Of a DNA stretch of 64,000 nucleotides, positions 1 to 64,000 are shown piece by piece (position 1 is the first letter of the stretch; the number at the start of each line of letters is the position of its first letter). Under the pieces are notes generated by a model. The model saw only the letters and a program-made list of their open reading frames with translations, made no database searches and had not been told where the DNA came from. Made by a program: the position numbers and the translations under genes. The DNA is from Sipunculus nudus (taxonomy: Eukaryota; Annelida; Sipuncula; Golfingiida; Sipunculidae): positions 53,551,812 to 53,615,811 of the forward strand of contig CM049314.1 in assembly GCA_026874595.1 (NCBI GenBank). The letters run 5' to 3'.

Positions 1-616
1 CGTAATTTACAAATCCGACACTTTTTTTCTGTATCCAAGTTGTGAATAGGTGCAGACTCAAGTTTTTCTTGGCCATATCTGACAGAGTATGGGTTGCTTT
101 ACTGTCAGGTTCTCCAAAACCCCAAACTCCAAAATGCTGTGTGGTCTTTTCTGCTCCAAGGTCTTCTGCAATCATTTCCTCTATCCCAAAATTATGGACT
201 GTTTGACCTGTCATCACAAAATCAATTTTCTCAAAAAGGTCCGTACTGTCCACTCCGCTAACTGCCTCAAGGACTTGAAGTGTTGTCTTCTTCAGATCAG
301 CCAAGTTTGCTTTTCTCTCTGATGACACGCTCAGAGTAGGAAGTGCCCTATATCTCCCATTTATGGTGGTCCCTTGGACAGTAAAGGCACCTGCCCCTTG
401 CTTTTTAGAGCCATCGTCTGGATACTTAACTGTTGCTTTTTCATCAGCATTCATTATTTCATTTTCATTTTCTGCCATTGCAAGGGCTTCTATACTTCTA
501 TCAGCAAATCTTGCATTTCTTGATTGGGGAAGGGTGTCTGCATCAATTACCTGAGAGCCAAGATGAAACTTCCAGTTTCTACAAAAAGTTTGTTTCCCAC
601 TTCTACAACAGCAGCT
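1..616 (-). CDS. Partial open reading frame of about 200 codons running off the left edge; unknown function
   Basis: Reading the minus strand from about 616 to base 1 gives a frame with no stop. The first internal ATG is at 478 (MAENENEIMNADEKATVKYP). Further along it reads KKQGAGAFTVQGTTINGRYR, then FEKIDFVMTGQTVHNFGIEE and EEMIAEDLGAEKTTQHF, and it is still open at base 1. The composition is protein-like: mixed charge, no low complexity, a plausible hydrophobic rhythm. Conserved-looking features include a DDGSKKQGAG turn and an acidic EEMIAEDLG helix. No catalytic motif or domain is recognised. It is the downstream part of the broken gene footprint at 1-1,490, and several ATG-initiated plus-strand frames here are its shadows. 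It may be a pseudogene remnant or the last exon of a live gene. Confidence 0.5.
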
Positions 617-1490
617 TCAGGTCTGGCTCATGTGATAACAGCTTTTCAGCTTATCAACAGTCTCATAGTATTCAGGCCTTACTTTACGTACACCTGTGCG
701 TATGTGTTGGTATTCACTAAATGTCATCTGGTTTTGAAACTGTTGCTGATGCAACCAGCTTCCTCTTTTTGCTAGTATCACTAGCGCTAACATCTTCACT
801 GGGAAACTTGTTAATGTCATCTTCATTCATCTTCTCGTCAGCATCAGTGGACTCTTCACTGCTGCCATGATATGCTGGTACTGTAGACAAATACTCCTCA
901 CTTTCTTCACGCATTTTTTTTTCAAATACTGCATATCTTTTCTTCTTCTTTCCATAGTTTTACACCACCTTATGTCTACAAAATCTTCACAAGTCATTTT
1001 CCTTTCGGCTTGATGATCCTCCAGATATTTCCATTCCATAATAGTCATTTAAAGTCCAGCACAAGATTCAAGTTTTTATCTTTGTTGGGTGTCCATGCAA
1101 AATACATAAAGTATTTTAGCATTTTCTGAGTTGAAGCCCGCAATTTTTTTAAAGTATGCTTTATTTTTACGCTTTTTTCTGGTCTGTACTAATTTTATGA
1201 ACTCGGAATACAGATTCAAGATATACTTCTTGATATTTTTGTGGACACTGCATACAAATTACAGATGAGCCAGTGGTTCTGGATCAGTTCAGCTAGTAGT
1301 GAAGCTGCATCTTCTTTTGACCGTTGTGACTGATCTGCTCTTTTTGGTCTCAGTAAAATACAACATGTAATGCTTTTTATGACATCTTTTTTGGTGAGGA
1401 ACTTTCCCAAAGGAAATTCTGCAACTTCAGTATAACTTTCTTCCACAAAAAAAACTTCTTACACTTTGACCTAGTTTCTGGAGTTGCCAT
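1..1490 (-). pseudogene. Decayed protein-coding gene copy, family not recognised, cut by left edge
   Basis: The minus strand holds a run of coding-like segments. They begin at an ATG near 1,490 (MATPETRSKC...) and continue through a segment with LLAELIQNHWLICNLYAVST, one with MTIMEWKYLEDHQAERKMTC, an acidic Ser/Glu/Asp-rich stretch, and one with SEYQHIRTGVRKVRPEYY, before the long open frame at 1-616. Segment order, spacing and codon-like composition suggest a single ancestral gene. The pieces lie in different frames with at least four breaks. Those could be decay, missed introns, or homopolymer errors in a long-read assembly. The segments faintly resemble uncharacterised multicopy proteins of invertebrate genomes, which would fit a mobile-element-borne gene; this is recollection and the function is unknown. 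The end of the gene lies beyond the left edge. Confidence 0.55.
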
Positions 1491-2000
1491 TTTTTCCCAG
1501 TCATCTGAAAGACTACTAAGTCTTCATGCAGATTTGGATAAAATCGATATATACCAGCAAATATTCAGCAGATATATACAGTACAGGATTAGGGGAGGGA
1601 GAAACAGTAATCTTTGCACCCTGAAAAGGTAATCCCATCTGAAAAAGGGAGGGTTGATGGAGCATCAGCTCAAAACAGGAATGTCCGTTTTTCCAGAAGA
1701 GCGCTCTGAACCTTGTGTTTTTCCTTTGTAGCACTTACAGCATATATTATAAGTGAACTACATTCTGTGTATAAATTATTTGGGGTCTGATGTATGTTCC
1801 CGCTCTGTTTTGAATACATTTATTACAAAAATATTTAAGATGGCAGGATATAGAACAAAACTATGAACTCACCAAACAATCTGGGATAAGCAGGCAGCAA
1901 TCTTCATATGTTAGAGAAATATAAGATTTGCATAGCACATGCTACTTTCTGACAGAACATCCATCTTAACACAAAGTAAATACTAAATGAGAATGTTTAT
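1491..2000. other. AT-rich intergenic sequence, no supported gene
   Basis: This stretch lies just upstream of the minus-strand gene copy. A 72-codon minus frame (1,516-1,734) has no recognisable domain and no continuity with the neighbouring coding pieces. No TATA box or other promoter element could be assigned convincingly. Confidence 0.5.
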
Positions 2001-2006
2001 AAAACA

Positions 2007-2178
2007 TATGCCCCCGCATACCTGTTAGCTTTCTCAACGTATAAGGCCCTAGCAAAAACTTTAACATAAACTTTAACATTCTGTGACTGACGGACGTACG
2101 GATGTGACGTACGTACGGACTGACGGAAAAGCAAACACTTAATGCCCCCCCCCCCCCCCTGGCGATGTGGGGGGCATA
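2007..2178. mobile_element. Short non-autonomous element (MITE-like) with imperfect terminal inverted repeats
   Basis: The left end TATGCCCCCGCATACC (2,007-2,022) is approximately the reverse complement of the right end GGCGATGTGGGGGGCATA (2,161-2,178). Together they frame about 172 bp with no coding capacity. The interior has AACTTTAACATAAACTTTAA, then alternating ACGGACG/GTACG words, then a run of C's next to the right end. G/C-run termini with CGTACG-rich interiors are a style I associate with mollusc interspersed repeats. No target-site duplication was confirmed. Confidence 0.4.
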
Positions 2179-3090
2179 AAATATTTAAAAGCAGTGTGTT
2201 GGATATATTTTCCAAGACTAAAAAAATCAGTATAATAATACATGGCAGTATAAAGGGACATGCTTTGATAAGATCAATATGGTATTTGACTACATGCTTA
2301 ATATCCACATTTTTACGATTAATCTAAGGTCATACACTGATTACATCAGTGACACATGCCCATTGCATATCAATACCAGTTAGTATGATTATGTCAATAT
2401 GATTTATAGCAACTTAAATATATTTTAAATCTCTGGTAATAAATAGCTGATGATTCGATTAAAAATACTGAGAAATTTGCATTTTCGATGTTTTACGCAT
2501 AGTTCAGAGGGGGTGTACAGGGGGTTACACTTGAGAGAAAAATCTGAAAAAAAAAACATTTCTATGGTTTTACATGGACGACCATAAATTCAACCGGGGG
2601 GGGGTAGAGTATCGGAATTCCAAAATTTGTTAAATAAACCCCCCCCCCTCCTCCCACTCCAGCGGAAGCACATCTTCGAATGTCATCGAAAAGGTTTGGT
2701 TTGAACAATTGCCACTTTGATTGTAAACGTAATTTTAGATACTTAGTCTTTATTTCCAGTATAAACACAGATTGTAAATACTGTATAAATACTTAAAGAA
2801 GACTTTTTAAAGGAGGGTTAGTTAAAGAATTTAGTTTTAAATGTTTAGCTCGATATTACGTGGAGTGAACGTATTTATAATCGCCAGTGTACAGTAGTGT
2901 TGAAATGGAAAAGTTTTATGGTAATGTATTGTAGAGCAGTAGTCAGCTTAAATATTTAGTGGACGGTTTAAGTAGATGCTGTAGTTCCACCCGTCACGTG
3001 CTCTCCGAGCATGGATAATAATTGTGAGATAAATACAGTATTTTTATGATGTCAGTATGCGAAGTATCGCAAATATAGTTAATAATGCCT
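2179..3090. other. AT-rich intergenic sequence with G and C homopolymers
   Basis: No gene was found. A G-run near 2,597 and a C-run near 2,639 flank about 40 bp of AT-rich sequence and could pair with each other. The rest is AT-rich single-copy-looking DNA. Confidence 0.5.
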
Positions 3091-3540
3091 CCTAAGCCCA
3101 AAGGTATGACGTTACGTACCCGGAGTAGGAATATTTCTAGGCAGTAGGCCCTGATCATGGCATGGTCCTCATTTTTCTTCCTGATAGCTTTTAACCCCGG
3201 GTGAGACCACATCGTAGAGGCTGAATAGCGCTGGCCGCAGAGTGGTTGTACAGCATGCCCAGCTGACGGAGCAGCGTTCATCCCTGTAAGATGTCTGGTG
3301 AGACGCAGACCAGCACCGAAGAAAAGCACGGTCGACGCAGGGTTTATCAACGAGAGAGGGCGCTCCATTGCGGCCGGTGGGAGAGCGTGAGTCGTCAAGG
3401 ACAAGAAGGATCGAGATACGTCTGATCCGGGCAGTGACTTACCGAGGACTAAGGGCGCACGGGTCCTGGTCGTCTGGGTAAAGACATCTGGAGTGAAGCG
3501 GATCGTGAAGGCGCTCCAGGATTTCTATCAAACCTGTTGA
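3091..3540 (-). other. CpG-rich island, possible exon or promoter segment
   Basis: This segment is much richer in GC and CpG than its AT-rich surroundings, with words such as GGTCGACGCAGG, GCGGCCGG and GGGCGCACGGG. A minus-strand frame of 136 codons (2,994-3,404) overlaps it but has no recognised domain. On the minus strand, GTAAGT at 3,442-3,437 is a good splice-donor match after a short open stretch (3,537-3,443) that encodes CLYPDDQDPC. On the plus strand, CTTTTCTTTTTATAG (about 3,541-3,555) resembles a splice acceptor. The signals disagree on strand, so no gene is called. A first exon or CpG-island promoter of an unannotated gene is plausible. Confidence 0.3.
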
Positions 3541-4240
3541 CTTTTCTTTTTATAGTAGGGAATTTTTGTATTAGCTAGGATAAACGCATGAAAGATACGT
3601 TTATCTTATATGCTGGTCTCCGTCATTACTGTAAGCTTTCGAGTGTGTGTGTGTGTGTGTGTGTTTGCACGAGCGCGTGGTTAAGACAGACCGACAACAT
3701 CACAATACAAATGATCTCCTGTACATCTAATACACCTCGTATGTAATATTCAATTTTATGCATTTTTTAACTGTTTAACTGTTGTTGTATCACGCCAAAT
3801 TAGGTCACTGTGACATATTCTTTTGTGGTTTGGCCTTCAGAATTGTGTCAGATTCGCCTTTTTTCTCAAAGTTCAATATCATAGTTAAACCAACGGATGA
3901 TTCATCTCAAATGTAAACTATTGGTTGTTAACAGTACATAAGGGGTCAGTACTATTTTTCACTTTTTATCCTCCGTACAAAATGTTTTAGCATAAAGTCT
4001 CGGTAAAAAAGTATTTTAGGAAAAATCAGATTAACACGGACTATGAAACAGACCACGGGACTAATGATAACTGATTGAATCCCATGGTCTTTGCTTTATG
4101 ACATGACCGCCGCTTTTATCTGACAATTATAGGTATTTCAATAATTGTAATAACTGTTTTCACGTGTGTTCCTGCCGCCACATTCGTCTATGAACTCCTC
4201 TGAGACCCTAGGAGCGAACTTTCTGATGCCCCGCATAATT
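3541..4240. other. Intergenic sequence with a (GT)11 microsatellite
   Basis: No gene was found. A (GT)11 dinucleotide tract lies at 3,643-3,664. The remainder is AT-rich with no repeat structure I could see. Confidence 0.6.
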
Positions 4241-4780
4241 ATAGGGTCACATGTGAACTCTGCCTAACACGATTGTTTTCGTCGCTTGCAATCCTTTCGC
4301 GTATTGTCCATCTGCGCCTTTTTTTCTAGTAGTGATAATAGCACATATCTCAGGAGTGGTTCAATGTAGTCGGCTGAACTTGTGCACGTCTATGTATCAT
4401 GGAAACCTCCATCTTATAGTCAAACCTGGTGGTGCCATCTGTAATCCTTTTTGCGTTGCGTCCATCCGTGCGTTTGCCTTTGGTGAAAAAAAACTCATAT
4501 TTCAGGAGTGGTTCAATGTATCGGCCTAAAAATCTGGCATGCCCATCCATCTTGGATATCTTTCTCGTATACATGACGGGTGGAGCTACCCTATAATCGC
4601 ATATTCGTGGAATACTTCCATGCAATTATCTCATGAGTGGTTTGACGAATACGCCAGAAATCTTATACAAGCCTTGTGTTGCCATATACAATCGTTTGCG
4701 CAGAGCGTCCATTCAAAAATGTGTTTGGTGAATATATTACATATGTCAAGAGTGGATGGATGTATCAGCCTGAAAGACAG
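4241..4780 (+). repeat. Degenerate tandem repeat, about four copies, unit roughly 115-152 bp
   Basis: The phrase CAGGAGTGGTTCAATGTA recurs with decay at 4,351, 4,503, 4,632 (CATGAGTGGTTTGACGAATA) and 4,747 (CAAGAGTGGATGGATGTAT), spacings of 152, 129 and 115 bp. A second landmark, AATCCTTTCGCG or AATCCTTTTTGCG, recurs in step at 4,291 and 4,443, with a relative near 4,688. Copies are strongly diverged and differ in length, so the array is old. Short frames on both strands here (for example 4,332-4,529 plus, 4,350-4,625 minus) are unsupported by-products. Confidence 0.6.
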
Positions 4781-6860
4781 CATGTTTATCCGTCATTGAC
4801 AGCCTTGTCGTCGATCGGACAGGCGGCGGCACCTACCTGTTTTCGTATGATACATCGAACAAACTATGGCAGCCGCTCATTTAGACAAGGAAAAGATTCC
4901 ATGCAGGTAGCTTCATTATTCTAAATCTCTAAACAATAGGCGGATTATCTTAACAAAAGGGCAAAATAGGTAGAGACTGTACGTTGTTCTATCTAGCATT
5001 ATATTCGGGCCGTTCTTAAAATGTCAGAATTATCCCAATTATCATTACTGAGAAATATATTTTGTGGGCAATCAATGGCCAGTATACATACTTTTTTTTA
5101 AGATTTAAGACGAAAGGATTTAGAATATGACTTATTATTTGTATCCAATAATATTCTTTCAACTGAGCATGACTGAAAAGGAAACAAAATCGAATTCTTT
5201 GACAGATTTAAAGATATTTTACTTTATTTAAGAAATATATTATGGAACTGGTATATCGATATAAACATTTTGTACATTGATGAATATCAATTTGATTAGT
5301 CATGTCAATTGATTAGTTATTTTATTAGTCAAATCCGAAAATGAATACTATACCTAACCGTACTAAATCTTGGCTTTGCGCCAATAAACCAAGACTTGGG
5401 TAGTCTGTAAAACATGAGCTTTTCTCACGTTTGAGCAGATATACCCCAGAGCACGTGTTACTGACAGCAACAAAGTAACTATGTATTGACTCTGAAAACT
5501 TAAATGATGGCTTTTAGACTGCCATGGAACAAAGGCTAAGATTAATGCAAGCATTAACTACCTGATGTGGAGACAAGCTACTTGCGATCGCCTGTCAATA
5601 GCAGCTCAACAAGCTTAGCAACCCCGGCGTCAACACCAGTTGTCCTGGTCGATATCACACGTGACATGACGTGAGACAATGACGACCTGGCAAACTGATG
5701 AAAAACAAACTACCAAAAAACTGGTACGGAGAAATAAAAAGGGCAAAAAGAAAACAAAATGAAAAGGCAAAATATAATTTAAAAAAAGATAATAATAATA
5801 ATAATTATAATAAAAGCATCTTTGGAGAGCAAGATATGGCTGTTCGTTCTAGTCCATTGTTCAGCAGCGTTATATCTCCCAAAGGGGAATTTTCTTGGCC
5901 TTAGTTGTCTTGTGCCTAGAGTTCTATAGTTTGTGAAGATGAATGTAGGCATTTGAAACAAGGCTGATTTCTTTTAGAAATGGCCCTTTTTCACCAACCG
6001 TCGCCAAAGTACGGAGGGAAATCGGGTACGAGGTATGGTCATAAAATCGACTGTATCTTCCTTAACACTGAACCTGTCATAAAATAAACACTGTTGAATT
6101 CCTCTTTTGTTGCTACACAAGCTATACATAAAACTGTTTGCACTTGGGCGAGTTAAATGCTTATTACATATAAAGTAATTAATGTCCAGTTCACAAAATA
6201 ATTTTGAATGTTTTCGGATGAGTGCAAATTGTTTAACCAAAAGTTTAGACAATAAATTGTATGAATTTTCTTCGTAATCTGGATTTATTTTTCCTATGGT
6301 CCCTAGATTATGAAAAGTAACGTTGATGATTGAAATGGCCTTTTTTTTCAAACTGCACTAAAGTGTTAATTCAAAGTTCTTTGCTGCAAGTAGGAGGGCG
6401 GACACGGGGTATATTCACTAAATTCACCTCTAACTTTGTAATACTTGTCTTAGGATAATGAAATAAGTACCATTTTATTTCTCTTTTTCCTCAATAATAT
6501 GAGAAACAACGTTGTAGTTTATTCCGGTCAATGTAATAAAAAGACTCAAACTCTTAAAATCGAAAAATAAAAGGCTGCTCGAAAGCTTATTTGGTCAGGC
6601 GCATATAAATAGCTATAACGTCCCCCTGATTCTTTGTTAATAAATTTATAATAACTAAAAAAAGTCCGGTGGAAAATGTCAGTTAATTGGAGTCACTAAT
6701 GTTTGGTATATATTCGAGTAATATACCACTTAATTTGCGTACCAGCAACCATGTCATAACAAAAGGTTGTAACTTTCCGTTAAAGAGGCCCAATCACATA
6801 TAAAGCATGTTCCACTAACACGAAAATAACTTCTTTCCTTTAAACAAATTGGTACCACCC
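4781..6860. other. AT-rich intergenic DNA without supported gene
   Basis: The longest frame is 125 codons on the minus strand (5,974-6,351). It is lysine-rich, has no domain, and is not preceded by a recognisable promoter. A short AAT-rich tract lies at about 5,788-5,810. Two similar phrases beginning AAATGGCC, near 5,978 and 6,331, may be decayed copies of one repeat, but the match is weak. Confidence 0.5.
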
Positions 6861-6865
6861 AAAAT

Positions 6866-6925
6866 ATTGCCCTGAAACAAGAAACTTACTTCTGTACATG
6901 AGTGTTAAAACATGTACAGGGCAAT
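6866..6925. repeat. Nested inverted repeat
   Basis: ATTGCCCTG (6,866-6,874) is the exact reverse complement of CAGGGCAAT (6,917-6,925). Inside it, TGTACATG (6,892-6,900) pairs with CATGTACA (6,911-6,918). The two stems partly overlap and could form alternative hairpins. There is no link to a gene. Confidence 0.5.
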
Positions 6926-7204
6926 AAAGAAGGGCAGCTTATTGAAAAAAAAAGAATAAAAGGTGAAGTGCAGGAAGGACACTGGAAAATTAAAATTAAA
7001 GATAAAAGGTCAAACAAAAGAGGTGAAGTAGCAGCTCAATACACAACAGAAGACAGAAAAGCACGGTTCATACATGAAGAAGATTGATGACCCCCTTCTC
7101 TTAAGAAAAGGACCAAGAGGTATATCATGATTGAAGAAAAAGTGCAAGTTAGAGACTGTGAAAAAAAGAGAGAATGTAAAATAAAGCCTTGAAGACATAT
7201 ATAT

Positions 7205-7925
7205 ATATAGGGAGGAAAATAAGAATCTGGGAGAATCCAGACTCTTCTTGTTAAGAATGGGAATTCCTATTCTTCCGGGGAAAATGAAAATCAAGAGATG
7301 GTATGAATACACCTGTTCTTTCCGAGAAAATAGGAATTCTTATTCTTCCCAGGATAAATGAGAATTCCAAACTCTCTCTGGAGGATTGAGAATTATCATT
7401 TTCTTCCTGGAAGAGCCTGGAATTCAGATTTGAAATTTAAATTTGGAAAAATGAGAATTCACACTTACCCCGGGAAGAACAGAAGTCAGTTCATGACACC
7501 TTTAATTTTTACTTTAATCAAGAAAAATTAGTGATCTTGATTCTTACAAAAATTAAGAAAATATCTTTTGTTTACATTAATTCTGAACTTTGGTTATAAT
7601 TTTACCCAAAAAAATCCTTTAAAAAATAAGATGGATACTTATGTAAGTTGGGATGAGTATTATATTATCCGATTTTTTCCCTTCTTTTTTTCAATCATTT
7701 CAATAATGACAAATATAGCATCTTGCTTCAGAAAAAAAATAAAATCTGGTGTTCATTATTATTTGACAAACCTTTCATACCTACAAAAGGATATTTTGCA
7801 CTTACTTTAGTTTTGGAAAAAATGATAATTCCTGTTGTTTCTGAGAAAATTCTCTTTGGGAAAAATGAGAATCAAGATATATCATGATTGATTCTTGTTT
7901 TTCCTGGGAAGAAAGAGTATTATCA
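7205..7925. repeat. Degenerate repeat cluster built on GAATTC-type and TTCTTCC/GGGAAGAA words
   Basis: Variants of GGAATTC, GAGAATT, ATTCTTCC and GGGAAAAATGAGAAT recur irregularly from about 7,205 to 7,500 and again at 7,815-7,925. They occur in both orientations, so the motif is partly self-complementary. Spacing is not constant, which suggests a much-decayed tandem or palindromic repeat. An 80-codon plus frame at 7,568-7,810 lies in an AT-rich gap between the two clusters and has no support as a gene. Confidence 0.4.
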
Positions 7926-8737
7926 TTTGCACACAGACATAAACACGTTATTGATATTATAATAATACTTCTTTATCATTTTAAATACACAAATAATGTT
8001 TACGCAGATCAGTTTATTTTAAGCACGATATATGGCAATATCACCTAGTAATGTACTTTGTAAAGTACTTGCTGGTTAACCGGTTGTTGACAGTACTCAT
8101 AGAAACATGAAAAAAAAATCATGAGGCCTTACATGTGGAAATAACTTGGCAATTAGGGTATTTTGGGCTGTGGTTTAGCACAGAAAGGGATATAGATGGT
8201 GTGCACAATGACAGCCATGTACACAACATCGCAAGACCGCCGTTCATAAATTCCAATCGACCTTCCTGCAGTTACCATAAGATGTAAGGAGAGAATAATG
8301 CATGATTAAATATTATGACCGTGTTCAGCACTTTTTTTTTTACTATATGGAAATATTTCTCGTATACAATATGTCTTCCAACAGACTCGCACATTTCCTT
8401 TGACTGACATTTGATCTGAAGTATGTCAGGCCTCCATTAACTACTAAATGACTAAAGACACGGAAGCGGCTATCACTCTGAGCCTGCCATCAATCCAAAC
8501 CCATATATATATATATATGCCTAAATATGTAACAGAAACATTATGGTTACTACAAAAATAGTTTTATCGGTATTGATTTTTGAAAACTGACAACATTCGA
8601 GTCATCTTTCGCGAAATACAGATAAATCGATAACATATATATATATATATATGAATGTATATATTATGTAATCTTGAAACCCAAGAAAATATTAGATTCT
8701 GCCGAAAATACGCCTTGAACCTTAGAATTCCTACATT
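7926..8737. other. AT-rich intergenic DNA with short AT microsatellites
   Basis: Two short (AT)n tracts lie near 8,503-8,518 and 8,634-8,651. No gene or RNA was recognised. Confidence 0.6.
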
Positions 8738-8852
8738 CGTGTCTCAGGAGGAGAGGGATGCCAAAAGGTATGTGTCTCGGGAGGAGAGTGATGTCAACAG
8801 GTACGTGTCCCAGGAGAAGAGGGATGCCAACAGGTACGTGCCTGAGGAGGGG
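8738..8852 (+). repeat. Short 33-bp minisatellite, about 3.4 copies, in frame
   Basis: CGTGTC-type phrases start at 8,738, 8,771, 8,804 and 8,837, an exact 33-bp step. Because 33 is a multiple of three, a small plus-strand frame (8,655-8,858, 67 codons) carries an 11-residue repeat of the form RYVSREESDVN. That repeat is highly charged and could form an amphipathic helix, but the frame is tiny and ends directly after the repeat. The unit contains AGGTACGTGTC, close to the AGGTATCGTGTC core of the large 34-bp satellite downstream. Confidence 0.7.
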
Positions 8853-10029
8853 ACTTAGTAAAAAAAAGGATATGCAGGTGTTTCTCCATGGGCGTTTTTA
8901 TTAGAATAGAGTTTTTTTTAGTCCGAGGCCTTACTGCGGAAAAAAAATCTTCCATTCTGTGCCGTTCTGTTCCTACGGCTAACGAAAATGGAAAATTTGT
9001 TTAAATATGTAGATGTTTTAATAGGAAAGGCTTTACTTGTATGAATCCATGTGCTTGTTCTAGGTATAAGTTTATGTTATATGTATATTAAGGTAAGGTA
9101 TGAGAGGGTTAGAGTTAAATTATAAGGATTTTTTTTCTCCAGCAACAGGTATTATGCTTGATTTTCGTTGGTTGGTTTGTAGGTTAGTAACTTTACTAAA
9201 TATTTTACGAACGACTTTGAATGAAAGGTAAGGAATGGAGGGTAAGGGTAACGCACAGGGAGCCATCCAACGTATATATAATGTACGTGACAGAACCATC
9301 AGGGGCATTGTGTTCTAGTATTCGGGACACCTTAAGTGTACGTTGAAGGGGTGAAGGTTGTTAGCTGTCACCGAATTAAGTTTTGGCGTGCAGAGCTGAA
9401 CTGTGATGCAACTTTATCTTGGCTTAAATAAATATGTTACAGAGATGACGCATCATATATCAATGTTTGATCAGGATCTTGGTAATCTTCCGAATTCTGC
9501 ATGGGATAAAAAATGTTGGTAAGAGGCATGCGGCTTCTAGCTTTGTAGTTTTTTATGAGTTGTTCATAGTTGGGTTTATTTTCCCTTGACTACAGCCGCT
9601 AACCACAATTCTATTTGCTTTTATTCAGAGGTCAAGTGACTCTCCTTTGAACAGGATGTCCGACCTTAAGTCGTTTTCGCAAATTCACGTTTACTAAGTC
9701 TTGTTTCTTGTTCTGTTAAGTCATAACTGAAGTCTTTTTTGTTAACCTTCCACGTACCTGAACCATATTTTAATTATACAAGAAGGGTAAATTTCATCCT
9801 TGATGTTTCATTTGAGTGGAATAATTAAGCCTTCATCACTAAAAATGAACTGTGATTAGCTTAAGGTGAACTGACAAGAATTCTTTTCATAACCAACCCT
9901 ACAGTTAAAAAAAAAATAAAATAAAATCACGATAAAAATCCAAGTCTATCAGTATTAATTACATTCTGGTTTAGGTTATTCCTGTTTATGACAAACCTTT
10001 CAAAATGAGGGGAAGGTGCACGCTGGAAT

Positions 10030-10033
<4 letters not shown>
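8853..10033. other. AT-rich intergenic DNA, no supported feature
   Basis: No gene, repeat array or RNA gene is visible. The short minus-strand frame at 9,120-9,308 has no recognisable content. Confidence 0.6.
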
Positions 10034-10086
<53 letters not shown>

Positions 10087-10090
10087 TATT
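10034..10090. repeat. (AT)n microsatellite
   Basis: An almost pure AT dinucleotide tract ends in CATATATATT. The plus-strand frame at 10,005-10,193 (poly-Tyr/Ile) is a translation of this tract and not a gene. Confidence 0.95.
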
Positions 10091-10259
10091 AGTGAAAAAT
10101 CAATGTGTGAAAATCCACAAAATAAAGAAAAAAAGAGTGTTTAAAAAGGACGATTATATAAAAAAAATAAAGTCAATAATGATTTGTGTGTAATTCAGGA
10201 ATCATAAACTCTTATAAAAATCTTAGAATAATATCAAACTGGCTGCAAATGACATACGC

Positions 10260-10660
10260 TCTTTACACAGCGCTTTACCCATAGGCCAACTACCTATATC
10301 GCAAGCGCTGTTTGTTATGACCTTGTCTCCTGTATCTCTACACCAGAGGGGAGCACTGTATTTTGGTCCAATCAGATGAGACCCTGTGCTGAAGACAACA
10401 CGGTTTACCAGCCAAGCGAGGAATACACGGGGCCAATGTTGTTCATTTCGTTTTGAGTGACAGTTCATCGCCCCGGGCGACCGTTTAAACAGGCCACAGG
10501 CGCAGAGAGAATTGCCCCGCACGTGGTTTCTGGGCGGAGCCTGATGCCTGTCGAGTGTTTGTTGACTTGCATTTGGTTGGCTGCTCGTCACATCAGCAGT
10601 TTTTTTTTCAGCAAACAGGCCCATGTGCACCACCTGTTTAAGTGTATCATAAACGGTCAA
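10260..10660. promoter_or_regulatory. CpG-enriched patch with CCAAT, GC-box and E-box words; possible promoter
   Basis: This patch has higher GC than its surroundings. It contains CCAATCAG (10,378-10,385), a good NF-Y-type CCAAT box, a second CCAAT (10,433), an E-box CACGTG (10,520-10,525) and a GC box GGGCGG (10,532-10,537). An exact 8-bp inverted repeat CAGCGCTT/AAGCGCTG lies at 10,268-10,275 and 10,303-10,310. The longest frame is 145 codons on the minus strand (10,223-10,660), cysteine-containing and without a domain. A promoter or untranslated first exon fits best, but no linked transcript unit is visible. Confidence 0.25.
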
Positions 10661-11447
<787 letters not shown>

Positions 11448-11578
11448 CACCCACAAGTCTCCATATTTTCTGTTGCGAATAAGTCGATGTTAATCATTTC
11501 GTATTTTCCCTGATATTCTGTGAAACATATATACATATAAATGTTTAATATCTATATTTAATTGTCTATATTCAATTT

Positions 11579-11616
<38 letters not shown>

Positions 11617-11630
11617 GTATATATATATGT
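11579..11630. repeat. Compound (AC)n(AT)n microsatellite
   Basis: An AC run of about 10 units passes directly into an AT run with one GT interruption. Confidence 0.9.
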
Positions 11631-12370
11631 TATAAATATACTTGTGTGATCGTGAATTAAAACTTACCTGAGGTTGAGAATCAGATCATACACCTAAGTT
11701 AGGCCCGGCCGGGTTATCTTTGAGGCTTTGTCTCATGTTGTTTTCTATTGTTCAGATATTAATTGACTAAGACCTCCGCCTTCAGTCTGGTTATTCTGTG
11801 ATGCTTTAGTTCAGTAGAACTGATCGATATTGCAAATTAAATGCCATTTTCAAAAGGACTCCAGTCTCGCACGGATCCTTGCTTGATGATGCTTGCTATT
11901 CGTGAAATTTAATACCCGTAAGATGTCACCACAAATCACCTATATATGTGCGGAAAATAAAGAGTTCACATGAACACAGCAGTTTCCAGGTTTCACTTGT
12001 GTATAGCTGTTAGCCACAAAACGAATGTCAATGGTATGAATGTAGGCCGAGGTGCTCACGGAGATCAGCGTGTCGTCAGCTCATTGGCTGCTCACTCTAA
12101 CATTCCTAAAACCATTGATTAAACTAGTAAACTAAACATTTCATTTATATTTCTTTTCAAATACCGATTATGAAGATAGAATGGCATTATGAGACTGTAC
12201 CTCTTTGGGAAACAAGTTTGTAAAGTCTCATAAAAAGTCAGTTGCTGATCGTGAGCACACGTCGATGAAGTGTTCAAGCGCAATGTAACCACAGATTTTC
12301 TCTGCGAACACACATACACATTGCGCTCGTAAACAATGACTTCTCTTGACAAGACTAAATTCGATATCAT
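11631..12370. other. Intergenic DNA left of array I
   Basis: No supported gene. The minus frame at 12,119-12,370 (83 codons) has no recognised domain and abuts the minisatellite. Confidence 0.5.
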
Positions 12371-13490
12371 ATGGTTGATGGTAAAAAGTATAAAATTGTG
12401 GTGGTGTTGAGCGGTGGTTGTGTTATCGTGTTGGTGGTGGTCGTGTTATCTTTATGTTGTACCACGGTGTCTGTGAAATCGTGTTGGTGGTGTTCGTGTT
12501 ATCTTTATGGTGTACCATGGTGGTGTGCTATCATCTTGGTTGTGGTCGTGTTATCTTTATTGTGTACCACGGTGGTGTGTTATCGTGTTGGTGGTGATCG
12601 TGTTATCTTTATGTTGCACCACGGTAGCTGTACGTGTTATCGTGTTGGTGGTGGTCGTGTTATCTTTATGTTGCACCACGGTGGCTGTACATGTTATCGT
12701 GTTGGTGGTGGTCGTGTTATCTTTATGGTGTACCACGGTGGTTGTTTTATCGTGTTGATGGTGGATGTGTTATCTTTATGGTGTACCACGGTGGTTGTGG
12801 TATCGTGTTGGTGGTGGGCGTGTTATCTTTATGGTGTACCACGGTGGCTGTGTTATCGTGTTGGTGGTCGTGTTATCTTTATGGTGTAACACGGTGGTGT
12901 GTTATCGTCTTGGTTGTGGATGTGTTATCTTTATTGTTCCACGGTGGTGTGTTATCGTGTTGAAGGTGATCGTGTTATCTTTATGTTGCACCACGGTAGC
13001 TGTACGTGTTATCGTGTTGGTGTTGGTCGTGTTATCTTTATGGTGTACCACGGTGGTTGTGTTATCGTGTTGATGGTGGATGTGTTATCTTTATGGTGTA
13101 CCGCGGTGGTTGTGGTATCGTGTTGGTGTTGGTCGTGTTATCTTTATGGTGTACCACGGTGGTTGTGTTATCGTGTTGATGGTGGATGTGTTATCTTTAT
13201 GGTGTACCGCGGTGGTTGTGTTATCGTGTTGATGGTGGATGTGTTATCTTTATGGTGTACCACGGTGGTTGTGTTATCGTGTTGATGGTGGATGTGTTAT
13301 CTTTATGGTGTACCACGGTGGTTTTGTTATCGTGTTGGTGGTGGGCGTGTTATCTTTATGGTGTACCACGGTGGTTGTGTTATCGTGTTGATGGTGGTCG
13401 TGTTTTTTTTATGGTGTACCACGATGGCTGTGTTATCGTTATGATGGTGGGCGTGTTATTTTTATGGTGACTACGGTGGCTGTGTTATGA
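12371..13490 (+). repeat. Array I, left part: G/T-rich minisatellite of about 53 bp
   Basis: The phrase TTATCTTTATGGTGTACCA recurs at steps of 53 bp over 13,141-13,300, with 51-57 bp variants to the left, giving about 21 copies. Each unit holds TTATCGTGTTGGTGGTGG, then GTCGTG, then the ATCTTTATGGTG phrase, then CCACGGTGG. A block of about 372-374 bp (seven units), marked by TTGCACCACGGTAGCTGTAC, appears near 12,610 and again near 12,982, so the array has higher-order structure. The plus strand is very poor in A and C. All three plus frames are open through much of it, giving long Val/Leu/Cys/Trp-rich frames (for example 172 codons from 12,371) that I regard as by-products. Confidence 0.9.
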
Positions 13491-14598
13491 ACCCTGGAAC
13501 AATCTCTCTCAAGTTTTTTTATGGTTCCTGTTCGGAGATTTTTGGCTGAGTTACAGGAGGTTGAACTTAGTCATCAGTCCAAAAAAGCACACTTAAATTA
13601 AAATCTCAGAAACGGCTGGAGCTATCATCACCAAATTTTATGCTAATGTTTGTCATATAAGTTTTATCTGAAATTGAGGTATTGGTGGCGCCACTTACAT
13701 TGATATATTTTTTACAAGCAAAAATGTAATTATAGACTCTAATAGCTTATACACTGTTTATGATAAAACTATTGAGCTGATTTGTTTTAACTTTACAAGA
13801 ATTATTCTATGGTAGGATTCTGCCAGTTTTATAAGAATACATTGGATAAATGCAGCTTAAAAAAAGCAGTGTAGCCAATTGAATAAAGAAAAAAATGGCT
13901 TTCAGTGTTTGAAACAGATTTGGCAACATGCCAAGTTTCCACATGCCAAGTCAGGTGGTCACTCAGTTCAACCAGGTGAGGTCCAGACATCACCATGGCA
14001 ACTGACCTGGCTCTGTTTGGTGGCAAGACGATGTGTCTAGACGTCTAGACGCAGAATGCCCAGATTAGAACTGGTGGAACTATATCTTTCAACTGTTTAT
14101 AAAAAACTTGGTTTGCATTTTTAGCGAACGTGTGAGCTTATGCCATGATGTGGCGGCGTCCGTCATGCGTCATAGCTATCTAAAAAAAGGCAGGAGCTAG
14201 CATCACCAATTTTTTTTTGCAAAAAAATTGGTCATCTAAAAAATTCTATCGGATTTTGTTTATTTCTTGGCTAACTGCATTTTCTTAGATTTTACAGGGA
14301 AACGGCTAAAAAAATTTAAAAATGTTCTTCTCCGAAACCATGCTGCCAAATTGTCCGTTCATCTGTCCCAATATCCCTCCCTGGCAAACAGAACATATCC
14401 CAAATATCCTAATTGATACATCCTTGCTTTAAAATGTCCTAGTCCGAAAGGTGCAGGTCCGACCCGTCCATTTTGCTGAAATCATAATGACTAAGGTAGA
14501 TATGCAGGACATAAAAGAGGATCAATATTAAATTTAAAAAAATAAACCTCCATTCATACTCCCAAACTTTGCACAGGTTCGCATTAGACCTGTAGGCC
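13491..14598. mobile_element. Interspersed-repeat DNA of about 1.1 kb interrupting array I
   Basis: The 53-bp periodicity stops at 13,490 and resumes at 14,599 with the same unit and orientation, so this segment probably inserted into the array. It contains GTGAGCTTATGCCATGATG followed by GGCGTCCGTC (about 14,125-14,164), which resembles the TCCGTC-type mollusc repeats. The phrase GGAGCTATCATCACCAA (about 13,617) has a near copy GGAGCTAGCATCACCAA (about 14,193). A perfect 16-bp palindrome GTCTAGACGTCTAGAC lies at 14,035-14,050. The ends (GAACCCTGG and CAGGTTCG) are weakly complementary. No transposase frame is present. Confidence 0.5.
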
Positions 14599-15335
14599 TT
14601 GTTATGGTGTACCATGGTGGCTATGTTATCGTGTTGGTGTTGGTCGTGTTATCTTAATGGTGTACCATGGTGGCTGTGTTATCCTGTTGGTGGTATGCGT
14701 GCAATTTTTAAGGTGTACCACGGTGACTGTGTTTTCGTGTTGGTGGTGGTCGCGTTAATTCTATGGTGTACCAAGTGGCTGTGTTATCGTGTTGGTGGTA
14801 GTCGCGTTTTTTTATGGTGTACCATGGTGGTGTGTTATCGTGTTGGTTGTGGTCGTGTTTTCTATATGGTGTACCATGGTTGCTGTGTTATCGTGTTGGT
14901 GGTGGGCGTGTTATTTTTCTGGTTTTACCACGGTTGCAGTGCTATCCTGTTGGTGGTTGGCGTGTTATTTTTAAGGTGTACCACGTTGACTGTGTCATCG
15001 TGTTGGTGGTGGTCGTGTTAATTTTATGGTGTACCACGGTGACTGTGTTATCGTGTTGGTGGTGGTCGTGTTAATTTTGTTTCGTACCATGGTGGCTGTG
15101 TTATCGTGTTTATCGTTATCGTGTGTTCCATAGGTGTACCATGGTAGATATGTTATCGCAGGCGGAAGTGGTGTTATTTTGTTGGTAAACGCACTGGTGG
15201 TGTATGGTGTACCACTGTGGTTGTTTTATCTCAGGGTTAGTGATGTGAGGCGGGAGCGGTGTTATCGTGGTTGTTCAACGCGCTGTCGGTGTTACCTTGT
15301 TGTTGTTTGTGGTGTTGTAGGATATTCCATATACT
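14599..15335 (+). repeat. Array I, right part: same minisatellite of about 53 bp, more degenerate
   Basis: Units such as ATGGTGTACCATGGTGGCT followed by GTTATCGTGTTGGTGG continue the left part in the same orientation. Copies differ more from each other than in the left part and fade out after about 15,080. A last decayed trace (TATCGGTGTTATCTCGG) may lie near 15,737. Decay towards one end is usual at the border of a tandem array, where homogenisation is weakest. Confidence 0.85.
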
Positions 15336-16186
15336 CTTAATAGATAAGCCCTCACCCCCACACTATAAGTGGGCTCGCCAATTAATGCCCGGATAATGAA
15401 TCACGGCCAGTTGAGGGGAAGGGCATAAGATTCAGTCTCGAGTTAGCGGGCCTGGAGGCCAGACCTCCAAGGCCCGCAGGTATGTCCCTTAGGGAGTAGC
15501 TGGGGTCCCTATGTTTAAGGAAAGGGAGCCTGTGAAGCCAATGGTGAAGAGAGTAACCGACCCTTCAGATCTTTAGTAAAGCGTATACCCTATGCACTGA
15601 CTGACAGTATACTGTTTTGGCATGAGAGTAATAAGCATTCTAAATTCGAACAGGTTTTTGATCTATTGGTGATGTTAAACTTAAATTCCTGTGTTGTTTT
15701 CTATTACTTGTTGGAAAACCCCTTCAGTTTGGCGCGGTATCGGTGTTATCTCGGTACTATTGTTACGCGTTGGCGATCTAATAAATTTTGGGCAATAAGA
15801 GAAAAACACATTTGCTCCTCTTTCGAAATTTAAACCAACTGCAGGGTTATGTTTGTAAACTAGCTGCTTCAGCTGGTTTGGTCTTAAAAAGTAAATTACT
15901 ACAATCCATCTTTTACATGGCGAAGCATTACGTTAAAAATTTAGAATTGTAAAATTAAACATTTATTTGTTCACAGCTTAATATGTTCTGAGTATATTAT
16001 TAGTCTGTTTCTTTCTATATCCACCACATATAAATCTCAGTATCTTAGTAACAGTCGATGCCAGGAAGTGTCTATTTATAGATATCAACGCTCACTTATT
16101 AAGGCCATATGCGGGCACCACTGCGGCCTGTGCCAGTCTGGACCCTTCCTATAAGATGATTACATACTGCAACTATCCCCGGTATC
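15336..16186. other. Intergenic DNA right of array I
   Basis: No gene was found. It contains the strong stem-loop at 15,446-15,477, listed separately. Confidence 0.5.
15446..15477. other. GC-rich stem-loop
   Basis: GCGGGCC plus GGAGG on the left arm pairs with CCTCC plus GGCCCGC on the right, with a small bulge and a CCAGA loop. It would form a stable hairpin in RNA or extruded DNA. There is no downstream T-run and no gene context to make it a terminator. Confidence 0.5.
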
Positions 16187-16385
16187 ACCCTTCGCCAGCC
16201 AACACTGGTTTATACCCTCTGACATCTCATCCCCACTCTACCCCTAGTCAACACTGGTTTTTACCCACTGACACCCACTCCCCATCCTTCCCCCGGCCAA
16301 CATTAGTTCATACCCACTGACACCCCCTCCCCACTCTACCCAAACCAATACTGATTTATACCCACTGACACCCCCTCCCCAGTTC
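16187..16385 (-). repeat. 49-bp tandem repeat, about four copies
   Basis: AACACTGGTTTATACCC-type phrases start at 16,201, 16,250, 16,299 and 16,347, steps of 49, 49 and 48 bp. Each is followed by CACTGACA and a C-rich stretch with CTCCCC. Strand is given as minus because the adjoining SINE fragment reads that way and the array would follow it. The minus frame repeating GGGVSGY is a by-product. Confidence 0.8.
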
Positions 16386-16495
16386 TTCCGTGGTGTTGGT
16401 ACAACCTGACATCTTCGGTCCCTCATCTTGAGTCTGGGTGAAAGTTCGGCATTGGCTTTCGAACCCACACCTTGTGCACAGGCTATGAAGTAAGA
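16386..16495 (-). mobile_element. tRNA-derived SINE fragment (3' part of tRNA-like head)
   Basis: On the minus strand GGTTCGAAAGCC (complement of 16,454-16,465) matches the pol III B box and the T-arm of a tRNA. Upstream of it TGTGCACAAGGTGTG resembles the variable region, and downstream lies AATGCCGAACTTTC. No convincing A box is present, so the head looks truncated. The 49-bp repeat starts right after it in the minus direction and may derive from the SINE body or tail. Confidence 0.4.
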
Positions 16496-16752
16496 AAATC
16501 TTATTAGTAAGATTCTGAATATTCTTTAGAGAAAGAAAAATTAAAGATTGGTTTGAAATTGTGTCTTCAAAATAATGCACTTGATTTGATTGAAAAAGTC
16601 GCAAGTAACAACTCTCAGGATTTTATTCCTGTGCAGTTTCTATGGATTACTCTACGTATAGTTTATCTATTGGTAAATTGATGTAAAAAGGAAGGGGAAT
16701 GCTACTTCAAGGAATATCAATTTACTAAACCGCAGAAAAATGGCAAATCATT
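16496..16752. other. AT-rich sequence, nothing recognised
   Basis: Short gap between the SINE fragment and the next frame. No feature was seen. Confidence 0.5.
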
Positions 16753-17118
16753 TTGTTCTGTGCCATAACAGGAGCCAGCAAAACAAGGAAGGATGGCAAA
16801 GCGGCGGATACTGAAGCAGGTTTAGACGCTGATGAACAAGGATTGTTTTATACAATTTATTCTAAGAAGAAAGGGTTCCAGCAAGAACTCAAAAGGATTC
16901 TTCAGATTGGATTGAGTGGGAAATACTTGAATTTTCCAAATGGAACCTTAAAGACGGTGTTTTTAACCTCCCTAGAGTTCTTTTACCTGGAACCTGTAGG
17001 TCCAGGGGCATCAATACAAGGGGATGGGAGAAAATACCCCCCCCCCCCACTTTTTAGAAAGGGGGACTTTCAATGTAATCATCCCCCTGTTATTCAGAAA
17101 ATAAAATTTATATATTGA
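16753..17118 (+). CDS. 121-codon frame, possible exon or pseudo-exon; unknown function
   Basis: The middle of this frame looks protein-like, with DGKAADTEAGLDADEQG, then YSKKKGFQQELKRILQIG, then LSGKYLNFPNGTLKTVF. A pyrimidine-containing stretch ending CCATAACAG at 16,771 could be a splice acceptor, so the upstream ATG may not be the true start. After about residue 95 the frame passes through a C homopolymer (about 17,038-17,048) and becomes Pro-rich, so the end is probably not coding. No domain is recognised and no neighbouring exon was found. It may be an exon remnant or chance. Confidence 0.2.
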   Translation: MFCAITGASKTRKDGKAADTEAGLDADEQGLFYTIYSKKKGFQQELKRILQIGLSGKYLNFPNGTLKTVFLTSLEFFYLEPVGPGASIQGDGRKYPPPPLFRKGDFQCNHPPVIQKIKFIY

Positions 17119-17825
17119 AAATGAAATTTATTGATAATTAGAATTAAAGACTTTGGTTCCGTTTCTGAGTTTACTATGAAATATTATATATCTAAATCTG
17201 GTTTAGAATTAGCATATACGGGAAACGATGCCATATCTTTTTAAAACCTTACATTTAATTGTATTGTATTTGATATGTCATAGAGATAATAGAAGGTATA
17301 TATATACATATATATGTGTGTGTTTTGGATAAATTAATCATACTTTAAGAATAAATTATGTAAATATATAATTGAAACGGTTTTGATATATATAATATGG
17401 TAAGATCTTCGAGTATTTCTCACAGAAAGGACCATTGTTGAAAAATTACATTTCTAGATCAGTTGTATCCTGTAAATATGATAAATCCTCCAAGATGAAA
17501 TGAAAACACGTTTTAAAGGAAACAGATTTTGTCTTTGACATCAACTCGTGAAAAAAAAACTGCACAACGGGCAAAAGGATCACCAAAAAACCACCAAGAA
17601 GCCTTTTTTTTAAAGAGTGAACTTTAAAGACAAAAGACCCTTGAACCGATGCCGAGGTACCTCGAAATACCTCAAGCTAGAAACAGGCATCCAGATTTAA
17701 TAATCCAACATGACCGTTAGTGAACATTGGTCGGTTTGTGAAGAAACGTGTACTGTGGTGAGGATTATAAAAGAAATCCTTGCTGTTGGGGACTAAAGCC
17801 TTAACTGGTCGCACTGTCACCCGCG
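17119..17825. other. AT-rich intergenic DNA left of array II
   Basis: Short alternating AT/GT tracts lie near 17,298-17,321. No gene was recognised. Small frames at 17,677-17,907 and 17,780-17,968 overlap the start of array II and have no support. Confidence 0.5.
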
Positions 17826-19140
17826 GAGAAGACCTGGACGGGGTGCTCGTGTCAGCAGGGTGGTATTGTTCACGGAGTGCTCGTGTCAGCAGGGTGGTAA
17901 TGTTCACGGAGTGTTCGTGTCAGCAGGGTGGTAATATTCACGGAGTGTTCGTGTCAGCAGGGTGGTAATTTTCACCGAGTGCTCTTGTCAGCAGGGTGGT
18001 AGGCCTAATATTCACGGAGTGTTCGTGTCAGCAGGGTGGTAATGTTCACAGAGTGCTCGTGTCAGCAGGGTGATAATGTTCACGGAGTGCTTGTGTCAGC
18101 AGGGTGGTAATGTTCACGGAGTGTTTGTGTCAGCAGGACGGTAATGTTCACGGAGTGCTCGTGTCAGTAGGGTGATAATGTTCACGGAGTGCTCGTGTCA
18201 GCAGGGTGGTAATGTTCACGGAGTGCTCGTGTCACCAGAGTGGTTGTGTTTACGGAATGCTTGTGTCAGTTGGGTGGTACTAGTGACAGAATGTTCATGT
18301 CAGCAGGGTGGTCGTGTTAACGGAGTGCTCGTGTAAGCAGGATCGTCGTGTTAACAGAATGCTCGTGTCAGCAAGGTGGTCGTGCTTAAGGAGTGCTCGT
18401 GTCAGCAGGGTGGTTGTGGTAACAGAATACTCGTGTCAGCAGGTGGTCGTGCTTTAGGAGTGCTCGTGTCAGCAGGGTGGTAGTGGTAACAGAATGCTCG
18501 TGTCAGCAGGGTTGTCGTGTTGACAGAGTGCCCGTGTAAGCAGGGTGGTAATGTTCACGGAGTGCTCGTGTCAGCAGGGTGGTAGTGGTTAAAGTATGCT
18601 CGTGTCAGCAGGGTGGTCGTGTTTACGGAGTGCTTGTGTCAGTAGGGTGTTAATTTTCACGGAGTGCTCGTGTCAGCAGGGTGGTAGTGGTAACGGAATG
18701 CTCGTGTCAGCAGGGTTGTCGTGTTAACAGAGTGCTCGTGTAAGCAGGGTTGTAATGTTCACGGAGTGCTCGTGTCAGCAGGGTGGTAGTGGTTAAAGTA
18801 TGCTCGTGTCAGCAGGGTGGCCGTGTTGAAGGGGTGCTCGTGTCAGCAGTGTGATAACATTAACGGAATGCTCGTGTCAGCAGTGTGGTAGTGTTAACGG
18901 AATGCTCGTGTCAGCAGTGTGGTAGTGTTAACGGAATGCTCGTGTCAGCAGTGTGGCAGTGTTAATGGAGTGCTCGTGTCAGCAGTGTGGTGGTGTTAAC
19001 GGAATGCTCGTGTCAGCAGTGTGGTAGCGTTAAAAGGGTGCTCGTAACAGCAGGGTAGCAGTGATAATGGAGTGTTCGTGTTAGCAGGTTGGCAGTTTTA
19101 ACGAAGTATTTGGGTCAGCAGGGTAATATGTCGACGGAGT
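17826..19140 (+). repeat. Array II: 34-bp minisatellite, about 38 copies
   Basis: The phrase GCTCGTGTCAGCAGGGTGG recurs every 34 bp, followed by a variable half such as TAATGTTCACGGAGT or TAGTGGTAACAGAAT. A six-monomer block (204 bp), marked by GGTTAAAGTATGCTCG, occurs at 18,587 and 18,791, so this array also has a higher-order repeat. Units decay towards 19,140. Period and core match array III: about 24 of 34 consensus positions agree by hand alignment. Confidence 0.92.
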
Positions 19141-19373
19141 AATAAATATAAGATTTATTTATTTACATGGATTGTGCAACTAGTTATCACAAGTAATGCT
19201 TAGCTCTCTCCATGGCTCGGATGTTTGCGCTCTGTAGTCTGTAGGGATGGGGGAAACAGGAGAGCCCTGAGAAAACCACCAGTTTTGAATGGGCAACTAC
19301 AACCAACGCTCATAGCAACTCCAGGATCGAACCCCCCAGCGGAGAGGGCCGAGCGTTTTACCCCTTGAATGTC

Positions 19374-19375
<2 letters not shown>
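19141..19375 (-). mobile_element. tRNA-derived SINE (minus strand)
   Basis: Read on the minus strand, this starts with AACGCTCGGCCCTCTCCG, then a B box GGTTCGATCC (complement of 19,324-19,333), then a body with GGTTTTCTCAGGGCTCTCC and TGTTTCCCCCATCC, and ends in an A-rich AAATAAATAAATC tail near 19,151-19,165. The B box, the CTCC-TTTCCCCC body and the A-rich tail are typical of animal tRNA-SINEs. The A-box end is cut at the AT microsatellite. It lies exactly at the right border of array II. Confidence 0.6.
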
Positions 19376-19409
<34 letters not shown>

Positions 19410-19434
19410 TATATATATATGTATATATATATAA

Positions 19435-19479
<45 letters not shown>
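19376..19479. repeat. Compound (AT)n(AAT)n microsatellite
   Basis: About 55 bp of AT dinucleotides is followed by about 15 AAT units ending at 19,479. The minus frame with a poly-Leu run at 19,200-19,490 is an artefact of this tract and the SINE. Confidence 0.95.
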
Positions 19480-19705
19480 CTGCAGAACAATTTTTTCGTA
19501 CTGCTTTGCTCTCTCTTTGGTGTTCGTGCTTGTATTAAAGTTTACATGGGCGGCAGCTAGTGGCTGCTAAGCTGTATGCTCTGCATGGAGCCGATAAAAG
19601 CTAGATATTAAGTCGGATGAGACTGACCTCATTGGTGATATAAACCCTTGACCTTTAACAAAAATTAAAATTGAAGAAATGTAAAGTACAGATTTAAAAC
19701 TTCTA

Positions 19706-21947
19706 CCGTAAATCTTGTTTTTATGACCGCACGTCTATTTATAACCGCACCCTGAGTTTGCAACGTCTCTTAAAGGAGCTCCCACTGAGGTCCAAATATC
19801 CAAAACCCCCCTTAAAGGCCGCACCCCGACTCCGTCTCTGGCCTGATGGGTAAGATAATTAGTTGCACGTAGCAAAATAAATCACGAGATAGCTGCTTTA
19901 ATGAAGACTAGAATAAAAAAATATTAATTACAGAGGTTAAATATGTTGGCAGATTACGTATATTAAACATATTTAACGCTCGAGATAGGGACAATATAGA
20001 TATTTTGTCCCTAACGACTTTTGCACATGGATTGGCAGGGATTTATCAGAAAAAGAAAGATTCCCCGAACGATCGTTACGTTTGAATGGTGGTTACGCAA
20101 AACGATTCTTGTATGCATCAACACGCTTCTTTGCATGTAAAAGACCATAGTATGAACACTGAATTGAGGTTTATATGTACATTTATTGAAGCAAAAAGCC
20201 TGAATACTATCCACTATTACGCACCATCACGCAGTAGCGTTCAGGGGGCGACATGATGGCTAAGATTGCTGAGACTGTCAGATTTTCAACCTGCGGGAAC
20301 TTAATCACGGCTCGTGGTATACATATAAAAACTTATATGTAGAACCTTGACATGTATATCTTTCGTGCGATATATAACTTGTTATAAAAAATCTTGGTAA
20401 TTGTCACCAAATAATACGTTTAAAACACCCCAACTGTAACACAGCGGCCCGTTGGGCATGGTCAAGCAACATTGAAGTAAATGCCTACTTTAAACTCATT
20501 TGCAGCGTTATTTAGCAACGATTATTTGTTTAAAAAAGTAAAATGAATATAAAGCTGACATCGTAAAGAGTCGCATAATGGCTGACGATCGTTTTAAAAT
20601 CAAGTTTGAGTGCCGCCATGTGCTGAAACGCCCTGGTGTTCTGCTAAGAATATTTTGAACGGCTGTACGCGGTGGGTGGTAAACAGAACAGCCGCCTAGT
20701 TCGTCCCAGTGTGCCTTGCGCGAACGCTACCTTGACAAGATGGCTCTCCACACGCGTACACGGACACTTTCTTGAGGAAAAAAACTTGCTTACCTCGACC
20801 GGCCATTTAATTTCACTTCAAAATCACTCGTTTTCACGCGTCATGTTTGCTATACGTGCGTATCTCGACAAGGTAACTTCAGTTATTTTAATATTTAGTT
20901 GAGTTGACCAGCGATGCTTTCAAACGCATCAGCAAATTGTGACATGGAGCGATGTCAACGAACGATGTGACGATGATAATACCGAAGTTACCGGTATGAA
21001 AATGATTCGAATCTTCCGAGTAATTCAAGAAATGGAATTTTCATCATAGATTAAAAAAAATATTACTTTTAGAATTAAAATATACAGTGACTTTAAATGG
21101 ATCAGCAGAATGTTTCTATACAAAATATATTGAAAAATCAGTAGCAAACAAGAATACGGCACCGCATGTAAAATCTGTATATTCACCAAATTCCATCGGC
21201 TGTAGTGACATGTTCTACCATTTATATCTACAAGCGGGTTTCCCCTCTCACACTATTTCCATTCATACAATATATTCGTGATTGTATAAAAAAAAACAAA
21301 GATTAAACAGAAGTAAATGACCGGGCTATACGCATTCAAGGATGAAGGTTTTCCAGAAACATGACATGGGGGCGAGAAGATGGGCTATTCAATATTGAGG
21401 TACATGTATCAGACATTATAAAAAATGTCAGTAAGTACCTGCTAAATTTGAACTTTTATAAAGATTTCATAGTGTTCTAAATTACATATTTTGATTTTCT
21501 GAATTATTTTTATGAACAACATAGATTCCAGGGCAATTCAGCTCCGTCAAAGGTATGACCGGTAATACCGATTTTTCCCAACAGACGTCACCACTAGTCC
21601 TCACCATGAATAATCTCATTCATTTTAATCTCGTAATAAGTGTTGTTATTGTTCAATGTTTATTGTTATTGTTTAATTGATTGCATATAATTGTTATATT
21701 TTATATGAACATTTAGACTATACAATTTTATACAATAAATCTGTGACTACTAAGAGTATTTCCTCTGTGGTGTGCTTGATCTCCTATTATCGCCCAAAGG
21801 AGCGCCATGTCCGGGAGAGAGTTCTTCTCACAGTTCATTTCTGATAAACCATCTATTTATGGCCGCATCCCGAGTTTAGAAAAAAAGTCGAGATTTTCGA
21901 TTTTGAGTTTGTTTTTAAGGCCGCGGCGATAAAAACAGGATTTACGG
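19706..21947. mobile_element. Pair of inverted termini about 2.2 kb apart: DNA transposon remnant or two solo MITE ends
   Basis: CCGTAAATCTTGTTTTTAT, continuing to 19,730, is matched in inverted orientation by sequence ending GATTTACGG at 21,947, with about 22 of the first 25 positions identical. Both ends are flanked by TA. Just inside, both copies carry CTATTTAT followed by a CCGCA-CCGAGTTT phrase (19,733 region and about 21,850), but in the same orientation. The second copy is therefore rearranged or belongs to a different element. The 2.2-kb interior has only short frames (67, 76 and 64 codons) without a transposase motif. Two independent short elements of one family is the main alternative. 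Confidence 0.4.
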
Positions 21948-22067
21948 TAATAAACTGCAACATATTGCATCGAGTGTTTGAATTAAGTGTATTGAATTTT
22001 GGTATGGGGCAAATTTATAATCAGGTACCAATTAGCCTATGTGATATATAAACTGGCACTTTCATTT

Positions 22068-23552
22068 TTAGCTCAGTTGACTATAAGTCATCTGAGCTAA
22101 AGTTGTGGTCCATTGTCCGTCGTCCGTCCGTCCGTAGATGTGGCACGTTTTGAAACCGTAAGACCTAGGAATCCAAAATTCGGCATGATGTTAGATGTCC
22201 CCAAGATCTCCTTCCAAGCCGAAAACTGGATCTTTCCGACTTCGTTCCTTTGAGAAATTAAGGAAAAACCTCAATTTTTTTAATTAAAAACCTATTTTCA
22301 CACTTCAGGACCGCCTAATATCAAATCCACTCATCTGTTTGTCCTCATATTTGCCATAAATATTCCTCTATATAATTCCTATGATCATGCCAGACATTTA
22401 GTCTGTATTATATAACTTTAATAAATCAAAATTAAATTGTATACCCAAAATTAGATCAAAATCTTTTAAATTTTTTAAAATATTAGCAAAAATAAAAAAT
22501 TGGTACCTTAAATTTTGCCCAACTTTGGCCCCGGCACGTTTTCTTTCCTGTAAGTACTGTGGATTTAATTTTCACAGCATGTACACATAAGGATTTAATC
22601 TGGTAAAATCTGAAATCTGAAAATAAAAGCTGCAAAATTAGGCTAGTTATTGAATTTTTTTTGAGGCTCTTGTTGTATTCCCTTACATTGTCAAGCAATC
22701 CACTTGGGTCACTGTAGGTCATTCAGTGCAACTCTCTATACTGTTGGCATAATGTTATGTAATCCCATCACTAGGGCAAGCCCTCTTTCCACTGAGTTGA
22801 GCTTGATCAGGCTGTCTGCAGTTAATACCATACCACAGGGAGCCTTCTATGAACTATGAACTAGATGAATCTTAAAATTAACATTTTTTTCAGCAATGAG
22901 CAGTAACAACGGAGACCCTTCCCCCCATCCACCCCTTCAATACACAGGACTAATAAACAAGATGAATCTTATAATTATAATATTTAATAAATTCTTTTTG
23001 ATGAGACTTGGACAATTTTGATTTTTTTAAGAAAAAAAAAACTTTCAGGAATTTAATCCTAATATTCATATGTGATAAAATATTAGGATCTGATGTAAGT
23101 GCTAACTGACAAGATTTAAGAAGATATATAAATACTTTGTAGGATTTCATTCATATCTCTTAAAGTTGGTGGGGCCTAGGTGTCAATAACATTGTTAACT
23201 TAGTATTAAAATTAGGAATATTGGTCAACCTTTGTGGGATTAATTTTTAACTCATATTGCCATATATTTAACTTTTGAAAACCTATTTACCTTCACACAT
23301 TATTTGTTTATGAAATGTTACTTTTATACAACACTTACCGTAGGCCTATTTGTTCCCTTGGTGCATCACTAAATGGTTTTGCTCATGTCCATTATTCTAA
23401 AATTTACAGAGTTTCATTTTAGCAGGGCCATTTTCTCATTGCTTTTCTAATGATAATATACATGAAAAAAACAAAAAAATAAAAATATTTTGCAGTTACT
23501 AATATTTTCCAAAATTCAGCTGAGCGATGTGACCCATGGGTCCCTTGTTTTA
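22068..23552 (+). mobile_element. Mollusc-type interspersed repeat with terminal hairpin and TCCGTC run
   Basis: It starts with a hairpin: TTAGCTCAGTTGAC (22,068-22,081) pairs at 13 of 14 positions with GTCATCTGAGCTAA (22,087-22,100). Next comes GTCCGTCGTCCGTCCGTCCG (about 22,117-22,136), then about 1.4 kb of AT-rich non-coding DNA. It ends with AGCTGAGCGATGTGACCC, then ATGGGTCCCTTGTTTT at 23,552. This start and end pair matches my memory of a repeat class common in bivalve and gastropod genomes. I cannot assign a superfamily. The interior frames (79 and 66 codons) have no domain. Confidence 0.6.
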
Positions 23553-24019
23553 TTGAAGTCATCTTGGAAACCATGATGTACAGACACATGGGAAAATGTT
23601 TGGTGATTTCGTTTGAATGTCCCCATTCTTCGGCAATCTGGACCTAAACCCCAAGACTAGTAAGATAAGAGACATTTATCACGCGTGTTTCTAGTAAATG
23701 CATGAATTTTTAAAAAGGGATAAATCATTTTTGATACGTTGGATATCATAGCTGTATTCCTTACCTATATAAATGTTTATTTAGACACTTAGATTGCTTT
23801 CCTAAGAAGCCGAGATATTAGCAATTCTATGTCTCTACATGACAGCCATCTTGGATTCCAAGATGGCTGCCATAAATCATTTTGAGGAAGTGGCTCATAT
23901 AAAATATTGATAGGTTAGGCCATAAATACCACATAGAGTAAGTTAGGTGCTTTTATCACGCATGTCCCCATCTTGTCCAAATGTGGGTCTAAGCCACCTG
24001 ACTAATGGCAAAAGGGTCC
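23553..24019. other. Non-coding sequence with a 27-bp near-perfect palindrome
   Basis: CAGCCATCTTGGA (23,843-23,855) and TCCAAGATGGCTG (23,857-23,869) are exact inverse complements around one T. Two phrases, TTTATCACGCGTGTT (about 23,677) and TTTATCACGCATGTC (about 23,954), suggest an internal repeat of about 277 bp. This is probably another interspersed repeat next to the previous one. Confidence 0.5.
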
Positions 24020-24075
24020 TGTGACGAAGGGTGGTCGTCTTAATTTAGGGAGTGGTCTTGTAAACAGAAGGGCAA
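24020..24075 (+). repeat. Relic 34-bp monomers resembling array II
   Basis: GAAGGGTGGTCGTCTTAA followed by GGGAGTGGTCTTGTAAACAG aligns well with array II units (GCAGGGTGGTCGTGTTAA, then GGAGTGCTCGTGTAAGCAG). The trace lies 5 kb away from array II and 300 bp left of array III. It suggests the arrays were once one tract. Confidence 0.6.
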
Positions 24076-24377
24076 GAGGGACTGGATTCATACCAAGGAA
24101 CGTTTCCCGGAGGGCCAGCTGAGTTTCTGTTTGTTTCAATTTATACTGAAGTGATATTTTTTTGGGATGCGGATGGCAGGGCGACCACTTGAGTGACCGC
24201 GTATTTCGACCATCGGGCTACATATACCATATATATCAACTCGCCGGGTTCAACGTTGGTCATACTGTTAACATTTTACAACATGTCGGTTGCACACGCG
24301 TTCACACATACGCGAGGCAGCAATGCCATTTGTGTGCTCCAAGAAACTTCGTGCGGGTTTCTGAGTGTAAAAATATA
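24076..24377. other. Unique-looking sequence bordering array III
   Basis: About 300 bp without 34-bp periodicity. Two overlapping plus frames (24,162-24,425 and 24,193-24,378) run into the array and have no recognised content. Confidence 0.5.
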
Positions 24378-26640
24378 GAGTGGTCGGGTAAACAGAGATA
24401 TCGTGTCAGCAGGATAGTCGTGTAAGCAGAGGTATCATGTCAGCAGGATGGTCAATGTAAGCAGAGTTATCGCGTCAGCAGGATGGTCGTGTAAGCAGAG
24501 GTATCATGTGAGCAGGAAGGTCGTGTAAGCAGAGGTATCGTGTCAGCAGGATGGTCAATGTAAGCAGAGTTATCGCGTCAGCAGGATGGTCGTGTGAGCA
24601 GAGGTATCGTGTGAGCAGGATGGTCGTGTGAGCAGAGGTATCGTGTCAGCAGGATGGTCGTGTAAGCAGAGGTATCGTATCAGCAGGATGGTCGTGTAAG
24701 CAGAGGTATCGTGTCAACAGGATAGTCAGGTAAACAGAGGTATCGTGTCAGCAGGATGGTCATGTAAACAGAGGTATCGTGTCAGCAGGATGGTCGTGTA
24801 AGCAGAGGTATCGTGTCAGCAGGATGGTCTTGTTAACAGAGGTATCGTGTCAGCAGGATGGTCGTGTAAGCAGAGGTATCGTGTCAGCAGGATGGTCATG
24901 TAAGCAGAGGTATCGTGTCAGCAGGATGGTCGTGTAAGGAGAGGTATCGTGTCAGCAGGATGGTCATGTAAACAGAGGTATCGTGTCAGCAGGATGGTCA
25001 TGTAAACAGAGGTATTGTGTCAGCAGGATGGTCGTGTCAGCAGAGGTATCGTGTCAGCAGGATGGTCGTGTAAACAGAGGTATCGTGTCAGCAGGATTGT
25101 CGAGTAAGCAGAGGCATCGTGTCAGCAGGATGGTCGTGTAAGCAGAGGTATCGTGTCAGCAGGATGGTCATGTAAGCAGAGGTATCGTGTCAGCAGGATG
25201 GTCGTGTAAGCAGAGGTATCGTGTCAGCAGGATGGTAATGTAAACAGAGGTATCGTGTCAGCAGGATGGTCTTGTGAGCAGAGGTATCGTGTCAACAGGA
25301 TGGTCATGTCAGCAGAGGTATCGTGTCAGCAGGATGGTCTTGTAAGCAGAGGTATCGTGTCAGCAGGATGGTCTTGTGAGCAGAGGTATCGTGTCAGCAG
25401 TATAGTCAGGTAAACAGAGGTATCGTGTCAGCAGGATGGTCGTGTAAGCAGAGGTATCGTGTCAGCAGGATGGTAATGTAAACAGAGGTTTCGTGTCAGC
25501 AAAATGGTCGTGTAAACCGAGGTATCGTGTCAGCAGAATGGTCGTGTAAACAGAGGTATCGTGTCAGCAGGATGGTCATGTAAACAGAGGTATCGTGTCA
25601 GCAGGATGGTCGAGTAAGCAGAGGTATCGTGTCAGCAGGATGGTCGTGTAAGCATAGGTATCGTGTCAGCAGGATGGTCATGTAAGCAGAGATATCGTGT
25701 CAGCAGGATGGTCGTGTAAGCAGAGGTATCGTGTCAGCAGGATGGTAATGTAAACAGAGGTATCGTGTCAGCAGGATGGTCTTATGAGAAGAGGTATCGT
25801 GTCAGCAGGATGGTCATGTAAGCAGAGGTATCGTGTCAGCAGGATGGTCGTGTAAGCAGAGGTATCGTGTCAACAGGATGGTAATGTAAACAGAGGTATC
25901 GTGTTAGCAGGATGGTCTTGTGCGCAGAGGTATCGTGTCAACAGGATGGTCATGTAAGCAGAGGTATCGTGTCAGCAGGATGGTCTTGTAAGCAGAGGTA
26001 TCGTGTCAGCAGGATGGTCTTGTGAGCAGAGGTATCGTGTCAGCAGGATGGTCGTGTAAGCAGAGGTATCGTGTCAGCAGGATGGTAATGTAAACAGAGG
26101 TATCGTGTCAGCAGGATGGTCTTATGAGAAGAGGTATCGTGTCAACAGGATGGTCATGTAAGCAGAGGTATCGTGTCAACAGGATGGTCGTTTAAGCAGA
26201 GGTATCGTGTCAGCAGGATGGTCTTGTAAGCAGAGGTATCGTGTCAACAGGATGGTCGTGTAAACAGAGGTATCGTGTGAGCGGGATGGTCTTGTTAACA
26301 GAGGTATCGTGTCAACAGGATCGTCGTGTAAACAGAGGTATCGTGTGAGCGGGATGGTTGTGTAAGCAGAGGTATCGTGTCAGCAGGATGGTCGTGTAAG
26401 CAGAGGTATCGTGTCAGCAGGATGGTCGTGTAAGCAGAGGTATCGTGTCAGCAGGATGGTCGTGTAAGCAGAGGTATCATGTCAGCATGATGGTCGTGTA
26501 AACAGAGGTATTTTGTGAGCAGGATGGTCTTGTTAACAGAGCTATCGTGTCAATAGGATGGTCATGTAAACAGAGGTATCGTGTCAGCAGGATGGTCGTG
26601 TAAGGAGAGGTATCGTGTTAGCAGGATGGTCTTGTGAGCA
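24378..26640 (+). repeat. Array III edge domain without the 23-bp marker
   Basis: About 66 monomers in which the truncated 23-bp unit is absent. Local duplications exist: GTCAATG at 24,451 and 24,554 (three monomers plus 1 bp) and CTTATGAGAA at 25,781 and 26,121 (ten monomers). No long higher-order repeat is evident. This is the expected structure of an array border. Confidence 0.8.
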
Positions 26641-29600
26641 GAGATATCGTGTCAACAGTGTCAGAGGTATCGTGTCAGCAAGATGGTAATGTAAACAGAG
26701 GTTTCGTGTCAGCAAAATGGTCGTGTAAACAGAGGTATCGAGTCAGCAGGATGGTTGTGTAAGCAGAGGTATCGTGTGAGCAGGATGGTCGTGTAAGCAG
26801 AGGTATCGTGTCAGCAGGATGGTCGTGTAAGCAGAGGTATCCTGTCAGCAGGATGGTCGTGTAAGCAGAGGTATCATGTCAGCATGATGGTCGTGTAAAC
26901 AGAGGTATTTTGTGAGCAAGATGGTCTTGTTAACAGAGCTATCGTGTCAATAGGATGGTCATGTAAACAGAGGTATCGTGTCAGCAGGATGGTCGTGTAA
27001 GGAGAGGTATCGTGTTAGCAGGATGGTCTTGTGAGCAGAGATATCGTGTCAACAGTGTCAGAGGTATCGTGTCAGCAAGATGGTAATGTAAACAGAGGTT
27101 TCGTGTCAGCAAAATGGTCGTGTAAACAGAGCTATCGTGTCAGCAGGATGGTCGTGTAAGTAGAGGTATCGTGTCAGCAGGATGGTCTTGTGAGCAGAGG
27201 TATCGTGTCAGCAGGATAGTCTTGTGAGCAGATGTATCGTGTCAGCAGGAAAGTCTTGTGAGCAGAGGTATCGTGTCAGCAGGATGGTCGTGTAAACAGA
27301 GGTATCGTGTGAGCGGAATGGTCTTGTTAACAGAGTTATCGTGTCAACAGCATGGTCATTTAAACAGAGGTATCGTGTCAGCAGGATGGTCGTATAAGCA
27401 GAGGTATCGTGTCAGCAGGATGGTCGTGTAAACAGAGGTATCGTGTGAGCAGGATGGTCTTGTTAACAGAGGTATCGTGTCAACAGGATGGTCATGTAAG
27501 CAGAGGTATCGTGTCAGCACGATGGTCGTGTAAGCAGAGGTATCATGTCAGCATGATGGTCGTGTAAACAGAGGTATTGTGTGAGCAGGATGGTCTTGTT
27601 AACAGAGCTATCGTGTCAATAGAATGGTCATGTAAACAGAGGTATCGTGTCAGCAGGATGGTCATGTAAACAGAGGTATCGTGTCAGTAGGATGGTCGTG
27701 TAAGAAGAGGTATCGTGTCAGCAGGATGGTCTTGTGAGCAGAGGTATCGTGTCAGCAGGATGGTCTTGTGAGCAGAAGTATCGTGTCAACAGGATGGTCA
27801 TGTAAACAGAGGTATCGTGTCAGCAGGATGGTCATGTAAACAGAGGTATCGTGTGAGCAGGATGGTCTTGTTAACAGAGGTATCGTGTGAGCAGGATGGT
27901 CTTGTTAACAGAAGTATCGTGTCAACAGGATGGTCATGTAAACAGAAGTATCCTGTCAGCAGGATGGTCGTGTAAGCAGAGGTATCGTGTCAACAGGATG
28001 GTCGTGTAAACAGAGGTATCGTGTCAGCAGGATGGTCTTGTTAACAGAGGTATCGTGTCAACAGGATCGTCGTGTAAACAGAGGTATCGTGTGAGCGGGA
28101 TGGTTGTGTAAGCAGAGGTATCGTGTCAGCAGGATGGTCGTGTAAGCAGAGGTATCGTGTCAGCAGGATGGTCGTGTAAGCAGAGGTATCGTGTCAGCAG
28201 GCTGGTCGTGTAAGCAGAGGTATCATGTCAGCATGATGGTCGTGTAAACAGAGGTATTTTGTGAGCAGGATGGTCTTGTTAACAGAGCTATCGTGTCAAT
28301 AGGATGGTCATGTAAACAGAGGTATCGTGTCAGCAGGATGGTCGTGTAAGGAGAGGTATCGTGTTAGCAGGATGGTCTTGTGAGCAGAGATATCGTGTCA
28401 ACAGTGTCAGAGGTATCGTGTCAGCAAGATGGTAATGTAAACAGAGGTTTCGTGTCAGCAAAATGGTCGTGTAAACAGAGGTATCGTGTCAGCAGGATGG
28501 TCGTGTAAGTAGAGGTATCGTGTCAGCAGGATGGTCTTGTGAGCAGAGGTATCGTGTCAGCAGGATAGTCTTGTGAGCAGATGTATCGTGTCAGCAGGAA
28601 AGTCTTGTGAGCAGAGGTATCGTGTCAGCAGGATGGTCGTGTAAACAGAGGTATCGTGTGAGCGGAATGGTCTTGTATTTACAGAGTTATCGTGTCAACA
28701 GCATGGTCATTTAAACAGAGGTATCGTGTCAGCAGGATGGTCGTATAAGCAGAGGTATCGTGTCAGCAGGATGTTCGTGTAAACAGAGGTATCGTGTGAG
28801 CAGGATGGTCTTGTTAACAGAGGTATCGTGTCAACAGGATGGTCATGTAAGCAGAGGTATCGTGTCAGCACGATGGTCGTGTAAGCAGAGGTATCATGTC
28901 AGCATGATGGTCGTGTAAACAGAGGTATTGTGTGAGCAGGATGGTCTTGTTAACAGAGCTATCGTGTCAATAGAATGGTCATGTAAACAGAGGTATCGTG
29001 TCAGCGGGATGGTCATGTAAACAGAGGTATCGTGTCAGCAGGATGGTCGTGTAAGGAGAGGTATCGTGTCAGCAGGATGGTCTTGTGAGCAGAGGTATCG
29101 TGTCAGCAGGATGGTCTTGTGAGCAGAAGTATCGTGTCAACAGGATGGTCATGTAAACAGAGGTATCGTGTCAGCAGGATGGTCATGTAAACAGAGGTAT
29201 CTTGTGAGCAGGATGGTCTTGTTAACAGTGGTATCGTGTGAGCAGGATGGTCTTGTTAACAGAAGTATCGTGTCAACAGGATGGTCATGTAAACAAAAGT
29301 ATCCTGTCAGCAGGATGGTCGTGTAAGCAGAGGTATCGTGTCAACAGGATGGTCGTGTAAACAGAGGTATCGTGTGAGCGGGATGGTCTTGTTAACAGAG
29401 GTATCGTGTCAACAGGATGGTCGTGTAAACAGAGGTATCGTGTGAGCGGGATGGTCTTGTTAACACAGTTATCGTGTCAACAGGATGGTCATGTAAGCAG
29501 AGGTATCGTGTCAACAGGATGGTCATGTAAGCAGAGGTATCGTGTCAGCAGGATGGTCTTGTAAGCAGAGGTATCGTGTCAGCAGGATGGTCCTGTAAGC

Positions 29601-32600
29601 AGAGGTATCGTGTCAGCAGGATGGTAATGTAAACAGAGGTATCGTGTCAGCAGGATGGTCTTATGAGAAGAGGTATCGTGTCAGCAGGATGGTCGTGTAA
29701 ACAGAGGTATTTTGTGAGCAGGATGGTCTTGTTAACAGAGCTATCATGTCAATAGGATGGTCATGTAAACAGAGGTATCGTGTCAGCAGGATGGTCGTGT
29801 AAGGAGAGGTATCGTGTTAGCAGGATGGTCTTGTGAGCAGAGATATCGTGTCAACAGTGTCAGAGGTATCGTGTCAGCAAGATGGTAATGTAAACAGAGG
29901 TTTCGTGTCAGCAAAATGGTCGTGTAAACAGAGCTATCGTGTCAGCAGGATGGTCGTGTAAGTAGAGGTATCGTGTCAGCAGGATGGTCTTGTGAGCAGA
30001 GGTATCGTGTCAGCAGGATAGTCTTGTGAGCAGATGTATCGTGTCAGCAGGAAAGTCTTGTGAGCAGAGGTATCGTGTCAGCAGGATGGTCGTGTAAACA
30101 GAGGTATCGTGTGAGCGGAATGGTCTTGTTAACAGAGTTATCGTGTCAACAGCATGGTCATTTAAACAGAGGTATCGTGTCAGCAGGATGGTCGTATAAG
30201 CAGAGGTATCGTGTCAGCAGGATGTTCGTGTAAACAGAGGTATCGTGTGAGCAGGATGGTCTTGTTAACAGAGGTATCGCGTCAACAGGATGGTCATGTA
30301 AGCAGAGGTATCGTGTCAGCACGATGGTCGTGTAAGCAGAGGTATCATGTCAGCATGATGGTCGTGTAAACAGAGGTATTGTGTGAGCAGGATGGTCTTG
30401 TTAACAGAGCTATCGTGTCAATAGAATGGTCATGTAAACAGAGGTATCGTGTCAGCGGGATGGTCATGTAAACAGAGGTATCGTGTCAGCAGGATGGTCG
30501 TGTAAGGAGAGGTATCGTGTCAGCAGGATGGTCTTGTGAGCAGAGGTATCGTGTCAGCAGGATGGTCTTGTGAGCAGAAGTATCGTGTCAACAGGATGGT
30601 CATGTAAACAGAGGTATCGTGTCAGCAGGATGGTCATGTAAACAGAGGTATCTTGTGAGCAGGATGGTCTTGTTAACAGTGGTATCGTGTGAGCAGGATG
30701 GTCTTGTTAACAGAAGTATCGTGTCAACAGGATGGTCATGTAAACAAAAGTATCCTGTCAGCAGGATGGTCGTGTAAGCAGAGGTATCGTGTCAACAGGA
30801 TGGTCGTGTAAACAGAGGTATCGTGTGAGCGGGATGGTCTTGTTAACAGACGTATCGTGTCAACAGGATGGTCGTGTAAACAGAGGTATCGTGTGAGCGG
30901 GATGGTCTTGTTAACAGAGTTATCGTGTCAACAGGATGGTCATGTAAGCAGAGGTATCGTGTCAACAGGATGGTCATGTAAGCAGAGGTATCGTGTCAGC
31001 AGGATGGTCTTGTAAGCAGAGGTATCGTGTCAGCAGGATGGTCGTGTAAGCAGAGGTATCGTGTCAGCAGGATGGTAATGTAAACAGAGCTATCGTGTCA
31101 ATAGGATGGTCATGTAAACAGAGGTATCGTGTCAGCAGGATGGTCGTGTAAGGAGAGGTATCGTGTTAGCAGGATGGTCTTGTGAGCAGAGATATCGTGT
31201 CAACAGTGTCAGAGGTATCGTGTCAGCAAGATGGTAATGTAAACAGAGGTTTCGTGTCAGCAAAATGGTCGTGTAAACAGAGCTATCGTGTCAGCAGGAT
31301 GGTCGTGTAAGTAGAGGTATCGTGTCAGCAGGATGGTCTTGTGAGCAGAGGTATCGTGTCAGCAGGATAGTCTTGTGAGCAGATGTATCGTGTCAGCAGG
31401 AAAGTCTTGTGAGCAGAGGTATCGTGTCAGCAGGATGGTCGTGTAAACAGAGGTATCGTGTGAGCGGAATGGTCTTGTTAACAGAGTTATCGTGTCAACA
31501 GCATGGTCATTTAAACAGAGGTATCGTGTCAGCAGGATGGTCGTATAAGCAGAGGTATCGTGTCAGCAGGATGGTCGTGTAAACAGAGGTATCGTGTGAG
31601 CAGGATGGTCTTGTTAACAGAGGTATCGTGTCAACAGGATGGTCATGTAAGCAGAGGTATCGTGTCAGCACGATGGTCGTGTAAGCAGAGGTATCATGTC
31701 AGCATGATGGTCGTGTAAACAGAGGTATTGTGTGAGCAGGATGGTCTTGTTAACAGAGCTATCGTGTCAATAGAATGGTCATGTAAACAGAGGTATCGTG
31801 TCAGCAGGATGGTCATGTAAACAGAGGTATCGTGTCAGTAGGATGGTCGTGTAAGAAGAGGTATCGTGTCAGCAGGATGGTCTTGTGAGCAGAGGTATCG
31901 TGTCAGCAGGATGGTCTTGTGAGCAGAAGTATCGTGTCAACAGGATGGTCATGTAAACAGAGGTATCGTGTCAGCAGGATGGTCATGTAAACAGAGGTAT
32001 CGTGTGAGCAGGATGGTCTTGTTAACAGAGGTATCGTGTGAGCAGGATGGTCTTGTTAACAGAAGTATCGTGTCAACAGGATGGTCATGTAAACAAAAGT
32101 ATCCTGTCAGCAGGATGGTCGTGTAAGCAGAGGTATCGTGTCAACAGGATGGTCGTGTAAGCAGAGGTATCGTGTCAGCAGGATGGTCGTGTAAGCAGAG
32201 GTATCGTGTCAGCAGGCTGGTCGTGTAAGCAGAGGTATCATGTCAGCATGATGGTCGTGTAAACAGAGGTATTTTGTGAGCAGGATGGTCTTGTTAACAG
32301 AGCTATCGTGTCAATAGGATGGTCATGTAAACAGAGGTATCGTGTCAGCAGGATGGTCGTGTAAGGAGAGGTATCGTGTTAGCAGGATGGTCTTGTGAGC
32401 AGAGATATCGTGTCAACAGTGTCAGAGGTATCGTGTCAGCAAGATGGTAATGTAAACAGAGGTTTCGTGTCAGCAAAATGGTCGTGTAAACAGAGGTATC
32501 GTGTCAGCAGGATGGTCGTGTAAGTAGAGGTATCGTGTCAGCAGGATGGTCTTGTGAGCAGAGGTATCGTGTCAGCAGGATAGTCTTGTGAGCAGATGTA

Positions 32601-34219
32601 TCGTGTCAGCAGGAAAGTCTTGTGAGCAGAGGTATCGTGTCAGCAGGATGGTCGTGTAAACAGAGGTATCGTGTGAGCGGAATGGTCTTGTATTTACAGA
32701 GTTATCGTGTCAACAGCATGGTCATTTAAACAGAGGTATCGTGTCAGCAGGATGGTCGTATAAGCAGAGGTATCATGTCAGCATGATGGTCGTGTAAACA
32801 GAGGTATTGTGTGAGCAGGATGGTCGTGTAAACAGAGGTATCGTGTGAGCGGAATGGTCTTGTATTTACAGAGTTATCGTGTCAACAGCATGGTCATTTA
32901 AACAGAGGTATCGTGTCAGCAGGATGGTCGTATAAGCAGAGGTATCATGTCAGCATGATGGTCGTGTAAACAGAGGTATTGTGTGAGCAGGATGGTCTTG
33001 TTAACAGAGCTATCGTGTCAATAGAATGGTCATGTAAACAGAGGTATCGTGTCAGCGGGATGGTCATGTAAACAGAGGTATCGTGTCAGCAGGATGGTCG
33101 TGTAAGGAGAGGTATCGTGTCAGCAGGATGGTCTTGTGAGCAGAGGTATCGTGTCAGCAGGATGGTCTTGTGAGCAGAAGTATCGTGTCAACAGGATGGT
33201 CATGTAAACAGAGGTATCGTGTCAGCAGGATGGTCATGTAAACAGAGGTATCTTGTGAGCAGGATGGTCTTGTTAACAGTGGTATCGTGTGAGCAGGATG
33301 GTCTTGTTAACAGAAGTATCGTGTCAACAGGATGGTCATGTAAACAAAAGTATCCTGTCAGCAGGATGGTCGTGTAAGCAGAGGTATCGTGTCAACAGGA
33401 TGGTCGTGTAAACAGAGGTATCGTGTGAGCGGGATGGTCTTGTTAACAGAGGTATCGTGTCAACAGGATGGTCGTGTAAACAGAGGTATCGTGTGAGCGG
33501 GATGGTCTTGTTAACAGAGTTATCGTGTCAACAGGATGGTCATGTAAGCAGAGGTATCGTGTCAACAGGATGGTCATGTAAGCAGAGGTATCGTGTCAGC
33601 AGGATGGTCTTGTAAGCAGAGGTATCGTGTCAGCAGGATGGTCGTGTAAGCAGAGGTATCGTGTCAGCAGGATGGTAATGTAAACAGAGGTATCGTGTCA
33701 GCAGGACGGTCTTATGAGAAGAGGTATCGTGTCAGCAGGATGGTCGTGTAAACAGAGGTATCGTGTCAGCAGGATGGTCTTGTGAGCAGAGGTATCGTGT
33801 CAGCAGGATAGTCTTGTGAGCAGAGGTATCGTGTCAGCAGGATAGTCTTGTGAGCAGAGGTATCGTGTCAGCAGGATGGTCGTGTAAACAGAGGTATTTT
33901 GTGAGCAGGATGGTCTTGTTAACAGAGCTATCGTGTCAATAGGATGGTCATGTAAACAGAGGTATCGTGTCAGCAGGATGGTCGTGTAAGGAGAGGTATC
34001 GTGTTAGCAGGATGGTCTTGTGAGCAGAGATATCGTGTCAACAGTGTCAGAGGTATCGTGTCAGCAAGATGGTAATGTAAACAGAGGTTTCGTGTCAGCA
34101 AAATGGTCGTGTAAACAGAGCTATCGTGTCAGCAGGATGGTCGTGTAAGTAGAGGTATCGTGTCAGCAGGAATATTCCTGTAAGCAGAGGTATCGTGTCA
34201 GCAGGATGGTAATGTAAAC
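26641..34219 (+). repeat. Array III domain with higher-order repeats of about 1.2-1.45 kb
   Basis: The 23-bp marker starts at 26,651, 27,048, 28,397, 29,850, 31,199, 32,412 and 34,037. Intervals are 397, 1,349, 1,453, 1,349, 1,213 and 1,625 bp. Most are about 35-42 monomers plus 23 bp and share the same variant order after the marker (GCAAGATGGTAATG, GCAAAATGG, TAAGTAGAGG, then GATAGTC, then GAAAGTC). Two intervals carry a +2 bp variant, CTTGTATTTACAG (28,674, 32,691, 32,863). Confidence 0.85.
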
Positions 34220-37200
34220 AGAGGTATCGTGTTAGCAGGATGGTCTTGTGAGCAGAGATATCGTGTCAACAGTGTCAGAGGTATCGTGTCAGCAAGATGG
34301 TAATGTAAACAGAGGTTTCGTGTCAGCAAAATGGTCGTGTAAACAGAGCTATCGTGTCAGCAGGATGGTCGTGTAAGTAGAGGTATCGTGTCAGCAGGAT
34401 GGTCTTGTGAGCAGAGGTATCGTGTCAGCAGGATAGTCTTGTGAGCAGATGTATCGTGTCAGCAGGAAAGTCTTGTGAGCAGAGGTATCGTGTCAGCAGG
34501 ATGGTCGTGTAAACAGAGGTATCGTGTGAGCGGAATGGTCTTGTTAACAGAGTTATCGTGTCAACAGCATGGTCATTTAAACAGAGGTATCGTGTCAGCA
34601 GGATGGTCGTATAAGCAGAGGTATCGTGTCAGCAGGATGTTCGTGTAAACAGAGGTATCGTGTGAGCAGGATGGTCTTGTTAACAGAGGTATCGCGTTAA
34701 CAGGATGGTCATGTAAGCAGAGGTATCGTGTCAGCACGATGGTCGTGTAAGCAGAGGTATCATGTCAGCATGATGGTCGTGTAAACAGAGGTATTGTGTG
34801 AGCAGGATGGTCTTGTTAACAGAGCTATCGTGTCAATAGAATGGTCATGTAAACAGAGGTATCGTGTCAGCGGGATGGTCATGTAAACAGAGGTATCGTG
34901 TCAGCAGGATGGTCTTGTTAACAGAGGTATCGTGTCAACAGGATGGTCGTGTAAGCAGAGGTATCGTGTCAGCAGGATGGTCTTGTGAGCAGAGGTATCG
35001 TGTCAGCAGGATGGTAATGTAAATAGAGGTATCGTGTCAGCAGGATGGTCTTGTAAGCAGAGGTATCGTGTCAACAGGATGGTCGTGTAAGCAGAGGTAT
35101 CGTGTCAGCAGGAAGGTCTTGTGAGCAGAGGTATCGTGTCAGCAGGATGGTAATGTAAACAGAGGTATCGTGTCAGCAGGATGGTCTTGTAAGCAGAGGT
35201 ATCGTGTCAGCAGGAATATTCCTGTAAGCAGAGGTATCGTGTCAGCAGGATGGTAATGTAAACAGAGGTATCGTGTCAGCAGGATGGTCGTGTAAACAGA
35301 GGTATTTTGTGAGCAGGATGGTCTTGTTAACAGAGCTATCATGTCAATAGGATGGTCATGTAAACAGAGGTATCGTGTCAGCAGGATGGTCGTGTAAGGA
35401 GAGGTATCGTGTTAGCAGGATGGTCTTGTGAGCAGAGATATCGTGTCAACAGTGTCAGAGGTATCGTGTCAGCAAGATGGTAATGTAAACAGAGGTTTCG
35501 TGTCAGCAAAATGGTCGTGTAAACAGAGCTATCGTGTCAGCAGGATGGTCGTGTAAGTAGAGGTATCGTGTCAGCAGGATGGTCTTGTGAGCAGAGGTAT
35601 CGTGTCAGCAGGATAGTCTTGTGAGCAGATGTATCGTGTCAGCAGGAAAGTCTTGTGAGCAGAGGTATCGTGTCAGCAGGATGGTCGTGTAAACAGAGGT
35701 ATCGTGTGAGCGGAATGGTCTTGTTAACAGAGTTATCGTGTCAACAGCATGGTCATTTAAACAGAGGTATCGTGTCAGCAGGATGGTCGTATAAGCAGAG
35801 GTATCGTGTCAGCAGGATGTTCGTGTAAACAGAGGTATCGTGTGAGCAGGATGGTCTTGTTAACAGAGGTATCGCGTCAACAGGATGGTCATGTAAGCAG
35901 AGGTATCGTGTCAGCACGATGGTCGTGTAAGCAGAGGTATCATGTCAGCATGATGGTCGTGTAAACAGAGGTATTGTGTGAGCAGGATGGTCTTGTTAAC
36001 AGAGCTATCGTGTCAATAGAATGGTCATGTAAACAGAGGTATCGTGTCAGCGGGATGGTCATGTAAACAGAGGTATCGTGTCAGCAGGATGGTCGTGTAA
36101 GGAGAGGTATCGTGTCAGCAGGATGGTCTTGTGAGCAGAGGTATCGTGTCAGCAGGATGGTCTTGTGAGCAGAAGTATCGTGTCAACAGGATGGTCATGT
36201 AAACAGAGGTATCGTGTCAGCAGGATGGTCATGTAAACAGAGGTATCTTGTGAGCAGGATGGTCTTGTTAACAGTGGTATCGTGTGAGCAGGATGGTCTT
36301 GTTAACAGAAGTATCGTGTCAACAGGATGGTCATGTAAACAAAAGTATCCTGTCAGCAGGATGGTCGTGTAAGCAGAGGTATCGTGTCAACAGGATGGTC
36401 GTGTAAACAGAGGTATCGTGTGAGCGGGATGGTCTTGTTAACAGAGGTATCGTGTCAACAGGATGGTCGTGTAAACAGAGGTATCGTGTGAGCGGGATGG
36501 TCTTGTTAACAGAGTTATCGTGTCAACAGGATGGTCATGTAAGCAGAGGTATCGTGTCAACAGGATGGTCATGTAAGCAGAGGTATCGTGTCAGCAGGAT
36601 GGTCTTGTAAGCAGAGGTATCGTGTCAGCAGGATGGTCGTGTAAGCAGAGGTATCGTGTCAGCAGGATGGTAATGTAAACAGAGGTATCGTGTCAGCAGG
36701 ATGGTCTTATGAGAAGAGGTATCGTGTCAGCAGGATGGTCGTGTAAACAGAGGTATCGTGTGAGCGGGATGGTCTTGTTAACAGAGGTATCGTGTCAACA
36801 GGATGGTCGTGTAAGCAGAGGTATCGTGTCAGCAGGATGGTCTTGTGAGCAGAGGTATCGTGTCAGCAGGATAGTCTTGTGAGCAGAGGTATCGTGTCAG
36901 CAGGATAGTCTTGTGAGCAGAGGTATCGTGTCAGCAGGATGGTCGTGTAAACAGAGGTATTTTGTGAGCAGGATGGTCTTGTTAACAGAGCTATCGTGTC
37001 AATAGGATGGTCATGTAAACAGAGGTATCGTGTCAGCAGGATGGTCGTGTAAGGAGAGGTATCGTGTTAGCAGGATGGTCTTGTGAGCAGAGATATCGTG
37101 TCAACAGTGTCAGAGGTATCGTGTCAGCAAGATGGTAATGTAAACAGAGGTTTCGTGTCAGCAAAATGGTCGTGTAAACAGAGCTATCGTGTCAGCAGGA

Positions 37201-40200
37201 TGGTCGTGTAAGTAGAGGTATCGTGTCAGCAGGATGGTCTTGTGAGCAGAGGTATCGTGTCAGCAGGATAGTCTTGTGAGCAGATGTATCGTGTCAGCAG
37301 GAAAGTCTTGTGAGCAGAGGTATCGTGTCAGCAGGATGGTCGTGTAAACAGAGGTATCGTGTGAGCGGAATGGTCTTGTTAACAGAGTTATCGTGTCAAC
37401 AGCATGGTCATTTAAACAGAGGTATCGTGTCAGCAGGATGGTCGTATAAGCAGAGGTATCGTGTCAGCAGGATGTTCGTGTAAACAGAGGTATCGTGTGA
37501 GCAGGATGGTCTTGTTAACAGAGGTATCGCGTCAACAGGATGGTCATGTAAGCAGAGGTATCGTGTCAGCACGATGGTCGTGTAAGCAGAGGTATCATGT
37601 CAGCATGATGGTCGTGTAAACAGAGGTATTGTGTGAGCAGGATGGTCTTGTTAACAGAGCTATCGTGTCAATAGAATGGTCATGTAAACAGAGGTATCGT
37701 GTCAGCGGGATGGTCATGTAAACAGAGGTATCGTGTCAGCAGGATGGTCGTGTAAGGAGAGGTATCGTGTCAGCAGGATGGTCTTGTGAGCAGAGGTATC
37801 GTGTCAGCAGGATGGTCTTGTGAGCAGAAGTATCGTGTCAACAGGATGGTCATGTAAACAGAGGTATCGTGTCAGCAGGATGGTCTTGTTAACAGAGGTA
37901 TCGTGTGAGCAGGATGGTCTTGTTAACAGAAGTATCGTGTCAACAGGATGGTCATGTAAACAAAAGTATCCTGTCAGCAGGATGGTCGTGTAAGCAGAGG
38001 TATCGTGTCAACAGGATGGTCGTGTAAACAGAGGTATTTTGTGAGCAGGATGGTCTTGTTAACAGAGCTATCATGTCAATAGGATGGTCATGTAAACAGA
38101 GGTATCGTGTCAGCAGGATGGTCGTGTAAGGAGAGGTATCGTGTTAGCAGGATGGTCTTGTGAGCAGAGATATCGTGTCAACAGTGTCAGAGGTATCGTG
38201 TCAGCAAGATGGTAATGTAAACAGAGGTTTCGTGTCAGCAAAATGGTCGTGTAAACAGAGCTATCGTGTCAGCAGGATGGTCGTGTAAGTAGAGGTATCG
38301 TGTCAGCAGGATGGTCTTGTGAGCAGAGGTATCGTGTCAGCAGGATAGTCTTGTGAGCAGATGTATCGTGTCAGCAGGAAAGTCTTGTGAGCAGAGGTAT
38401 CGTGTCAGCAGGATGGTCGTGTAAACAGAGGTATCGTGTGAGCGGAATGGTCTTGTTAACAGAGTTATCGTGTCAACAGCATGGTCATTTAAACAGAGGT
38501 ATCGTGTCAGCAGGATGGTCGTATAAGCAGAGGTATCGTGTCAGCAGGATGTTCGTGTAAACAGAGGTATCGTGTGAGCAGGATGGTCTTGTTAACAGAG
38601 GTATCGCGTCAACAGGATGGTCATGTAAGCAGAGGTATCGTGTCAGCACGATGGTCGTGTAAGCAGAGGTATCATGTCAGCATGATGGTCGTGTAAACAG
38701 AGGTATTGTGTGAGCAGGATGGTCTTGTTAACAGAGCTATCGTGTCAATAGAATGGTCATGTAAACAGAGGTATCGTGTCAGCGGGATGGTCATGTAAAC
38801 AGAGGTATCGTGTCAGCAGGATGGTCGTGTAAGAAGAGGTATCGTGTCAGCAGGATGGTCTTGTGAGCAGAGGTATCGTGTCAGCAGGATGGTCTTGTGA
38901 GCAGAAGTATCGTGTCAACAGGATGGTCATGTAAACAGAGGTATCGTGTCAGCAGGATGGTCATGTAAACAGAGGTATCGTGTGAGCAGGATGGTCTTGT
39001 TAACAGAGGTATCGTGTGAGCAGGATGGTCTTGTTAACAGAAGTATCGTGTCAACAGGATGGTCATGTAAACAAAAGTATCCTGTCAGCAGGATGGTCGT
39101 GTAAGCAGAGGTATCGTGTCAACAGGATGGTCGTGTAAACAGAGGTATCGTGTGAGCGGGATGGTCTTGTTAACAGAGGTATCGTGTCAACAGGATCGTC
39201 GTGTAAACAGAGGTATCGTGTGAGCGGGATGGTTGTGTAAGCAGAGGTATCGTGTCAGCAGGATGGTCGTGTAAGCAGAGGTATCGTGTCAGCAGGATGG
39301 TCGTGTAAGCAGAGGTATCGTGTCAGCAGGATGGTCGTGTAAGCAGAGGTATCATGTCAGCATGATGGTCGTGTAAACAGAGGTATTTTGTGAGCAGGAT
39401 GGTCTTGTTAACAGAGCTATCGTGTCAATAGGATGGTCATGTAAACAGAGGTATCGTGTCAGCAGGATGGTCGTGTAAACAGAGGTATCGTGTGAGCGGG
39501 ATGGTCTTGTTAACAGAGGTATCGTGTCAACAGGATGGTCGTGTAAACAGAGGTATCGTGTGAGCGGGATGGTCTTGTTAACAGAGTTATCGTGTCAACA
39601 GGATGGTCATGTAAGCAGAGGTATCGTGTCAACAGGATGGTCATGTAAGCAGAGGTATCGTGTCAGTAGGATGGTCTCGTAAGCAGAGGTATCGTGTCAG
39701 CAGGATGGTCGTGTAAGCAGAGGTATCGTGTCAGCAGGATGGTAATGTAAACAGAGGTATCGTGTCAGCAGGATGGTCTTATGAGAATAGGTATTGTGTC
39801 AGCAGGATGGTCGTGTAAACAGAGGTATCGTGTGAGCGGGATGGTCTTGTTAACAGAGGTATCGTGTCAACAGGATGGTCGTGTAAGCAGAGGTATCGTG
39901 TCAGCAGGATGGTCTTGTGAGCAGAGGTATCGTGTCAGCAGGATAGTCTTGTGAGCAGAGGTATCGTGTCAGCAGGATAGTCTTGTGAGCAGAGGTATCG
40001 TGTCAGCAGGATGGTCGTGTAAACAGAGGTATTTTGTGAGCAGGATGGTCTTGTTAACAGAGCTATCGTGTCAATAGGATGGTCATGTAAACAGAGGTAT
40101 CGTGTCAGCAGGATGGTCGTGTAAGGAGAGGTATCGTGTTAGCAGGATGGTCTTGTGAGCAGAGATATCGTGTCAACAGTGTCAGAGGTATCGTGTCAGC

Positions 40201-42896
40201 AGGATGGTCGTATAAGCAGAGGTATCGTGTCAGCAGGATGTTCGTGTAAACAGAGGTATCGTGTGAGCAGGATGGTCTTGTTAACAGAGGTATCGCGTCA
40301 ACAGGATGGTCATGTAAGCAGAGGTATCGTGTCAGCACGATGGTCGTGTAAGCAGAGGTATCATGTCAGCATGATGGTCGTGTAAACAGAGGTATTGTGT
40401 GAGCAGGATGGTCTTGTTAACAGAGCTATCGTGTCAATAGAATGGTCATGTAAACAGAGGTATCGTGTCAGCGGGATGGTCATGTAAACAGAGGTATCGT
40501 GTCAACAGGATGGTCATGTGAGCAGAAGTATCGTGTCAACAGGATGGTCATGTAAACAGAGGTATCGTGTCAGCAGGATGGTCATGTAAACAGAGGTATC
40601 GTGTGAGCAGGATGGTCTTGTTAACAGAGGTATCGTGTGAGCAGGATGGTAGTATAAGCAGAGGTATCGTGTCAGCAGGATGGTCTTGTTAACAGAGGTA
40701 TCGTGTCAACAGGATGGTCATGTAAGCAGAGATATCGTGTCAGCAGGATGGTCTTGTTTACAGAGGTATCGTGTCAACAGGATGGTCATGTAAGCAGAGG
40801 TATCGTGTGAGCAGGATGGTCTTGTTAACAGAGGTATCGCGTCAACAGGATGGTCATGTAAGCAGAGGTATCGTGTCAGCACGATGGTCGTGTAAGCAGA
40901 GGTATCATGTCAGCATGATGGTCGTGTAAACAGAGGTATTGTGTGAGCAGGATGGTCTTGTTAACAGAGCTATCGTGTCAATAGAATGGTCATGTAAACA
41001 GAGGTATCGTGTCAGCGGGATGGTCATGTAAACAGAGGTATCGTGTCAGCAGGATGGTCGTGTAAGGAGAGGTATCGTGTCAGCAGGATGGTCTTGTGAG
41101 CAGAGGTATCGTGTCAGCAGGATGGTCTTGTGAGCAGAAGTATCGTGTCAACAGGATGGTCATGTAAACAGAGGTATCGTGTGAGCAGGATGGTCTTGTT
41201 AACAGAGGTATCGTGTGAGCAGGATGGTCTTGTTAACAGAAGTATCGTGTCAACAGGATGGTCATGTAAACAAAAGTATCCTGTCAGCAGGATGGTCGTG
41301 TAAGCAGAGGTATCGTGTCAACAGGATGGTCGTGTAAACAGAGGTATTTTGTGAGCAGGATGGTCTTGTTAACAGAGCTATCATGTCAATAGGATGGTCA
41401 TGTAAACAGAGGTATCGTGTCAGCAGGATGGTCGTGTAAGGAGAGGTATCGTGTTAGCAGGATGGTCTTGTGAGCAGAGATATCGTGTCAACAGTGTCAG
41501 AGGTATCGTGTCAGCAAGATGGTAATGTAAACAGAGGTTTCGTGTCAGCAAAATGGTCGTGTAAACAGAGCTATCGTGTCAGCAGGATGGTCGTGTAAGT
41601 AGAGGTATCGTGTCAGCAGGATGGTCTTGTGAGCAGAGGTATCGTGTCAGCAGGATAGTCTTGTGAGCAGATGTATCGTGTCAGCAGGAAAGTCTTGTGA
41701 GCAGAGGTATCGTGTCAGCAGGATGGTCGTGTAAACAGAGGTATCGTGTGAGCGGAATGGTCTTGTTAACAGAGTTATCGTGTCAACAGCATGGTCATTT
41801 AAACAGAGGTATCGTGTCAGCAGGATGGTCGTATAAGCAGAGGTATCGTGTCAGCAGGATGTTCGTGTAAACAGAGGTATCGTGTGAGCAGGATGGTCTT
41901 GTTAACAGAGGTATCGCGTCAACAGGATGGTCATGTAAGCAGAGGTATCGTGTCAGCACGATGGTCGTGTAAGCAGAGGTATCATGTCAGCATGATGGTC
42001 GTGTAAACAGAGGTATTGTGTGAGCAGGATGGTCTTGTTAACAGAGCTATCGTGTCAATAGAATGGTCATGTAAACAGAGGTATCGTGTCAGCGGGATGG
42101 TCATGTAAACAGAGGTATCGTGTCAGCAGGATGGTCGTGTAAGAAGAGGTATCGTGTCAGCAGGATGGTCTTGTGAGCAGAGGTATCGTGTCAGCAGGAT
42201 GGTCTTGTGAGCAGAAGTATCGTGTCAACAGGATGGTCATGTAAACAGAGGTATCGTGTCAGCAGGATGGTCATGTAAACAGAGGTATCGTGTGAGCAGG
42301 ATGGTCTTGTTAACAGAGGTATCGTGTGAGCAGGATGGTCTTGTTAACAGAAGTATCGTGTCAACAGGATGGTCATGTAAACAAAAGTATCCTGTCAGCA
42401 GGATGGTCGTGTAAGCAGAGGTATCGTGTCAACAGGATGGTCGTGTAAACAGAGGTATCGTGTGAGCGGGATGGTCTTGTTAACAGAGGTATCGTGTCAA
42501 CAGGATCGTCGTGTAAACAGAGGTATCGTGTGAGCGGGATGGTTGTGTAAGCAGAGGTATCGTGTCAGCAGGATGGTCGTGTAAGCAGAGGTATCGTGTC
42601 AGCAGGATGGTCGTGTAAGCAGAGGTATCGTGTCAGCAGGATGGTCGTGTAAGCAGAGGTATCATGTCAGCATGATGGTCGTGTAAACAGAGGTATTTTG
42701 TGAGCAGGATGGTCTTGTTAACAGAGCTATCGTGTCAATAGGATGGTCATGTAAACAGAGGTATCGTGTCAGCAGGATGGTCGTGTAAACAGAGGTATCG
42801 TGTGAGCGGGATGGTCTTGTTAACAGAGGTATCGTGTCAACAGGATGGTCGTGTAAACAGAGGTATCGTGTGAGCGGGATGGTCTTGTTAACAGAG
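34220..42896 (+). repeat. 8,945-bp higher-order repeat, first copy
   Basis: Markers at 34,265, 35,445, 37,100, 38,177, 40,172 and 41,487 recur at exactly +8,945 in the second copy. One period contains 259 full monomers, six 23-bp monomers and one extra base from a 35-bp variant carrying GGAATATTCCTG. By eye, identity holds from 34,220 to 42,896. At least three substitutions were found (for example ATGGTCTCGTAAGC near 39,676 against CTTGT in the other copy). Confidence 0.85.
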
Positions 42897-43164
42897 GTAT
42901 CGTGTCAACAGGATGGTCGTGTAAGCAGAGGTATCGTGTCAGCAGGATGGTCTTGTGAGCAGAGGTATCGTGTCAGCAGGATAGTCTTGTGAGCAGAGGT
43001 ATCGTGTCAGCAGGATAGTCTTGTGAGCAGAGGTATCGTGTCAGCAGGATGGTCGTGTAAACAGAGGTATTTTGTGAGCAGGATGGTCTTGTTAACAGAG
43101 CTATCGTGTCAATAGGATGGTCATGTAAACAGAGGTATCGTGTCAGCAGGATGGTCGTGTAAGG

Positions 43165-46100
43165 AGAGGTATCGTGTTAGCAGGATGGTCTTGTGAGCAG
43201 AGATATCGTGTCAACAGTGTCAGAGGTATCGTGTCAGCAAGATGGTAATGTAAACAGAGGTTTCGTGTCAGCAAAATGGTCGTGTAAACAGAGCTATCGT
43301 GTCAGCAGGATGGTCGTGTAAGTAGAGGTATCGTGTCAGCAGGATGGTCTTGTGAGCAGAGGTATCGTGTCAGCAGGATAGTCTTGTGAGCAGATGTATC
43401 GTGTCAGCAGGAAAGTCTTGTGAGCAGAGGTATCGTGTCAGCAGGATGGTCGTGTAAACAGAGGTATCGTGTGAGCGGAATGGTCTTGTTAACAGAGTTA
43501 TCGTGTCAACAGCATGGTCATTTAAACAGAGGTATCGTGTCAGCAGGATGGTCGTATAAGCAGAGGTATCGTGTCAGCAGGATGTTCGTGTAAACAGAGG
43601 TATCGTGTGAGCAGGATGGTCTTGTTAACAGAGGTATCGCGTCAACAGGATGGTCATGTAAGCAGAGGTATCGTGTCAGCACGATGGTCGTGTAAGCAGA
43701 GGTATCATGTCAGCATGATGGTCGTGTAAACAGAGGTATTGTGTGAGCAGGATGGTCTTGTTAACAGAGCTATCGTGTCAATAGAATGGTCATGTAAACA
43801 GAGGTATCGTGTCAGCGGGATGGTCATGTAAACAGAGGTATCGTGTCAGCAGGATGGTCTTGTTAACAGAGGTATCGTGTCAACAGGATGGTCGTGTAAG
43901 CAGAGGTATCGTGTCAGCAGGATGGTCTTGTGAGCAGAGGTATCGTGTCAGCAGGATGGTAATGTAAACAGAGGTATCGTGTCAGCAGGATGGTCTTGTA
44001 AGCAGAGGTATCGTGTCAACAGGATGGTCGTGTAAGCAGAGGTATCGTGTCAGCAGGAAGGTCTTGTGAGCAGAGGTATCGTGTCAGCAGGATGGTAATG
44101 TAAACAGAGGTATCGTGTCAGCAGGATGGTCTTGTAAGCAGAGGTATCGTGTCAGCAGGAATATTCCTGTAAGCAGAGGTATCGTGTCAGCAGGATGGTA
44201 ATGTAAACAGAGGTATCGTGTCAGCAGGATGGTCGTGTAAACAGAGGTATTTTGTGAGCAGGATGGTCTTGTTAACAGAGCTATCATGTCAATAGGATGG
44301 TCATGTAAACAGAGGTATCGTGTCAGCAGGATGGTCGTGTAAGGAGAGGTATCGTGTTAGCAGGATGGTCTTGTGAGCAGAGATATCGTGTCAACAGTGT
44401 CAGAGGTATCGTGTCAGCAAGATGGTAATGTAAACAGAGGTTTCGTGTCAGCAAAATGGTCGTGTAAACAGAGCTATCGTGTCAGCAGGATGGTCGTGTA
44501 AGTAGAGGTATCGTGTCAGCAGGATGGTCTTGTGAGCAGAGGTATCGTGTCAGCAGGATAGTCTTGTGAGCAGATGTATCGTGTCAGCAGGAAAGTCTTG
44601 TGAGCAGAGGTATCGTGTCAGCAGGATGGTCGTGTAAACAGAGGTATCGTGTGAGCGGAATGGTCTTGTTAACAGAGTTATCGTGTCAACAGCATGGTCA
44701 TTTAAACAGAGGTATCGTGTCAGCAGGATGGTCGTATAAGCAGAGGTATCGTGTCAGCAGGATGTTCGTGTAAACAGAGGTATCGTGTGAGCAGGATGGT
44801 CTTGTTAACAGAGGTATCGCGTCAACAGGATGGTCATGTAAGCAGAGGTATCGTGTCAGCACGATGGTCGTGTAAGCAGAGGTATCATGTCAGCATGATG
44901 GTCGTGTAAACAGAGGTATTGTGTGAGCAGGATGGTCTTGTTAACAGAGCTATCGTGTCAATAGAATGGTCATGTAAACAGAGGTATCGTGTCAGCGGGA
45001 TGGTCATGTAAACAGAGGTATCGTGTCAGCAGGATGGTCGTGTAAGGAGAGGTATCGTGTCAGCAGGATGGTCTTGTGAGCAGAGGTATCGTGTCAGCAG
45101 GATGGTCTTGTGAGCAGAAGTATCGTGTCAACAGGATGGTCATGTAAACAGAGGTATCGTGTCAGCAGGATGGTCATGTAAACAGAGGTATCTTGTGAGC
45201 AGGATGGTCTTGTTAACAGTGGTATCGTGTGAGCAGGATGGTCTTGTTAACAGAAGTATCGTGTCAACAGGATGGTCATGTAAACAAAAGTATCCTGTCA
45301 GCAGGATGGTCGTGTAAGCAGAGGTATCGTGTCAACAGGATGGTCGTGTAAACAGAGGTATCGTGTGAGCGGGATGGTCTTGTTAACAGAGGTATCGTGT
45401 CAACAGGATGGTCGTGTAAACAGAGGTATCGTGTGAGCGGGATGGTCTTGTTAACAGAGTTATCGTGTCAACAGGATGGTCATGTAAGCAGAGGTATCGT
45501 GTCAACAGGATGGTCATGTAAGCAGAGGTATCGTGTCAGCAGGATGGTCTTGTAAGCAGAGGTATCGTGTCAGCAGGATGGTCGTGTAAGCAGAGGTATC
45601 GTGTCAGCAGGATGGTAATGTAAACAGAGGTATCGTGTCAGCAGGATGGTCTTATGAGAAGAGGTATCGTGTCAGCAGGATGGTCGTGTAAACAGAGGTA
45701 TCGTGTGAGCGGGATGGTCTTGTTAACAGAGGTATCGTGTCAACAGGATGGTCGTGTAAGCAGAGGTATCGTGTCAGCAGGATGGTCTTGTGAGCAGAGG
45801 TATCGTGTCAGCAGGATAGTCTTGTGAGCAGAGGTATCGTGTCAGCAGGATAGTCTTGTGAGCAGAGGTATCGTGTCAGCAGGATGGTCGTGTAAACAGA
45901 GGTATTTTGTGAGCAGGATGGTCTTGTTAACAGAGCTATCGTGTCAATAGGATGGTCATGTAAACAGAGGTATCGTGTCAGCAGGATGGTCGTGTAAGGA
46001 GAGGTATCGTGTTAGCAGGATGGTCTTGTGAGCAGAGATATCGTGTCAACAGTGTCAGAGGTATCGTGTCAGCAAGATGGTAATGTAAACAGAGGTTTCG

Positions 46101-49100
46101 TGTCAGCAAAATGGTCGTGTAAACAGAGCTATCGTGTCAGCAGGATGGTCGTGTAAGTAGAGGTATCGTGTCAGCAGGATGGTCTTGTGAGCAGAGGTAT
46201 CGTGTCAGCAGGATAGTCTTGTGAGCAGATGTATCGTGTCAGCAGGAAAGTCTTGTGAGCAGAGGTATCGTGTCAGCAGGATGGTCGTGTAAACAGAGGT
46301 ATCGTGTGAGCGGAATGGTCTTGTTAACAGAGTTATCGTGTCAACAGCATGGTCATTTAAACAGAGGTATCGTGTCAGCAGGATGGTCGTATAAGCAGAG
46401 GTATCGTGTCAGCAGGATGTTCGTGTAAACAGAGGTATCGTGTGAGCAGGATGGTCTTGTTAACAGAGGTATCGCGTCAACAGGATGGTCATGTAAGCAG
46501 AGGTATCGTGTCAGCACGATGGTCGTGTAAGCAGAGGTATCATGTCAGCATGATGGTCGTGTAAACAGAGGTATTGTGTGAGCAGGATGGTCTTGTTAAC
46601 AGAGCTATCGTGTCAATAGAATGGTCATGTAAACAGAGGTATCGTGTCAGCGGGATGGTCATGTAAACAGAGGTATCGTGTCAGCAGGATGGTCGTGTAA
46701 GGAGAGGTATCGTGTCAGCAGGATGGTCTTGTGAGCAGAGGTATCGTGTCAGCAGGATGGTCTTGTGAGCAGAAGTATCGTGTCAACAGGATGGTCATGT
46801 AAACAGAGGTATCGTGTCAGCAGGATGGTCTTGTTAACAGAGGTATCGTGTGAGCAGGATGGTCTTGTTAACAGAAGTATCGTGTCAACAGGATGGTCAT
46901 GTAAACAAAAGTATCCTGTCAGCAGGATGGTCGTGTAAGCAGAGGTATCGTGTCAACAGGATGGTCGTGTAAACAGAGGTATTTTGTGAGCAGGATGGTC
47001 TTGTTAACAGAGCTATCATGTCAATAGGATGGTCATGTAAACAGAGGTATCGTGTCAGCAGGATGGTCGTGTAAGGAGAGGTATCGTGTTAGCAGGATGG
47101 TCTTGTGAGCAGAGATATCGTGTCAACAGTGTCAGAGGTATCGTGTCAGCAAGATGGTAATGTAAACAGAGGTTTCGTGTCAGCAAAATGGTCGTGTAAA
47201 CAGAGCTATCGTGTCAGCAGGATGGTCGTGTAAGTAGAGGTATCGTGTCAGCAGGATGGTCTTGTGAGCAGAGGTATCGTGTCAGCAGGATAGTCTTGTG
47301 AGCAGATGTATCGTGTCAGCAGGAAAGTCTTGTGAGCAGAGGTATCGTGTCAGCAGGATGGTCGTGTAAACAGAGGTATCGTGTGAGCGGAATGGTCTTG
47401 TTAACAGAGTTATCGTGTCAACAGCATGGTCATTTAAACAGAGGTATCGTGTCAGCAGGATGGTCGTATAAGCAGAGGTATCGTGTCAGCAGGATGTTCG
47501 TGTAAACAGAGGTATCGTGTGAGCAGGATGGTCTTGTTAACAGAGGTATCGCGTCAACAGGATGGTCATGTAAGCAGAGGTATCGTGTCAGCACGATGGT
47601 CGTGTAAGCAGAGGTATCATGTCAGCATGATGGTCGTGTAAACAGAGGTATTGTGTGAGCAGGATGGTCTTGTTAACAGAGCTATCGTGTCAATAGAATG
47701 GTCATGTAAACAGAGGTATCGTGTCAGCGGGATGGTCATGTAAACAGAGGTATCGTGTCAGCAGGATGGTCGTGTAAGAAGAGGTATCGTGTCAGCAGGA
47801 TGGTCTTGTGAGCAGAGGTATCGTGTCAGCAGGATGGTCTTGTGAGCAGAAGTATCGTGTCAACAGGATGGTCATGTAAACAGAGGTATCGTGTCAGCAG
47901 GATGGTCATGTAAACAGAGGTATCGTGTGAGCAGGATGGTCTTGTTAACAGAGGTATCGTGTGAGCAGGATGGTCTTGTTAACAGAAGTATCGTGTCAAC
48001 AGGATGGTCATGTAAACAAAAGTATCCTGTCAGCAGGATGGTCGTGTAAGCAGAGGTATCGTGTCAACAGGATGGTCGTGTAAACAGAGGTATCGTGTGA
48101 GCGGGATGGTCTTGTTAACAGAGGTATCGTGTCAACAGGATCGTCGTGTAAACAGAGGTATCGTGTGAGCGGGATGGTTGTGTAAGCAGAGGTATCGTGT
48201 CAGCAGGATGGTCGTGTAAGCAGAGGTATCGTGTCAGCAGGATGGTCGTGTAAGCAGAGGTATCGTGTCAGCAGGATGGTCGTGTAAGCAGAGGTATCAT
48301 GTCAGCATGATGGTCGTGTAAACAGAGGTATTTTGTGAGCAGGATGGTCTTGTTAACAGAGCTATCGTGTCAATAGGATGGTCATGTAAACAGAGGTATC
48401 GTGTCAGCAGGATGGTCGTGTAAACAGAGGTATCGTGTGAGCGGGATGGTCTTGTTAACAGAGGTATCGTGTCAACAGGATGGTCGTGTAAACAGAGGTA
48501 TCGTGTGAGCGGGATGGTCTTGTTAACAGAGTTATCGTGTCAACAGGATGGTCATGTAAGCAGAGGTATCGTGTCAACAGGATGGTCATGTAAGCAGAGG
48601 TATCGTGTCAGTAGGATGGTCTTGTAAGCAGAGGTATCGTGTCAGCAGGATGGTCGTGTAAGCAGAGGTATCGTGTCAGCAGGATGGTAATGTAAACAGA
48701 GGTATCGTGTCAGCAGGATGGTCTTATGAGAATAGGTATTGTGTCAGCAGGATGGTCGTGTAAACAGAGGTATCGTGTGAGCGGGATGGTCTTGTTAACA
48801 GAGGTATCGTGTCAACAGGATGGTCGTGTAAGCAGAGGTATCGTGTCAGCAGGATGGTCTTGTGAGCAGAGGTATCGTGTCAGCAGGATAGTCTTGTGAG
48901 CAGAGGTATCGTGTCAGCAGGATAGTCTTGTGAGCAGAGGTATCGTGTCAGCAGGATGGTCGTGTAAACAGAGGTATTTTGTGAGCAGGATGGTCTTGTT
49001 AACAGAGCTATCGTGTCAATAGGATGGTCATGTAAACAGAGGTATCGTGTCAGCAGGATGGTCGTGTAAGGAGAGGTATCGTGTTAGCAGGATGGTCTTG

Positions 49101-51841
49101 TGAGCAGAGATATCGTGTCAACAGTGTCAGAGGTATCGTGTCAGCAGGATGGTCGTATAAGCAGAGGTATCGTGTCAGCAGGATGTTCGTGTAAACAGAG
49201 GTATCGTGTGAGCAGGATGGTCTTGTTAACAGAGGTATCGCGTCAACAGGATGGTCATGTAAGCAGAGGTATCGTGTCAGCACGATGGTCGTGTAAGCAG
49301 AGGTATCATGTCAGCATGATGGTCGTGTAAACAGAGGTATTGTGTGAGCAGGATGGTCTTGTTAACAGAGCTATCGTGTCAATAGAATGGTCATGTAAAC
49401 AGAGGTATCGTGTCAGCGGGATGGTCATGTAAACAGAGGTATCGTGTCAACAGGATGGTCATGTGAGCAGAAGTATCGTGTCAACAGGATGGTCATGTAA
49501 ACAGAGGTATCGTGTCAGCAGGATGGTCATGTAAACAGAGGTATCGTGTGAGCAGGATGGTCTTGTTAACAGAGGTATCGTGTGAGCAGGATGGTAGTAT
49601 AAGCAGAGGTATCGTGTCAGCAGGATGGTCTTGTTAACAGAGGTATCGTGTCAACAGGATGGTCATGTAAGCAGAGATATCGTGTCAGCAGGATGGTCTT
49701 GTTTACAGAGGTATCGTGTCAACAGGATGGTCATGTAAGCAGAGGTATCGTGTGAGCAGGATGGTCTTGTTAACAGAGGTATCGCGTCAACAGGATGGTC
49801 ATGTAAGCAGAGGTATCGTGTCAGCACGATGGTCGTGTAAGCAGAGGTATCATGTCAGCATGATGGTCGTGTAAACAGAGGTATTGTGTGAGCAGGATGG
49901 TCTTGTTAACAGAGCTATCGTGTCAATAGAATGGTCATGTAAACAGAGGTATCGTGTCAGCGGGATGGTCATGTAAACAGAGGTATCGTGTCAGCAGGAT
50001 GGTCGTGTAAGGAGAGGTATCGTGTCAGCAGGATGGTCTTGTGAGCAGAGGTATCGTGTCAGCAGGATGGTCTTGTGAGCAGAAGTATCGTGTCAACAGG
50101 ATGGTCATGTAAACAGAGGTATCGTGTGAGCAGGATGGTCTTGTTAACAGAGGTATCGTGTGAGCAGGATGGTCTTGTTAACAGAAGTATCGTGTCAACA
50201 GGATGGTCATGTAAACAAAAGTATCCTGTCAGCAGGATGGTCGTGTAAGCAGAGGTATCGTGTCAACAGGATGGTCGTGTAAACAGAGGTATTTTGTGAG
50301 CAGGATGGTCTTGTTAACAGAGCTATCATGTCAATAGGATGGTCATGTAAACAGAGGTATCGTGTCAGCAGGATGGTCGTGTAAGGAGAGGTATCGTGTT
50401 AGCAGGATGGTCTTGTGAGCAGAGATATCGTGTCAACAGTGTCAGAGGTATCGTGTCAGCAAGATGGTAATGTAAACAGAGGTTTCGTGTCAGCAAAATG
50501 GTCGTGTAAACAGAGCTATCGTGTCAGCAGGATGGTCGTGTAAGTAGAGGTATCGTGTCAGCAGGATGGTCTTGTGAGCAGAGGTATCGTGTCAGCAGGA
50601 TAGTCTTGTGAGCAGATGTATCGTGTCAGCAGGAAAGTCTTGTGAGCAGAGGTATCGTGTCAGCAGGATGGTCGTGTAAACAGAGGTATCGTGTGAGCGG
50701 AATGGTCTTGTTAACAGAGTTATCGTGTCAACAGCATGGTCATTTAAACAGAGGTATCGTGTCAGCAGGATGGTCGTATAAGCAGAGGTATCGTGTCAGC
50801 AGGATGTTCGTGTAAACAGAGGTATCGTGTGAGCAGGATGGTCTTGTTAACAGAGGTATCGCGTCAACAGGATGGTCATGTAAGCAGAGGTATCGTGTCA
50901 GCACGATGGTCGTGTAAGCAGAGGTATCATGTCAGCATGATGGTCGTGTAAACAGAGGTATTGTGTGAGCAGGATGGTCTTGTTAACAGAGCTATCGTGT
51001 CAATAGAATGGTCATGTAAACAGAGGTATCGTGTCAGCGGGATGGTCATGTAAACAGAGGTATCGTGTCAGCAGGATGGTCGTGTAAGAAGAGGTATCGT
51101 GTCAGCAGGATGGTCTTGTGAGCAGAGGTATCGTGTCAGCAGGATGGTCTTGTGAGCAGAAGTATCGTGTCAACAGGATGGTCATGTAAACAGAGGTATC
51201 GTGTCAGCAGGATGGTCATGTAAACAGAGGTATCGTGTGAGCAGGATGGTCTTGTTAACAGAGGTATCGTGTGAGCAGGATGGTCTTGTTAACAGAAGTA
51301 TCGTGTCAACAGGATGGTCATGTAAACAAAAGTATCCTGTCAGCAGGATGGTCGTGTAAGCAGAGGTATCGTGTCAACAGGATGGTCGTGTAAACAGAGG
51401 TATCGTGTGAGCGGGATGGTCTTGTTAACAGAGGTATCGTGTCAACAGGATCGTCGTGTAAACAGAGGTATCGTGTGAGCGGGATGGTTGTGTAAGCAGA
51501 GGTATCGTGTCAGCAGGATGGTCGTGTAAGCAGAGGTATCGTGTCAGCAGGATGGTCGTGTAAGCAGAGGTATCGTGTCAGCAGGATGGTCGTGTAAGCA
51601 GAGGTATCATGTCAGCATGATGGTCGTGTAAACAGAGGTATTTTGTGAGCAGGATGGTCTTGTTAACAGAGCTATCGTGTCAATAGGATGGTCATGTAAA
51701 CAGAGGTATCGTGTCAGCAGGATGGTCGTGTAAACAGAGGTATCGTGTGAGCGGGATGGTCTTGTTAACAGAGGTATCGTGTCAACAGGATGGTCGTGTA
51801 AACAGAGGTATCGTGTGAGCGGGATGGTCTTGTTAACAGAG
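43165..51841 (+). repeat. 8,945-bp higher-order repeat, second copy
   Basis: Markers lie at 43,210, 44,390, 46,045, 47,122, 49,117 and 50,432, all offset by 8,945 from the first copy. After 51,841 the copies part company. The last interval is 1,995 bp here but 1,723 bp in copy one, a difference of 272 bp or eight monomers. The landmark GGAATATTCCTG recurs at 44,159, as at 35,214. Confidence 0.85.
46436..49745 (+). repeat. 3,310-bp higher-order repeat, first unit (nested in the 8,945-bp repeat)
   Basis: Landmarks here recur at +3,310: markers 47,122 and 49,117 against 50,432 and 52,427, and the TAAGAAGAGG variant at about 47,776 against 51,086. Before 46,436 the two copies differ (GATGTTCGTGTAAAC against GATGGTCATGTAAGC), which marks the boundary. 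One substitution was noted near 46,818. Confidence 0.8.
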
Positions 51842-53055
51842 TTATCGTGTCAACAGGATGGTCATGTAAGCAGAGGTATCGTGTCAACAGGATGGTCATG
51901 TAAGCAGAGGTATCGTGTCAGTAGGATGGTCTTGTAAGCAGAGGTATCGTGTCAGCAGGATGGTCGTGTAAGCAGAGGTATCGTGTCAGCAGGATGGTAA
52001 TGTAAACAGAGGTATCGTGTCAGCAGGATGGTCTTATGAGAATAGGTATTGTGTCAGCAGGATGGTCGTGTAAACAGAGGTATCGTGTGAGCGGGATGGT
52101 CTTGTTAACAGAGGTATCGTGTCAACAGGATGGTCGTGTAAGCAGAGGTATCGTGTCAGCAGGATGGTCTTGTGAGCAGAGGTATCGTGTCAGCAGGATA
52201 GTCTTGTGAGCAGAGGTATCGTGTCAGCAGGATAGTCTTGTGAGCAGAGGTATCGTGTCAGCAGGATGGTCGTGTAAACAGAGGTATTTTGTGAGCAGGA
52301 TGGTCTTGTTAACAGAGCTATCGTGTCAATAGGATGGTCATGTAAACAGAGGTATCGTGTCAGCAGGATGGTCGTGTAAGGAGAGGTATCGTGTTAGCAG
52401 GATGGTCTTGTGAGCAGAGATATCGTGTCAACAGTGTCAGAGGTATCGTGTCAGCAGGATGGTCGTATAAGCAGAGGTATCGTGTCAGCAGGATGTTCGT
52501 GTAAACAGAGGTATCGTGTGAGCAGGATGGTCTTGTTAACAGAGGTATCGCGTCAACAGGATGGTCATGTAAGCAGAGGTATCGTGTCAGCACGATGGTC
52601 GTGTAAGCAGAGGTATCATGTCAGCATGATGGTCGTGTAAACAGAGGTATTGTGTGAGCAGGATGGTCTTGTTAACAGAGCTATCGTGTCAATAGAATGG
52701 TCATGTAAACAGAGGTATCGTGTCAGCGGGATGGTCATGTAAACAGAGGTATCGTGTCAACAGGATGGTCATGTGAGCAGAAGTATCGTGTCAACAGGAT
52801 GGTCATGTAAACAGAGGTATCGTGTCAGCAGGATGGTCATGTAAACAGAGGTATCGTGTGAGCAGGATGGTCTTGTTAACAGAGGTATCGTGTGAGCAGG
52901 ATGGTAGTATAAGCAGAGGTATCGTGTCAGCAGGATGGTCTTGTTAACAGAGGTATCGTGTCAACAGGATGGTCATGTAAGCAGAGATATCGTGTCAGCA
53001 GGATGGTCTTGTTTACAGAGGTATCGTGTCAACAGGATGGTCATGTAAGCAGAGG
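49746..53055 (+). repeat. 3,310-bp higher-order repeat, second unit
   Basis: This is head-to-tail with the preceding unit and the match ends near 53,060. The same tandem pair is seen earlier as 37,491-40,800 followed by a shortened unit from 40,801 to about 42,896. The 3,310-bp duplication is therefore probably older than the 8,945-bp duplication. Confidence 0.8.
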
Positions 53056-55968
53056 TATCGTGTCAGCACGATGGTCGTGTAAGCAGAGGTATCATGTCAG
53101 CATGATGGTCGTGTAAACAGAGGTATCGTGTGAGCAGGATGGTCTTGTTAACAGAGGTATCGTGTGAGCAGGATGGTAGTATAAGCAGAGGTATCGTGTC
53201 AGCAGGATGGTCTTGTTAACAGAGGTATCGTGTCAACAGGATGGTCATGTAAGCAGAGATATCGTGTCAGCAGGATGGTCTTGTTTACAGAGGTATCGTG
53301 TCAACAGGATGGTCATGTAAGCAGAGGTATCGTGTCAGCACGATGGTCGTGTAAGCAGAGGTATCATGTCAGCATGATGGTCGTGTAAACAGAGGTATTG
53401 TGTGAGCAGGATGGTCTTGTTAACAGAGCTATCGTGTCAATAGAATGGTCATGTAAACAGAGGTATCGTGTCAGCGGGATGGTCATGTAAACAGAGGTAT
53501 CGTGTCAGCAGGATGGTCGTGTAAGGAGAGGTATCGTGTCAGCAGGATGGTCTTGTGAGCAGAGGTATCGTGTCAGCAGGATGGTCTTGTGAGCAGAAGT
53601 ATCGTGTCAACAGGATGGTCATGTAAACAGAGGTATCGTGTCAGCAGGATGGTCATGTAAACAGAGGTATCTTGTGAGCAGGATGGTCTTGTTAACAGTG
53701 GTATCGTGTGAGCAGGATGGTCCTGTAAGCAGAGGTATCGTGTCAGCAGGATGGTAATGTAAACAGAGTTATCGTGTCAGCAGGATGGTCTTATGAGAAG
53801 AGGTATCGTGTCAGCAGGATGGTCGTGTAAACAGAGGTATTTTGTGAGCAGGATGGTCTTGTTAACAGAGCTATCATGTCAATAGGATGGTCATGTAAAC
53901 AGAGGTATCGTGTCAGCAGGATGGTCGTGTAAGGAGAGGTATCGTGTTAGCAGGATGGTCTTGTGAGCAGAGATATCGTGTCAACAGTGTCAGAGGTATC
54001 GTGTCAGCAAGATGGTAATGTAAACAGAGGTTTCGTGTCAGCAAAATGGTCGTGTAAACAGAGCTATCGTGTCAGCAGGATGGTCGTGTAAGTAGAGGTA
54101 TCGTGTCAGCAGGATGGTCTTGTGAGCAGAGGTATCGTGTCAGCAGGATAGTCTTGTGAGCAGATGTATCGTGTCAGCAGGAAAGTCTTGTGAGCAGAGG
54201 TATCGTGTCAGCAGGATGGTCGTGTAAACAGAGGTATCGTGTGAGCGGAATGGTCTTGTTAACAGAGTTATCGTGTCAACAGCATGGTCATTTAAACAGA
54301 GGTATCGTGTCAGCAGGATGGTCGTATAAGCAGAGGTATCGTGTCAGCAGGATGTTCGTGTAAACAGAGGTATCGTGTGAGCAGGATGGTCTTGTTAACA
54401 GAGGTATCGCGTCAACAGGATGGTCATGTAAGCAGAGGTATCGTGTCAGCACGATGGTCGTGTAAGCAGAGGTATCATGTCAGCATGATGGTCGTGTAAA
54501 CAGAGGTATTGTGTGAGCAGGATGGTCTTGTTAACAGAGCTATCGTGTCAATAGAATGGTCATGTAAACAGAGGTATCGTGTCAGCGGGATGGTCATGTA
54601 AACAGAGGTATCGTGTCAGCAGGATGGTCGTGTAAGGAGAGGTATCGTGTCAGCAGGATGGTCTTGTGAGCAGAAGTATCGTGTCAACAGGATGGTCATG
54701 TAAACAGAGGTATCGTGTCAGCAGGATGGTCATGTAAACAGAGGTATCTTGTGAGCAGGATGGTCTTGTTAACAGTGGTATCGTGTTAGCAGGATGGTCT
54801 TGTTAACAGAAGTATCGTGTCAACAGGATGGTCATGTAAACAAAAGTATCCTGTCAGCAGGATGGTCGTGTAAGCAGAGGTATCGTGTCAACAGGATGGT
54901 CGTGTAAACAGAGGTATCGTGTGAGCGGGATGGTCTTGTTAACAGAGGTATCGTGTCAACAGGATGGTCGTGTAAACAGAGGTATCGTGTGAGCGGGATG
55001 GTCTTGTTAACAGAGTTATCGTGTCAACAGGATGGTCATGTAAACAGAGGTATCGTGTCAGCAGGATGGTCGTGTAAGGAGAGGTATCGTGTTAGCAGGA
55101 TGGTCTTGTGAGCAGAGGTATCGTGTCAGCAGGATGGTCGTGTAAGCAGAGGTGTCGTGTCAGCAGGATGGTAATGTAAACAGAGGTATCGTGTCAGCAG
55201 GATGGTCTTATGAGAAGAGGTATCGTGTCAGCAGGATGGTCGTGTAAACAGAGGTATCGTGTGAGCGGGATGGTCTTGTTAACAGAGGTATCGTGTCAAC
55301 AGGATGGTCGTGTAAGCAGAGGTATCGTGTCAGCAGGATGGTCTTGTGAGCAGAGGTATCGTGTCAGCAGGATAGTCTTGTGAGCAGAGGTATCGTGTCA
55401 GCAGGATAGTCTTGTGAGCAGAGGTATCGTGTCAGCAGGATGGTCGTGTAAACAGAGGTATTTTGTGAGCAGGATGGTCTTGTTAACAGAGCTATCGTGT
55501 CAATAGGATGGTCATGTAAACAGAGGTATCGTGTCAGCAGGATGGTCGTGTAAGGAGAGGTATCGTGTTAGCAGGATGGTCTTGTGAGCAGAGATATCGT
55601 GTCAACAGTGTCAGAGGTATCGTGTCAGCAAGATGGTAATGTAAACAGAGGTTTCGTGTGAGCAGGATGGTCTTGTTAACAGAGGTATCGTGTGAGCAGG
55701 ATGGTCTTGTTAACAGAAGTATCGTGTCAACAGGATGGTCATGTAAACAAAAGTATCCTGTCAGCAGGATGGTCGTGTAAGCAGAGGTATCGTGTCAACA
55801 GGATGGTCGTGTAAACAGAGGTATCGTGTGAGCGGGATGGTCTTGTTAACAGAGGTATCGTGTCAACAGGATCGTCGTGTAAACAGAGGTATCGTGTGAG
55901 CGGGATGGTTGTGTAAGCAGAGGTATCGTGTCAGCAGGATGGTCGTGTAAGCAGAGGTATCGTGTCAG
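52262..55968 (+). repeat. Higher-order repeat of about 3.7 kb, first copy
   Basis: Markers at 52,427, 53,980 and 55,601 correspond to 56,134, 57,415 and 59,070 downstream. Offsets are 3,707, 3,435 and 3,469 bp. The steps reflect an extra eight-monomer block in this copy (52,903 repeated at 53,175) and one monomer missing near 54,660. Confidence 0.8.
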
Positions 55969-58900
55969 CAGGATGGTCGTGTAAACAGAGGTATTTTGTG
56001 AGCAGGATGGTCTTGTTAACAGAGCTATCGTGTCAATAGGATGGTCATGTAAACAGAGGTATCGTGTCAGCAGGATGGTCGTGTAAGGAGAGGTATCGTG
56101 TTAGCAGGATGGTCTTGTGAGCAGAGATATCGTGTCAACAGTGTCAGAGGTATCGTGTCAGCAGGATGGTCGTATAAGCAGAGGTATCGTGTCAGCAGGA
56201 TGTTCGTGTAAACAGAGGTATCGTGTGAGCAGGATGGTCTTGTTAACAGAGGTATCGCGTCAACAGGATGGTCATGTAAGCAGAGGTATCGTGTCAGCAC
56301 GATGGTCGTGTAAGCAGAGGTATCATGTCAGCATGATGGTCGTGTAAACAGAGGTATTGTGTGAGCAGGATGGTCTTGTTAACAGAGCTATCGTGTCAAT
56401 AGAATGGTCATGTAAACAGAGGTATCGTGTCAGCGGGATGGTCATGTAAACAGAGGTATCGTGTCAACAGGATGGTCATGTGAGCAGAAGTATCGTGTCA
56501 ACAGGATGGTCATGTAAACAGAGGTATCGTGTCAGCAGGATGGTCATGTAAACAGAGGTATCGTGTGAGCAGGATGGTCTTGTTAACAGAGGTATCGTGT
56601 GAGCAGGATGGTAGTATAAGCAGAGGTATCGTGTCAGCAGGATGGTCTTGTTAACAGAGGTATCGTGTCAACAGGATGGTCATGTAAGCAGAGATATCGT
56701 GTCAGCAGGATGGTCTTGTTTACAGAGGTATCGTGTCAACAGGATGGTCATGTAAGCAGAGGTATCGTGTCAGCACGATGGTCGTGTAAGCAGAGGTATC
56801 ATGTCAGCATGATGGTCGTGTAAACAGAGGTATTGTGTGAGCAGGATGGTCTTGTTAACAGAGCTATCGTGTCAATAGAATGGTCATGTAAACAGAGGTA
56901 TCGTGTCAGCGGGATGGTCATGTAAACAGAGGTATCGTGTCAGCAGGATGGTCGTGTAAGGAGAGGTATCGTGTCAGCAGGATGGTCTTGTGAGCAGAGG
57001 TATCGTGTCAGCAGGATGGTCTTGTGAGCAGAAGTATCGTGTCAACAGGATGGTCATGTAAACAGAGGTATCGTGTCAGCAGGATGGTCATGTAAACAGA
57101 GGTATCTTGTGAGCAGGATGGTCTTGTTAACAGTGGTATCGTGTGAGCAGGATGGTCCTGTAAGCAGAGGTATCGTGTCAGCAGGATGGTAATGTAAACA
57201 GAGGTATCGTGTCAGCAGGATGGTCTTATGAGAAGAGGTATCGTGTCAGCAGGATGGTCGTGTAAACAGAGGTATTTTGTGAGCAGGATGGTCTTGTTAA
57301 CAGAGCTATCATGTCAATAGGATGGTCATGTAAACAGAGGTATCGTGTCAGCAGGATGGTCGTGTAAGGAGAGGTATCGTGTTAGCAGGATGGTCTTGTG
57401 AGCAGAGATATCGTGTCAACAGTGTCAGAGGTATCGTGTCAGCAAGATGGTAATGTAAACAGAGGTTTCGTGTCAGCAAAATGGTCGTGTAAACAGAGCT
57501 ATCGTGTCAGCAGGATGGTCGTGTAAGTAGAGGTATCGTGTCAGCAGGATGGTCTTGTGAGCAGAGGTATCGTGTCAGCAGGATAGTCTTGTGAGCAGAT
57601 GTATCGTGTCAGCAGGAAAGTCTTGTGAGCAGAGGTATCGTGTCAGCAGGATGGTCGTGTAAACAGAGGTATCGTGTGAGCGGAATGGTCTTGTTAACAG
57701 AGTTATCGTGTCAACAGCATGGTCATTTAAACAGAGGTATCGTGTCAGCAGGATGGTCGTATAAGCAGAGGTATCGTGTCAGCAGGATGTTCGTGTAAAC
57801 AGAGGTATCGTGTGAGCAGGATGGTCTTGTTAACAGAGGTATCGCGTCAACAGGATGGTCATGTAAGCAGAGGTATCGTGTCAGCACGATGGTCGTGTAA
57901 GCAGAGGTATCATGTCAGCATGATGGTCGTGTAAACAGAGGTATTGTGTGAGCAGGATGGTCTTGTTAACAGAGCTATCGTGTCAATAGAATGGTCATGT
58001 AAACAGAGGTATCGTGTCAGCGGGATGGTCATGTAAACAGAGGTATCGTGTCAGCAGGATGGTCGTGTAAGGAGAGGTATCGTGTCAGCAGGATGGTCTT
58101 GTGAGCAGAGGTATCGTGTCAGCAGGATGGTCTTGTGAGCAGAAGTATCGTGTCAACAGGATGGTCATGTAAACAGAGGTATCGTGTCAGCAGGATGGTC
58201 ATGTAAACAGAGGTATCTTGTGAGCAGGATGGTCTTGTTAACAGTGGTATCGTGTTAGCAGGATGGTCTTGTTAACAGAAGTATCGTGTCAACAGGATGG
58301 TCATGTAAACAAAAGTATCCTGTCAGCAGGATGGTCGTGTAAGCAGAGGTATCGTGTCAACAGGATGGTCGTGTAAACAGAGGTATCGTGTGAGCGGGAT
58401 GGTCTTGTTAACAGAGGTATCGTGTCAACAGGATGGTCGTGTAAACAGAGGTATCGTGTGAGCGGGATGGTCTTGTTAACAGAGTTATCGTGTCAACAGG
58501 ATGGTCATGTAAACAGAGGTATCGTGTCAGCAGGATGGTCGTGTAAGGAGAGGTATCGTGTTAGCAGGATGGTCTTGTGAGCAGAGGTATCGTGTCAGCA
58601 GGATGGTCGTGTAAGCAGAGGTGTCGTGTCAGCAGGATGGTAATGTAAACAGAGGTATCGTGTCAGCAGGATGGTCTTATGAGAAGAGGTATCGTGTCAG
58701 CAGGATGGTCGTGTAAACAGAGGTATCGTGTGAGCGGGATGGTCTTGTTAACAGAGGTATCGTGTCAACAGGATGGTCGTGTAAGCAGAGGTATCGTGTC
58801 AGCAGGATGGTCTTGTGAGCAGAGGTATCGTGTCAGCAGGATAGTCTTGTGAGCAGAGGTATCGTGTCAGCAGGATAGTCTTGTGAGCAGAGGTATCGTG

Positions 58901-59400
58901 TCAGCAGGATGGTCGTGTAAACAGAGGTATTTTGTGAGCAGGATGGTCTTGTTAACAGAGCTATCGTGTCAATAGGATGGTCATGTAAACAGAGGTATCG
59001 TGTCAGCAGGATGGTCGTGTAAGGAGAGGTATCGTGTTAGCAGGATGGTCTTGTGAGCAGAGATATCGTGTCAACAGTGTCAGAGGTATCGTGTCAGCAA
59101 GATGGTAATGTAAACAGAGGTTTCGTGTGAGCAGGATGGTCTTGTTAACAGAGGTATCGTGTGAGCAGGATGGTCTTGTTAACAGAAGTATCGTGTCAAC
59201 AGGATGGTCATGTAAACAAAAGTATCCTGTCAGCAGGATGGTCGTGTAAGCAGAGGTATCGTGTCAACAGGATGGTCGTGTAAACAGAGGTATCGTGTGA
59301 GCGGGATGGTCTTGTTAACAGAGGTATCGTGTCAACAGGATCGTCGTGTAAACAGAGGTATCGTGTGAGCGGGATGGTTGTGTAAGCAGAGGTATCGTGT
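55969..59400 (+). repeat. Higher-order repeat of about 3.4 kb, second copy
   Basis: Collinear with the preceding copy apart from the eight-monomer and one-monomer differences. GAGTTATC in copy one near 53,768 reads GAGGTATC in copy two, so a few substitutions separate them. Both copies contain the rearranged join GGTTTCGTGTGAGCAGG (about 55,649 and 59,119), which predates their duplication. Confidence 0.8.
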
Positions 59401-62400
59401 CAGCAGGATGGTCGTGTAAGGAGAGGTATCGTGTTAGCAGGATGGTCTTGTGAGCAGAGATATCGTGTCAACAGTGTCAGAGGTATCGTGTCAGCAAGAT
59501 GGTAATGTAAACAGAGGTTTCGTGTCAGCAAAATGGTCGTGTAAACAGAGGTATCGTGTCAGCAGGATGGTCGTATAAACAGAGGTATCGTGTGAGCAGG
59601 ATGGTCTTGTTAACAGAGGTATCGTGTCAACAGGATGGTCATGTAAGCAGAGGTATCGTGTCAGCACGATGGTCGTGTAAGCAGAGGTATCATGTCAGCA
59701 TGATGGTCGTGTAAACAGAGGTATTGTGTGAGCAGGATGGTCTTGTTAACAGAGCTATCGTGTCAATAGAATGGTCATGTAAACAGAGGTATCGTGTCAG
59801 CGGGATGGTCATGTAAACAGAGGCATCGTGTCAGCAGGATGGTCGTGTAAGGAGAGGTATCGTGTCAGCAGGATGGTCTTGTGAGCAGAGGTATCGTGTC
59901 AGCAGGATGGTCTTGTGAGCAGAAGTATCGTGTCAACAGGATGGTCATGTAAACAGAGGTATCGTGTCAGCAGGATGGTCATGTAAACAGAGGTATCGTG
60001 TGAGCAGGATGGTCTTGTTAACAGAGGTATCGTGTGAGCAGGATGGTAGTATAAGCAGAGGTATCGTGTCAGCAGGATGGTCTTGTTAACAGAGGTATCG
60101 TGTCAACAGGATGGTCATGTAAGCAGAGATATCGTGTCAGCAGGATGGTCTTGTTTACAGAGGTATCGTGTCAACAGGATGGTCATGTAAGCAGAGGTAT
60201 CGTGTCAGCACGATGGTCGTGTAAGCAGAGGTATCATGTCAGCATGATGGTCGTGTAAACAGAGGTATTGTGTGAGCAGGATGGTCTTGTTAACAGAGCT
60301 ATCGTGTCAATAGAATGGTCATGTAAACAGATGTATCGTGTCAGCAGGAAAGTCTTGTGAGCAGAGGTATCGTGTCAGCAGGATGGTCGTGTAAACAGAG
60401 GTATCGTGTGAGCGGAATGGTCTTGTTAACAGAGTTATCGTGTCAACAGCATGGTCATTTAAACAGAGGTTTCGTGTCAGCAGGATGGTCGTATAAGCAG
60501 AGGTATCGTGTCAGCAGGATGTTCGTGTAAACAGAGGTATCGTGTGAGCAGGATGGTCTTGTTAACAGAGGTATCGCGTCAACAGGATGGTCATGTAAGC
60601 AGAGGTATCGTGTCAGCACGATGGTCGTGTAAGCAGAGGTATCATGTCAGCATGATGGTCGTGTAAACAGAGGTATTGTGTGAGCAGGATGGTCTTGTTA
60701 ACAGAGCTATCGTGTCAATAGAATGGTCATGTAAACAGAGGTATCGTGTCAGCGGGATGGTCATGTAAACAGAGGTATCGTGTCAGCAGGATGGTCGTGT
60801 AAGGAGAGGTATCGTGTCAGCAGGATGGTCTTGTGAGCAGAGGTATCGTGTCAGCAGGATGGTCTTGTGACCAGAAGTATCGTGTCAACAGGATGGTCAT
60901 GTAAACAGAGGTATCGTGTCAGCAGGATGGTCATGTAAACAGAGGTATCTTGTGAGCAGGATGGTCTTGTTAACAGTGGTATCGTGTGAGCAGGATGGTC
61001 TTGTTAACAGAAGTATCGTGTCAACAGGATGGTCATGTAAACAAAAGTATCCTGTCAGCAGGATGGTCGTGTAAGCAGAGGTATCGTGTCAACAGGATGG
61101 TCGTGTAAACAGAGGTATCGTGTGAGCGGGATGGTCTTGTTAACAGAGGTATCGTGTCAACAGGATGGTCGTGTAAACAGAGGTATCGTGTGAGCGGGAT
61201 GGTCTTGTTAACAGAGTTATCGTGTCAACAGGATGGTCATGTAAGCAGAGGTATCGTGTCAACAGGATGGTCATGTAAGCAGAGGTATCGTGTCAGCAGG
61301 ATGGTCTTGTAAGCAGAGGTATCGTGTCAGCAGGATGGTCGTGTAAGCAGAGGTATCGTGTCAGCAGGATGGTAATGTAAACAGAGGTATCGTGTCAGCA
61401 GGATGGTCTTATGAGAATAGGTATCGTGTCAGCAGGATGGTCGTGTAAACAGAGGTATCGTGTGAGCTGGATGGTCTTGTTAACAGAGGTATCGTGTCAA
61501 CAGGATGGTCGTGTAAGCAGAGGTATCGTGTCAGCAGGATGGTCTTGTGAGCAGAGGTATCGTGTCAGCAGGATAGTCTTGTGAGCAGAGGTATCGTGTC
61601 AGCAGGATAGTCTTGTGAGCAGAGGTATCGTGTCAGCAGGATGGTCGTGTAAACAGAGGTATTTTGTGAGCAGGATGGTCTTGTTAACAGAGCTATCGTG
61701 TCAATAGGATGGTCATGTAAACAGAGGTATCGTGTCAGCAGGATGGTCGTGTAAGGAGAGGTATCGTGTTAGCAGGATGGTCTTGTGAGCAGAGATATCG
61801 TGTCAACAGTGTCAGAGGTATCGTGTCAGCAAGATGGTAATGTAAACAGAGGTTTCGTGTCAGCAAAATGGTCGTGTAAACAGAGCTATCGTGTCAGCAG
61901 GATGGTCGTGTAAGTAGAGGTATCGTGTCAGCAGGATGGTCTTGTGAGCAGAGGTATCGTGTCAGCAGGATAGTCTTGTGAGCAGATGTATCGTGTCAGC
62001 AGGAAAGTCTTGTGAGCAGAGGTATCGTGTCAGCAGGATGGTCGTGTAAACAGAGGTATCGTGTGAGCGGAATGGTCTTGTTAACAGAGTTATCGTGTCA
62101 ACAGCATGGTCATTTAAACAGAGGTATCGTGTCAGCAGGATGGTCGTATAAGCAGAGGTATCGTGTCAGCAGGATGTTCGTGTAAACAGAGGTATCGTGT
62201 GAGCAGGATGGTCTTGTTAACAGAGGTATCGCGTCAACAGGATGGTCATGTAAGCAGAGGTATCGTGTCAGCACGATGGTCGTGTAAGCAGAGGTATCAT
62301 GTCAGCATGATGGTCGTGTAAACAGAGGTATTGTGTGAGCAGGATGGTCTTGTTAACAGAGCTATCGTGTCAATAGAATGGTCATGTAAACAGAGGTATC

Positions 62401-64000
62401 GTGTCAGCGGGATGGTCATGTAAACAGAGGTATCGTGTCAGCAGGATGGTCGTGTAAGAAGAGGTATCGTGTCAGCAGGATGGTCTTGTGAGCAGAGGTA
62501 TCGTGTCAGCAGGATGGTCTTGTGAGCAGAAGTATCGTGTCAACAGGATGGTCATGTAAACAGAGGTATCGTGTCAGCAGGATGGTCATGTAAACAGAGG
62601 TATCGTGTGAGCAGGATGGTCTTGTTAACAGAGGTATCGTGTGAGCAGGATGGTCTTGTTAACAGAAGTATCGTGTCAACAGGATGGTCATGTAAACAAA
62701 AGTATCCTGTCAGCAGGATGGTCGTGTAAGCAGAGGTATCGTGTCAACAGGATGGTCGTGTAAACAGAGGTATCGTGTGAGCGGGATGGTCTTGTTAACA
62801 GAGGTATCGTGTCAACAGGATCGTCGTGTAAACAGAGGTATCGTGTGAGCGGGATGGTTGTGTAAGCAGAGGTATCGTGTCAGCAGAATGGTCGTGTAAG
62901 CAGAGGTATCGTGTCAGCAGGATGGTCGTGTAAGCAGATGTATCGTGTCAGCAGGATGGTCGTGTAAGCAGAGGTATCATGTCAGCATGATGGTCGTGTA
63001 AACAGAGGTATTTTGTGAGCAGGATGGTCTTGTTAACAGGGCTATCGTGTCAATAGGATGGTCATGTAAACAGAGGTATCGTGTCAGCAGGATGGTCGTG
63101 TAAGGAGAGGTATCGTGTTAGCAGGATGGTCTTGTGAGCAGAGATATCGTGTCAACAGTGTCAGAGGTATCGTGTCAGCAAGATGGTAATGTAAACAGAG
63201 GTTTCGTGTCAGCAAAATGGTCGTGTAAACAGAGGTATCGTGTCAGCAGGATGGACGTATAAACAGAGGTATCGTGTGAGCAGGATGGTCTTGTTAACAG
63301 AGGTATCGTGTCAACAGGATGGTCATGTAAGCAGAGGTATCGTGTCAGCACGATGGTCGTGTAAGCAGAGGTATCATGTCAGCATGATGGTCGTGTAAAC
63401 AGAGGTATTGTGTGAGCAGGATGGTCTTGTTAACAGAGCTATCGTGTCAATAGAATGGTCATGTAAACAGAGGTATCGTGTCAGCGGGATGGTCATGTAA
63501 ACAGAGGTATCGTGTCAGCAGGATGGTCTTGTGAGCAGAGGTATCGTGTCAGCAGGATGGTCTTGTGAGCAGAAGTATCGTGTCAACAGGATGGTCATGT
63601 AAACAGAGGTATCGTGTCAGCAGGATGGTCATGTAAACAGAGGTATCGTGTGAGCAGGATGGTCTTGTTAACAGTGGTATCGTGTGAGCAGGATGGTCTT
63701 GTTAACAGAAGTATCGTGTCAACAGGATGGTCATGTAAACAAAAGTATCCTGTCAGCAGGATGGTCGTGTAAGCAGAGGTATCGTGTCAACAGGATGGTC
63801 GTGTAAACAGAGGTATCGTGTGAGCGGGATGGTCTTGTTAACAGAGGTATCGTGTCAACAGGATGGTCGTGTAAACAGAGGTATCGTGTGAGCGGGATGG
63901 TCTTGTTAACAGAGTTATCGTGTCAACAGGATGGTCATGTAAGCAGAGGTATCGTGTCAACAGGATGGTCATGTAAGCAGAGGTATCGTGTCAGCAGGAT
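59401..64000 (+). repeat. Array III right domain with mixed higher-order segments
   Basis: Markers lie at 59,467, 61,802 and 63,151 (intervals 2,335 and 1,349). Segments resemble both the domain of about 1.35-kb repeats and the 8,945-bp repeat. A chimaeric join at about 60,331 (TAAACAGATGTATCG) puts a GATGTATCG monomer directly after a TAGAATGGTCATG monomer. The array continues past the window edge. Confidence 0.8.

Follow-up and report, generated by a model that had tools for sequence, protein, structure and literature searches.

Layout and internal order of the array

The window, by which we mean the whole 64,000-bp stretch of Sipunculus nudus DNA that was analysed (C9:53551812-53615811, in an assembly of 1.427 Gb and 153 contigs), contains a long higher-order-repeat array of a 34-bp monomer. 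Delineated by TRF, by decomposition into monomers and by comparison of the monomer halves, the array lies on the forward strand at 24378..64000 and runs on beyond the window to 65445. TRF reports a single 34-bp array in the window, at 24393-64000, and the adjoining stretch holds a further ~1,445 bp of it past the window edge, for a total of 41.07 kb (41,068 bp, 24378-65445 in window numbering). Both edges pass into ordinary non-repeat flanks, and the locus (C9:53.58-53.62 Mb) is not near an end of its 79.82-Mb contig. The six reading frames of the array hold no stop-free stretch of more than 101 codons, no G-quadruplex of the G3 type occurs in it, and none of the 10 stop-to-stop ORFs of the left flank scored above the cut-off against Pfam (best E 0.11).

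Two smaller arrays precede it on the same strand. A separate 34-bp array of the same family, with 37.7 copies, is found at 17838..19124 (TRF and unit comparison). A 53-bp array at 12412..15110 is a weak possible member of the same 17-bp family (see below); an interspersed repeat (13487-14603) divides it into the segments 12412-13488 and 14602-15110. We considered this interspersed repeat as a carrier of the minisatellites and rejected it, as none of the seven other copies that were read (L026-L032) adjoins such an array.

Decomposition of the 41,068 bp yielded 1,218 monomers, the first and last of which are partial. Nearly all are exactly 34 bp long (n=1,177), with 28 of 23 bp and 13 of other lengths, and they comprise 128 distinct sequences, including 66 singletons. 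The original prediction described the monomers as uninterrupted, which agrees with our finding that the 34-bp decomposition is continuous throughout, with no foreign insert seen in the array. The main monomer, CAGAGGTATCGTGTCAGCAGGATGGTCGTGTAAG, is itself a dimer of 17-bp halves that are alike at 11/17 positions, and the array thus amounts to ~2,400 17-bp units.

The prediction that these short monomers recur in a genuine higher-order arrangement, at nested scales, was likewise upheld when the monomer order was compared with 200 order shuffles. There are only 258 distinct kinds of neighbour pair, against a shuffle mean of 907.8 (sd 9.7), and the longest monomer string that is repeated exactly comprises 136 monomers, where the shuffles reach at most 4. 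Altogether, 1,014 of the 1,218 monomers are within a 10-monomer string that occurs at least twice. The best lag is 265 monomers, or 8,945 bp, at which 28.2% of monomers are identical (2.6% expected). At this distance, the longest exact copy extends over 4,653 bp, and two forward-strand copies of a super-repeat (34220..42896 and 43165..51841) differ at 3 positions in 8,677 bp.

Could the assembler have miscounted repeated blocks, chiefly the 8.9-kb pair, by multiplying or collapsing them? The two copies are nearly identical, as such an artefact would leave them. However, both ends of the array enter non-repeat sequence, and the private variants at its edges and the irregular spacing of 28 landmark monomers are unlike a simple duplication error, although the copy number may still be wrong. 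We consider an assembly artefact very unlikely.

The landmarks are the 28 identical 23-bp truncated monomers, one of which is at 40160..40182 on the forward strand. Their 27 spacings range from 228 to 2,335 bp; spacings of 1,349, 1,655 and 1,995 bp occur three times each, and 397 bp occurs twice. Splitting the array at the landmarks reveals one long common order that has been repeatedly lengthened, shortened and locally doubled. Seven scales of repetition had been listed for the array, and every one of them is real. The 172-bp period separates 36-bp monomers at 32661 and 32833, and that of 272 bp is an 8-monomer tandem in the TRF row starting at 52438. Those of 397 bp and 1.35 kb correspond to the landmark spacings of 397 and 1,349 bp given above, and the longer ones (3.3 kb, 3.4-3.7 kb and 8.9 kb) are present as 3,310, 3,435, 3,469 and 8,945 bp, together with 3,707 bp, the distance between TRF rows at 52382 and 56089. 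These scales are not fixed units and build no clean ladder. The variants do recur in a fixed order, as in a higher-order-repeat satellite, but there is no single regular head-to-tail unit length among the 27 landmark spacings, and the listed periods are the distances of single duplications within an irregular higher-order repeat.

The edges of the array differ from its core. The first 55 monomers (24378..26230, forward strand) contain no 10-monomer string that is found elsewhere in the array, and the last 42 likewise share none with the remainder. Unique monomers make up 34% (0.342) of the outer twentieths versus 0.7% (0.007) of the middle half. Identity to the plain monomer consensus is 0.932 in the first 60 monomers and ~0.90 in the core, and drops to 0.84 at the right edge.

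The 17-bp unit and a pogo/Tigger-type transposon

An exact 27-mer core of the monomer occurs 270 times in the whole assembly, on one strand only, and 270 times in the main array; for a 20-mer core with at most one mismatch, the corresponding counts are 766 and 766. Because every core match is in the main array, the 34-bp form of the satellite is confined to one locus. These counts, and the position of the locus at 53.6 of 79.8 Mb, led us to reject the suggestion that the array represents a centromeric or subtelomeric satellite family.

Distant relatives of the array, 64-74% alike in short matches, are scattered over many contigs. At 11 such loci, 10 kb each, we found tandem arrays whose period is a 17-bp unit or a multiple of it. 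Family arrays were identified because they resemble either the main array or the element described below, and loci for close reading were chosen by hand. Consensus units of 15 arrays match the family reference, GTGGTCGTGTTAGCAGG, at 13-17 of 17 positions, in a reference-guided alignment that favours likeness, and the unit of the main array, aligned with the same reference as guide, matches it at 16/17. The main array and that at 17838-19124 also share their dimer phase (score 18, versus 12 at half a period). An all-against-all comparison of the first 11 loci, with arrays masked, revealed no common flank; the similarity of termini, which was detected later, overlaps the masked arrays.

The unit also occurs outside of arrays. 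Two joined units (34 bases, at most one mismatch) are found 120 times on one strand and 81 times on the other, and the reversed control is found 0 times. Among the matches listed, 63 of 100 are exact, and the matches lie on contigs C1 to C17, usually singly. Eight of eight isolated loci share a 5' terminus, (TA)CAGTAAAACCCCGCTAACGCGACCAC, after which come GCAAA and two direct units; TA precedes this terminus in seven of the eight. In all six loci where the 3' end is visible, it reads GCGGGAGTTCACTG and then TA, with direct units just inside. The terminal repeats match each other imperfectly, with a pairing score of 12 that 4 of 1,000 shuffles also attain. Copies with both ends are mostly 0.9-1.1 kb, with one of 0.38 kb and one of 1.75 kb (L044). 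These short copies probably lack a transposase, and the ORF listing of L044 contains none. The 28-base 5' end, with at most two mismatches, occurs 243 times, and its reversed control 0 times.

A search for DDE_1 transposases gave 150 scored matches of 517 candidates, and we read six of the loci. One of these, L046, has an open frame of 549 aa that matches DDE_1 (1.3e-46) and HTH_Tnp_Tc5 (6.2e-19); its match to CENP-B_N (0.005) is under the cut-off for that family. The frame lies between TA-flanked ends 2,605 bp apart, which resemble those of the short element with scores of 40 and 42, whereas no score among 500 shuffles exceeds 13 and 16, respectively. They also show the 17-bp spacing of the short element, most strongly at the right end. 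L046 therefore combines a DDE_1 domain and an HTH/CENP-B-type domain with TIRs and a TA target, as expected of a pogo/Tigger element, a statement that concerns the element and not the array. Of the other five loci, L045, L047, L048 and L049 have a different terminus, TACAGT, and L050 has no visible terminus. The short element thus either belongs with a pogo/Tigger-type lineage or is a close relative of one. TIRs are described as recognition sites, and CENP-B as a derivative of the pogo-type transposon group (PMC7325037). We infer that the transposase may bind the 17-bp repeats.

How, then, are the arrays related to the element? The main monomer aligns with the transposon ends with a score of 26 (best of 300 shuffles, 21), indicating homology of the unit. 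The array at 17838-19124 scores 32 (best shuffle, 19), and the 53-bp array is marginal (22 versus 21). Four loci selected by hand form a series in unit number: 2.5 units at the 3' end and beside a 5' terminus (L044), 6.4 units adjoining a 5' terminus (L042), 10.5 units adjoining a 5' terminus and already best fit by a 34-bp period (L041), and 16.8 units between 5' and 3' termini (L043). In a blind-position test, termini were detected at p <= 0.01 in 5 of 14 family arrays (L014, L015, L017, L020 and L021), with flanks of 190 bp versus 150 bp in the controls, a slight bias toward matches. Among these, L014 has ~95 units between both termini (p 0.002 and 0.010), and L021 has ~275 units with a 5' terminus at p 0.002 and a weaker 3' end (p 0.087). 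A sixth array, L013, has an inner stretch of the element only (p 0.005).

The flanks of the main array yielded no terminus (5' p 0.82, 3' p 0.61), and neither did those of the 17.8-kb and 53-bp arrays in the window. A terminus of the L046 type scored 14 at the right edge of the main array (p 0.003) and was not counted, as the match is within the last array units. The transposon link of the main array thus rests on its unit. This lack of a flanking terminus would suit an ordinary minisatellite (VNTR), grown by slippage of some random 17-bp sequence, whose resemblance to the transposon ends is due to chance or convergence; tandem repeats of up to 15 bp are reported in a review to be able to arise by chance in many places (PMC5615363). 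Against such an origin, the monomer scores higher than 300 of 300 shuffles when compared with the transposon ends, and other arrays of the family directly adjoin transposon termini, which makes it unlikely. The main array is probably a satellite amplified locally at a single locus, and its 17-bp base unit the subterminal repeat found in a family of pogo/Tigger-type DNA transposons. Growth out of the element is the simpler direction; an ancestor of the element may instead have captured an existing minisatellite.

Proposed growth by unequal exchange

The lengths of the monomers bear on how the array grew. That 28 monomers of 23 bp are identical indicates that one 11-bp deletion was copied 28 times. 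Because 1,177 of 1,218 monomers remain exactly 34 bp, and because this one deletion is present in 28 copies, we infer that the array grew by homology-guided exchange rather than by end joining.

We simulated neutral unequal exchange, with array size held by an imposed rule, initially with nine settings of four runs each, of which one setting gave higher-order order, and later in a refined design of 18 settings with six runs each. In the closest setting (2 matching monomers, 0.3 new variants per event), the mean of six runs was 1,215 monomers (1,218 observed), 113 variants (83-147; 128 observed) and uncovered ends of 44.5 and 43 monomers (55 and 42 observed), with unique monomers at 0.38 at the edges and 0.00 in the core (0.342 and 0.007 observed). 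The same setting is too low in neighbour pairs (165 versus 258 observed) and too high in repeated fraction (0.91 versus 0.833). In most of the 18 settings the number of variants is far off, in one direction or the other, and the match is confined to a narrow zone. Because most other settings miss by far, the match depends on the rate as well as on the mechanism. In the model, neutral unequal exchange at a suitable rate can thus yield similar variant numbers, a homogeneous core and degenerate edges.

We propose the following path. Copies of the transposon, both short non-autonomous ones and at least one with an intact transposase frame, bear 2-3 direct 17-bp units, 17 bp apart, near their ends, which may be transposase-binding sites. 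Transposition would seed this unit over the chromosomes, as is seen for the element. At some insertions the repeats would then gain copies, with most of the element interior lost or displaced; the graded series of 2 to ~275 units that we observe could be read as a time series of this stage. At the main locus, a two-unit block would have become the 34-bp monomer, after which variants appeared and blocks of monomers would have been duplicated and deleted, either by unequal exchange in register or by gene conversion between copies. The observed higher-order repeat, 8.9-kb duplication, homogeneous core and degenerate edges may be the outcome of this process, which the simulation supports.

Relation to centromeres and to other satellites

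We asked whether the array might serve a function. Its higher-order order, homogeneous core and degenerate edges are as reported for human centromere arrays (PMC8122249), and its unit comes from a transposon group described as related to CENP-B (PMC7325037), which could suggest a centromeric or pericentromeric satellite that nucleates the kinetochore or pericentric heterochromatin of its chromosome. However, the array is a single locus of only 41 kb in the assembly; it is neither present on most chromosomes nor both large and centromere-located. The 17-bp CENP-B box, NTTCGNNNNANNCGGGN, has 0 exact matches in it. At its best the main monomer agrees with the box at 6 of 9 key positions, and this partial match was rejected, since 1,559 of 3,000 shuffles do as well; the transposon unit agrees at 7/9 (as do 242 of 3,000 shuffles). 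Moreover, centromeric chromatin in an oyster is reported to lack a specific satellite (PMC8268682). A centromeric role is, on this evidence, very improbable.

A second possibility is that selection keeps the array as a docking platform for a host protein that descends from a pogo-type transposase. Repeated copies of the unit occupy transposon ends, a related transposase gene beside them encodes a Tc5-type DNA-binding domain, and DDE_1 genes are plentiful (the 150 scored matches of 517 candidates given above). On the other side, the binding is a candidate one, predicted from sequence, the monomer has drifted from the unit of the element, and the neutral model reproduces the observed pattern. 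Such a platform is very unlikely. We hold that the array is without present function, a by-product of exchange at a transposon-derived seed; a present function is neither shown nor needed in the proposed explanation.

A paper on a MITE of Donax trunculus is reportedly cited among those on the tandem-repeat-containing MITEs of bivalves. Short arrays carried by elements are described as the rule in an oyster (PMC8268682), and the growth of transposon-end repeats into satellites has been reviewed as a general route (PMC12628747). As in the array studied here, the short arrays within bivalve tandem-repeat MITEs and Helitrons are reported to spread along with non-autonomous elements and to be able to become standalone satellites; those repeats are described as central and mostly 130-2,400 bp, whereas our unit is terminal and 17 bp (PMC8268682, PMC12628747). 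Tetris, a non-autonomous DNA transposon of Drosophila virilis, has terminal inverted repeats with internal tandem repeats that reportedly were amplified inside the element into satellite arrays (TIR-220; PMC4079207). The likeness to our case is that tandem repeats already present in transposon ends were amplified into a satellite. The differences are that Tetris is described as a foldback element with 220-bp repeats and arrays of up to 66 copies, whereas the main array consists of ~2,400 nested units of a 17-bp pogo/Tigger type at one locus (PMC4079207).

With respect to its internal order, the array is like alpha satellite, in which blocks of diverged monomers are reported to be amplified as a unit, with a homogeneous core and less ordered edges; alpha satellite, however, is described as a 171-bp monomer that is centromeric on all chromosomes and extends over megabases, whereas here a 34-bp monomer of irregular higher-order unit length occupies 41 kb at one locus (PMC8122249, PMC5615363). 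Cervid satellite I is described as a similar organisation of a short (31-bp) subrepeat into units of ~0.8-1.0 kb, but, unlike the main array, it is centromeric and present in many species, and the sections cited here name no transposon origin (PMC7288315). Among open-access titles and the openings of abstracts, we found no description of pogo/Tigger subterminal repeats that have grown into a higher-order satellite, which leaves absence from print unproven. Transposon-derived satellites are already known; a 17-bp subterminal unit of pogo/Tigger type with a nested higher-order repeat is best read as the new part.

The array shows that layered higher-order order can develop on a monomer of 34 bp, at one non-terminal locus, from which it follows that such order alone is no mark of a centromere. 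The beginnings of satellites, and of higher-order order outside centromeres, usually have to be reconstructed from end products. We would regard as very improbable the combined view in which one genome preserves, stage by stage, the route by which DNA-binding repeats at the ends of a CENP-B-related transposon became a nested higher-order satellite, and in which the 41-kb array, ~2,400 units from a candidate transposase-binding repeat, would be a proto-centromere-like platform still bound by a pogo-derived host protein. Such a platform might be an independent counterpart of the CENP-B box in alpha satellite. This one genome holds the transposon, short internal arrays, mid-sized arrays beside transposon ends and one nested array, and because all of these stages are present together, each step can be dated and tested.

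An interspersed repeat between the 53-bp arrays

The two 53-bp arrays directly abut, one on each side, an interspersed repeat of 1.1 kb (window 13487-14603). A first look at the genome returned 7,635 candidates for this repeat, and 48 matches were found among the 40 candidates that were scored. The repeat seems to be an insertion into a single 53-bp array.

Surroundings of the main array and other tandem arrays

About 330 bp to the left of the main array, possible decayed 17-bp units were noticed at window 23994-24062, which were not significant (alignment score of 22 vs a shuffled maximum of 24). To its right lies a large inverted repeat with arms of ~1.2 kb, pieces of which are 86-98% alike (L009:9705-10000 and L010:1-868 vs L010:3351-4512). 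Beginning at least ~10 kb upstream of the window is a tandem array of ~100 copies of a 38-bp unit, which occupies at least L011:1-3774 (C9:53541812 on). Two very uniform tandem arrays were found near 17-bp family members, with units of 207 bp (99%; L012:1-4054) and 181 bp (97%; L022:1347-3318).

Transposase families and nearly evenly spaced transposon ends

A second DDE_1 transposase family, with the terminus TACAGTGGAG(C/T)GCCGTTCATCCGAACA, is present at loci L045, L047, L048, and L049, and its L047 member has a stop-free open frame of 578 codons. Transposon 5' ends recur at near-even spacings of ~17.7 kb and 38-39 kb, and DDE_1 matches at ~10-15 kb. These nearly evenly spaced ends and matches lie at C14:20.89-20.95 Mb, C1:91.14-91.22 Mb, and C6:19.30-19.35 Mb; this regularity hints at tandem segmental duplications.
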